Both the position numbers and the translations under genes were made by a program. Positions 1 to 64,000 of a DNA stretch of 64,000 nt are shown here, piece by piece; the first letter of the stretch is position 1; each line of letters opens with the position of its first letter. The DNA is from Sipunculus nudus (taxonomy: Eukaryota > Annelida > Sipuncula > Golfingiida > Sipunculidae), in NCBI GenBank assembly GCA_026874595.1, contig CM049313.1:19607508-19671507 (forward strand), given 5' to 3'. The notes below the pieces were generated by a model. That model searched no databases. It had not been told where the DNA came from and saw only the letters and a program-made list of their open reading frames with translations.

Positions 1-1035
1 ATGTGCAAGATGAAAGGTCTGAGATGAAATGTTTGGCTGAAAATGCATCTACAATCTTTTTAAAGATGTGTCCTGTGACCTTGACCTTTGACCTCATGAC
101 CCCAAATTCAATTGGAGTCTTGCTTTTTCAATGGGACATATATAAGTCAAGTTTGAAATCAATACATCAATAAAAGCAGGAATTATCATCCAGAAACTAA
201 TTTTTTGACAGATAGCTCCTGTGGCCTTGACCTTTGACCTTGTGACCCCAAAATTGATATGGATCATCCACTATTGGCAAGTCAGCTATATATTCAAGAT
301 GGAAGACCTGGGATGAAAGTTTGGCTTAAAATGCATCCACAGTATCTTTTAAGATGCGAGTCCAGTGACCTTGACCTTTGACCTCATGACCCTAGAACCT
401 ATAGGGTTCTTACTTTAGTGGTGGGCCATACATAAGTCACGTTTGAAATCCATATGGCTATCAACACTGGAGATCTCATAAGAGGTGTGTGATTTTCACC
501 AAATATGGACATATTAAAGGTCAAGGCCACTCTCATGGTAAAGGTCATGACAGAAATGTAAATAGACCTCATCCCATAACCCATCTCTCTACATGTGAAA
601 GAAATCTGTCCATTAGTTTTTGACTTATAATGCTTACAGTATTGTCAAGAGCAATTATGGGGGTATTAAAAGGCGTAAAAACAAGAAAAGGATAATAGGT
701 GGCGGCACCAGTTTCCGGTATATCACAAGGCTATCCAAGATCTTCGGTCACCTTGATTTTTGGACCAGTCCATGCAAGCTTACTTGAGATATTTAAGAAT
801 TTGTGTTATTTTCAGCAAAAATGGACCTATTCAAGGTCAAGGCCACTCTCCTAGCATAGGTCATGACCCCATTTTAATTAGGCTTTGTCCCCTTACCTAT
901 ATCTAAACAAATGTAAAGTTTGAAAAAGATCAATAAAATATTTTTTGAGTTATCCCGCTCACAAGGTTTTTCTGCGGCGGCGGCGGCGGGACCGTCGTGA
1001 AACCATAGTTTCCCGACTTTGCCTGGGGATACAAT
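1..1035 (+). mobile_element. Family C repeat, 3' part (cut by window edge)
   Basis: Begins inside ~145-bp half-units carrying TGACCTTGACCTTTGACC (near 80, 225 and 370). A GGTGGCGGCACC box follows at about 699, then a (CGG)n tract at 974-990, and a worn terminal palindrome at 1008-1031 (TTTCCC ... GGGGATA). The same order is seen in the complete copy at 11630-14535. It lies in the last visible intron of the P450 gene. No coding capacity was recognised. Confidence 0.75.
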
Positions 1036-2312
1036 GATAAAATGTCAAAGGGGTTTCCTAATGTTTTTTGGCATTCTGTCCCTTTTCATAAATACATATT
1101 CTGTCCTTTACCGAAGGGACATTTTCTTTATTTACATATTAATTTCCACGACAATTTACCCCATTTTTAAGTGTTCATCGAGCTACTATGAAGGTTTATG
1201 ACCGCGACTATACCAAGTTCCCTTGCTTCCTTTATTCGTTTTTTAATGAATACTACTAAAAAGATGAGAATTTATTGAAATTATTGATTGCAAAATGTAT
1301 CTACACTAGCTAAAATGTCATATTTCTGCAGGGTCTTATTCACATTTTTGCGCCTTGCACCCAGTGACTGAATAATACGTTTTTATTATTTGTGGAAAGA
1401 CAGATAACACACCTCTCCATAATGGCGTTCGCTCTGGCATGGCGGAAGTATAAAGGTGTTCGGAAATACTTCACCCATGGGAAAGAAAACGTGCTCGTGT
1501 GCAGGCACTTGAAATGGACCTTTATTGCGTTGATCATCCGCACTGCTTGTGATTCTTTCCCAAGCGTCTCATCCAGACAGCCAAGTCTAACGTTAAAGCA
1601 TACTCCAGCTATCGCTGGAATCAGATGTGGTAAAATAGTAGGCTTAAATAATGGTGAAACTATCTCTCTCTCTCTCTCTCTCTCTCTCATTATATATACA
1701 TACAAACATAAATACATACATTTCTATGATCTACGTAGCTAATCTTGTATAATTTAATCTTATCTAATATAATTTTATATAATCTAATATATCTATATAA
1801 GTATATATATGTATATATGAACATGATCTCAGGTCTTACTCATGAACATTACGTGGAGGCGTCGTTTGAAATGGACTGAAGGTTACATGGCAAACACAAA
1901 AAGCCTATCTGATGATACAATCGTTTTCTGACTGACTTTTCCTCTCTTTACAGACGTGTTTACTTTGATTTTATTACACGAGTATCGCTTACATTCCATC
2001 GTGTATCTCATCATGGCGTGGAGCATGTCGGGTATTTCCTGGGCGCGGTCTCTCGTCTGCCCCAGAAGAGAAACAAAGTCGTCTGCTATCTGGTTTTGTT
2101 GCTGCAGGAAAGGGTTGGCGGCGGTAGGATGCATCATCAACTTCTGAATCAGCTTCCGGTTCATTGCCCAGTCTTCACCGTCTCTGGAAATGCATTGGTA
2201 CAGCTCTTTTAAATATAAAAGTGATGTAAGACTCGAGTCCACTTTTTTATGACTTGCACTACGACTCCTTGTCCATCTCGAGGCCAGTAGGATAAAATTT
2301 TTACTAAAAAGC

Positions 2313-2360
<48 letters not shown>

Positions 2361-3058
2361 CTAAGAGAATATTAAAGTAGGAGGTATATATATCAAGCTT
2401 TAGTTCTGTATCGGGAGTCGCATGTCCTCACACAATCTAGTAAAGAGCGTTTAAATATGAATATCTTAAATTTCCATTATTTTTTTCAATGAGGAGGTTT
2501 GCATTGGACTCGGGGTCTAAATGATTCGGACTCGAAGAAGGTAGACTTGGATTCGAACCAGATGGTGCGGGTTCGACTACATCATTGACATTAAAACTCA
2601 TCTGCCGATAATGATATTGTGAAGCTCCTGTAGGTCTGTAACCTTATCACGGAGACCACTCCAGGATAAAAGAAATGGATTTAAACTTTAAATCTTTGAG
2701 GTACAGGAGCAGCTCTGCTATTGCGCACTTCAGTCTGTTAAACCAGTGGATGTTAACTGAATTTGTTGATTAGCCTCTCAGAATTAGATATGAACACAAC
2801 GTTTGACACTATAGTACATAACTGAAGTGATCGTCAAGGTAAAAACCTGATATAAGAAGAAAATACTTATTCAATAATTATCCAAAATTTACGGTGGCGG
2901 ATCAAGAGGGGGGCGCCCGCGGCACGCGCACCCCCGTCGAACTGCAACACCTCTTATATTATCTGATTCCTTTCCCATTCATTCGTGATTTTTTTTAGAT
3001 TTCTTTTTTATTTCCTATCAAATTAATTATTTAGTTATCATCAGTTTATCACTTTCTG

Positions 3059-3111
<53 letters not shown>

Positions 3112-3113
3112 TA

Positions 3114-3153
<40 letters not shown>

Positions 3154-6100
3154 CAATAATAATAATTATACCCACCCTAAAAAGAAAATAATTAAATTGT
3201 CCATCAACTCTATATTAGCGCCCAACTGTTCTCGAATTTCTGGATCCGCCACTGGTTTATATTTAAAATCTTCTTGGTTCTGCTGGGTAATGAGGCCATA
3301 TGACGTGAGGCGTCTCTAGTGGGTTTTGCTAACTTTGCCCTAGTCACAGTTTAAGAATACTTATGACCCTAAACAACCAATCATTTGAATATACTGTTTA
3401 TATATAATTTAGATTTCGGACAAATTCTGGCTGTCTTTACATTTATATTAAGTTAATATCTCGCTCAGATTATGCTGTATCTAAAGTTACAAAATTTGTC
3501 AACTGCAAATACAGAGAGAAATCATAGACACTTAAATAAATAAGCAATATGATTGACCTGTGAAAATCTGTCGAGATGTGGCAGTTCTAGGTGAGTAAAG
3601 GATTTAACATTCTGTGGCCGGCTTTTCTGTTCGTGAGGGTATCAAATTAACGATATTCGCGAAAGGGAAATTATAGCGAATATAAAGCATTCGTGAATAA
3701 GACGCCGCAACTTCACATTTGAAAATTCGCTTATAGGTAGCCTCACTGGTATCTTATAAACAAGGAAAATTTTTTTTATAATATCAAAACATATTTCATG
3801 TGATCCGAGAGTCAAAAATTTATACCATGCATTTATAAGATCTTAAAAGTAGGCCTATCTATTCTATAATGAACGAGAACTTCCACTCGTTCCAAATTCC
3901 CTGTATGGACCTCCCCTCAAATTGTAAAGAATCTTTCGAACATATTACACAGTTCATATAATAAAGGTTACGCCTTTATCAGTATACTATTTAACGAAAT
4001 CGCGAAAGTTCAACCTCGCAAAAATGAAGCTAACAACAGTATTCTTTTGTGCATACACCTTATGAATATTACCAGTTAAACGGGCCTTGGGATGTTGTGA
4101 AAAATCTGCCACTTTCTCAGATATTGTTTTAATTACTTTTCTAAAATAATCAATGTATGGTTTTGGTTTCTTCTATTAATTATGCCTATGCCTTATGTCC
4201 TCATTCTTTCAGGAACTGATATGGCACATTATAAAAACATCGCTGAACTGCCAGGGTGGAACAGTCAGAAACAGAAACAGAAACATTTTAGAGCTTCAGG
4301 ATGGGGAATTTTTTTATAGTTGCCTTCTGTTAAATATTTTTTTGTGTGGATGAGAATTTATTATCGGTTTCTCTTAACCTGAGTCTGACCAAACCTTTAT
4401 TGTATCTTTGTCTATTGTCTTGCGTCTTTGATGGTCTTCAAATAAGGTTGTAGAAAAGATCGCTAGGCGGCAGCACCATGATGAGGGTATTGTGAATGGA
4501 TCGATAAAGGCGTGCGAAAAAAAATTACCAGACTAGAATTTCAAAGATTGTAAGTCGGGTTACCATTTGACAAACATAAAACAATCGGAGAGAGCATATC
4601 TGGATTCGCATCAGGAAACACCATTGATTGTAAGCGATCCGCCTTAAAATTCAATTTTTACGTTATTACTCCATGGCTCACCCATAAGATTTAATGAAAA
4701 TGATGAGAATTTCATATAAATTTTGCAAAATTATTATAAAACAGGCACGTAGACATTAATGGGCTGGACCCTCTTCCAATCACCATTTAATTAAGTCGGT
4801 CCGCCCCAGGCTTTTGAAAATTATTGCTTACTTGCCCAAAGCCCAGCATTCCAATAAATTAGCACTGAAACTCATCAGTTATTTTCAGATATTATGAGGA
4901 CAAACAGAGAGACAGGGAGAGGTGAATAACAATGATTGCAGGTCTAAAACGGTCTTGATGGTTTGTACAGCGACCGGCAAACCCCCTAGTGACAGGAAGT
5001 TATGTGCATATTAAAATGGAATAAAACGCAATAAAGACATAACCCATTACATGTGCCATATGTGTTATGAATTATATGAACTCCTACACCTGCATTTAGG
5101 CTTGTGTCTAGAAATGCTTTAAACATAAACAGTTCACAGAGAAGTAACCTTCCTGAGAAATCAATTTGGGTTCATGCTACACAATCCCATAACATCAGGC
5201 AAACTGGTTACAATATTCACATGAACCTTCAAACTTATGCAAACATTCCACATGAATACACAAAAAAATGCCATTGCAACATGTCAAACAGGAAAAGCTG
5301 ATTTTATTCCATAAAATAACGTGCTAAGTAAACTGCATCGTTTAGATTAAAGCCTATATCACACGGAATAGGTGGTCCACAAGAGTAAACTTAAATAAAA
5401 AAATTCCAGGACCTGTGTTCGTCAATATTCAACCTGACTGACAACAGAAAACCCCCTCCCTATAGTTGATATTTTAACTACTTCCTGCAGTATAATTAAT
5501 TTTGCGAATTTATAACATAGCTGGGCACCAATTGCAGAAACCAACAGCTACATTTCTGCTTCTTAACTATAACAAGTGACCCAGGGGTCATGATGCTCAG
5601 CTGACCAGGAAGACATTGACAAAAGTAATTTTATCATCTGAATGTCAAATTTGAATGAAATACTTTTTCCAAACTTGACCTTTTGTATAAAATCATCCAA
5701 TATTCATTGGGGTACTATGGAGCTCTGTAGCATGAAGGATATGGGTAACAGACACCTATTTTCAAGGTTTACAAGATGACTTTTCAGGGGTCTCCCAGCA
5801 TGTCAAAAAATAAAATTCTAGGTCCAGTTATTATGATTTGTGCCCTGTTAACAAATCCAAATGTTTATTCTGGGGGGTATTTCAAAGCCGCATAGGATGA
5901 AGGATATGGGTAACAGAGATGTAATTTCAGGTGCACAAGGAGACTTTTCAGGGGCCTATCAGCATATCAAGAAAGGAGATTCTAGGTCAAGTCATTATAA
6001 TTTGTGCTCTGTTAACAGATGACCAAATCTTTATTCTGGGGAGTACTTCGGAGCCCAAGAGCATGAAGGATATGGGTAACAGGTACCTTATTTCGGGTTT

Positions 6101-9100
6101 CCATGTAGACCTTTTATGGGCTTCCCTGGAGGTGAGGACAGAAGATTCTAGGTCCAGTCATTATGATTTGTGCCCTGTTAATATATGACCAAATCTTTAT
6201 TCTGGGGGGTACTTCAGAGCAACATAGCTCATAGAATATGGGTAACAGGGACCTTATTTCGGGTTTCCATGTAGACCTTTTATGGGCTTCCCTGGAGGTG
6301 AGGACAGAAGATTCTAGGTCCAGTCATTATGATTTGTGCCCTGTTTACAGATGACCAAATGTTTAAAGATCACAAAAGTAGAGAAAAAAAATTGTAAAAA
6401 ATAAAAAAAATATAGGTGGCGCCACCAATCTCCAGAAATTGATGGAACACTCCATGATCAATATCCATGCAAAGAATCATGGTGATTAATGCATTAGTTG
6501 TTCAGATACTTGAGCTTTTGTATTAAATTTTGCATTATTCTGGGGGGTACTTCAGAACCCCATAGCTCAAAGAATATAGGTCACAGTGACCTAATTTCAG
6601 GTTTACAAGGAGAATTTCCATAGACCTCCCAGGATTTCAAGTAAGAAGATTCCCGCTCTAGCGGTTACGATTTGTGCCTTGTTAACAGACAGACGCCTGG
6701 ATGGCCGGACCGACGACGGACAAAAGGTGATCCCTACAGCTCAGATGACTTTCAGTCAGCTGAGCTAAAAATTGAAAAAATACAGGTGGCGCCACCAGAA
6801 TGCAGAAACTGATGAAACATTTCATGATCAATATCCATGCAAAGAATCATGGTGATCAATATTATAATTGTTCAGATACTTGAGCTTTTGTATCAAATTT
6901 TCCATTATTCTGGGGGGTACTTCGGAGCCCCATAGCTCAGAGGTTATGGGTAACAGAGACCTAATTTCAAGTTTTTTTAAGGAAACTTTTCATGGGCCTC
7001 TCAGCATGTCAAGAGAGTAGATGCTAGGTCCAGTTGTTACGATTTGTGCCATGTTAACAGATGACCGCATCTTATGAGGTCTCAAAAATAGAGAAAAAAA
7101 TTCGTAAAAATAAAAAAAATACAGGTGGCGCTACCATACTGCAGAAACTGATGACACATTCCATGATCAATATCCATGCAAAGAATCATGGTGATCACTG
7201 CAATAGTTGTTTAGATACTTGAGCTTTTGTATCAAATTGTCCATTATTCTGAGGGATACTTCAGATGACTTACAGTCAGCTGAGCTAAAAACACTTAATG
7301 GTCAATATCCATGCAAAGAATCATGATGATCTCCGTATTAGTTGTTCAGATACTTCAGCTTTTGTATCAAATTGTCCATTATTCTGAGGGATACTTCAGA
7401 GTCCTATAGCTTGAAGGATATGGGTAACAGAGACCTAATTTCAAGTTTCCACAGGCACTCTTCATGGGCCTCCTTGCATGACAAGAATGAAGTTTCTAGG
7501 TCCAGTTGTTGCAATTTGTACCCTCTTGATAGATAACATAGGTGGCGCCACCAGTCTGCAGGAACTGATGGAACATCTCATAATCAATATGTTACCAAAA
7601 ATCATGACCATCAGTGATGTAGTTATTGATGTATTGAAGTTTTTGTATGAAATTTTTGACTACTCTGGGGGGGTACTTTGGGGCCCCATAGCTCGAAGGA
7701 TATGGGTAACAGAGACCTAATTTTAAGTTTTTAAGGTGACTTTTCATGGGCCTCTCAGCATGTCAAGAGAGAAGATTCTAGGTCCAGTTGTTACGATTTG
7801 TGCCATGTTAACAGATGACCGCATCTTATGAGGTCTCAAAAATAGAGAAAAAAATTCGTAAAAATAAAAAAAATACAGGTGGCGCCACCATACTGCAGAA
7901 ACTGATAACACATTCCATGATCAATATCCATGCAAAGAATCATGGTGATCACTGCAATAGTTGTTTAGATACTTGAGCTTTTGTATCAAATTTTCCATTA
8001 TTCTGGGGGGTACTTCGGACCCCCATAGCTCAAAGGTTATGGGGAACAGAGACCTAATTTCAGGTTTCCAAAGAGACTTTTTATGGGCCTCCCTGCATGT
8101 CAAGAGAGAAGATTCTAGGTGTAGTCATTACGATTTGTGCCCTGTTAACAGATGGCCACATCTTCATCGGTCTCGAAAAAAGAGAAAAAAATCGTAAAAA
8201 TTTGAAAAAAATAGAGGTGGCGCACCCTCTCTGCAGAAACTGATGGAACAGCTCATGATCAATATGTATGCCAAAATTCATGACCATCAGTGTTGTAGTT
8301 ATTGAGATACTGCACTTTTTGTATCAAATTTTCCATTATTCTGGGGGGTATTTTGGACCCATACAGCCTAAAGAATATGGGTAACAGAGACCTAATTTCA
8401 GGTTTCCATGGAGAATTTTCATGGGTCTCCCTGTGTGTCAAGAATGAAGATTCTAGGTCCAGTTTTTATCATTTTTGCCCTGTTAACAGATGTTCATATC
8501 TTTAAAGGTCTCAAATATAGATAAAACATTCGTAAAAAAAAACCGAACAAATACAGGTTGTGCCACCAGTCTGCAGGAACAGAAGGAACACCTCTTGATC
8601 AATAGTTATGCCACAAATCATGACCATCAGTGAAGTAGTTATTGAGATATTGAAGTTTTTGTATGAAATTTTTGACTACTCTGGGGGGTACTTTGGGGTC
8701 CCATAGCTCGAAGGATATGGGTAACAGAGACCTAATTGCTGGTTTCCATGGAGACTTTTCATAGGTCTCTCAGTGTATTGATTGAAGATTCTAGGTCCAG
8801 TCGTTACGATTTGTGCCATGCTAACAGATGACAGCATCCTTAAAGGTCTCAAAAATAGAGGAAGAAATCGTAAAAAAAATCAAACAATATAGGTGGCGCC
8901 ACCAGTCTGCAGGAACTGATGGAACATCTCATAATCAATATGTATGCCAAAAATCATGACCATCAGTGATGTAGTTATTGAGATATTGAAGTTTTGTATG
9001 AAATTTTTGACTACTCAGGGGGGGGGGGGGGGGTACTTTGGGGCCCCATAGCTAGAAGGATATGGTTAACAGAGACCTAATTTCTGGTTTCCAAGGATAT

Positions 9101-12100
9101 TTTTCATGGACCTCTCAGTGTGTCAAGAATGAAGATTCTAGGTCCAGTCATTACGATTTGTGCCATGCTTACAGATGACAGCATCCTTAAAGGTCTCAAA
9201 AATAGAGGAAAAAATCGTAAAAAATCCAACGATAAAGGTGGCACCACCAGTCTGCAGGAAGTGATGACACATCTCATGATCAATAGTTATGCCACAAATC
9301 ATGACCATCAGTCAAGTAGTTAATGAGATATTGAATTTTTTGTATGAAATTTTTTACTTTTCTTTGGGGTAATTTGGGGCTCCATAGCTCAAAGAATATG
9401 GGTAACAGAGACCTAATTTCTGGTTTCCATGGAGACTTTTCATAGGTCTCTCAGTGTGTTGAGAATGAAGATTCTAGGTCCAACCGTTATGATTTGTGCC
9501 ACGTTAACAGATGACAGCATCCTTAAAGGTCTCAAAAATAGAGGAAAAAAATCGTAAAAAAATCGAACAATACAGGTGGCGCCACAAGTCTGCAGGAACT
9601 GATGGAACATCTCATGATCAATATGTATGCCAAAAATCATGACCATCAGTGATGTAGTTATTGAGATATTGAAGTTTTAGTATGAAATTTTTGACTACTC
9701 GGGGGGGGGGGGGGTACTTAAGGGCCCCATAGCTCGAAGGATATGTTTAACAGAGACCTAATTTCTGGTTTCTAAGGATATTTTTCATGGACCTCACAGT
9801 GTGTCAAGAATTAAGATTCTAGGTCCAGTCTTTACGATTTGTGCCTTGTTAACAGATGTTTACATTTTGAAAGGTCTCAAAATTAGAGAAAAAAATTCGG
9901 AAAAAATTGAACGATACAGGTGGCACCACCAGTCTGCAGGAAGTGATGGAACATCTCATGATCAATATGTATGCCAAAAATCATGACCATCAGTCAAGTA
10001 TTTGAGATATTGAAGTTTTTGTATGAAATTTTTTACTTTTCTGGGGGGTAGTTTGGGGCCCCATAGCTGGAAGGATATGGGTAACAGAGACCTAATTTCT
10101 GGTTTCCATGGAGACTTTTCATAGGTCTCTCAGTGTGTCGAGAATAAAGATTCTAAGTCCAGTCGTTACGATTTGTGCCTTGTTAACAGATGTTCACATT
10201 TTTAAAGGTCTCAAAAATAGAGAAAAAAATTCGTAAAAAATCGAAAAATACAGGTGGCGCCACCAGTCTTCAGGAACTGATGGAACCACTCATGATCAAT
10301 GTGTATGCCAAAAATCATGACCATCAGTCAAGTAGTTAATGAGATATTGAAGTTTTTGTATGAAATTTTGGACTTTTCTGGGGGGTACTTTGGGGCCCCA
10401 TAGCTCGAAGGATATGGGTAACAGAGACCTAATTTCTGGTTTCCAAGGAGATTTTTCATGGTCCTCCCAGGATGTACAGTAAGAAGATTCCAGTTCTAGC
10501 GGTTACGATTTGTGCCCTGTTAACGGACAGACGCCCGGACGGCCGGACGGACGACGGACAAAAGGTGATCCCTATAGCTCAGATGACTTACAGTCAGCTG
10601 AGCTTAAAATCAGCGATTGGGCTGTGGCGGCCATATTTAAATTTCTACAGAACTGTTATTCAATAGGTCTGGAGCCCTCGTATTACCAATCATCCCTGGG
10701 AAAGCTGAAGTATGTTGTTGTTGAGTTATTGCTCGCGAAAAAAAGGGTCACTGACTGAAGGACGGAAGGACGGACTAACACGGTGATCACTATAGGAACC
10801 CGCTTGTCAAGCGGGGCCCCAATAACAATAATAAGAATTCATCTGAGGATGGGTGCACGATATGTAAAAGATGAAAGGTTTTGTTTCCAAAGAAATGTGC
10901 CCAAAAACCCCCCGGATGCTGCTTTAGAATATTCTAGGCCTAATCAATACAATATGTGCCCATCTGACAATCAGGGTGCTCGTATGACATCTTTTTTTCC
11001 TACAGGTCGCAGAATTTAGATCACAGTGAACAAATTTCATGTTTCCAAAGACATTTGCCTAGGACCTCCCTGAATGTTATGTTAAAATATTCTAGGCCTA
11101 AAGATACAATTTATGCCCCGTCTACCTGAGTGCTCCAAATCATGTTTTCGGCCCACAAGTCGCAGAATATAGGCCACCGTGACCTAGTTTCAGGTTTTCA
11201 AGGACATTTGCTTAGGACCTTCCTGAATGTTACGTACGAGGATTCAAGGCTTAATGGCCGTCTGACTTTCTGGGTTCTCAAAAATCATAATTTCGGCTCC
11301 TAGGTCACATTACTCAGTTCGCCATTACCTAATTTCAGGTCTCCATGGAGATTTGCCAAGGATCTCCCCTGATTTACAGTTTGAAAGTTCTAGGTCCATC
11401 GGTTACGAGTTGTGCGCTATTAACGGGCGGACGGAAGGGCGAACATCCGGACAGACGACGAACAAAGGGTAACTGTCAGCTGAGCTAAAAACTGAGGGTG
11501 GACGACCGGTATGTGAAAGTTGAAAGGTTTTGGTGCAACGGTTTGGCTTGAAATGCGTCCACAAGCTTTTTCGAGAAGTAGGTCCTGTGGCCTTCACCTT
11601 TGACACCATTACCTCAAAACTAAACATTTCTTGGCACCGCAGGTGCCAGAGTATCCCCAGACATAGTAGCCCTCCCCCCCTTTAAGAACAGACCCCCATT
11701 TTTAGCATCAAATACTGACACTTGGCATATTTATTGTTTCTTCCATCTAACAATCCACAATCTTGTTGAAGATGTTGGTCCTGTGACCTTGATCTTTTTA
11801 AAGATGTGTCCTGTGACCTTGACCTTTGACCTTTTGACCCCAAAATCAATTTGGGTCTTGCTTTTCCAATGGGACATATGCAAGTCAAGTTTGAAATCTA
11901 TACATCAATAAAGCAGGAATTATCATCCAGAAACTAATTTTTTTGACAGGTGGCTCCTGTGACCTTCACCTTTGACCTTGTGACCTCAAAATTGATAGTG
12001 TTCTTCCTCTGTTGGCAGGAGAACTATATGTGCAAGATGAAAGATCTGAGATGAAATGTTTGGCTGAAAATGCATCCACATCTTTTTAAAGATGTGTCCT

Positions 12101-14455
12101 GTGACCTTGACCTTTGACCTCATGACCCAAAAAATCAATTTTGTTTTTGCTTTTCCAATGGGACATATACAAGTCAAGTTTGAAAACCATACATCAATAA
12201 AAGCAGGAATTATCATCCAGAAACCAATTTTTGGACAGATGGCTCCTGTGACCTTCACCTTTGACCTTGTGACCTCAAAATTGATAGGGGTTTTCCACTC
12301 TTGGCAGGTGAACTATATGTGCAAGATGAAAGATCTGAGATGAATTGTTTGGCTGAAAATGCATCCACAATCTTTATAAAGAAGTTTCCTGTGACCTTGA
12401 CCTTTGACCTCATGACCCAAAAATCAATTCCGGTCTTGCTTTTCCAATGGGTCAAATACAAGTCAAGTTTGAAATCCATACATCAATAAAAGAAGGAATT
12501 ATCATCCAGAAACTAATTTTTGGACAGATGGCTCCTGTGACCTTCACCTTTGACGTTGTGACCTCAAAATTGATAGGGTTCTTCCTCTCTTGGCAGGTGA
12601 ACTATATGTGCAAGATGAAAGATCTGAGATGAATTGTTTGGCTGAAGATGCATCCACAATCTTTATAGAGAAGTTTCCTGTGACCTTGACCTTTGACATC
12701 ATGACCCCAAAATCAATTCAGGTCTTGCTTTTCCAAAGGGGACATATACAAGTCAAGTTTGAAATCTATACATCAATAAAAGCAGGAATTATCATCCAGA
12801 AACTAATTTTTGGACAGGTGGCTCCTGTGACCTTCACCTTTGACCTTGTGACCTCAAAATTGATAGGGGTCTTCCACTCTTGGCAGGTGAACTATATGTG
12901 CAAGATGAAAGATCTGAGATGAATTGTTTCGCTGAAATTGCATCCACAACCTTTATAAAGAGGTTTCCTGTGACCTTGACCTTTGACCTCATGACCCCAA
13001 AATCAATTCCGGTCTTGCTTTTCCAATGGGTCAAATACAAGTCAAGTTTGAAATCCATACATCAATAAAAGAAGGAATGATCATCCAGAAACTAATTTTT
13101 GGACAGATAGCTCCTGTGGCCTTGACCTTTGACCTTGTGACCCCAAAATTTATATGGATTATCCATTATTGGCAAGTGAGCTATATATTCAAGATGGAAG
13201 ACCTGGGATGAAAGTTTGGCTTAAAATGCATCCACATCTTTTTAAAGATGTGTCCTGTGACCTTTACCTTTGACCTCATGACCCCAAAATCAATTTGGGT
13301 CTTGCTTTTCCAATGGGACAAATGCAAGTCAAGTTTGAAATCCATACATCAATAAAAGCAGGAACTATCATCCAGGAACTAATTTTTGGACAGATGGCTC
13401 CTGTGACCTTCACCTTTGACCTTGTGACCTCAAAACTGATAGGAGTCTTCCTCTATTGGCAGATGACTTATATATGCAAGATGAAAGGTCTGAGATGAAA
13501 TGTTTGGCTGAAAATGCATCCACAATCTTTTTTAAGGATGTGTCCTGTGACCTTGACCTTTGACCTCATGACCCCAAAATCAATTGGAGTTTTGCTTTTT
13601 CAATGGGACATATATAAGTCAAATTTGAAATCAATACATCAATAAAAGCAGGAATTATCATCCAGAAACTAATTTTTGGACAGATAGCTCCTGTGGCCTT
13701 GACCTTTTACCTTGTGACCCCAAAATTTATATGGATCATCCACTATTGGCAAGTGAGCTATATATTCAAGATGGAAGACCTGGGATGAAAGTTTGGCTTA
13801 AAATGCATCCACAGTATCTTTTAAAATGCCAGTCCAGTGACCTTGACCTTTGACCTCATGACCCTAGAACCTATAGGGTTCTTACTTTAGTGGTGGGCCA
13901 TACATAAGTCATGTTTGAAATCCATATGGCTATCAACACTGGAGATATCATAAGAGGTGTGTGATTTTCACGATATATGGCAATATTCAAGGTCAAGGCA
14001 ACGCTCATGTGAAAGGTCATGACCCCAATTTAAATAAACATCATCCCATAACCCATACCTATGTATATGCATAATATAAAAGAAATCTGTCCATTAGTTT
14101 TTGACTTATAATGCTCACAGTACTGTAAGGTGGCAATTTTGGGGGTATTAAACGGCATGAAAACAAGTAAAGAATAATAGGTGGCGCCACCAGTTTCTGG
14201 AACATGACAACCCTATCCATGATCTTCCATCAACTTGATTTTGGGATAAATCCATGCAAGATTTCTTGAGATATTAAAGAATTTGTGTGATTTTCCCCAA
14301 AACTGGACCTATTCAAGGTCAAGGACACTCTCCTAGTAAAGGTCATGACCTCATTTTAAATAGGCGTCGTCCTCTTACCCATATCTATACATATACCAAG
14401 TTTGGTAAAGTTCCGTAAAATATTTTTTGGGTTATCGCGCCAACAAGATTTATAT

Positions 14456-14486
<31 letters not shown>

Positions 14487-17400
14487 GACCGGTATGAAAA
14501 CATAGTATCCCCCGACTTTGTCTGGGGATACAATTAAAAGGTTTCTTCATCTGAGGGTGGGTGAGCTATATGTGAAAGATAAAGATTTTGGTCAAACGGT
14601 TTAGCTTGAAATAGGTCCACAAGCCAGTTCTGGACGGATGGACGGACGGACGGCACGACGCACGAACGGAGGCGTTTAATACTAATCCCCTCCTTCAACT
14701 TCGTTGCGAGGGGATTATAATGGGCAAATGCAGCGATTAACAAAATTAATACCAGGCAGTTGGTGCTCACTACAAATAACATCCAAGAGAAACAGGAGCG
14801 GCGATTCCCTAGTTTTATTTGTGTGTGTGTGTGTGTGTGCGTGCGTGCGTGCGTGTGTGTGTGTGTGTGTGTGTGTGGGCCTTGGTAAAATTGTAAATCA
14901 TCAAAGTAGTTTCCTTTTTTGAATATGTAAATAGGGGTATTATACTGATAAAAGTCTGGACTTTGTGCTACCAGGGGAAATATGCCTTCCCCATAGGTTT
15001 GCAGAGTCTTCGTGAGTGAAGGCGTAATTAAGGCTTTGCTTCATGAATAAATTTAATTATTAGCTTGTTGTGAGTTACAAAACCTCCGAAATATCATTAC
15101 GAATCACAAAATCAAAAGAAAAATAAAAGGATCATACATTAACTCCCACTTTCATGGCAAAGCAAGCCATGTACCCGACTCGCAGTTGGAGGCGATGAAA
15201 GACCATAACATTAATTATGCATGGTCATAAAGCTAAATATTTTGTGTGAATGCCGTAATGTATTGTAAAGGCCTGTTGACATGCTTATATATGACGTTTA
15301 TGGCGTTGATTTCACTATATTTCATATTGAAAGAAATAAAGAGATGTGCAAAATTTAGACATAGTAACGTGACCGTATGGCCCCTGACACACGTGCCGGT
15401 TTTGAGTCCCGGTTTGCTCCGGCGCATCCCGGGGTCTCTCTGCTACGGTTGACCACGGTTTTTACTCTAAAATCTGGATGAATTCTGTACTGACGGTGCT
15501 TTTAAGGTTTCAGTAGGGTTCTCCTACGGATATATTTATAATATATAAAAAAATATATGCAAACTCTAGATCAACTGGTAATGGTTAAAACTTTAAAACT
15601 AGATGTGTCGGAACGACACGAATGCCCCCGCCTTGGGCAAATTAGAAACATTTGTAAAATTTTGAAAATTTTTTTAAGTTCAGGAGGTGTCGTATGGTCA
15701 AAAGTAGGTCAACAAGGGCAAAATGCAAACTCGATCTGTAACGGGTCATTATCAAGCAACACACCAAAAATCATGCCAGTATATGCAGGCATTGTGAAAA
15801 AAAATCCATACATGTGCATTTTCCATAAAAATTTCTGTCTTTCATGAAATTTTCTATGTTTAGGAGCCGTAAAACGGTCAAAAGTAGGTCAACCGGGACG
15901 AAACGCGAACTCGATCTGTAACTGGTCTATATCTGTCCACACATCAAAAATCAGGCCAATATCTGCAGGCATTGCGAAAAAAAAGTCCGTACATGTGTAT
16001 CTGTCATGAATATTTCTATTTTTCATGAAATTTTCTATGTTCAGGAGCCGTAAAACGGTCAAAAGTAGGTCAACCAGGACGAAACGCTAACTCGATCTGT
16101 AACTGGTCTATATCTGCTCACACACCAAAAATCAGGCCAATATCTGCAGGCATTGCGAAAAAAAGTCCGTACATGTGTATCTGTCATGAATATTTCTATT
16201 TTTCATGAAATTTTCTAAGTTTAGGAGCCGTAAAACGGTCAAAAGTAGGTCAACCGAGACGAAACGCGAACTCGATCTGTAACTGGTCTATATCTGTCCA
16301 CACACCAAAAATCAGGCCAATATCTGCAGGCATTGCGAAAAAAGTCCGTACATGTGTATCTGTCATGAATATTTCTATTTTTCATGAAATTTTCTAAGTT
16401 TAGGAGCCGTAAAACGGTCAAAAGTAGGTCAACCGGGACGAAACGCGAACTCGATCTGTAACTGGTCTATATCTGCCCACACACCAAAAATTAGGCCAAT
16501 ATCTGCAGGCATTGCGAAAAAAAGTCCGAACAACTGTTTGATTTCGGAATGACGGATGGACGGAATGACGGAATGACGGACATGGGTAAAACTATATGCC
16601 CCGGCCACTTTGTGGCGGGGGCATAAAAACCTCCGTCCCTAAATACCCAGGTCCCTCGGGCAACAACTGCTTTATTAGCGGGCCCTGAAAACCTCACTTT
16701 ATAGTGCTGACAAGGAACGCTTGATTATAAGTTTGTGCAGTCCTAACATTGCCATAATACAGACGCTTTAACTATCGCCCTGGAGGCACTGAGAGCCCTT
16801 CCCTTTTTGCTCCGTATCTATGGATAGAGCTGAGACAGACACTTCATCATCAAACCGATTCTCTGCCTGAGACTGATTCTTGGAGGCTACGTTCCTGGTT
16901 TTCCTTTCATCTAGTTAAGTATTTTGAACTGCTTAAACATCGAACTGCACAGAAATGGCAAATGCCTGAGCTCTCATAGGTGTCGGAGCCTCATATGGCC
17001 CCGGGCTAAGCCCGTGCGAGCGCCGGTAAACACCGTTGTGGACCCCAGTAAACCGTAGTAAAATCTATTCACCACACTGGCGTCTTTCGAGAGCAGGGGA
17101 AGACCGTTCTGGCAACCTTCTAGCGCCCTCTTTGGCCCGTAGTTAAACGGGTTTAATTGGCGTGAAACCATACTATAAAACTACTGGAACAGTAAATAGC
17201 CCGTAGGAGGACCCTTGTAAAACCTTAGAAGGACCGTAAGTATAGAATTTAACCCTGGTTTTAGAGTAAAAACCGTGGTCGACTGTAGCAGAAGTGCACA
17301 GGGATGCGCCGGGCAAACAGGGACGCAAAACCGGGAATATGTGACAGAGGCCAAAGCAACCTCTAACATGTCCATTACTGACATGAATATATATATATAT

Positions 17401-20400
17401 ATATATCTTGTACTTTTACTAAGTAAGTTTATATCTGTAAACGTATTTAGAGTATTATGCTCGTGTGGACTCGCTAACACTTAAAATATACTTTTCAAGT
17501 TAAATGTGAAGTTCCATTTTATTAGAAAATACACGAAATTTCATATGATCCTTCTTTCATGTGACCCATCACTATGCATTAGGTAACATTTGATCAGCTG
17601 AAACTAAAGCAATGATACAATATACTTACTTAAAGACTAAACCGAATGGTTTACTGTTACGTTCTGCGTAGACCAAGCCCACTGGCGCCATCTGTGCCCC
17701 GCGACATGGAGTGGGACCTTCCAGACTGAATATCTTCATTGCTTCATCGGGATCGAACAAGTGAACCATTTTCATCGGACCAAGGTTTTCTTTATAGATA
17801 AGGCCATACTTTCTCATGTACTTCATCCGGTTCTCAAAGATCTTCTCCATACTGTATGGACCTGTGTATAACACGAGTGGTGCGTCAACTTCTTAACAAA
17901 GAGCAAATATATGCAATAATAATGATTACAGCTGCATGACGATCTAAATATATATGTATTATTATACTTCCGCCAGGTGGGGAGGCAAAATATTTTACCC
18001 TTGTTCGGTTGTCTGTTTGCAATTTTACGCTTCAAGTTATTGACGGATGTTGGAAATATTTTGTGGAGGATCAGGTAACACTCAATCCATGAATTTTTGG
18101 AGGTAACCTGGATCACCGGAATATACTTAAAGGGCTCTTTATAGAGACTGGCTTTGTTATAGAGCTCTGCTCACCCGTGAAGCGGATTGGTGCACCCTGA
18201 AAATCTGTACACAGGAACACAGGATATGGGATATAGGCGAAGGTACTTCGACTTCTGCTTAACGTTACAAATGGTATATTCCGCATACTTTTAGGAGGAA
18301 TAGAGGACAGTGTTTATCGATTTGAATTCATTTTGTGTTAGCATTTTGTCATTTTTATATGAATATCTGATATATGATAACTGCATAACAGCTGAAATCA
18401 GCTTATCATAAAATCTTGGGTCTCCTCTTACAGTAGGTCTTCTCAACTATGGAGATACGTGAATCTAGGACTACGCTTTACAATTTGCAAAAAAAAAAAA
18501 AAAACCTTATGCTATTACCCTGACCCGAAAGTCATGAAACCACTAATATTACGAAATGAACAGCCAGTATATAATATTAATGAAAATTTAAAGGTAGTTA
18601 CAATATTTTATTACTTCTGCCGTGCGGCTTATGTTTTCATGTATTTCACGCATGTTTGTTGCATGTTGGTCAGTTGCGTATGTCTGTTTGGCTCCACTCT
18701 ACAGGCCACATTTTGCAGTAATCGCTTTCAAATTTACACATTTGATTGACAATCACAAGTCCAGGGAGCCTCTTGTTTTGGTCAAAGGTCAAGGAAAAAC
18801 CACAAAGTATTTTTTTCATATCTTCGTCCAGAATCATCATAGCCACAACTAGATGTGTCAGAACGACACGAATGCCCCCGCCTTGGGCAAATTAGAAACA
18901 TTTGTAAAATTTTGAAAATTTTTTTAAGTTCAGGAGGTGTCGTATGGTCAAAAGTAGGTCAACAAGGGCAAAATGCAAACTCGATCTGTAACGGGTCTTT
19001 AACAAGCAACACACCAAAAATCATGACAGTATATGCAGGCATTGTGAAAAAAAGTCCATACATGTGCATTTTCCATAAAAATTTCTGTCTTTCATGAAAT
19101 TTTCTATGTTTAGGAGCCGTAAAACAATCAAAAGTAGGTCAACCGGAATGAAACGTGTACTTGATCTGTAACTGGTCATTATCTGCCCACACACCAAAAA
19201 TCAGGCCAATATCTGCAGGTATTGTGAAGAAAAGTCTGTACAAGTGTATTTGTCATGAAAATTTATGTTTTACATGAAATTTTCTATGTTCAGGAGCCGT
19301 AAAACAGTCAAAAGTAGGTCAACCAGGACGAAATGCGAACTCAATCTGTAACTGGTCAATATCTGGCCACACACCAAAAATCAGGCCAATATCTGCAGGC
19401 ATTGCGAAAAAAAGTACGTACATGTGTATTAGTCATGATATTTCATATTTTTCATGAAATTTTCTATGTTCTGGAGCCGTAAAACGGTCAAAAGTAGGTC
19501 AACCAGGACGAAACGCGAACTTGATCTGTAACAGGTCTATATCTGCCCACACACCAAAAATCAGGCCAATATCTGCAGGCATTGCGAAATAAAAGTCTGT
19601 ATTGTGTATCTTTCATGAATATTTCTATTTTTCATGAAATTTTCTATGTTTGTACAACGGTCAAAAGTAGGTCAACCGGGACGAAACGCGAACTTGATCT
19701 GTAACTGGTCTATATTTGCCCACACACCAAAAATCAGGCCAATATCTGCAGGCATTGCGAAAAAAAGTCCGTACATGTGTATCTGACATGAATATTTCTA
19801 TTTTTCATTAAATTTTCTAAGTTTAGGAGCCGTAAAACAGTCAAAAGTAGGTCAACCGGGACGAAACGCGAACTCGATCTGTAACTGGTCTATATCTGTC
19901 CACACACCAAAAATCAGGCCAATATCTGCAGGCACTGCGAAAAAAGTCTGTACATGTGTATTGTCATGATATTTCATATTTTTCATGAAATTTTCTATGT
20001 TCAGGAGCCGTAAAACGGTCAAAAGTAGATCAACCAGGACGAAACGCGAACTCGATCTGTAACTGGTCTATATCTGCCCACACACCAAAAATTAGGCCAA
20101 TATCTGCAGGCATTGCGAAAAAAGTCCGTACAACTGTTTGATTTCGGAATGATGGAAGGACGGAATGACGGAATGACGGACATGGGTAAAACTATATGCC
20201 CAGGCCATTGTGGCGGGGGCATAAAAATCTCATTTTATTCGTCATTCCGCAGCCTTTTGTTAATGTGTAGCTGTCTCAAATACGTTGGAACCATGGTTAC
20301 TTATTTCAGGGAATATTCATGTTATTCGGGAATAATAGGTCTACTTTTTCGAACTTCGTCAGTTTTGAAGCTAGAAAGGCTAGTTTTTTTACATCAGGTA

Positions 20401-22065
20401 GCATTTAGCAAGTATAACAAGATTTTTTTTACAAGTCTTGCATTATATCTCGCACAGAACGTCAATCGAGATTTTGCAAGATTTCACTTAAGGATGCCCT
20501 TAAGTTTGTAGGAATCTTTTTTTAAATTAGAACATTTTATGTCTAACACTACTATTTCGAAATTGATTTTCATTTTCAGGAAATGGCCGCTAGGGGGCGC
20601 TGCACGTGAAACACTATAAATTATCATATTTTGACCATATCTCTATAAATATAAACCTTAGCAATATAGACTATACCTCATTTTGTTCCTCTATATCTTC
20701 TCAATGAGATGATCTAGTCATCTGTTATCTCAGATGTGTCAGTGTGTCAGTGTCTGTGTCTGTTCATCCGCTGTCGTTAAATTCGCCTCAATGCTTGATC
20801 CTTTTTTCTGATACACGGGATTCTAGAAGCCAAAATGTTTTAGCAATCAGTCAGAATGTTATTCAGTTAATGGAACATCTAAAATTCTTAAACTTCAAGT
20901 CTTTCAGTATAAATGGGTCAAAGGTCAAGGTCATCTTAAAACCATAAAATGGTTTTTCCTTCATGTCTTCGTCAAGATTCATCACAGCCGCATAAACTAT
21001 AGCATTGCCTTTCTTCTGATATGTAGCTGTCTTAATCTGCTGCTACCATGGTTATACATATCCGAAAATAGGGGTCTTTTTTCTAACTTTGTCACTTTTA
21101 AAGCTAGGGAGGTCTAGTTTTTTCTAGGTAGCATTTATTTAGCCTTACATGATTTTAAATCTCGTACCGTTTCTCGTCAACGAGATTTAGCGAGCTTGTT
21201 CTCGCTTGAGAGTGTTCTCGCGTTACAAGCCACAATTCTTCACCATTCGCTCTCTAAAAGTTATAAAAGGGTAGAAAAAGAAAGCTCATGAAAATTTATT
21301 GTTTTAGTTAAAATATATCAAAGGTCTGGGTCATCTAAAAAATCGTATTTTTTTTCTCATAACTTCGTTAAATATTGTTCTATCTTCACAAATTATAGCT
21401 CATTTTGTTCCTCTATGCATTCCCTATAACATGCTCTATCTAAGAGTCACACAGGCTGTGTTAGTCTGACTGTCTGTTGTGTAAGCTTTGTCCGCTTGCT
21501 TGTTCTTTTGTCTGATATATGTCATTCTACGGGTCGCAACTTTTCAGCAATGGTCGTCTGGTAGGTCTTTTATGTTTGTTTGCAGGTTTTTAGAGGCTTA
21601 GGGCATAGGCCGTGGAAGACCCCGTTAAATGTTGCTGTGGATCGATAGTAGAGGGACAGAACTCAGCAGGATTCTTCACGTGTGGTGGTGGTATGCGCTG
21701 TATGGAATGCCTTTCTTTATTAAAATCTTAACATAACATAACATAGTACAAAGGATAATAGATGGCCACGACTGGTTAACAGACTAAAAGTTGTCTGATT
21801 TAGAAAGAGAAGTTTTATTCATAAGCGTGACAAGTAAATGAAAGATCGGTTGTTGGAAAAGGCAACATTCCTGAAGAGGAAAATAAAATAAATTGTGTAA
21901 AATGTGTCTCGGGCCTCCATTCCCAAAGACAAGGCTTTCGGAATTTCTCTTTTTTCGATAAGAATAAAAATGATCGGTTGGTATTGACAACAAATACAAA
22001 GTCAATACAGTCAGGACAATATAAAGTATATAAAGACGGTACAAATGGTTTGAAATATATATATA

Positions 22066-22112
<47 letters not shown>

Positions 22113-23986
22113 ATGTATGTATATTGTATCACCTTTATGATAAATATAGGAGCTTATTTCTTGCCATATCCGGTTTCATTTACGTAGCACAGCATACCAG
22201 ACCAATTTTCACACACTGACTGACATGTACAGTTTTCTGGTTTTTCTTAGCTTATCATCATACTTAACATGCTAACATCTCTACAGCGTAACAAAGTGCA
22301 ACATGTGTCTTACGTTATATATAGCGAGCCTCGCAAGTCCCGATAGTCCGAAAGATACCGTCATTGGTACCGTCGGATGTGCGTCATTTTTTTCATGAAG
22401 AGAACAGCTCCGAGTTGTCGTCTCGTCTACGTGCACAACAAGAACATGTTACCTCTGTATGTTGGGTATGTGTATGACGTCGGAGAATCCAGGCTGGGCA
22501 ATACACTTGTTTTTTTTTTCACCCAAGGACAGATTGTTTACATAGCCGTGACTTACATGCGACCCTCTAACTCACCAGGAATTCCTCATTGTGTTATAGT
22601 ATATATATAGTATATATGCGAATACACACACATACACACATGCATATATATGTATAAATATAGATATAAATATACATATATATATATATATATACAAATG
22701 TCATTCCATAGGGTAGGTGAAACAACAACGAGAAAGAAGGTAACATGATGTCATTTAGAAGAAACTTGTAATTTTTACAAATTGAAGTTAATTAATGTCC
22801 AGCGCTAAAGGGATATGTTTGTGAGGGGGTCGTTGGTGACCTACTATAAACACGGTCTCTATTTTCTCAAGGGCATAGACAAAAAGTACAGTGAGTTGTA
22901 CTGCATGGTACTCACCAAATTTTGAGTACTTAAGGAGGTTGCCGACGACAGGAAGTCCCCGGGGCCCAGGTATTTCATCATAGCTTCGTACACTACCTGA
23001 ACTTACTTGGTGAGGTAGTTTAATGCCTGAAATGAAAGATAATAATATTAAGTATCTAGAAATATTCTCTCATTGAGGGATCTGGGTAAAACGTTCAAAT
23101 GATAGCAGTTGACAAGTAAAGGCCAGGAAAATGTGTGTGTGCATGTTCGCGGCGGGGGGACGGGGACATATAAAACTACACAATTTTGCTGATTCGGATT
23201 CTGGTACGTTATAACAGATAATCCTTGAGAACATAACAGGTGTTTTCAACAGGGTGAACTCCGCCATTATCGAAGGCTTGTGCTCTTCGAGTGCTCTCTG
23301 AGACTCCATACAACCGGCGATAATCAAAAAGTTTCCACAGTGGGCCATTGTTCAGAATAGAGGTGATCAAGATATTAACTTCTGTGATTTATATTGCAAA
23401 GGTCTCTTTGCTGTATCGTAGGTCAAGTCAATGAAAATACTTCATAATAACAGACTAGGGAACTTAAAGCAGATAGATTATAACTAGTCTAGTCGAAATG
23501 GAGGCCCAAATAAAGCTGTCAATGAATATCTTAACACCAACTTGTTTGAACACAAAAACTATCCCAAATAGCTCACAGGTCACAGCGCATAGTGTTATAT
23601 TAATACCGCGTACAAATAAACGACAACATTGTTCCGTTGGATATAAACAGAGCTGCTTCACACTGCATTGAAAACAAAGGTACAGCCGCGACCACCAAAA
23701 TATCACTCTGCTCTATCTATATGAATAACTAAGTATAATTATTTCCATTCGGGATGTGCATTAAAATTAGCATGGCAATCAACGGAATATTTTAAGAATT
23801 ATCTGTCGTGATGAAATATGAGAGTAACTTATGTTTATATTATTCTTTAATGATTCAATACGAAATGTAAACACCTGAGCTAAAAGCCGCCCGCGGCGAC
23901 GCAACATTTTTAACATTCAGTCTGTTGCGCCAGTCACTATAAAAAGCAGTCTTTGGTCCATTCCCGAAATGCCGAGAAAATTTCAT
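1..23986 (-). CDS. Mitochondrial-clan cytochrome P450, partial gene (5 exons seen, 3' part outside window)
   Basis: Gene-level entry. Coding exons, in order of transcription, are 23986-23875, 23026-22916, 17861-17630, 2183-1993 and 1614-1413. Every junction has AG/GT borders and compatible phases (1, 1, 2, 1, then 2 open), giving about 282 residues without a stop. Order of features: basic Ser/Ala/Arg N-terminus (1-38), proline-rich IPGPRGLPVVG (56-66), helix A region (75-95), C-helix DGEDW with W157 and R161 (the WxxxR haem-propionate motif), and the RLGCL segment after the D/E helices. RLGCL and the presequence are typical of the mitochondrial clan (CYP10/11/24/27-like), which uses adrenodoxin as electron donor in the mitochondrial matrix. 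Family length is about 500-530 residues, so the I-helix, ExxR and haem-Cys loop should lie left of position 1. Introns are 848, 5054, 15446 and 378 bp. The substrate and exact CYP family cannot be told from this half. Confidence 0.88.
1413..1614 (-). CDS. P450 exon 5: RLGCL region
   Basis: 202 bp, acceptor GATTCCAG before 1614, donor GTGTGT after 1413. It encodes SIAGVCFNVRLGCLDE, then a helix with EsqaVRMINAIKVHF, then FPWVKYFRTPLYFRHARANAIMER. The (R)LGCL motif and the WxKYxxTPxY spacing are hallmarks of mitochondrial-clan P450s ahead of the I-helix. It ends in phase 2, so at least one more exon must follow to the left. None is visible in 1-1412, which is mostly repeat. Confidence 0.9.
1662..1688. 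repeat. (CT)n microsatellite
   Basis: About 13 CT units in P450 intron 4. On the minus strand it reads (GA)n and ends about 47 bp before the exon 5 acceptor. Confidence 0.95.
1993..2183 (-). CDS. P450 exon 4: C-helix WxxxR
   Basis: 191 bp. Of the possible acceptors, only the one at TTTCCAG before 2183 leaves the single base needed by exon 3. The donor is GTAAGC after 1993. It encodes DGEDWAMNRKLIQKLMMHP and on to a DMLHAMMRYTME segment. W157 and R161 of the model form the C-helix motif that contacts a haem propionate. The MMHPTAANPF stretch is the usual [R/M]xxP segment after the C-helix. It lies 15.4 kb from exon 3, across an intron full of repeats. Confidence 0.92.
2316..2359. repeat. (AT)n microsatellite
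   Basis: About 22 TA units, in P450 intron 3. Confidence 0.95.
2360..2891. other. Intronic stretch, nothing recognised
   Basis: Unique-looking intron 3 sequence of the P450. No ORF, RNA gene or repeat family recognised. Confidence 0.5.
2892..3255. mobile_element. Small TIR element (MITE-like, ~364 bp)
   Basis: The left end GGTGGCGGATCAAG and the right end CTGGATCCGCCACTGG are imperfect inverted copies of CAGTGGCGGATCCAG. A G-run follows the left terminus. The interior has an (AT)n/(AAT)n tract and no coding frame, so it would be non-autonomous. Such CAGTGGCGGATC termini are widespread in invertebrate DNA transposons; the hAT assignment is only a guess. I found no clean target-site duplication. 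Confidence 0.55.
3061..3165. repeat. (AT)n followed by (AAT)n microsatellite
   Basis: TA dinucleotides to about 3131, then AAT trinucleotides, inside the 2892-3255 element. Confidence 0.95.
3256..5570. other. Intronic stretch, no gene seen
   Basis: AT-rich DNA within P450 intron 3. The short ORF at 5104-5301 has no recognisable domain. No splice-bounded P450-like exon was found here, and none is needed because exons 3 and 4 join in phase. Confidence 0.5.
5571..10612 (+). mobile_element. Family B element: long tandem-core, pearl/Helentron-associated-like repeat
   Basis: The left end has an imperfect palindrome GACCC-AG-GGGTC near 5578, then GCTCAGCTGA at 5595-5604. The body starts with about four ~165-bp units marked by GGGTAACAG (near 5750, 5910, 6075 and 6243). 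It then carries about twelve ~340-bp units, each with a GGTGGCGCCACC-like box (6415, 6785, 7124, 7541, 7878, 8217, 8553, 8892, 9236, 9575, 9919, 10253). The right end is a GAC/CGG-rich tract (about 10527-10560) and a hairpin at 10576-10604, AGCTCAG...CTGAGCT, holding TCAGCTGAGC, the inverse of the left motif. No protein is encoded; all ORFs here are chance frames. The assignment to pearl-type elements rests on layout only. Confidence 0.75.
6735..6773 (+). repeat. Internal copy of family B 3' terminus
   Basis: A GAC-rich tract and an AGCTCAG...CTGAGCT hairpin sit inside the array, immediately followed by another core unit. A second, truncated terminus lies at 7262-7291. These mark tandem or nested junctions inside the element. 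Confidence 0.7.
10613..10822 (+). mobile_element. Family D 3' fragment with terminal hairpin
   Basis: Short tail with GAAGGACGGAAGGACGGAC, then CCCGCTT-GTC-AAGCGGG at 10799-10815. It has the same end logic as families A-C (microsatellite, then hairpin) but unrelated sequence. Its left part is missing or lies under element B. Confidence 0.55.
10823..11490 (+). repeat. Decayed family B-like units
   Basis: Diverged ~160-bp units (TTCTAGGCCTAA..., GACCTA.TTTCAGGTTT) end in a GGACGGA-rich stretch and TCAGCTGAGCT at about 11475-11486. They look like an older relative of the 5571-10612 element. Confidence 0.6.
11491..11629 (+). repeat. Family H fragment (left copy)
   Basis: The stretch after CTGAGGGTGG (GTATGTGAAAG, GGTTTTGGT, AACGGTTTGGCTTG, GTCCACAAGC) matches 14550-14630 on the far side of the family C element. 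Family C may therefore sit inside a pair of H units. Confidence 0.5.
11630..14535 (+). mobile_element. Family C element, complete copy
   Basis: The left end is a hairpin GGCACC-GCA-GGTGCC at 11633-11647, then TATCCCCAGACA at about 11651. The body is a tandem array (about 11790-14000) of ~289-bp units, each made of two ~145-bp halves. A GGTGGCGCCACC palindrome follows at 14180-14191 and a (CGG)n tract at 14456-14487. The terminal palindrome TATCCCC...GGGGATA is at 14506-14530, so TCTGGGGATA inverts the left motif. There is no coding capacity. It lies in P450 intron 3 on the strand opposite to transcription. Confidence 0.75.
11790..14000 (+). repeat. Tandem array with TGACCTTTGACC motifs every ~145 bp
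   Basis: Two alternating half-units carry TGACCTTGACCTTTGACCTC and TGACCTTCACCTTTGACCTT. Motif starts near 12102, 12249, 12392, 12538, 12681 and 12828 are spaced 143-147 bp. The minus-strand reading, AGGTCAAAGGTCAAGGTCA, is a direct repeat of the nuclear-receptor half-site with 1-bp spacing (DR1) next to a third half-site. Function is not shown by the sequence. Confidence 0.85.
14536..14718 (+). mobile_element. Family H 3' end with hairpin
   Basis: A GGATGGACGGACGGACGG tract at about 14633-14653, then TAATCCCCTC (14683-14692) and GAGGGGATTA (14708-14717), form a perfect 10-bp stem with a 15-nt loop. Same end design as families A-D. Confidence 0.6.
14820..14877. repeat. (GT)n/(GTGC)n microsatellite
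   Basis: GT repeats interrupted by GTGC units. Confidence 0.95.
14878..15369. other. Intronic stretch, nothing recognised
   Basis: Part of P450 intron 3. No ORF or repeat family could be supported. Confidence 0.5.
15370..15530 (+). repeat. Inverted repeat, left arm
   Basis: Shares blocks in inverse orientation with 17205-17360: CCGGTTTTG.GTCC, CCGGCGCATCCC, CTGCTAC.GT.GACCACGG, TTTTTACTCTAAAA and CCTCCTACGG-like ends. Identity is clear by eye but imperfect. Confidence 0.7.
15603..16626 (+). mobile_element. Family A element, copy 1
   Basis: The left hairpin GTGTCG-GAA-CGACAC (15605-15619) is followed by ATGCCCCCGCC (15622-15632). About five ~180-bp core units follow, marked by GGTCAAAAGTAGGTCAAC near 15698, 15879, 16059, 16240 and 16418. 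A GACGGA(AT)-rich tract is at 16550-16582. The right hairpin at 16595-16625 contains GGCGGGGGCAT (16614-16624), the exact inverse of the left 11-mer. No protein is encoded. It lies between the inverted arms at 15370 and 17205. Confidence 0.8.
17205..17360 (-). repeat. Inverted repeat, right arm
   Basis: Inverse counterpart of 15370-15530. The space between the arms (about 1.7 kb) holds family A copy 1 and a GC-richer unclassified stretch (16630-17200). Confidence 0.7.
17630..17861 (-). CDS. P450 exon 3: helix A to B-C region
   Basis: 232 bp, acceptor ACACAG just before 17861, donor GTAAGT after 17630. It encodes GPYSMEKIFENRMKYMRKYG, then a strand carrying LGPMKMVHLFDPDEAMKIF (the beta-1 sheet and helix B region), then PCRGAQMAP and KPFGLVFK. 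This matches the layout between the hinge and the C-helix in mitochondrial-clan P450s. It ends in phase 2. The split Lys codon is completed by the first base of exon 4, directly before DGEDW. Confidence 0.92.
17862..18599. other. P450 intron 2 stretch, nothing recognised
   Basis: Directly upstream of exon 3 in transcription order. No repeat family or ORF could be supported. Confidence 0.5.
18600..18848 (+). repeat. Family I unit, left remnant
   Basis: Contains GTCAAAGGTCAAGG, then a CTTCGTCCAGAATCATCATAGCC segment interrupted by the family A element. Matching sequence resumes in 20224-21640 (compare 20918-21000). Confidence 0.55.
18850..20223 (+). mobile_element. Family A element, copy 2
   Basis: Left end GTGTCA-GAA-CGACAC (18855-18869) and ATGCCCCCGCC (18872-18882). 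About seven ~180-bp core units follow, one of them shortened near 19650. A GACGGAATGACGG tract follows, then a terminal hairpin 20195-20223 with GGCGGGGGCAT at 20212-20222. It differs from copy 1 by unit number, as expected for elements that gain and lose core repeats. Lies in P450 intron 2. Confidence 0.8.
20224..21640 (+). repeat. Family I tandem repeat, ~750-bp unit, two copies
   Basis: Paired landmarks repeat about 750 bp apart: TGTAGCTGTCT (about 20266 and 21025), ACCATGGTTA (20290 and 21046), GAAGCTAGAAAGG/AAAGCTAGGGAGG (20370 and 21100), and TTTTGTCTGATA-like (20810 and 21508). No coding frame was recognised. Confidence 0.6.
22054..22108. repeat. (AT)n microsatellite
   Basis: TA dinucleotides with one T insertion, in P450 intron 2. 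Confidence 0.95.
22109..22915. other. P450 intron 2 stretch, short AT/AC repeats only
   Basis: Contains (AC)/(AT) runs at about 22601-22692. The ORF at 22377-22610 has no recognisable domain. Confidence 0.5.
22916..23026 (-). CDS. P450 exon 2: proline-rich hinge
   Basis: 111 bp with a good acceptor (TTTCATTTCAG just before 23026) and a consensus donor GTGAGT after 22916. It encodes about 37 residues, including SYDEIPGPRGLPVVGNLLKY. The Pro/Gly hinge that follows the presequence in mitochondrial P450s is essential for folding. The phase is 1 on both sides. The last G joins the first two bases of exon 3 to make the Gly of GPYSMEK, continuing the family pattern without a break. Confidence 0.88.
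23875..23986 (-). CDS. P450 exon 1: start codon and probable mitochondrial presequence
   Basis: Read on the minus strand from ATG at 23986. The 37 codons contain nine K/R/H against one Asp, plus many Ser and Ala, ending SPRAAFSS. This composition fits a cleavable matrix-targeting peptide. The exon ends in phase 1 at 23875. The next exon begins with two bases that complete a Gly codon and continue in frame. The donor (G then GTGTTT) is weaker than the other donors in this gene, so this is the least certain exon. The reading frame stays open upstream to another ATG at 24121, but that stretch is Cys-rich and less like a presequence, so I chose 23986. A non-coding 5' exon further right is possible. 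Confidence 0.6.
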
Positions 23987-25009
23987 GAGATTCCTTCCGT
24001 GATTGCGTGAGTTATGTTCTGAAAAAAAACATACAAAACACACACACGAACAAGGATGATCGCATACCCTCCTAGCGAGACAACTAGATGGAGACAATCG
24101 CCAAACGAAAGCCAAGTCCAACGCATCCCCCCACCCCTGTCAACAACTAGGCGATAACGGAGAATCATTTACGGAGTGTTGGTCAATGTCAAAATTAAAT
24201 ATCAGGTGTAAATTTCATATTTAAAAAATCAGCCATATTGAAGATCCAGCGCAAACAGAAAATGAGAGAAGAAAGAAAAAAAAAGGGGGGGGGGGGAATG
24301 TATTGTTTTTTGCACGGGGGCGTGGGGAGCAAAGTAGGCGACCCACAAACATTTTACCAAAATATGGATATGGAAATAAACTTATCACCCATGTAACCCT
24401 CCGCTTCCTAAAGGGTAGGCTTAACTAGGAATTACTATCAGAGCGTACACCGACACCTGCTTCAGCACCCAAGCATCCTCCCATTTATAAACCATCTCCT
24501 GGCATTCCACATTAACTCCAGGCCTGAAAAGGCAAATAGCCGAAAAAAGAGTAAGTGCTCTGGAAAAAAAAAGAGCAGACTTCTTTGATATAAAGAGTGA
24601 AAAAAAAGTTACATAAGCGACAATTTCCCATTTTTCATCACAGAGTGAATAAAGACGTGCTTCGCACACCACAATTGTGTATACATATCGATGCATTTTC
24701 ATTCCCGAAGACAGAATTATGTATGACGCATATCCCCCTCTATGAAGATAAGGGCATTTTTCACATGATGTGACACATGCTGGACATTTGAAAAAAAATA
24801 CGGAATTTTTCAATCTTGTTTTAACTGGACTGTTAAAGCAGGAGAGAGTATTAGTATATACTGGAATTCTTTCATGTGCCGGAACGACTCGATTGCTATA
24901 TTAAGAAATATTTTTGAAAGTGTTGGTGTATCAATTAAGCAATGCTGATGGAACAAGAATTTTATCATTGCCTCTTTATGATGATAATAAGAAATTCGAT
25001 GAAATATTC
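23987..25009. other. Upstream region of the P450 gene
   Basis: Likely holds the 5' UTR and promoter of the minus-strand P450. No TATA box or initiator could be singled out. A G-run occurs near 24286-24296. ORFs on the minus strand (24421-24813, 24810-25064) lack recognisable domains and are not supported as exons. Confidence 0.4.
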
Positions 25010-25882
25010 TTATTAAAGGGGTATAACTCCTCGTGAAATGTTGGTCAAGCAGAAAGAAATGCAAACTGACCTGTAAGGGATCTTTCTAAGAGTGAACGCC
25101 AAAGATCAGTTCAATACCTGCAGGCTTAATTAGAAATAATTAGAATTAGAAATTAAGAACCTTATGAAATTGTCTTTTGAACAGGAAGTGTCATGTGGTC
25201 TGAATAGTAACATCCATGGACTTGAATTTGTGGTAAATCTCCTGTTGAGAATACAAGATCAAGTGTTGATCCATAAACACCGGGGGGGGGGGGGGGTTCT
25301 GGATAAATGATGTAGCAGATGTAAATAATTTATGAATGTAGCAGTACTGTTGTTTGGTAACGAAGGGAACTTTTATATCTTTCGAAGATTTTGTAATCTT
25401 GTTTTCTAGGTCTACTGCAATTAGAAGCTTTACTGTCCTGATGATTTCTGTCCTCAAAAACCGTCCGTACAAGTACATTTTTAAAGAAAATTTCTATTTT
25501 TTCAGTTCAGAAGCCGTCATACCGTCAAAAGTAGGTCAGCCGGGATAAAACACGAACTCGATCTGTAACTTGTCATTATCCAACCACATACCGAAAATCA
25601 AATCAACATCTGCAGGCATTGCAAAAAAAAAGTCTGTACATGTGCGATTATCAAGAATTTTTCTATTTTCCATGAAATTTTCTAAGTTCAGAAGCCGTCA
25701 CACCGTCAAAAGAATGTCAATCAGCCGGGATGACGATCTTAAACCAGTCACCTTCCAAACACACATCGAAAATTAGGTCAACATCTGCAGGCATTGCAAG
25801 AAAGGTCCGTACAACTGTCGGATTTCGGAATGACGGAACAACGGACATGGGTAAAACTATATGCCCCGGCCACTGGGACATA
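25010..25882 (+). mobile_element. Family A element, copy 3 (decayed)
   Basis: Diverged core units (about 25515, 25695), with CATCTGCAGGCATTGC at about 25605 and 25780. A shortened GACGGAACAACGGAC tract and a broken terminal hairpin (TATGCCCCGGCCACTGGGACATA split by base loss, 25860-25882) follow. The left hairpin is not preserved. A (G)n run is at about 25281-25295. Confidence 0.6.
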
Positions 25883-25936
25883 AAAAAAAAGGAAAAAAGA
25901 GTGGGCCTGAACTTACTGACATTAATTGAGAACTAG

Positions 25937-26700
25937 ACATATTTGGCACCGCAGGTGCCATAGTATCTCCAGACAATTAATCCCCCCCCCCCTCCTTAAG
26001 AACAGGCCCTCATCTTCAGCAGCATATACTGACACTTGGCAAGCCATCTATCAACTTAAGAAACAATATTTTTCACCAACTATGGGGGCCAATACGATGA
26101 AACACTCTTGAGCAGAGACCATTAATTTATTTTACGAAATCGGGAAGGTAGGTGGCGCCACCAGTCTAGTTTACGAGAAATCCAAGATTGATTGACATGC
26201 GGAATTTAAGACCAATAACTTGAACCACTGTGAAGATATGAGCAATTTTCACCCAAAGCACATGTACAGATGGACGCCACAGCAAAACGATTGTAGATGG
26301 CACCACCAGCCTTGACTACAAGATAGAGGTGTCCAAGATCTATGGATATGCACTATTTCAGGCCAATAGAGCAAATCAGTCCTGAGAAAAGAGCATTAAT
26401 TAATTCTACAGAAACAAAAAAAAAAAGGATAACAGGTGGCGCTACCAGTTTCCAGTACATAACAACACTATCAAAGATCTTCGATCAAGTTGATTTTTGG
26501 ATCAATCCATGCAAGATTTCTTGAGATATTTAAGAATTTGTGTGATTTCCACCAAAAATGGACCTATTTAAGGTCAAGGTCACTCTTCTAGTAATGGTCA
26601 TGACCACATTTTATATAGGTTTTGTCCTCTCATCCATATCTATGCGCATGTCAAGTTTGGTAAAGATTTGTGAAATATTTTTTTAAGTTATCGCATCCAA
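25937..26700 (+). mobile_element. Family C-related element, 5' end and body
   Basis: The left hairpin GGCACC-GCA-GGTGCC (25945-25959) and TATCTCCAGACA match the 5' end of the complete C element. The body has GGTGGCGCCACC at 26151-26162 and GGTCAAGGTCA-containing sequence near 26570. No CGG tract or closing palindrome, so the 3' end is lost. Confidence 0.6.
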
Positions 26701-26756
26701 ACGAAATCTCTGCCTGTCACACGCCCAGCTCCCTCGACTTGACAAACAAATTGAGT

Positions 26757-28235
26757 AAACTAGGGACCCATGGGTCTCGACGCTCAGCTGCATTTGTATA
26801 TTAGGATATATATTTATGAGGTTTTCCGAAATATTGGTCTTGTGATCAGTTTGAAGCCAACCTGTCTACCCAAACTTGAGTTATCATTCATAAACTAATT
26901 TGTGAATGGATGGGCCCTGTGACCTTAACCTTTGACCTTGTGACCACAAAATCAAAAGGAAACTTCCCCTATTGGCTTAAAGTGCATCCACAATCTAGTG
27001 GGTCCTGTGACCTTGACCTTTTGATCTCATGACCCCGGAATCAACAGTTCTTAATTTAGTGGTGGGCCATATATAAGTCAAGTTAGAAACCAATATTTCA
27101 AACCAAACTGGTGTTATCATCTGGAAACTAATTTGTGGCTAGATTGCCTCATGACCTTGACCTTTGACCCTGTGACCCAAAAATCCATAAGTTACTTCCA
27201 CTTTTGGCAGGTGAGCAAATCTGGAAGACAGAAGGTTTGGGAAAGAAAGTTTGGCTAAAAATACATCAACAATCTTTTTAAAGAAGTGGGTACCGAGAGC
27301 TTGACCTTTGGCCTTATGACCCAAAAATCACAAGGATTCTTACATTACTGGTGGGTTATATATGAATCAAAATTGAAACCAATATGTCAATCTAAACCTA
27401 AGTTATCATCCAGAAACAAAGATGTGGACAGATGGGCCCCTGTGACCATGACCTTTGACCTTTGACCTTGTGACCCCCAAATCAATCAGTGTCAGCTCAG
27501 CTATATGTGCAAGATGGAAGGTTTGGGATGAGAAGTATGGCTTAAAATGCATCCACAATCTTTCTAAATAAGTGGGTACTATGACCTTGACCTTTGACCT
27601 CATGACCCGTAAACTGAACAGAATCTTCCCCTTTTAGCAGGTGAGCAATATCTTGAAGATGGAAGGTTTGGGATGAAAAGTTTGGCTTCAAATGCATATG
27701 CATTCTTTTTAAAAGAAATGAGTCCTGTGACCTTGACCATTGAACCCCAAAATCGACACGGTTCTTACTTTATTGGTGAGTCATATATAAGTTAAGTTTG
27801 AAACCAAGATGTCAAACTAAACTGGAGTTATCATCTGGAAATTAATTTGTGAACAGATGGCGCCTGTGACCTTGACCTTTGACCATGTGATCTTAAATTT
27901 ATTTATGCTCTCCCCATACTGGCAAGTCAGATAAATGCGCAAAATGGAAAGTTTGGGATAAAAAAACTTGGCTTAAAATGCAGCCATAATCTTTTTAAAT
28001 AAGTGAGTCTTGTGACCTTGACCTTTGACCTTGTGACCCCAAAATCCTTTGACCTTGTGACCCCAAAAGGTTCTTGCGTAAGTGTTGGGCCATACATAAG
28101 TCAAGTTTGAAATCCATGAGTCTATACAACCAGGAGTTATCATCTGGAAACAAATTTGTGTGGATGGACGGACGGACAGCTAGACAGACAAACAGACAGA
28201 CAGACAGGGTGATAACTATATCGCATCCACTTGTG
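26757..28235 (+). mobile_element. Family F element (TGACCTTTGACC-rich cores)
   Basis: The left end has the perfect palindrome GACCCATGGGTC (26765-26776) and GCTCAGCTG (26782-26790), like families B and E. The body carries at least six TGACCTTGACCTTTGACC-type motifs in ~290-bp units related to family C. A GGACGGACGGAC/(CAGA)n tract at 28165-28207 marks the right end; a final hairpin is only weak. It looks like a family B-type 5' end joined to a family C-type body. Confidence 0.6.
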
Positions 28236-28309
28236 ATCAATAAACACACCAGGTTTTGGGACACTGGATGTAATTACAGCTGAGAAACTGACATGACTGT
28301 TGTCATTTT

Positions 28310-28690
28310 ATAGTAAAAAAAATAAAAAATATTCGTTAAAATAAGAAAAAATACAGGTGGCGCCACCACTTTTCAGGAACTGACAAAACTAGTCATTGTC
28401 AATATTCAAGGCAAGATTCATGACAATCCGTGCATTAATTATCAAGAGATAGGAGGTTTTGTATTATATTTTCTTATTATTCTGGGGGGTACTTTCAAGC
28501 CCCATAGCTCGGAGGATATAGGTCACTGTGACCTAATTTCAGGTTTCTAAGGAGATTTTTTATTGATCTCCTTGGATGTTCACTTAGAAGTTTCTAGGAC
28601 CAGCAGTTACGATTTGTGCCCTGGTAACGGACAGCCGGACAAAGCGCCATTCCTATACCTCAGTTTGCTTACAGTCAGCTGAGCTAAAAA
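28310..28690 (+). repeat. Family B fragment, single core and 3' end
   Basis: GGTGGCGCCACC at 28356-28367, one ~340-bp core, a GGACAGCCGGAC tract, and CTCAG...CAGTCAGCTGAGCT ending at about 28686. Confidence 0.65.
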
Positions 28691-31221
28691 AAATAAAGGC
28701 CTAGGGAATCAGCCAGGCCAGCCCAATAGAGTGGACTCCCTTCATTATTTTTATAATGTAAAAATAAACAATATCTCTTGCGTCACTGTCGGTGGCTATG
28801 TCAAGCCAAAAGGGGGAGGTGGGGGGGGGGGGGCAGTAGGTAACAATATCTTGATAGTTCCTCTTCTACCACAACAGCCAGCAAACAACAGCTAGCCAGG
28901 ACCGCGGGAAGAGTTATGATGCCGCTGTCAATGCACCCAGCTTCAATGACGTTGACGTAACCATGACCACTAGACGTCATTTACTCACTGAGTTCATTAT
29001 CAATAAAGGTACCTTCCTTGCTCGCAGTATGTCTAAAATAGCCATCGATTGATTTTAATGGAATTTTGAGAGATAGAGGAATATAGAGACAGAAAGAGGT
29101 AGTTATATTTTGGAGCGGATCAGTTCTCAGTTCATCCGCATATAAATTTTACCGATCCATCCAAAAAATTATATTTTTCTTCTTTAAGCCATATTCCGTC
29201 TTTTCACACAAAAAAAACTCGAAATTCGTTCCGAACTTAAGAAGTATATGTCACACGCAACACACCTCTGCCCCCCCCCTCTTAAACACACACACGGCCG
29301 TTCACATAACCCCCGCTACTTTCGTTGGAAGCGGTAATAATAATTCAGTGCCAAAGGTCGATTAAGGGTACAATATACAGGGGCTGATCCAGGATTTTGG
29401 AAAGGGAGATCACGCCCAGGAAGACTGAAAGAAAACCTAAAAAAGGTCCTCTGGTCCGGTAAGGAGGGGGTCAGGGTCGCAAAAAAAAAAAAACTTCGGT
29501 TGGAAGCTAGAAAAATCTTGATATGTGAAGTTGCGCGGTACGGCCAACAGGTGGCGTGCGCGCTGTGTGTATATTTTGCGCCATTATTAATTTCCATTTG
29601 TGTAAAGGAGTAAATAAGCAGTTTTAGACCGGAATATAAATAGGTAATATAGATACATTGTGAGGAGTAAACACTGGTATATTCCACATACCTAGCATGT
29701 GAATAGGTCCCTTTTATTAAATTTTCAGGGTTATCTCAGATAAATGGCCAGCTTTGGCGAGTGCATACGCTTTGCAAGTGCTTTCCGGTTCGTCACCAGC
29801 TGACTTATTTTGTAAGGAAGTTGCTATTTTGTATGTTGACTCATGCTGCTGATTAACCATGAAAACAAACATATCCACCCACAACCTCTACCATAATCCA
29901 ACTTTTTAGGGATCAAAAGAGATGTTTTCTGATCTGCCTGTGGGTTTTAAAACGCCCACAAGACCTGTAGATGTCTCAGTCCCTATTGTTCCCTTTCTGG
30001 TCTCTCAGTGAACGCCGAGGAGCGTTTTCATGTTGACAGCATGTAGTCCTTGGTACCAGGAAGAAGTTATTTCTCATTTAAGAGTATTTCGCAGCCTGTT
30101 TATCAGGTCCGCTGCCTCAAGCTCTCTTTATATACTTTATATTGAAGTAGCTGAGGTCATTGATCTGGAAGGGTACCTTGGGTTGCAGGATGTAATTGCG
30201 AAGCATGCAGCAAAGGGTACGTCTGCCAGTTCATAATTAATAATGGAAATGTCAATAAACACAGTAAGTCAAGTTCATATTCGAAAGTCTGCCTGGCCCA
30301 CTGTCTGATGTGCACATTTGTTTGTCTGTTTGCTGAATCGCTGGTATTCAAAAAGCAGTGGATCAGGAATTTCAGACACGTAGTTCCTGAGACAAGAAAT
30401 TTACAAACTCCTCAAATACTGCAATACTCGAAATAAGTAACTTGAGTCTCCCATTCTGAAAAAGAAAATCATTTTGATTCATATTTTCTTATTTCTACTC
30501 ACGCAAAGAAATACTAACATTCACATTAAAGCTAAAATGTTAATATTTTCCTACCCAGGTTAAAAAGGGGTGGAAAAGAGTTCGACTCACAGAAACAAAG
30601 TAAATCTAAGTGGGGCCACCTGCCGTTGACATAGCAGCCACATTCTCAGTTTGCCCGATAAGTTGGTGCCCACAGCCCCGGCAGATCCTAAGATCTAAGG
30701 TGGCGCCACATGTATTACTCAATGGATACTCCTTAACGATGTCAGAGGACACTAATATTTTAAAAAAAATCGATGTAACCAACCCAGTAAGAAATCTGAC
30801 ATTTCGCATGAATTTACACAAAAATTAACTAATACCAGGTCACGGTCATCTGTAGTTAAGGCAAAACCCTCATGTCAAAACGTCCCTCATTTCTAAGATA
30901 CGAATCAATTGGTAAAGGCACGGTCATATGTGTACATAGTTGTATACAAAATCAGTTGTCCAGTAAGCCATGACACTCTTTTGTATTTGGCACATAATTG
31001 ATGGTTGTAATGCATAGATAAAGGTCTTGAAACACAACTTCGATGATATTGAAACTTCGACCTAAATGATGTTCCGCATTGGTGATCCATGTTTCTTTCT
31101 TCAGTAAGGATTCACATACATTACCGATTCTAACAGGAATTTATCATGCATGTGAAAACCAGTTATAGAATTACTTTCACCTGTAATCAAAATATGTGTT
31201 TTTTGTATCCAAATGATCAAA
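28691..31221. other. No gene seen; transposon-end fragments
   Basis: Contains a G-run (28813-28832), a lone AGGGGCTGATCCAGGATTTT terminus at about 29378 like those of the small TIR elements, and a GGTGGCGCCACA box near 30705 from a decayed repeat. Short ORFs show no domain. Confidence 0.45.
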
Positions 31222-34200
31222 ACAACAAGGGACCCATGGGTCACGGCGCTCAGCTGATCGTGATTGGACTATAAATGTTTCTCCACTGTGATACTATATC
31301 GAGTCGATAAAGCTTATGAATATCATGTACATGTTGGGCTATTATAAAGGAATGTAATGTAATATGTGAGTAAATGATGAATGAAATTACCTAACTGATG
31401 AATTAATAGAGTCAAATAAAGTGGTTTATTTTTTATTCATTTAGGAGGGGTTGAAACTGTGATATATTTGAGCAAATATGAATGCAATGACAGCAGTAAT
31501 AAGCAGTAGTAGAATGGTGATAAGGCTATTTGTTGAAGGGTCTAAAGTGTATGGTAGTCTGCAAGCGTTCAATTTGACAGATATGATGTTATGATTAACT
31601 ATGCTGATGAAGTGATTTATGAATATGTGACTGTATGACACAATATCTCTTTAGTCTTGACAAGGTACATTATTGTGATGCCCTTTATGTCTACATATTA
31701 CACAATATTGACATAATTTCTGGCATGTACATAGGTATCTATGGACGAATAGTTATACAAAATATTAAAGTATGAATATATCTGATTCATATTGTTCTTG
31801 CTTACTGAAGCTGACTTTGGGATGGGGTTCGGAGAAGGGAAAAGTGAGGGCAGCACGAAGGTGGATGTAGAAATATTCTATTGTAATGTTTTTCATTTAT
31901 ATAAGAATATGAAAAGCTAAGAGGAAACGGGCCCTCCTACTTGGTTATAGTAAAGTTCTAAATATATGATTGCAAACTAATACTCTGACAAGACTGTCAT
32001 GAAGAAAAACAGTAAAAGTTTTGAGATACTGTGTTGCATAAGAAAATTTACAGATGGACAGGCAAGTGGACAGAATGGACTGATACCTTTATTTCACTTT
32101 CACGAGAATAATGCATTTAAGTTTATATATAATCCTATTTTTTTAAGCAGATCCACTTTTTCCATTAAGAAGTTTTTATCTGAATCATTTTTTTATTTAC
32201 AGGTTTATAAATTTTTAATTAAAAAACCTGAAAATATAAGTTAAAAAATTAGAATTGTTGCAAAAGTTGCAATCATTATATATACAGAGTAAAAAACATA
32301 GGGTCATATTATGCATACACATATATTTTATTATTTTTAAATCATAAATGTTTAAACTGATTTTAAAAGAAAATAATGCTACAACATGGCATCTACAAGA
32401 ATATTCCTTGAATCACTATTAAAAAGTTTTGCACATTGGAGTTTTCAGGACATGCTTAATTTTATTCACCAAAATAAAATAAAAGTAAATTTGATAAAAT
32501 AAAACATCTTTTCAAATAAAGTATACACACTGTTGGTTGAATGAGGGACAAACAATATCATTGTGCTAATTACTATCCCAGTTTTAATTAATTACTGGAA
32601 TTAATAGTCAATTTCTCACCTGGTGAAGTTTTTACTCTTCTGAAGTAAGGAATTACTTATCTCATGAACATCCACACTTTCACAGCAATACACCACTTTG
32701 TGGACACAATTAAATGTACACTTTAATCATTGTAACCCTGGTGGTTCATTCATCTAGTTTATGCACCAGCTGGGGGGATGAGTGCAGGGCAGAGGGGAAG
32801 CCTGCTAGTAGTGGCCAAGCTGGGCCAAGGTAAGCTGCCTGGGATGGGTTACATAATGCAAGTGAAGGCTGTACTACTCGGTGGGCTAGATGTAAACAAC
32901 ACTTGACATGGTGTATGAAAACATGAATAAAAGCTATTCATTCCAATCAATTTCTTTGAAAGTTCAGATTTTAAAAGATTAAATCCTTATGCATATATGC
33001 TGGAAAAATTAAATCAATAGTGCCAAAGTTGGACAAAATTTAAGGTATTGATTTTTTATTTATGCTAATAACTTGAAAAATTTGCAAAATTCAGATCTAA
33101 TTTTGGGTAAACAATTGAATCTTGATTAAATAAAGTTATATTCCTGAAAAAAAGTCTCTAGGTTCAGCAATTCTCATGTTAGGTGAGTAAATATATTTCC
33201 TGATTTTTTTAAAAATTGCATTGTTTTGGCCCATAATTTCATAATAATACCCAATACTGACCTAATTTTTGGTATGTTCATAGAAAATGTATAAAAGAAT
33301 GTGAATACTAAATACGATCAAAAACAGATCAGTGGTTTTGATTTTAGGCAGCCTTGAAGTGTAAGTCTAACAATGGCTTTTTTATGGAAAACAGAGTTTT
33401 TTTCCTTAATATCTCGAAGAAACAAAGTCCTAATGACCCAATTTTCGGTATGGTAGGAGATTTTGGGGACATCTAAAATTATGTCAACAGCCTGAGGAGC
33501 ATAGAGATGTGCACTGAATGACCTACAGTCATCAAAGTGGACTGCTTGACAATGTAAGGGAATTAACACAAGAGCCTCCAAAAAAATTCAATAACTAGCC
33601 TAATTTTGCAGCTTTTATTTTCAAATTTCAGATTTTAACAGATTAAATCCTTATGTATACATGGTGTGAAAATTAAATCCACAGTACTTACAGGAAAAAA
33701 ACGTGCCATGGCCAAAGTTGGGCAAAATTTAAGGTACCAATTTTATATTTTTGCCAATATTTAAAAAAAATTTAACAAATTTTGATTTAATTTTTTGTAT
33801 ACAATTAAATTTTGATTAATTAAAGTTTTATTACTGGAAAAAAGTCCCTTCCTTTAACACTTTTGGTCTTAAGTGACCAAATATCTTCCTGATTTTTTTA
33901 CAAAGTCCATTATGTTTGGGCCCATAACTTTTTTAAATTATATAATACTGACTTAATATCTGGCATGTACATAGGAACTATATAGAGGAATATTTATGGT
34001 AAATATGAAGAAAACCAGATGAGCGGTTTTGATATTAGGCAGTCCTGAAGTGTGAAAATAGATTTCTAATAAAAAATTGAGGTTTTTCCTTAATATCTCA
34101 AAGGAACGAAGTCCTATTGACCCAATTTTTGGCATGGTAGGAGATTATGGGGACATCTAACTGTATGCCGAAATTCAGATTCGTAGGTCCAACGGTGTCA

Positions 34201-34346
34201 AAACGTGCCAGTCTTACGGACGGACATCCAGACGGACAGACAGACAGACGGACGGACGGACGGACGGACGGACAGACAGACGGACGGACGACGGACAATG
34301 GACCATGACTATAGCTCAGATGACTTATAGTCAGCTGAGCTAAAAA
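31222..34346 (+). mobile_element. Family E element: same ends as B, different body
   Basis: The left end has the perfect palindrome GACCCATGGGTC (31231-31242) and GCTCAGCTGA (31248-31257). The body is AT-rich with long degenerate units of ~670-690 bp (GATTAAATCCTTATG at about 32976 and 33639; AATACTGAC.TAAT..TGG at about 33250 and 33945; a third remnant near 31710). A (GGAC)n/(CAGA)n tract is at 34213-34293. The terminal hairpin AGCTCAG...CTGAGCT is at 34313-34341, followed by AAAAA. No transposase frame was seen. Confidence 0.75.
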
Positions 34347-34779
34347 TTAATACCCGGGAAAGAATTCTGGGGGGTTAAGTTGGACGGACGGCAGGACAGC
34401 CGCAAGTAGTGATCTTAATATGGGCCCCTAAATAAGCACAGTATTAGGCTCTCATCTCATTTTCCTGTTTTATCAATGCAAAATGCTTGTTTCCAATCGA
34501 ACAGTGTTATTTACAATAGAAAACATGCTTATTGCACGCAAGGGTGTATGTATGATGACAAATAAGGTGGTAGAATCAGGTTCACACTGAGCGAAGTGTG
34601 ACTGGAGGTTTGATATGTAGATAGGAAGCATCTTTGGCGGAAAGGCAAATTTTCCTGCGGTAAGGCAAACCTAACCTATATTAATGCCTATCGGTTTGAA
34701 AGGAGAAAATTACGATCCCTACCATGAAATCTAGCCTTCTTATGCAGTCAAATGAGCTTCAAAAGACAATGCACATTAT

Positions 34780-36065
34780 TTAAGTACATCCCTGGATGTC
34801 AAGACAAAAAATTCTGGGTCCAACAGTAAAGTTTTGTACCCTGTCTGACTCTCTGGGTGCTTAAAATGGTTTTGGTGAGTAATATATACGTCACCATGAC
34901 CTTATTGCAGGTTTCCGTGGAGACTGCCCAAGATGTTTTAGCCAGTAGCACGCAAAATATAGGTAACCATGACCTACTTTCAGGTTTCGGCGGAGATTTC
35001 CCAAGACTTCCCATTTGAATATTCTAGGACTAGCAGATACAATTTGTTCCCCTCTGACATTCAGGTTGCTGAAAATCATGTATTGGACAATAGCTCACAG
35101 AATATAGGTCACCCTGACCTAATTTCAGGTTTCCATGCAATTTTATCCAGGTCCGGCCTGAACTTCATGTAAAAAGATTCTAGGCCAAATGGATACAATC
35201 TGTGCCTCGTCTGACTGACTAGGTGCTCAAAATCATGTTTTCAGCCTCATGTTCACAATATATAGTTCACCATGACCCAATTTCAGGTTTCCAAGGAGAT
35301 ATGCCCAGGACTTCCCTGGATGTAAAGGAGGAATTTTCTAGGTCTAACGGTTACGTTTTGTGCCCTGTTTGAAGGTCTCTAAAATACAGAGTCAAAATGC
35401 GTAAACATTTTTAAAATATACAGGGGGCGCCACCAGTCCTAAGAAAATGAAGAAACAATCCATGATCAATATGCATAGAAAGAATCATGGCAATCAATGC
35501 ATTAGTTATTCAGATACTGGAGCATTTGTATCAATTTTTTAATTATTCTGGGGGGGGGAGGGGCATTGGCGAGTCCTATAGCTCGGAGGATAAAGGAATA
35601 GTGACCTAATTTCAGGTTTACAAGGAGACTTTTTATGGACCTCCATGGGTTTCCAGTTAAAACCTTCTGGGTCTAGCGGTTTCGATTTGTGCCCTGTTAA
35701 CGAGCAGACGGACGGACGGGCGACGGACAAAGAGTGATCAATGTAGCTCAGATGACTTTCAGTCAGCTTATCTAAAAAAGACAATCCAAGCTTGAGACGG
35801 AGGCAGTTGCATTTCTTCAAGGTCAATGAGCACGCAAATGTTCATTACGACCAGTCCAGCCATACTGATATATCGGGTCTTTTGTATGGATTTCTATTAG
35901 GAAGCGACTGCCTTCTATGGTCCTACAACTTATTTTCAACCCGTCAATCCAGGAATGTATGTCACAGTAAACCCATTCCACGTCTCCTGAAAGATCCAAC
36001 AAGAACCTGCACTGAAGTGAAGCGCTGGTGCCTCGGTGTCTAACAGTTACGCTTTTTGCCCTCAT
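34780..36065 (+). repeat. Decayed family B units and 3' end
   Basis: Units with GACCTAATTTCAGGTTTCC (about 35115, 35275, 35605) and a GGGGGCGCCACC box (about 35424) run to a GACGGACGGACGGG tract and a worn hairpin at 35743-35773. Further weak similarity continues to about 36060. Overlapping ORFs on both strands at 35790-36065 are explained by this repeat. Confidence 0.6.
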
Positions 36066-36162
36066 CTACTGAAAATCAAATTGTGAATAACTTAGACCTA
36101 TGAACTTTATATTTGACTTTCTGACTCCACAATCGATATATGGTTCTTCCGGTAGTGATTGG

Positions 36163-36164
<2 letters not shown>

Positions 36165-36227
<63 letters not shown>
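36165..36227. repeat. (AT)n microsatellite
   Basis: About 31 AT units. Confidence 0.97.
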
Positions 36228-36228
<1 letters not shown>

Positions 36229-39200
36229 CGTTCTTATCCAAATGATCAATTCATACTGGATTTATCGCCTGGGAACGAGATTTCTGGACACGCAGTAATG
36301 CGGATGAACTAATGGAAAGGCTGATTGCTATAGCCTTCCAGACTTTACAAGCAGGATCCTTATAAGAATGTATAAGATTCAATGGCCATCGACTCATGGT
36401 AAACTTTTGGTAGCTCTATAGGTAGGAAGGTCTTGGCACCAATTATTATGTTATTTGGCATGGTTGCCCAAGCAGCTAGAACACTGATTTTAAAACTTAA
36501 ATAGATTGGCAATAACTTAAAAACCACAAATAGGATCTGTTTACCTGTTGTATACTTCTCAAAAAATGAGTTTACATTGTGTGACGGAAATAAGACATGC
36601 CAGTTTTGGAGCGACCTATTAATGTATCGACAGGTTGTAGATCAGCAGAGTTATCGCCGTACCCGGTAGTTTCTGTTTTTATAGGCCCAAATATATAATC
36701 TGTCCAATGCTACCCGTTCTACGGTGTCCTATATGAACATTTACTTTCCTGCTTGATTTCTACCTTTGCAGCTTCGAAATCATTATAGACCCATTTATAT
36801 TCTAATCCACAGTCTAGTTTTAACTCTATTCCCTTAAAAAATATCGCCCTATTTAGGATGTTCCCAATTCATCCCGTATGAAGGATTCTATAGTCGCTAT
36901 TTTTTTATATTTTAGATGTTAAGATATCATGTTTTTTAACAAATTCAACAGAGCCGTTTGCGGAGGAAATCCCTGGAACAAGTGTTCTTCCACAATGATT
37001 TAAAACTGTATCGCTTGTGTTTTTAAAGCTAATAAAGAGGTACTTTTAATCTATGGAGCATGCACATGCAGTAAAAGATGGTATAAACCCAGAGGTAGCT
37101 CACCATTTTCAATGTAAACAGAACTCAGACTGCGCTGTTGCGTCCGGACGTCTTTTCCGGTGCGTTCAGGACACCGACCCGGAAGCGAACTCTCTTCCAC
37201 CCGGCTTGTCCAGGGCCATGCACCATTTGACATGGAACAGGCTCCAGTGTGAGGACATGTTGGTGTGAACTTTGATAGATTTATCCCTTTTGAACAGGTG
37301 ATGCTTCCTAAATCTCGAACAGTTTTCATCAACATTTTGCACAAGTGAAAAACCCGTGATCATTTAACCTTCAAGCGTTTTTGTGCAAAAACGTGAAGAT
37401 CACCGGGTCACATCGGCCATGGACTAGCCATACGAAACCAATCCCAAATCGGCTTAGGTTAAGGTAGATCCTTTCATAAATGTACCGCCAAATTAAATAG
37501 CTTCACGTTAAAAGTGTTGTTTCTACTTTACCGCCCCACGTGCAGCCGGATAAAGATGTACCGGCGCCAGATACCTGTTCTACTGATGTTGTAAGTTTTG
37601 TATGGAAGGCGGGAGTTCCCATTGAAGCTGATGAAACTGACCCAGAAGGATTTGTGCCAGCCAATAGCGCCCGCCCGAACACACGGGAAGCAACCCCAGC
37701 AGAAGGCCGTGCATGAATTAACGACTGGCTTTTGTGTACGCGAAGCCAATGGTGCGTTGGGACTCAATCTTAGGAAGGAAACCTATCGTCTCCCCTGGGA
37801 CCCTCCCGTCAGTCAGCCCAGGTAATTCACAGAGTTATGTCGTGCGATGAATGACATCTGATCAGGAAGTTCTGGTGACTAATCTAAAAACACAAGTTGT
37901 AGTCATAGTTTGTGATGGAGTCAATATGTTTTATTACCTTTGATTCGTCATATATTTTATGTAGGCAACGCATCATCGGGCAATGATCCTGCTCTAGAGG
38001 AAAACCACAAAAATCAACAAGAAATAAAGTAAGGAAGAGTTCAGGATATCACCACTTGTGCCGATAAACCGCGCTGGTATATACAGCTGTTATAGAAAGA
38101 CCAAACATGCACCCTTTGTCTGTGCGAGACCCGATGGGTTCAAGCACCTAAATGTATCAACGTCGGGACAGAGGGTTTACATTTCCAGTATTCTTTAATT
38201 ATGTAATGTTTGTTATTTATTTGCATATTATGTTCATACACGTCAAATTATGTCCCTAAAATTAATACAAATTATTTATCATTTTTATACGTTTAACCTC
38301 TGACTAAATTATTTTCCTGTTTGATTTTCATAAAATTTATCAAATTTGAATTATTCCTAATGACAATAATATCAATAATATAATAAACTATTATTGTGAG
38401 TAGTCGTAGTAAGAGAAACAGTAGCAGTAGAACATATACAAACAGCTGAGGTATCGAATTTGAGTTAACATATTTTATATCTCAATATATTCTTCAGACA
38501 CACAGTCGGGACATAAGTGGTAAAGAAGTATGTTAAAAACATATACACACAGCTCTCCGAATCATTAAACACTTGACATATTTTAATTATCATATATGTC
38601 AGTACTGGAAAGAACAAAAGTGTGCTCTGCGCTACCCAAGTGGGCGTTTCGTGCGTGGCACAGTCTGTTGTGAATTATGATCATACGGATCCATGGACAA
38701 AAATACGAATAGGTTATGACAGGAACCAGTGTCTCATAAAGAGCAGGAAATGGGGCGGTTTACCTGAATTTCTTTATCTTAATCTTGCCCCCAGCCACAC
38801 ACACACGCACATTCACTGTCGCACGCACACAGATCTCAGGCCGGTATATTTAGTTGCAGTCTGGCGGGTGCACGAAGCGGAACTGTGCATTATCCGTTTG
38901 TCTGAGTGCAGGCGACAGAGGTGTAACATGTCTACCTGTACACAAAGGTAATCATCTGAATAACAGGCCCCGACATGCAGGTCGTTTTTAAACGTATTCA
39001 AACCCGGTGGTCTCAAGCTTTACGAAGTTATACCGGCTGAAGGGTATTCGGTGTTAACGATGAGCACTCCTGCTATTACCGGCCAGTAAAACTTGCCAAA
39101 CAATGCGCACCCTTCATTTGATAGTTAATGGCTCGCTATTTGATGTTTCCTTTCTCAGCTATGGGTCATTAGGTACATTCCCCCTGGAGAGAGAACAGAT

Positions 39201-39324
39201 TTTTCTTTTTACAAATTTTTCACCAACATACATGACCAAGAAGGCAAACTTTCTTATTTAAAATGTGCAGTACAGGCCCGACAGATATATGGAAGAAAAG
39301 GGACACATTTTTGTATAAACACAT
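36228..39324. other. No supported gene; GC-richer patch at 37.05-37.83 kb
   Basis: Within this stretch, 37050-37370 and 37530-37830 are richer in G+C and CpG and open on both strands (60-97 codons). None of the frames resembles a known family. They could be an unrecognised exon, a CpG-rich regulatory patch or an old repeat. The rest is AT-rich with no feature. Confidence 0.4.
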
Positions 39325-39331
39325 CATATAT

Positions 39332-39398
<67 letters not shown>
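39325..39398. repeat. (AT)n microsatellite
   Basis: About 37 AT units with one break. Confidence 0.97.
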
Positions 39399-39400
<2 letters not shown>

Positions 39401-41079
39401 TATATATAATTAACCCATACTTATTTTAAAAGCATTATTATAAATAATTCGATTGTAATTTGTGGATCCACTGCTGAAAGCTCAGAACAATTATGAGATA
39501 GCCGCTATTTTCAAGGATTTTATATATATTATTTTCGGGGGGGGGGGGTGAATGTCGTCGGTAATATTTATGTCCTTAGTCCCCTCAAAGACATCATGTC
39601 TGATAACAGAGCAAACATTATTTTTCACAAAGGTGCATGCCTTCAAAGTGGAATAAGCGTTGTGTGGTTCATTGACATAATTCCTGGAATATTTGCAAAT
39701 ACAATTTTCCTTCCTGCTAGCTGGCACGTATTTTGTCTGGGCCGGAAAATTACAAAAATAAAGAGAGAATAACAGAAGAAATAAATTGACCCGCTAGGTC
39801 CAAGGGTCGGTAGACTATTTTTTTACGTGATAGTCCAGAGGATTTAAGAAAAGGGCGGAGAGCACACCATGCTCAGGACATTATACATACCTGTCGTATG
39901 CAAAAATAGGGAAATAAATGGTGTTAAATACAAATGGATAGGGGGGGGGGAGCCTCTAAATCCGTCCCTGGTTTGCTTGTGCGTGTGAACATTTATCCTG
40001 ATTTTTGTAACATATGTGGAGCACCAGGCATGACACGTTTTTACTAAACGACTCCAAGGGTATAGGTTAGAAATTATCTGGAGGTTAGCTGCATTCAAAT
40101 AATCAGTGATAAGATAACCAAGTAATGATCGTGTCAAGGTGAATCCCGTCCGTACCCGTCCCCGCCTACCGCACACATCCGTACCCTTGACCTTTTACTT
40201 CTCATTATTTCAGTTAACATCCAAGGTACCTTTTTCGATTTTCTAAATTTACTTGCTTGTGGCAGAAGAAAGCACGACTGGTTTGCATAACAACTGTGTT
40301 CATAAACCCAGTGACCACAGTGATGACGTCATTGACGACCAGAGGCTTGAACCCCAGGCGAGATTCGCCTATCTTACATGAAGATTTAACCCTCCGCTTG
40401 TTGAAGCCGCAGTTAGTTTGCCCTTGCGGGCACGAGCTCTTTTCATGATTGGTTTCTTATTCTGTAAACCCACGACCCGAGGGATTATGAAACATCACAC
40501 AGACGGCCATTTTACATGTTCATGTTGGTGAGCCGCTCTCCGCTTGACACCGGAGAAAGGTCTATTCTCTTTTGATCTTGGCCGACAGACGTCGAATTGA
40601 ATTAATACACCACACCCCCTACCCTCTTACTTTTGTGATTATGTGCGAGTTCTTCATTTGTCAAGTGAAGCTTTCGGTGTACGGTCAAGTACGAAAATGT
40701 AATTGATTGGGCCCTTTTATACTTGTTATTTTTTACTCTTTTGATGTGCATGGAAGCAGACGCAGCTGTCACAATGCATTTCGCGACAGAAAAAGAGTTC
40801 TGAAGACATCTGAGAACAGACTGGATGGTTTCAAACTGTGTTCAAAGAAAGTGACGTGAACAATATTAGCTGACGTGTTATTTCGGTACGAACTGAACCC
40901 GATGTGTATTATCCATGTGTATGTGTTTTGGCTTTGGGACCGGTGATTGGGGTGGGGGGCTGAGGGTTACTCACTGCATATTCTGCATGAGAGATCAGAA
41001 AGTCAAGGTTAACTATATAACGTAAAACCTGATCTTCAGTCCAAAGAGGACATACGGTGCAACAAACAAAGAGGATTCT

Positions 41080-41080
<1 letters not shown>
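39399..41080. other. No gene seen; transposon-end fragments
   Basis: G-runs at 39538-39548 and 39940-39950. The latter is followed by a CTCTAAATCCGTCCCTGG terminus, an inverse of the CAGGGACGGAT-type transposon ends. No coding exon was recognised. Confidence 0.45.

Positions 41081-41129
<49 letters not shown>
41081..41129. repeat. (AT)n microsatellite
   Basis: About 24 AT units. Confidence 0.97.
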
Positions 41130-41132
<3 letters not shown>

Positions 41133-41255
41133 ACTTTGAGAAATAGCTCTCAATAACGAAATGAGCGAATCCGTCAAAAATATCTATATAATGATAGCAT
41201 ACCTATGTATCCATAGCATGCTTATATCGGTAGCACACCTATTTAGAGTTATAAA

Positions 41256-41256
41256 T

Positions 41257-41308
<52 letters not shown>
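41256..41308. repeat. (AC)n(AT)n compound microsatellite
   Basis: About eight AC units followed by about 17 AT units. Confidence 0.95.
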
Positions 41309-41311
<3 letters not shown>

Positions 41312-41974
41312 GTATGTTACAGTCAATCTTTGTAATCAGTCATTTCATGAATTGCTTAAAAAATTGTCATTTCGCGTAATGCTTGTGACCACCAATCATT
41401 ACGTGGCATGACTGGATTAAAAAAAAACAAAAGTTGATACAATGGTATATTTGTCAACAAAGGTTCACCAGCCCGTTCTAGTTTATGTAAATCCTCTGCG
41501 GGAGATATCAATCACAATACTCATGCATAATACACACTCGTAAAATATCCCACTAAACACCTAAATCCGTTATGCTGCATTTTGTGGTTCAATGTATACA
41601 TTAAAAAATACCCGGTATAATGGATACTCTGAGTATATATAGAAAAAATGATATAGCAGATGACCTAAAGTCACGAATGGATTGGGCTTTCTGGAGGTTT
41701 GGGTGTAGGTGTTCATAGATTGGTGCTCCACCCACACTCTTTCACCGATACAGTCTAGGATCAATACATAACGCAATCTCTCATTATAACGGCTCCCGTG
41801 CCCGTATTTTTCAGACCTCAGTCCAATTGGATCTTTATTTGCTCACAGGCTTGTCTCTGTGGAGCCGCAACTCGTAGAAAAAAGTGCCGAGTCGTCAGGT
41901 TGCATGAACGGGAGTCTACCCCTCCTCGGTTCTCCCAGGTCAATGTCCCTGGTTCACTGTGACGCCATTTACTC

Positions 41975-42372
41975 GCGCACACACTCGTACACACACCCTC
42001 ACACACGCTCGATTTTCGCACCAAATAATAAATTAATTTATTTTTAATCGTAAGCCTACACAATAATTTGTCACTATTGTAGACGAATGACATAAGGATT
42101 TAAAATATAATATTCAAGTTCGCCCTTAATACACATGTGCACACGCGTTCATTATCACACCCAAAATTAAATCGTAGGCCTATTTAATAATTTATCAGTA
42201 TTGTATTGGTATGACTTGTAGATTTAATTTATAATATTAAAGTAAGCCCTAAATACACATACGCACACGCGTTCATTTTGACACCAAATATTAAATGTTA
42301 AATCGTAGGCCTATTAAATAATTTATCAATATAACAGACGTATGACACGTGGATTTAATACATAATATCCAT
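41975..42372. repeat. ~125-130-bp tandem repeat, three copies
   Basis: AATAATTT.TCA..AT recurs at about 42062, 42186 and 42318. ACACGCGTTCATT recurs at about 42133 and 42264, with a related CACACGCTCGATTTT at 42003. Each unit includes TAGGCCTA-like and CACACGC blocks. Confidence 0.75.
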
Positions 42373-42488
42373 AGTTTTTTTCCGACATTCTAAACCGTCA
42401 TAATTATAATTTATTCACATTATTTGATGCATCTGATGAAATATCTGACTGCTTTACCAGGCCTTACCCCTTCCAGACTGCATGTACC

Positions 42489-42510
42489 TTTTTTTTTTTT
42501 TTTTTTTTTT
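42489..42510. repeat. Poly(T) run
   Basis: 22 T's in a row. It could be the reverse of a retroposon poly(A) tail, but no element body was identified. Confidence 0.9.
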
Positions 42511-43643
42511 ACCTACAAAAGCTAAAGATAGGAAATGCAGGTTCGCGATAATGCGTTATCACAGTTGTCATCACTGTCGGAGGATGGCAGTCTGTTATGG
42601 ATAATGTTAGCGCCTGCGGTGTACTCTTGTAACGTTAGCGCTACAATGATTAAACAAACTGCTCTGCCTGATGACTTTCCAATAAAACCTAGTAACATTT
42701 CTGAACTCATTCACTAGGTGCCTGGAAAAGATACTGTGTTTTGGTACGGCCGGTTAGATCTCCGAGATACCGTCATGAGCCGGGTCATTTCCCGAGACCT
42801 TGACCTACAGAATGAGTGCAGGCAGGGCTTTCCCGGCTTTTCACAATGCAAACAGCTTTGTTTCATGTCAGCTTTGTTTTCATGATATGTCATATCATGT
42901 AAACCACGCAGGTGCGAGACTGTCCTGGGCAAACTGTTTTTTAATAACCTGTACCAAAGTTGAGTCCGCTAAGGTCATATCCACAGTTGGTCGCAAAGCT
43001 AGGTTTATACTTGTGTAAATGTGATGTTTTCGAGTGTTGGTAAATATTAACTTTGGAAGCCTACAGTGTCTGAATGGCACCCATTATTTACGTTGTTCCT
43101 GTATTATACAATTACTTGGACAAGGTATTCATATTTTTAACTTTAGACAAATTTACGTCTTCTTTATACAAGTCGTCTTAGGAAATCTAAAAAAATCTAA
43201 ATAATTAAGATCCAGATATTATTGTTTGTACAGGTGTATTGAGACTGTAAAATTATATACTATCGTTTTAATTTTCCCGTTTCTTGCTAGTGTGCCCTTT
43301 ATGAAGGTTAATTAATAATTGATCTATTTAATTTGTTTACAAAATAATTTAACAACATGCATTGTTTAAAGAAGGAAAATAAAATAAAAAAAATAGGAAG
43401 AGTGTTCTTGCCTTTTGCTACAGCATAGCCTGTGTCTTAATATTTTGCTACTTTACAAGACATATACTCTTCGTTTTCGGCTAATATTCTAATTTCAGTC
43501 GTATAAAATACTATAATTTAAAGCGAAGTAGTCTAGAGAGGGAAACTTCTAATTTTATATTGCAACATTGTAAATGAATTAATAGGTCTGAATATCTGTT
43601 CTGTTACCCAGGGCAGACTACCTGGTTAGAAATGAAATGAATA

Positions 43644-43646
<3 letters not shown>
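42511..43646. other. No gene supported
   Basis: ORFs of 60-72 codons overlap on both strands at 42520-43080. None has a recognisable domain. The minus-strand frame at 42522-42710 contains a hydrophobic stretch, but no splice context supports it. Confidence 0.4.

Positions 43647-43714
<68 letters not shown>
43647..43714. repeat. (AT)n(AG)n compound microsatellite
   Basis: AT units to about 43685, then about 15 AG units. Confidence 0.97.
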
Positions 43715-43717
<3 letters not shown>

Positions 43718-45593
43718 TCAAATTTTGTCAGACATTTCTATTACATCGTAGTTTCGTGCAACATGTTGCTGCACTAATCAGTATATACATAAACTACGTC
43801 AGTACTAGATCTATAACAGTGATATAAATACCTCACATAGCCTTGAAATACGTGTGACCTTTGGCCAACAACTACAACCGTCCTTGTCTTACCTGTGCCA
43901 TATGTTGAACTGGGCTAACGATACACGACGCAGCACGCAGACAGTCAACAAGACTTGCGTCAGTGATTATTTATGCGTGTGTAGGTGTACCTTGCCCACG
44001 TTATATACTCAACGATGGTGTGAAAGCAAAACATGGGTTGACCTAATTTTGATATTGCTTTTCTTGGAACTATGGTATTTGCCAGATTTGAAACATGATA
44101 GTGTATAAATTGATTGAAAATACTGCTCTAAAATTCTTTAATACGAATATCGGTGTATTCAAATAACTAAGTTCTGTTAACTTATTAGTAATTCAAAGTA
44201 TAGTATAAAAATAATAAAATGTTCATTTAAAGAATTTTTACTACTAGGCAATTGCTTTATCTACCTTGTCACAAAAACGTGTTATTGACAATTTAGTTTT
44301 ATTTATTTGTTTTTATGAAAACTCAGTTCATCATTAAAGTAGCATTTTAACTGATCTGTCAGCCCGTTGGCCCTGTTTATTGAAGCTTAATTAGTGCAAA
44401 CCAGGGTAAACAGATGACCTAATTATTTCCTCTGAGTTTGGCACAGGCTTCAAATTTGGCATTAAAATCACTTTTTATAAATGGTAAATGGTTAAGAGTA
44501 ATTCTAGAGGGAGTGAACAAAATCAAAATCATTATATTGGTTCTAGTTATACAACTATCTCTTGCATTTACATTTCCGTTTGTCATTTTCTGAAACAGTA
44601 TTTCCGACTAGTCTATATAACACTATATTAAAGAAATATTTCTCGCACATTTTCAAGAATTAAGCTATCGTATTGTGCCCGATATCGTATTTTTTAAAGC
44701 AGTTACAGTTCATTTAAAAAAAAACTTTATAATAGATCTGACAGATATAATAAAGGTTATTCTGAGGATTCCAGATATGTATATATCATTGGGGATTAAG
44801 TTATTAAATATATATTCTAAAGCTAAACTGAACTTAATAGGTAGTTTGACGATACTTATAAACCGTAAAAAAGGTGACTATTGCCATCTTTTGTAACCAT
44901 TACTGTTATTAATATTATTTTGGCTTCTGATGCTATAACTATTGTACCATTAATATTGCCTCACTTTTCCAGTAATATTTTTTGTGGGATTTAGTTTTGT
45001 ACCGATTAACTGGTGCGAAGAGTAAAATCCCTGGTATTTATTAGAATTAATTAACTAGACAATAATATATATATAGACCTATAATTGCATCCAATGCAGG
45101 TTTCAGCAAAAAACTGTATAGACCTGTACATAAATCTTGGGGAAAAGGTATATGTTAGGGGAAAAAGTATATGCTTGTATATATCAATATATAATAAGTG
45201 ATCCAGTCTGGGAAGAACTACTCACTATCCTACAGGTATAGTATGGTACTTACTGTTTATAGACGTATAATGGATGATTTTTTTCAGGTGGGAAAAGAAA
45301 ATAAAAATATCATTATCTTGGCCTAAATATTAATTTTTATGGTTGTAACCCAAGTGAACTTGCAAAATTAGCTCGGTCTACAACTTTAGGCGCAGTTGTG
45401 TGCATGCCGTCTGTTTAGCCTGGTTAATCGTGAGTCTGGATGAACTTGGTCCTGTCTTCATTGCTGGTGCTAATGCTTTAAAGGAAATTGGACGACTTTT
45501 CATCTCTTATCGGCAGCAGATCACCAGGCCACCGAAGCACCTCAGGGGCACAATCAGGCCAGGCACTGAACCATTCTGTACACAGTCAAAACC
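43715..45593. other. AT-rich stretch, nothing recognised
   Basis: No ORF with a recognisable domain, no RNA gene and no repeat family. Confidence 0.5.
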
Positions 45594-45618
45594 CCTCTCT
45601 CTCTCTCTCTCTCTCTCT
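45594..45618. repeat. (CT)n microsatellite
   Basis: About 12 CT units, followed by a short TA run. Confidence 0.95.
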
Positions 45619-47100
45619 TTCTTATATATATATATAATTGCTGACTGACAATGGATTTTTTTATCACAAGGCAGTGGAGACCCTGTGTCATCAAAGTGAG
45701 GGCCTCAATGCTTGATTTCCTTCAGGGCACAGCATCTCAAGAACCATATCGAACCATATCAGCCATTGCCCTGAAGTTTTATATGATGACGGGTTCATAT
45801 GGAAGCATTTGTGCTATCAAATTTAAGACCCGCATATATGCCTGTCAGACAGATGGAACCTATTTATCTTTTCATCTCCACTACATCATAAATTTGTGTT
45901 TACGTGTATTTGAGTCGCCCTCATTAAAGCAATCGTGTGATTTTCTAAACAGCGATTCCCAGATTGAACTACAATTTGGTATGCTTAGTATATGAGACTG
46001 AAAAATACCGGTGATGTCAGAATAATAGCAAAGCAATCCTACCTTTTGCATTTGAGCAAGAAAATGCAATATCTTTCATTAATCTTTTTCTTCATTTTGG
46101 CATGTTCAATTTTTACCTTTTAGTTCAACAGTCGTTAATTTTCCCCTTTGACTGAATAAATGTGGTCCCTAAATCATGTGAATAAAAGTTGGGTGTGTCG
46201 GCTTATAAACCTTGCTCTAAGCTTAGCGCCATGACGTATGGGTAATTTGTTATTGAGAAAGGGGTTGTCTATAATTATTTTTTATTTGCTATGGTCGTTA
46301 CCCCCTACCTGCTTTTACACTATATTGGTTTGTGAAATGTTTAACATAGTATTTTTTATCTGCCTTTTTAGAAGTTCAAGATTCTGCATTTTTTATTTGT
46401 GTTTGTATGGTCCGAAAACCAAACAATCAGGTACAAGTGGTCACAAAATGGTTTGCAGCGCACCCCGTTCATATTGTACATGTTTTGAGAGGGCGATGAT
46501 ATACTATGAAGGAAAATTCCACGGATGTAAAAATAGAAGCCTTTTCGATGTTGAAGGTTTCCCTATACTCCCTGGCAGAGTAGCCGGGGAGATGAATACG
46601 TCATCATACTGTATGCGTGCGGGATGATCCATAAATCATGCGCAGTGGCTGTATATAAAAAAAAAATATCAGCTCCTCCGCATTTTAGAGTTAATCTAAC
46701 CTGCACGTGACGATATTTCTGTATTTTTATGCAAGACCCTTTGCATTAAACGACCTTGCGCCCTCCTGGTACACGCGAGTGAGTGGCGTGTTTCAATACA
46801 ATAAATGCTAGTATTAGCTGAATGCGGCCAAGTACTTATTACTGGGTTTGCTTAAAATAGTAAATAGTTATACCAGCTGAATCATGCCACTGGCCTTGCT
46901 TATAACAAAAAAAGAAAATAGTAATATCAGCTCACTTACTTACTGGCCTTGTTCATTTCATTACCCGTTGGATCAAGGTTACTGCGGTTGCTTAAAACAA
47001 CTGGATGGAATGTCTCCTGACACAACAGCCCTCCAAATTTGCGGCATGAAAGATGTCCAAGCATCCCAAGACGCTTGGGCAAAGGTCATTTGCACAAGAT
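45619..47100. other. No gene supported; two longer ORFs of unknown nature
   Basis: Plus-strand frames at 45651-45995 (114 codons) and 46238-46627 (129 codons) have no recognised domain, no signal of conservation that can be judged here and no clear splice context. They are recorded only as the longest non-repeat frames right of the P450 gene. Confidence 0.35.
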
Positions 47101-47109
47101 AATGTCATC

Positions 47110-48050
47110 CAGATGTACTGACATGCTAAATATCAGGCTTAAACGTCAAACCACTCCTGAGATAAATGCGCAGATGTATTGTACGAATATTTGATTGTAG
47201 GTAGCTATGTATGAAAATTCTACACAGTATGGATGAGTATGCAAATTCCAGGCCAGTAAATCAAACCATCCCTGAGATATATGTGATTATAACCCAAAAC
47301 AGATGCACTGGTGGACATCACGCAAAAGCAATCGCAGGAGGCACTACAAGTACTGTAAACAAGCAATCCAACATCTATGCAAAAACCAAAACACAGGTTC
47401 ATATATTAAACCACTCCTAGGATAAATGCTTAAATGTATTCTGTTGATACGTGATTTTAGTTTACGCCACCAGTCTTCTGTATGAGAAATCTACCTAAGA
47501 TAGAAGAACATGCAAATTTTCAGGCCGATACACCAAAGGAATTCTGATAAAAAGGGCATCAACGTATTCTACGAAAACGTGATTGTAGATGGTGCCACCA
47601 GTCTTGTCTGCAACAAAACTATCCAAGATGGATAAACATGCACAATTTTAGGCTGATACATCCATCCATCCCTGAGCTATATGCAGTTTTCACCCAAAAC
47701 GGATTTATGGATAGATGCTACACAAAAGCGATAGTAGGTGGCACCACCAGGCTTTTGTACCAGACTGAGATACTAGTATCAAAGATCAAGGGACTTGCAA
47801 AATTTGAGGCGAACTCGTCGAACTTCTCTTGAGTTAAATGCATGAATATATTCTACGAATACGTGAGTATCCATGGCGCCACCTGTCATTCGTACGAGAA
47901 AGCTGTCCAAGATGGATGGACATGCCACAGATCTATACATTGAACCACTCCTGAGATATGTGCTATTATCACCAAAAATTAGACGCACAGATGGGCATTA
48001 CGCGAAAAGGATTGTAGGTGACACCACCAATCTTTCTTAGACACGTGTTC
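47110..48050 (+). repeat. Family G tandem repeat, ~135-150-bp units
   Basis: CCACCAG-type boxes recur at about 47466, 47596, 47747, 47878 and 48024, each followed by a GAGAAA..CCAAGAT and ATGGA.A.GC segment and by CCTGAG.TA.ATGC. The same unit occurs in the C-related element at 26150-26330, so this is probably a decayed relative. Confidence 0.65.
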
Positions 48051-48364
48051 ACATATGACCAAATGACTATGCGGGATTTCAGAAAGATTGTTTTGGCGGA
48101 TACATTAACACTGATATTATAGTTGAAAGCGGTCAAGTATTTCTGGCCTTGTTTACAACGGCAATTGAATCAGTGGTCCAGTGTCTGGTGTCTGTTTTTG
48201 ATTCATCAGATTAAAGATTTTATCGCGTTTGCCGTAATGAATGTAGAGTGATAAATCGTCAATGATTTCAGACCGCTTTAATGTGGGTAAAAACTCACTT
48301 TATCCGTTCACATTTACAAACGCGACAATACTACCGCCGTCTACACCAAATACCTTATAACCAT

Positions 48365-48560
48365 ATCGATAATCTCCAAAAACGTATATTAATAATCTCC
48401 AAAAACGTATATTGATAGTCTTCGAAAAAGAAAATGAAAAATCTAAAAAATATATATTAATAATCTCTAAAAAGATATATTCTTAATCTCCAAAAAAAAT
48501 ATATTAATAATCTTAAAAAAACAGTCTATTTATAATTTGAAAACGTATAGATAATCACTG
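48365..48560. repeat. AT-rich minisatellite, ~25-30-bp unit
   Basis: AATCTCCAAAAACGTATATT and variants repeat about six times with rising divergence. Confidence 0.75.
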
Positions 48561-49314
48561 AATTGTTAAAAAAAAAAACTTAAAAAAAAATAAAAATTCC
48601 TTATCATCCTAATCATCCCAATGAAAATTCCTAATCATACTTCCTAAACAGGGATTCATATCGCGGTCACTTACATGATGAGGCGCGCACTGCTAGAGAA
48701 GCTATTTTCTCGGCATTTATAATTTGGTATCTGGAACATGGAGGAACGGAAAGGCTCCTGGACCCATTTATAATAGCTGGTCCTTTCTGTCAGTCTGAGG
48801 CTTAAAGGGAAATCCAAACAAATCGACCAAGAGATACAGGTGAACGTTGCCCTCCTTGTCCGAGGGATTGTGTGAATAATGGGTGTACAGATATATATAT
48901 TCATTGAATATGAAAATAAATGGAAACTTAGACACGAATGCAAATTACTGCTGGCTTGTAAACTCGTATATGATCTGACCTGACGCCGGTGAAAAGATAT
49001 ATGTGCCGACTTTTCTATCTTTGGCTAGTCTTCTGATAAAAAAAACACTGCTCTAGTGCAGAGAGGCAATGAAGGTATTTGGGTCAAAGAGAATTGGCCA
49101 ACTGGTTAAGGGTTAGGCCCTAATGCATTTAACAATGATAAAATCTACATGACCCGATCTTGGGAACATCAACATTTCCACAGCTGTGCGCCAATGTTTG
49201 ATCTGGCTAAAGTGCAAAAGGGGAACTTTTGTTGACTGTTCACTATCAGCCTAAATCCATATACCGCTCAACAACCGTCAGACACGTGATGGATAAGTTA
49301 AATGATTTCACCGC
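48561..49314. other. No feature recognised
   Basis: A-rich runs near 48569-48600; otherwise unassigned. Confidence 0.45.
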
Positions 49315-51192
49315 AAGGGCCGGATCCAGAGGGGGGCAAAGGTAGCAGCTGCCCCAATTACCCCCCCCCCCCCCCCACCCCGAAGTTTCCTCCAAAATAA
49401 TTTTAATGTCACGAATTCAAACAAAATCTGGTCCCTTTTTGTAACATTTCAAATCAGTTCTGGTCACTTTTATCCAAAATATCATTGATTTCCGTCTATT
49501 GTTCCTTTCTTTTATTTATGTTTTAACAGATAACCCATATCGTTAGATTCTGCTCCAGCCAGTGCCCAAAGTGTGTACCCGGCATCAGTTCAGTCTTTTT
49601 TGAGCAGTCGTTCAAGTTTGTGATGAAAAATTATACCATTACGTCGAGATAAGTGTTGAAAATACAACACTTCAAGTTACCAGATGCGAGTGTGAGAGAA
49701 GCATTAGTATATTTATATTTTTGAAAACCTATCTCAGACTAACTACGCATGGGCAAACGAGGCAGACAGCTCTGGCCCTTATGTACATACAAAGGGATGT
49801 ACCAGCAGATATTACAACAGTTGTAAAGGAATTTGTACTGAGAAAACCCAGAAAGATGGTTCTCCATTTCTTTGAATAGCCTAAGACATTTCTCATGGCC
49901 TTAAAAATTCCTTTGATATTTCATCATGGGCGATTTTTTTATGTCAAACAAACAATTAATTAATTACAATTTCTTATACTTATAGTTGAAGGTTATGTAT
50001 GATACATGTTCTGTTTCTCATGATCAGGCCATACATAGTATGACTGTATTCATATATAAAAATCAGCTTTTACTAATATTTTTCAATTCACTCCATTTTT
50101 GGTTATGCAAATAAAAATTTCTTTATATATATATATTACACATTTAGTCTTTGTGTCTTTCCACAATATCAATATCTATTATTTTGCTTTTAAATACAGC
50201 AAACAAAACAGAATTATAGCCTTCTCTTTTTTATACAGGACATAATTGTACAGCTGCAAATTTTGGTTAATTAACATGTTGTCTTCACGAATTGATATGA
50301 TACCATATATGATTAAAGATTGAGATATTGGTGGTAAATTCACATTTAGCATTCTTTAACCAGGATGTTATTTTCAGATTAAAATTCTTAGCGACCATAC
50401 AGTCCAGAAATACATGCAGTATCATATTCTTTGTTCAAAACAAAATGAACTAAGGGACATAATCAGGAGCAATATTATACCTATTCATTCACATTATCAG
50501 TTCAATTTTGCTTTATACAAATGTTCTCCGGCAAAACCTTCCCAGCACACTGTCTCAGTACCTCGCATACGGGTGTTTAACACTTTAGCTGTTAAACACA
50601 GTCCATGTGTGTCTTTTTATCATAACAAGGTCGTGTGACCTGAGGTCCGAATGTGAGCCGAAACACGCATTGTTTCATCCAGCGGGAACATGTATTACAG
50701 TTTTTTTCTGGGCGCAGCCAGTCAGGGCATCTAATGATTGACACGGGTGATGCACGCGTTGTGTTTATGTTGACACCTGTGATCGCGCCCGGTCCACTAT
50801 TTTTAACACTCATTTATATAAGCAAACGGTTACAAGGCAATATTTTGGCAGGTACAAATTAATTTTAAAGGGAAGAAGCTATTTTTCGTGTTATTTCAAC
50901 AAGCTCAATAGGTGATTGGGCTTCGTTAAATTCCTTCTATACAACTGACCATTTTTTAATGGCCTGTTTAATTCTATCCAAAACATTAAATCTATGTGAT
51001 TCACACATGTATTGTTTTCACGTATTTTTTTCAAATGTCTTCCACTTTCCATTATCATCTACCAGATATTTTATGTAACATAATCTGTTATCTACATAGC
51101 CTTTGGGTTTAGTAGTCCTCTTACCCCTGGCCCTCAGGGCCTGCCCCCCCCCCCCCCCCCCCCAACATTCCTCCTGGATCCGGCCCTGACCG
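49315..51192. mobile_element. Candidate TIR DNA transposon, ~1.9 kb
   Basis: The left end AGGGCCGGATCCAGAGGGGG (about 49317) and the right end CCTCCTGGATCCGGCCCT (about 51171-51188) are inverted copies over 14 bases (AGGGCCGGATCCAG). Each is followed inward by a long C- or G-run (49360-49375; 51147-51163). ACCG stands next to both ends, a possible but weak target duplication. No transposase frame is intact. It could instead be two independent ends of one high-copy family in opposite orientation. Confidence 0.5.
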
Positions 51193-51669
51193 CCGTGTAA
51201 TAATAACGTAGCAATCATAGTATGTCATCAAGGTCAATACCCAGATCATAGCTTTAATAGCTGCAATATGATGGTTAATAATGCTTCAACCAGTGTAATC
51301 ATGGTGCGCGTGTTATCATTTTGACTAATCAGCTGTCATAGGCGCGGCATACAGCCATGCTATATTTGCATGCTATGCTTTAACGACGTTTGGAGAGCTA
51401 CTCAGTTTACATAAACAGCCTTTGATTGTTTTCATTTTTGTTATTATTATATTTATTTGAATGCTTGTTAATGCAATAATGATTTTATTCCTTTTTTCGT
51501 CATACAGAAATCTTTTGTTAAAACAAAGTATAGGATGCATGTTAACACGATACCTTTTGAACCAATCATTAAATTTTCATTGGATTGAACATTCGAATAG
51601 TTTTTATCAATATCTCGGATCCGTTCGAAAAACACTGACACGGTCCCTCATCTTTGAGGTAAAGTAAGC
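51193..51669. other. No feature recognised
   Basis: One 68-codon frame (51461-51667) without domain; otherwise nothing. Confidence 0.4.
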
Positions 51670-52510
51670 CCCCGTGACATTTTTTTAAGTATTGCAATTT
51701 TCCACCTAAAATTTGATACACAAGTTTTTTCAACCATGTCCTCGGGTTTGAAAACTGGTGAACTTGACCTGGATGTTTAAGGTCAAATCAACCAAGTTTT
51801 AGCTAATTATTTTAGGATTTGTTTTGAATGTGTTAAGTTGTGTTGAAGCACTGAATATTCATTCTTTAAAGGTTACACAAGAGTTGTTTAATACCAAGTT
51901 CTCCAACAAGTTGCAAAAGTGGAGACCTTGACTTTCACCTTCAAGTATAATCAGCCGAAACAATTTTTTGTTGTGAACGCGATAATTTTTTAATTATTGC
52001 ATAATTTTCACTCAAATTTGTTTCCAAAATTGTTTCAACAAGGTTGTGACCTTGCTTGTCTAGTTCAATTCTCCCCAGCTATAGGTCATCGTCTCTGGGA
52101 AATCTTGTGAACCTGATTTTTTTTAAGCATTGCATATTTTCCTCAGATTTGATACACAAATTGTTCTAATTAAGGTCTCGGATGCTTTTGAAAACTAGTG
52201 ACCTTCACATTGATCTTCAAATCTATGATTTTGTAGACCCCATAACTTCTGAAGTACTGAACATTTTTTCTTCAAATTTGGTACACCAGTTGTTTCAACC
52301 AAGGCCTCTGAATAATTCAAACACTGGTGACTTTAACCAAATCTTAAAAAATCTAGAATTTTTGTGAACTCCTAACTCTTGAAGTACTGCATATTTGTTT
52401 TCTTCAATTTGAAACACCAAATGATTCAACCAAGCGGTCAGAGAGCTTGAAAACCAAGGCTTTTAAAAATTGTTAACTTGAACCTGTTCTTTCAGGTCAA
52501 ATTTTCGGAA
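51670..52510 (+). repeat. ~135-bp tandem repeat, about six decayed copies
   Basis: Units share TGATACACAA.TTG, TTCAACCAAGG, CTTTTGAAAACTGGTGACCTT and CTGAAGTACTG.ATATTTT. Clear starts are near 51714, 52149, 52281 and 52412, with a weaker one near 52013. A TGACCTTG-like half-site is present in most units. Confidence 0.7.
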
Positions 52511-52732
52511 ATGTTATATAAATATATAATATAATTTTGTATAATATATAACATATATATATATGTTTGATTAGCTTTTTAAGAACTGCATATTTTCCCC
52601 TTAAATGGATCCCTCGGGATGGTGACCTAAGAGAAGGGGAAATATATATTTTTTTGTGACTGCTAAGGAATAAAAAATCCATAATTTGATAAATGCTTAA
52701 GGAAAAACAAAAATAATTATAGCTGAAAACAG

Positions 52733-52775
52733 TGGCGTCAATTTATCTTCAAGGGTGGTGGGGGGGGGGGGGATA
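52733..52775. mobile_element. Lone transposon terminus with G-run
   Basis: CAGTGGCGTCAA, then GGTGGTGGGGGGGGGG. It resembles the left ends at 2892 and 49317, but no matching right end is seen before the satellite. Confidence 0.35.
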
Positions 52776-52826
52776 ACTCGCAGACGTAGGAGTGCAATCA
52801 AAGTTGGGACAAGGTTTTATATATTG

Positions 52827-52829
<3 letters not shown>

Positions 52830-52891
<62 letters not shown>
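52830..52891. repeat. (AT)n microsatellite
   Basis: About 31 TA units, about 110 bp before the 39-bp satellite starts. Confidence 0.97.
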
Positions 52892-52893
<2 letters not shown>

Positions 52894-53003
52894 CAAGTAA
52901 GTATAAAATTTATTAAAATATTTTATTATGTTTCCAGTATATGGTTATGTTAATTCTAAACTAGGTTTAGATATATAATATTATACAGTGAACCTGTTAT
53001 ATA

Positions 53004-56000
53004 ACAACATGACCATCACCTTCAGCACTGAGCTAGCTCACAACATGATCATCACCTTCACCTCTGAGCTTACCAACAACAACATGAACATCAGCTTCAG
53101 CTGGGAGCCAGCCCATAACAACATGATCATCACCTTAAGCTCAGAGCTAGCCCACAACAACATGACCATCAACTTCAGCCCTGAGCTAGCCCACTGCAAA
53201 ATGATCATCACCTTAAGCTCTGAGCTAACCCACTACAACATGATCATCACCTTAAGCTCAGAGCTAACCCACTACAACATGATCATCACCTTAAGCTCAG
53301 AGCTAACCCACTACAACATGATCATCACCTTAAGCTCAGAGCTAGCCCACTACAACATGATCATCACCTTAAGCTCAGAGCTAACCCACTACAACATGAT
53401 CATCACCTTAAGCTCAGAGCTAGCCCACTACAACATGATCATCACCTTAAGCTCAGAGCTAGCCCACTACAACATGATCATCACCTTAAGCTCTGAGCTA
53501 GCCCACTACAACATGATCATCACCTTAAGCTCTGAGCTAACCCACTACAACATGATCATCACCTTAAGCTCAGAGCTAGCCCACTACAACATGATCATCA
53601 CCTTAAGCTCTGAGCTAACCCACTACAACATGATCATCACCTTAAGCTCAGAGCTAGCCCACTACAACATGATCATCACCTTAAGCTCAGAGCTAACCCA
53701 CTACAACATGATCATCACCTTAAGCTCAGAGCTAACCCACTACAACATGATCATCACCTTAAGCTCAGAGCTAACCCACTACAACATGATCATCACCTTA
53801 AGCTCAGAGCTAGCCCACTACAACATGATCATCACCTTAAGCTCTGAGCTAACCCACTACAACATGATCATCACCTTAAGCTCAGAGCTAGCCCACTACA
53901 ACATGATCATCACCTTAAGCTCAGAGCTAGCCCACTACAACATGATCATCACCTTAAGCTCTGAGCTAGCCCACTACAGCATGATCATCACCTTAAGCTC
54001 TGAGCTAACCCACTACAACATGATCATCACCTTAAGCTCAGAGCTAGCCCACTACAACATGATCATCACCTTAAGCTCTGAGCTAACCCACTACAACATG
54101 ATCATCACCTTAAGCTCAGAGCTAGCCCACTACAACATGATCATCACCTTAAGCTCAGAGCTAGCCCACTACAACATGATCATCACCTTAAGCTCTGAGC
54201 TAACCCACTACAACATGATCATCACCTTAAGCTCAGAGCTAGCCCACTACAACATGATCATCACCTTAAGCTCTGAGCTAACCCACTACAACATGATCAT
54301 CACCTTAAGCTCAGAGCTAGCCCACTACAAAATGATCATCACCTTAAGCTCTGAGCTAGCCCACTACAACATGACCATCAACTTCAGCTCTGACCTAGCC
54401 CACAACAACATGACCATCAACTTCAGCTCTGACCTAGCCCAAAACAACATGACCATCAACTTCAGCTCTGACCTAGCCCACAACAACATGACCATCAACT
54501 TCAGCTCTGACCTAGCCCAAAACAACATCACCATCAACTTCAGCTCTGACCTAGCCCAAAGCAACATGACCATCACCTTCAGCACTGAGCTAGCTCACTA
54601 CAACATGATCATCACCTTCACCTCTGAGCTTACCAACAACAACATGAACATCAGCTTCAGCTGGGAGCCAGCCCATAACAACATGATCATCACCTTAAGC
54701 TCAGAGCTAACCCACTACAACATGATCATCACCTTAAGCTCAGAGCTAGCCCACTACAACATGATCATCACCTTAAGCTCTGAGCTAGCCCACTACAACA
54801 TGACCATCAACTTCAGCTCTGACCTAGCCCACAACAACATGACCATCAACTTCAGCTCTGACCTAGCCCAAAACAACATGACCATCAACTTCAGCTCTGA
54901 CCTAGCCCACAACAACATGACCATCAACTTCAGCTCTGACCTAGCCCAAAACAACATGACCATCAACTTCAGCTCTGACCTAGCCCACAACAACATGACC
55001 ATCAACTTCAGCTCTGACCTAGCCCAAAACAACATGACCATCACCTTCAGCACTGACCTAGCCCAAAACAACATGACCATCAACTTCAGCTCTGACCTAG
55101 CCCACAACAACATGACCATCAACTTCAGCTCTGACCTAGCCCAAAACAACATGACCATCACCTTCAGCACTGAGCTAGCTCACTACAACATGATCATCAC
55201 CTTCACCTCTGAGCTTACCAACAACAACATGAACATCAGCTTCAGCTGGGAGCCAGCCCATAACAACATGATCATCACCTTAAGCTCAGAGCTAGCCCAC
55301 TACAACATGACCATCACCTTCACCTCTGAGCTTACCAACAACAACATGAACATCAGCTTCAGCTGGGAGCCAGCCCATAACAACATGACCATCACCTATG
55401 CTCTGAGCTAACCTACAACAACATGATCATCACCTTCACCTCTGAGCTAGCCCACTACAACATGATCATCACCTTAAGCTCAGAGCTAACCCACTACAAC
55501 ATGATCATCACCTTAAGCTCAGAGCTAGCCCACTACAACATGATCATCACCTTAAGCTCTGAGCTAGCCCACTACAACATGATCATCACCTTAAGCTCTG
55601 AGCTAGCCCACTACAACATGATCATCACCTTAAGCTCTGAGCTAACCCACTACAACATGATCATCACCTTAAGCTCAGAGCTAGCCCACTACAACATGAT
55701 CATCACCTTAAGCTCTGAGCTAACCCACTACAACATGATCATCACCTTAAGCTCAGAGCTAGCCCACTACAACATGATCATCACCTTAAGCTCTGAGCTA
55801 ACCCACAACAACATGATCATCACCTTAAGCTCAGAGCTAACCCACTACAACATGATCATCACCTTAAGCTCAGAGCTAACCCACTACAACATGATCATCA
55901 CCTTAAGCTCAGAGCTAGCCCACTACAACATGATCATCACCTTAAGCTCTGAGCTAACCCACTACAACATGATCATCACCTTAAGCTCAGAACTAGCCCA

Positions 56001-59000
56001 CTACAACATGATCATCACCTTAAGCTCAGAGCTAGCCCACTACAACATGATCATCACCTTTAGCTCTGAGCTAGCCCACTACAACATGATCATCACCTTA
56101 AGCTCTGAGCTAACCCACTACAACATGATCATCACCTTAAGCTCAGAGCTAGCCCACTACAACATGATCATCACCTTAAGCTCTGAGCTAACCCACTACA
56201 ACATGATCATCACCTTAAGCTCAGAGCTAGCCCACTACAACATGATCATCACCTTAAGCTCAGAGCTAGCCCACTACAACATGATCATCACCTTAAGCTC
56301 TGAGCTAACCCACTACAACATGATCATCACCTTAAGCTCAGAGCTAGCCCACTACAACATGATCATCACCTTAAGCTCTGAGCTAACCCACTACAACATG
56401 ATCATCACCTTAAGCTCAGAGCTAGCCCACTACAACATGATCATCACCTTAAGCTCTGAGCTAGCCCACTACAACATGACCATCAACTTCAGCTCTGACC
56501 TAGCCCACAACAACATGACCATCAACTTCAGCTCTGACCTAGCCCAAAACAACATGACCATCAACTTCAGCTCTGACCTAGCCCACAACAACATGACCAT
56601 CAACTTCAGCTCTGACCTAGCCCAAAACAACATGACCATCAACTTCAGCTCTGACCTAGCCCAAAGCAACATGACCATCACCTTCAGCACTGAGCTAGCT
56701 CACTACAACATGATCATCACCTTCACCTCTGAGCTTACCAACAACAACATGAACATCAGCTTCAGCTGGGAGCCAGCCCATAACAACATGATCATCACCT
56801 TAAGCTCAGAGCTAACCCACTACAACATGATCATCACCTTAAGCTCAGAGCTAGCCCACTACAACATGATCATCACCTTAAGCTCTGAGCTAGCCCACTA
56901 CAACATGACCATCAACTTCAGCTCTGACCTAGCCCACAACAACATGACCATCAACTTCAGCTCTGACCTAGCCCAAAACAACATGACCATCAACTTCAGC
57001 TCTGACCTAGCCCACAACAACATGACCATCAACTTCAGCTCTGACCTAGCCCAAAACAACATGACCATCAACTTCAGCTCTGACCTAGCCCACAACAACA
57101 TGACCATCAACTTCAGCTCTGACCTAGCCCAAAACAACATGACCATCACCTTCAGCACTGACCTAGCCCAAAACAACATGACCATCAACTTCAGCTCTGA
57201 CCTAGCCCACAACAACATGACCATCAACTTCAGCTCTGACCTAGCCCAAAACAACATGACCATCACCTTCAGCACTGAGCTAGCTCACTACAACATGATC
57301 ATCACCTTCACCTCTGAGCTTACCAACAACAACATGAACATCAGCTTCAGCTGGGAGCCAGCCCATAACAACATGATCATCACCTTAAGCTCAGAGCTAG
57401 CCCACTACAACATGACCATCACCTTCACCTCTGAGCTTACCAACAACAACATGAACATCAGCTTCAGCTGGGAGCCAGCCCATAACAACATGACCATCAC
57501 CTAAGCTCTGAGCTAACCTACAACAACATGATCATCACCTTCACCTCTGAGCTAGCCCACTACAACATGATCATCACCTTAAGCTCAGAGCTAACCCACT
57601 ACAACATGATCATCACCTTAAGCTCAGAGCTAGCCCACTACAACATGATCATCACCTTAAGCTCTGAGCTAGCCCACTACAACATGATCATCACCTTAAG
57701 CTCTGAGCTAGCCCACTACAACATGATCATCACCTTAAGCTCTGAGCTAACCCACTACAACATGATCATCACCTTAAGCTCAGAGCTAGCCCACTACAAC
57801 ATGATCATCACCTTAAGCTCTGAGCTAACCCACTACAACATGATCATCACCTTAAGCTCAGAGCTAGCCCACTACAACATGATCATCACCTTAAGCTCTG
57901 AGCTAACCCACTACAACATGATCATCACCTTAAGCTCAGAGCTAACCCACTACAACATGATCATCACCTTAAGCTCAGAGCTAACCCACTACAACATGAT
58001 CATCACCTTAAGCTCAGAGCTAGCCCACTACAACATGATCATCACCTTAAGCTCTGAGCTAACCCACTACAACATGATCATCACCTTAAGCTCAGAGCTA
58101 GCCCAATACAACATGATCATCACCTTAAGCTCAGAGCTAGCCCACTACAACATGATCATCACCTTTAGCTCTGAGCTAGCCCACTACAACATGATCATCA
58201 CCTTAAGCTCTGAGCTAACCCACTACAACATGATCATCACCTTAAGCTCAGAGCTAGCCCACTACAACATGATCATCACCTTAAGCTCTGAGCTAACCCA
58301 CTACAACATGAACATCAGCTTCAGCTGGGAGCCAGCCCATAACAACATGATCATCACCTTAAGCTCAGAGCTAGCCCACTACAACATGACCATCACCTTC
58401 ACCTCTGAGCTTACCAACAACAACATGAACATCAGCTTCAGCTGGGAGCCAGCCCATAACAACATGATCATCATCTAAGCTCTGAGCTAACCTACAACAA
58501 CATGATCATCACCTTCACCTCTGAGCTAGCCCACTACAACATGACCCTCACCTTAAGCTCTGAGCTTACCAGCAACAACATGAACATCAGCTTCAGCTGG
58601 GAGCCAGCCCATAACAACACGATCATTACCTTAAGCTCTGAGCTAACCCACAACAACATGACCATCAACTTCAGCCCTGAGCTAGCCCACTGCAACATGA
58701 CTCTCACCTTAAGCTCTGAGCTTACCAGCAACAACATGAACATCAGCTTCAGCTGGGAGCCAGCCCATAACAACATGATCATCACCTTAAGCTCTGAGCT
58801 AACCCACAACAACATGACCATCAACTTCAGCTCTGAGCTAGCCCACTACAACATGACTCTCACCTTAAGCTCTGAGCTTACCAGCAACAACATGAACATC
58901 AGCTTCAGCTGGGAGCCAGCCAATAACAACATGATCATCACCTTAAGCTCTGAGCTAACCCACAACAACATGACCATCAACTTCAGCCCTGAGCTAGCCC

Positions 59001-59500
59001 ACTGCAACATAACGATCACCTTCAGATCTGAGCTAGCCCAAAACAAAATGACCATAATCCTCAGCTGTGAGCTAGCCCACTACAACATGACCCTCACCTT
59101 AAGCTCTAAGCTTACCAGCAACAACATGAACATCAGCTTCAGCTGGGAGCCAGCCCATAACAACACGATCATTACCTTAAGCTCTGAGCTAACCCACAAC
59201 AACATGACCATCAACTTCAGCCCTGAGCTAGCCCACTACAACATGACTCTCACCTTAAGCTCTGAGCTTACCAGGAACAACATGAACATCAGCTTCAGCT
59301 GGGAGCCAGCCCATAACAACATGATCATCACCTTAAGCTCTGAGCTAACCCACAACAACATGACCATCAACTTCAGCCCTGAGCTAGCCCACTGCAACAT
59401 AACGATCACCTTCAGATCTGAGCTAGCCCAAAACAAAATGACCATAATCCTCAGCTGTGAGCTAGCCCACTACAACATGACCATCACCTTCAGCTCTAGT
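53004..59500 (+). repeat. 39-bp minisatellite array, ~167 units, with 2105-bp higher-order repeat
   Basis: The unit translates in the plus frame as NMIITLSSELAHY (13 codons). Four main unit types occur: NMIITLSSEL[AT]HY, NMTINFSSDLA[HQ]N, NMNISFSWEPAHN and NMIITFTSELTNN. Blocks at 54364-55170 and 56469-57275 are near-identical and exactly 2105 bp apart, and a third start follows at 57528. 2105 is 54 x 39 minus 1, so each period shifts the frame by one base. After about 58306 the array changes to a mix of types. Frames stay open for 807, 693, 316 and 333 codons because the unit is a multiple of three without a stop. Units contain the palindromes ATGATCAT and CTTAAG, plus GCTAGC in many copies. 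Most likely non-coding satellite DNA. Confidence 0.93.
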
Positions 59501-59503
59501 TAA

Positions 59504-62500
59504 TTTTCAAACATCCCTTGACTTGATGACCGCCAGGACTTTGGAAAAAGTATACAATATTATATACATATTTCAGTATTAGATAAACATTACAATAATA
59601 GATAAATTATGGGACAGAATGTGCGCGGTGTAAAATATGAAAAGCTGTACACATACTTTTGATAGAAAATTACACCAAACCTCGGTATGACTCCATCCCG
59701 GGATACTCATTTGATTGCCAAATCCATCATTATGTATTCTCACTATGTAACCACTCATATACTGTAGTATGTCAAAAGGGAATTTATCATTGGCCAACAA
59801 TACGTTGGATATAAGACGTGTAATCACGTTTTAAATACTAGTATATGAATATATGCATGCCTTTCTATGGACATTTTGTTTTGAGCTCAGAATTCATTAA
59901 AATAACTGCAATGGTTCTATTTCTGGAATTTTTAAATTGATTAAAATAAAAGTAGAACCTGTTTGATTTTTCCCTTTTATTCTTTATTTGAATTTATACT
60001 AGTCTCTTATCAATAATTTACTTGCAGTGCTCTGATAAAGAAAAAAATCATTTTGCTAGAAACTCATGAGACAATTATTTCTATCTTTGTCTAAGTAAAA
60101 TAAAAGTTTAACAGGACATGGTGCTTTTTGGGGATATTTATATATATCACTACTTGCAGAAAAGAGATAAAGGCCCTTGGCCCCGTATTTGGTGCCCCCC
60201 CCCCCCCCCATTCCTCGAATGTTGGATACATCACTGATCTAACCATGGATTTGATGAACCATGACGCATTTTTTTCTTTGTACAACGCATAATAAATTGA
60301 TTAGGATCCTTTAGGGGGTACAGATATTGTCTCTGACTACTTCTAGTTTAATATTTTTCCATGTTAAAACTTCGGCCAAAATGCCAAAGCTTGTCTGTAC
60401 ACGTCCTAACAGGTCAGTTTTTACTTCCAAAATTACCCGAAAGAATACTTCATTAAAAACTAATATTGTTTTATGCAGAATTACAGATACGTTTTGCCAC
60501 ATTATATATTTTCTAAATTATATATCCGAAAAAAAAACCCAAGTAATCTTGCATAGAAGACATATCCATGCAGCGTAAATTTTAAATGGCAGTCGCTCCT
60601 GCTAGATATTATAAAAAACAAATGTGCCTCCGCAGTAAGTGCATTAGCTTTTACGCCGTATTGTTTTGTACAGCATTATGTCATAGGGCGAACGTACACA
60701 TTATAAAATGTAAGACAAAAAAACGGAACCGTAACATCCTAAACTGACTTATTAAACTTACGGTTGCCCCTTCATCTTCGGATTTATTAGAATCTTTCAC
60801 TGCAGCAGGTTATTAATTCATAGATAATTCATTCAATAAAGGATTGATAACATGTTTAACCTGATTCAGTCAAGGTGGGTTTGGGCGTTTTATCACGTTT
60901 TCCTGCAAAAGACCCGTCTCGATCCCATTTTACCGTTTCACATACATGTGCACGCTCGGTAAAGGATAAATGGATTAATAATTGTTTATAAATAACAGAT
61001 GGACTGTTTGGTTCGTGTTTATGGCGCGTGTGCTCATTGCCTCTGTGAACAGTACCGTCACAGCTAGATTGATAAATGCTTGCCCTTTTCTTTTCCACAA
61101 CCTCGAAAGCACGGCATTGACGGAGATAAATACTCTGTAATAAGTGCCTTTCTATATATTTCCCGCTACAGGTGTTTTATATAAAACTAGGAGATAGAGA
61201 ACTGTTCCACAGCAGGTGTCGTAATAAATGAGTGAGCGAACTAGTTTTTTTTATATTATTTATCATTGTAAATGACAGGCGTTAAGGGTTTGAGCTGTAT
61301 GTGTGTGTAACCGAAGACCTTTAAGCACTACAGGCGTGCTTCACTAGGACTCTGCCCACCTTGCATTACTGCAGTGAACAAATACTTCTTTATGATGGTT
61401 GGATGGTGGTTCAGTGCAAAAGGTGCAAACGCCGTTAGTGCCAATGTTACGTAACATATCTAGTATTGTAGCTCACTGCCTGAAGAGGCAATGATCTGTG
61501 CAGGGAAGTGGATACCACTGAGTCAATATGAAACCATTTATGCTGAGTGCAGGAGAACTATAATTCTTGACATGATCGATCTGCACTCATGCTGATCACG
61601 TGAGTCCACCTGATATGATTTTCAACAGCACTTGTGTGCAAGGTAATTATTATATAAAAAGGACGCACATGTTTATGTTCTATTTGGTGATTAAATAAGC
61701 ATTTTGCACTTTCATATGCCTCAAATAACCTTTAAATACAGTTTTTTATATTTTTTTATATTTTATTACCAGCAGCAAGGAGTAGTCAGAGAACACAAAA
61801 CTCTGCCAAGATTTTCATGAAACGGTGCTGTGTAGACAGATGTCAAGGGTCATCAACCCCATCCCAGGTCACGTCCAGACCGAAGCCGCCCCAAAGCGGT
61901 CATAAATACCAATGAATAGCTCTATGATTAATAAACAGCTGTATGTCATAATTGGATAGAATCCTCTGAATTGAAAATTTGTTATGGTAATTCAGGTTAC
62001 TTGCAATATTTAATGGATTGTTCCCTTGATAGTATCCTATCCCTACTCACAATTTAATCAATCTGTTCAGAACATTTTGCGTAAAATGCTTATAGACAAA
62101 CCAAAGAGTCAAAGGTCAAACATAATAAGCCATGTTTTCTAAGTATAATTGTGAAGTTATGTTAAAACTGAAACGGCAAAGATAACTTAGTCGTACCCTA
62201 GGTAGAACACGAGATACCAAAACGCAGACTGACTAACACAAAAAGGTAAGGATTTTACTCATGTCTGTTCATCTGTGTGAGTGTCTCTGCTTGTGTGTAG
62301 AAAAGATATATCGAAATATTTGGAAATATAGCGAAAACATGAGGTAGCAGAGGTATATCGTTTCAGTTAAGAGACATATGACAATACTCGTAAGAAGCAT
62401 GTCAGTATTGTGTCTTGTATATTGAATCAATATATATATGATCCATATTTACTTTACAGATTAATATTTTTCGGTATATGAATTTCTCGAATACCTAAAC

Positions 62501-64000
62501 CCCGTAATCCATATATGAAAAGAATTGCAGGTCAAACCATTGAAAAATAAATTAAAAAAAGGCGGATGGTGCCTGTTTACTTTACGGGCTCTAACGGACT
62601 CGCCCCACACCTTCACGAAGGACATCCACCTCGATAATATGTATAATCCTCTCCCAAAAAACACATATCCACTGAGAAACCAACCTTCGCTCTACACGGT
62701 CACAGATAACCCATCTGTAGTCACCACTTTCAAATACAGGCAGGCAGGCATACAGACATACATACAAGCCAGTCATACAAAATTATATACATTAACACAT
62801 ACGTGCATATCATGCCACAAGAAATCCTTCTCGACACGCGGGGTCGAGTGGGTATGGATATCTAGCCTTTAACCCAGATTACAGTCCAGTAAAAATAAAG
62901 TTCAACACAGAAAAAATTGCAACAGATATGAACCCAACTGTGTTTACTCAGAAAATTCTAGAGAATAACATATCAAAAGTCCAAAAAGCCGCCATTGGGG
63001 TAAGTCAATTATTTTGATAATTTTAATTGGCTAATTAACGATTAAGTTTTACTTTACTTATCTGCTTACTGTCATATGAAGTTTGGCCTTTATCCCTGTG
63101 AGTTACCACTCATTAAGAAGATCTCTTCATTGCTTGTCTTTCTAATCTATGATGATGTAAATACTGCCAATAATAACGATTTTAAGGATACCGACCAAGG
63201 CAGGGCTTGGCAATAACACTTGCCCACTTGCTAAAGCGGTTTGGATTATCGTGAGAACTTGCCCCATTTTCTGAAAATTGCCCGCTCGGCTGGGGCTATG
63301 ATATATCATACCATGCCCTTGACACAGGATGGACGGGAATTCTTGCATTTAATCAAATGGAAACTGAGGCTTACAAAACTTTGTAGAGCCTTATATTTCA
63401 AATTTACACCGAGCATTCCCTTTATGATAGGGATAAAACAAACAGGAAAACATAAACGGATACCTCAGTTGAAATCAATCTAGGACATGGTGTATAGTTT
63501 ACAAATAGTCCGCCGCCATGTATTTAACAAGGAAGGTGTTGCATAAGTGATACCCAAATATCCCAGACCTTGGCAACAATCCCATTTCAATTCAAAATAC
63601 ATTTTGTGATTAGTCACATGTAAATTTGTATGAAGGAGCCAATTTGAAAATAAGCCATTCCAATCACATACATTTCATATCCCTCGGCCTAAGATTCAGT
63701 TCACCATGATAGAAAAGTTAAAATTAAAAAGTTTTCTGTCTTACTGAGGAATAAGGATAATAAATTAAAGATTTTGCACCATATATGAAAACATGTGAAA
63801 TCAGAAAATTTCGCGATCAACAAATATCTTAGCCCTGAGGAAATATCGGTCTGATAATAATTTTGTTAAACGTAGTATTTATTTTTCAATTTCCCTAGCT
63901 CCATGAAATTCTTGCATATGAAGTGAAGACTAAAGGGTCCTAATTTACTAAGTTATCTGGAGTAAAGTGAAAAACCCCATTTTGGACCGCGGAAAATATT
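59504..64000. other. No gene supported
   Basis: AT-rich DNA with a C-run at 60196-60208, flanked by a CATTCCTCGAATGTTGGATACATCACTG-like transposon end (broken up here: CATTCC, GGATACATCACTG). Plus-strand ORF 62525-62872 (115 codons) and others show no recognisable domain. No RNA gene or repeat family was seen. Confidence 0.45.

Follow-up and report, generated by a model that had tools for sequence, protein, structure and literature searches.

Tandem-core repeat families in a Sipunculus nudus genomic window are probable HINEs, two of which share their 3' ends with coding Helentrons

Satellite-like repeats are spread in bivalve genomes by HINEs, and the autonomous partners of the oyster elements were left unresolved in the sections of PMC7492417 used here. 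Those sections describe the Cg_HINEs of Crassostrea gigas as carrying a subTIR, an inverted repeat (IR) and a GTCY-type microsatellite on one side, a tandem satDNA-like core, and a subTIR with a palindrome on the other side, with T-rich targets and no target-site duplication (TSD); in its group 2 the flanks are related and the cores unrelated. The families described below resemble them in each of these respects. The pearl elements CvA and CvE, together with DTC84, MgE, and the BIV160/Cg170 satellites, are likewise bivalve elements of modular build whose central repeats are satDNA-like, and we liken them to ours from the descriptions in portions of PMC7492417 and PMC5139131. In the part of PMC4067079 drawn on here, the Helentron/HINE/DINE-1 group comprises Rep/Helicase/endonuclease elements and deletion derivatives with common subTIRs and a 3' stem-loop, inserted in T-rich targets without TSD and with a variable number of Ts; our elements share these traits but differ in that their cores are long tandem arrays, some of which resemble a Helentron 3' UTR, and in that the 3' palindrome lies 1 to 8 bp from a CTAGTT-like end. 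Ten autonomous Helentrons could not be related to Cg_HINEs according to the sections of PMC7492417 consulted, and the part of PMC7992393 at hand reports that no autonomous sequences were detected. In contrast to the Cg_HINEs of PMC7492417, our families A and B can be connected with coding copies through their 3' ends and, in part, through similarity between UTR and core. Elements of this kind are already known, and two points are possibly new. Tying two families to coding Helentrons opens a concrete path, amenable to testing, by which a transposon UTR could become a dispersed satellite.

We analyzed a stretch of 64,000 nucleotides (the window), in which the repeat families are very probably HINEs, rolling-circle Helentron-group non-autonomous transposons, a class to which the pearl elements also belong (Table 1). 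An earlier note, made from the letters alone, had described one terminal architecture common to several repeat families; that architecture is real and corresponds to the published HINE/pearl-type layout, but its orientation had to be reversed, the biological 5' end being the right side. All HINEs seen in the window lie on the minus strand, and on that strand a T run comes first, followed by the subTIR and its inverse, then the microsatellite and the tandem core, and finally the inverted subTIR, the palindrome, and a CTAGTT-like 3' end. A further correction is that the stretch 5571-10608 forms a composite element. Copy borders coincide with element ends, and the tandem cores were borne out by TRF. 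The B core may resemble BIV160.

Table 1. Elements and element ends in the window
Element	Position	Strand	Features
A1, HINE, 180-bp core	15597..16629	-	3' end on left: AACTAGAT, palindrome, and subTIR; TRF
A1, right side	within 15597..16629	-	5' end: microsatellite, IR/subTIR hairpin, T run
A2, HINE, A family	18847..20227	-	ends and TRF
A3, decayed A copy	24870..25888	-	palindrome decayed; pieces resembling L083
Composite B element, 166- and 338-bp cores	5571..10608	-	one 3' end, three 5' ends
Composite B, 3' end (B1)	5571-5604	-	33/34 identical to three group-3 Helentron ends
Composite B, 5' ends	6739-6770, 7268-7291, 10564-10608	-
x1, B-type	10883..11491	-	5' end 11476-11491; core resembles group-3 Helentron 3' UTR
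C1, HINE, 289-bp core	11620..14533	-	nested inside a C-type core monomer
C2, C copy	25931..26694	-	3' end present; right end unrecognizable
Another C copy, right part	1..1045	-	own 5' end (right end 1020-1045)
F	26758..28247	-	B-type 3' end, C-type core, weak right end
E	28318..28690	-	B-type core and B 5' end
G, AT-rich core	31224..34346	-	B ends; final 34 bp of 3' end as in group-2 Helentron L068 (34/34)
H	34880..35778	-	B 5' end with mutated subTIR (right end 35745-35778); core resembles group-3 Helentron 3' UTR
I, further HINE family	10782..10829	-	5' end
J, further HINE family	14674..14716	-	5' end

The left hairpins and adjoining motifs quoted for A, B, and C are present in the sequence. 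The A palindrome occurs at 15605 and 18855 (the copy at 24876 is decayed), with ATGCCCCCGCC 2 bp farther in; that of B at 5578 (with one mismatch), 26765, and 31231, accompanied by GCTCAGCTGA, which has one mismatch at 26782; and that of C at 11633 and 25945, accompanied by TATCCCCAGACA, which has one mismatch at 25964. Past the 3' subTIR, 7 of the 8 window 3' ends have the palindrome with at most one mismatch, the eighth being that of A3. The motifs of 10 to 12 bp and their inverses lie near both ends of A, B, and C, as do HINE subTIRs (about 11 to 15 bp). The inverse of the left motif was recovered in the right-end hairpins of A (16614 and 20212) and C (14519); of the seven B-type right ends, six contain it exactly and the one at 35778 is mutated. 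The right end of F is weak, as had been remarked. With one mismatch, the inverse C motif also occurs at 1020, beyond the interval of the earlier note. The families had been called unrelated in sequence, which does not fully hold for their ends, these being partly related through the CTAGTT-like 3' termini in all three. A TATAG-N2-ATCACC-like block occurs in B and two further families and more weakly in A; none of 20,000 shuffles reached its joint presence in A, B, I, and K (blocks anchored by eye), and the pattern gave 5 matches against 1.4 expected, a level reached by 1 of 100 shuffles. As a block common to all families it is weak, C matching none of A, B, I, and K singly.

A de novo 5'-end detector, whose criteria were set after the families had been seen, gave six minus-strand and no plus-strand matches in the window, and none in 40 dinucleotide shuffles on both strands (the minisatellite was excluded from the shuffles). 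The ends that passed are those of A1, C1, and J and the B ends at 6773, 10608, and 34346; the remaining 5' ends either contain mismatches or no longer have the IR or microsatellite. Across the 1.43-Gb genome from which the window comes, exact 3'-end words number 2,812 for A, 14,388 for B, and 2,189 for C (backward-word controls, 2, 0, and 0). No relatives were recovered in IMG/VR, GTDB contigs, or plasmids; blastn of the window against 11 viral loci was empty, and the pattern matches were judged to be chance. Pfam searches of 136 window ORFs of at least 70 amino acids (low-complexity and minisatellite ORFs excluded) gave four weak families and neither a Rep nor a PIF1 domain, Rfam gave nothing on the window, and exact-letter searches of the literature for six end and core words returned a single, unrelated paper.

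For one A copy the expected empty site exists as a paralogous site: a group-2 Helentron occurs both with and without the A insertion, the two copies being 96.5% and 97.8% identical on either side of it, and the surplus consists of two As only (Ts on the element strand), so that there is no TSD beyond two T-run bases. The rejoined flanks of the nested C1 likewise form one core monomer without a TSD. Cut-and-paste MITEs or other TIR transposons, the class in which pearl was first described (PMC7492417), would account for the short inverted repeats close to both ends, but the TSD and terminal inverted repeats of that class were not found at these two sites, the ends are asymmetric with a microsatellite at the 5' side only, and Rep/helicase genes carry the same 3' ends; the empty site largely refutes this reading for A, and for the families as a whole we regard it as extremely improbable. 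Canonical Helitrons, with 5' TC, 3' CTRR, and insertion between A and T, are evoked by the 3' CTAG found at all 7 displayed A loci and at 4 of the 7 window ends that can be read, and oyster Helitron-like elements mix Helitron and Helentron features in the part of PMC7992393 consulted. The 5' ends in the window, however, lack TC and consist of a T run and a subTIR, the A empty site is within a T run, and endonuclease-type domains follow Rep/helicase in the coding copies, leaving canonical Helitrons a very unlikely identity for these elements.

The search for a Helentron gene with matching ends recovered the 3' ends of A and B, and none of C in the Rep loci read. With 150 of 195 candidates scored, Helitron_like_N gave 143 matches, a gene being represented in some cases by two pieces. 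Among 19 Rep loci for which part of the downstream sequence was read, 7 carry an exact and correctly oriented palindrome end of type A or B (6 B and 1 A), 1 has a degenerate B end (L095), 11 have no such end, and none has a C end; these misses carry little weight because six of the downstream stretches extend just 1.8 kb. Stray words left uncounted include opposite-orientation B-like words (L087), a B 5'-type hairpin (L096), and single subTIR-like words (L081, L093, L098, and L099). The A-ended copy, L083, is frame-broken; its Rep, PIF1, and an endonuclease match of 22.6 bits (below the 24.5-bit cutoff) are followed by the A 3' end. In group 2, the B 3' end lies downstream of the Rep, PIF1, and AP-type endonuclease that mark a Helentron, and the match between both copies stops there; the 11 to 12 kb read upstream of Rep reached no autonomous 5' end. 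Group 3 is a second B-ended lineage, with the B 3' end downstream of four Rep loci and an endonuclease match of 24.3 bits against the 24.5-bit cutoff in L080, the one locus scanned. Group 1, which joins 23 of the 30 top-scoring Rep loci at 90% identity, showed no A, B, or C palindrome in two copies (7.6 to 8.1 kb upstream and 7.8 to 9.0 kb downstream) and one stray C-subTIR-like word.

Similarity between cores and Helentron 3' UTRs, where present, is family specific. The A core resembles the 3' UTR of the A-ended Helentron (z of 13 to 14), and in A3 the interval from 24904 to 25451 holds three pieces of 303, 151, and 66 bp that match, at 79 to 82% identity, the endonuclease/3' UTR region in L083. 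The B cores of x1 and H resemble four group-3 UTRs (z of 8.8 to 21), that of E is intermediate (3.0 to 7.1), and the 338-bp and 166-bp B cores are weak (1.4 to 3.0 and 2.5 to 3.7). Comparisons across families gave no match, the opposite strand stayed at background, the C and G cores matched none of the UTRs compared, and the final 200 bp of group 2 matched no window core.

We conclude that the families are very probably HINEs, with A and B having shrunk from Helentron lineages of their own while keeping the ends and, in A and part of B, a piece of UTR that was amplified. By the mechanism we propose, the Helentron Rep would nick the T run at the 5' (right) end, the helicase would unwind the element 5' to 3', the 3' subTIR and palindrome would serve as terminator, and the freed strand would enter another T run in the genome, no target bases being duplicated, while a retained piece of Helentron 3' UTR in A and part of B would have been tandemly amplified into a satellite-like core. 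Mobilization in trans, these nicking and termination roles, and the identity of the autonomous 5' ends are inferred. Transfer presumably ran from UTR to core, although a core-like UTR could possibly be a core captured by a Helentron, and C may obey the same rule as A and B.

The earlier note had suggested that one enzyme source mobilizes sequence-unrelated families. This is unsupported, since the A and B ends occur on separate Helentron copies, those with B ends being of two kinds, and UTR-core likeness, where present, stays within a family. Mobilization of all families in trans by a single Helentron enzyme, with convergence on one end design, would fit the layout common to the families, the CTAGTT-like 3' ends of A, B, and C, and the single B end type borne by 166/338-bp, C-type (F), and AT-rich (G) cores; weighed against the A and B evidence, we consider it unlikely. 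A shared source that covers C is possible, no separate C source having been found in the 19 partly read Rep loci. Derivation of A and B from their own Helentron lineages remains our preferred reading.

Cg_HINEs integrate in both orientations, and we met no regional analysis in the sections of PMC7492417 used. Within a single chromosome, 85 of 93 cross-family pairs of A, B, and C copies no more than 50 kb apart had the same orientation; tests of neighbor orientation within A and within C were not significant. Among control pairs of tRNA B-box words at 10 to 50 kb, 5 of 11 were on the same strand after nine tandem-array hits (3.70 to 3.87 Mb) were dropped, and 20 of 26 with the array included. 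B-box words and HINEs within 50 kb shared a strand in 5 of 15 cases, and B-box words and B at 50 to 200 kb agreed in 10 of 10, which makes this small control unclean. With controls of this size, the data hint that regional replication or transcription direction fixes the HINE insertion strand. In bacteria, IS200/IS605 insert into the single-stranded DNA exposed at replication forks, and by analogy the polarity would most likely stem from the strand exposed there or during transcription. We offer only tentatively, as a somewhat doubtful generalization, that the insertion strand of Helentron derivatives reports regional polarity and that their satellite-like cores are amplified 3' UTR pieces of the parent Helentron. 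If so, unrelated HINE families co-oriented within about 50 to 100 kb could be read together as a map of fork or gene direction. Should the orientation pattern be confirmed, simple counts could test whether eukaryotic rolling-circle transposons insert in a replication-coupled manner.

Right ends additional to those of the earlier note lie at 1020-1045, 10782-10829, 14674-14716, and 35745-35778; the elements it named D and H, without coordinates, may be among these four.

The repeat families A, B and C of the window, distinguished by their end motifs, are HINEs (non-autonomous Helentrons), a well-confirmed assignment to a known kind of element. The hairpins and motifs quoted by the earlier note are present in the window sequence, and its claim of one terminal layout common to the families holds; read on the minus strand, a T run is followed by a subTIR (a short motif near both ends), a short loop, the inverse subTIR, a microsatellite (GTCC/TCCG in A and B, CCG in C), a tandemly repeated core, an inverted subTIR, a palindrome and a CTAGTT-like end. 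Directly outside the palindrome, seven of the eight window 3' ends carry AAC[T/A]A[G/A], which is complementary to the 3' terminus; the exception is the decayed copy A3, and four of the seven have CTAG itself. Elsewhere in the genome the 3' terminus was AAACTAGAT in all 7 displayed A loci (an eighth, on the other strand, was left out), with differing flanks beyond it. A de novo 5'-end detector, with criteria fixed after the families had been seen, returned six ends on the minus strand of the window and none on the plus strand, and none on either strand of 40 shuffles. In the window's own 1.43-Gb genome, where the window lies on contig C8, we counted 2,812 occurrences of the A palindrome (backward control, 2), 14,388 of a 26-place B pattern (control, 0) and 2,189 of a 31-place C pattern (control, 0).

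Features of the window discussed in the text
Feature	Position	Strand	Remark
B1, B copy	5571-10608		composite
x1	10883-11491		B-type element
C1, C copy	11620-14533		nested in C-type core
Inverted arms, ~150 bp	15378-15529 and 17201-17353		80.5% identity; enclose A1
Likely mitochondrial-type cytochrome P450 exon	17629-17892	minus	best PDB match CYP11A1, E 4.3e-07
F	26758-28247		B-type 3' end, weak right end; composite
E	28318-28690		B-type core and B 5' end
G	31224-34346		B-type ends
H	34880-35778		B 5' end with mutated subTIR
Degenerate repeats	47433-48035		GGTGGCGCCACC-type palindrome, also in B and C cores
39-bp minisatellite, ~167 copies	53004-59497		strong C over G skew

Target sites were resolved for one A and one C insertion, and both agree with the expectation in the earlier note of empty sites lacking a duplication. 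One A element is present on contig C3 only, within a Helentron whose C3 and C7 copies are 96.5% and 97.8% identical on its two sides. The empty C7 copy reads CATCAACAAGAAAAAATAAAA, while the filled C3 copy has CATCAACAAGAA ahead of CTAGATG and AAAAAATAAAA after GGGGGCAT; the filled site thus differs by two added As of the run and carries no other duplication, in agreement with the description of HINEs in PMC4067079. The window element C1 is inserted inside a C-type core monomer, which is best restored when the flanks are rejoined at CCTCAAAA|TTAAAAGG or 1 to 2 bases leftward (score 90, against 85 for the next joins and 62 and 44 for the flanks alone), again with no duplication. The arms around A1 are possibly a foldback/TIR element that received it.

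A search for Helentron genes with PF14214, in which 150 of the 195 candidates were scored, gave 143 matches; a single gene sometimes accounts for two of them. Downstream DNA was read in part at 19 Rep loci (three of group 1, L024, L026 and L031; two of group 2, L047 and L049; and eight plus six others), the stretch being 1.8 kb at each of six loci, two of which were extended; words wrongly oriented or without a palindrome (L081, L087, L093, L096, L098 and L099) were left out of the counts. Six loci have the B subTIR followed by an exact B palindrome: L047 and L049, where the 11-mer contains one mismatch, and the four loci L080, L082, L086 and L094, which share a downstream ORF and are here labeled group 3. 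L083 carries an A end (one subTIR mismatch) and L095 a degenerate B end; 11 of the 19 had no such end within the stretch read. Helentron genes with a matching 3' end downstream of Rep are thus present for A and B; no C palindrome occurred in the partial downstream reads of the 19 loci. L083 encodes Helitron_like_N (3.8e-28) and PIF1 (4e-24) in a broken reading frame, with a downstream endonuclease match of 22.6 bits, under the curated cut-off of 24.5. In group 2 the domains Helitron_like_N, PIF1 (2e-23) and Exo_endo_phos (above cut-off) are all present, and the two copies lose similarity 6 bp past the B palindrome; in L080, the sole group-3 domain scan, the endonuclease fell just below cut-off. 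The window end of G matches one group-2 end at 34/34 bases and the other at 32, and that of B1 matches three group-3 ends at 33/34 and the fourth at 32. Partners with A or B 3' ends are of several kinds, and the single enzyme source proposed earlier gives way, for A and B, to Helentrons bearing their own ends. Separately, group-1 copies (C8:80130611-80150570 and a contig C4 counterpart; pieces L050-L059, L024 and L026) remain similar to both edges of a ~20-kb span encoding DUF6570, OTU, Rep and endonuclease domains, with tandem repeats on either side; group-1 ends were not found in this C8/C4 span.

We aligned six Helentron 3' stretches with nine cores. Against the 3' UTR of the A-ended Helentron, A core monomers scored 55, compared with shuffle maxima of 31-32 and with 20-24 on the opposite strand; they aligned with none of the B-ended stretches, while the B cores of x1 and H matched the UTRs of the four group-3 Helentrons (43-64; shuffle maxima 26-33) and not the A-ended one. 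Matches were weak for the 166- and 338-bp B cores (z 1.4-3.7), intermediate for E (z 3.0-7.1) and absent for the C and G cores among the six stretches and for the last 200 bp of group 2 among the nine cores, which counts against a general UTR-core rule. A3 retains pieces of 303, 151 and 66 bp (79-82%) of the A Helentron endonuclease/UTR stretch, and the B copy L075, outside the window, retains 524 bp (85.5%) of group 2. These sequence relationships fit HINEs being deletion derivatives in some of which a UTR piece was later amplified, the direction of transfer being a proposal, and core origin is a point worth pursuing. Two window elements are composites: B1, in which three 5' ends accompany a single 3' end, and F, whose C-type core is linked to a B 3' end. 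In Helraiser, the terminator formed by the 3' hairpin is open to bypass (PMC4778049); the composites likely arose through such bypass and recombination between cores.

All recognized A, B and C elements of the window lie on one strand, and the genome-wide split is about 50:50 (A, 1405/1407; B, 7085/7303; C, 1039/1150). Among the first 100 listed places per family, all on contig C1 (one chromosome) and yielding pairs that are not independent, cross-family strand agreement within 50 kb was 44/50 for A-B, 21/23 for A-C and 20/20 for B-C, falling to 0.57-0.69 at 200 kb to 1 Mb and 0.34-0.55 beyond 1 Mb. Within families, agreement at 10-50 kb was 17/18 (A), 90/98 (B) and 11/12 (C); between neighbors at any distance it was significant in B alone (81/99; A, 57/99; C, 58/99). 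Of the 100-kb blocks holding at least two families with a majority strand in each, 27/30 agreed (random signs: mean, 14.2; 0/20,000 as high). A circular-shift null, stricter than random signs, gave 73/20,000 for A-C, 508/19,990 for B-C and 1,460/20,000 for A-B at 50 kb, and 120, 16 and 2,965 of 20,000, respectively, at 100 kb, so that A-B by itself is not significant at either distance in this sample. The A insertion on contig C3, opposite in strand to its host Helentron, is a counter-example to shared orientation, and a tRNA-word control was small and mixed. Bacterial IS200/IS605 orientation follows replication (PMC5371812), and L1 and others have strand preferences relative to replication and transcription (PMC10030826); none of the literature titles listed concerns regional Helitron orientation. 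Gene strand is a serious rival account: the likely P450 exon (Pfam p450 0.016, below cut-off) sits between A1 and A2 on the strand of both. Regional orientation is likewise worth pursuing.

Pfam matches of one 200-aa piece of the minisatellite (Peptidase_M78, 7.3e-06, and others) look like low-complexity chance; its stop-to-stop frames span 330-810 aa on the plus strand. The first 100 listed B copies lie at C1:0-5.6 Mb, and 83 of these share a strand, including all of the first 34. At C1:3698668-3750564 a tRNA B-box word recurs every ~10.4 kb on one strand, possibly as a tandem gene array.
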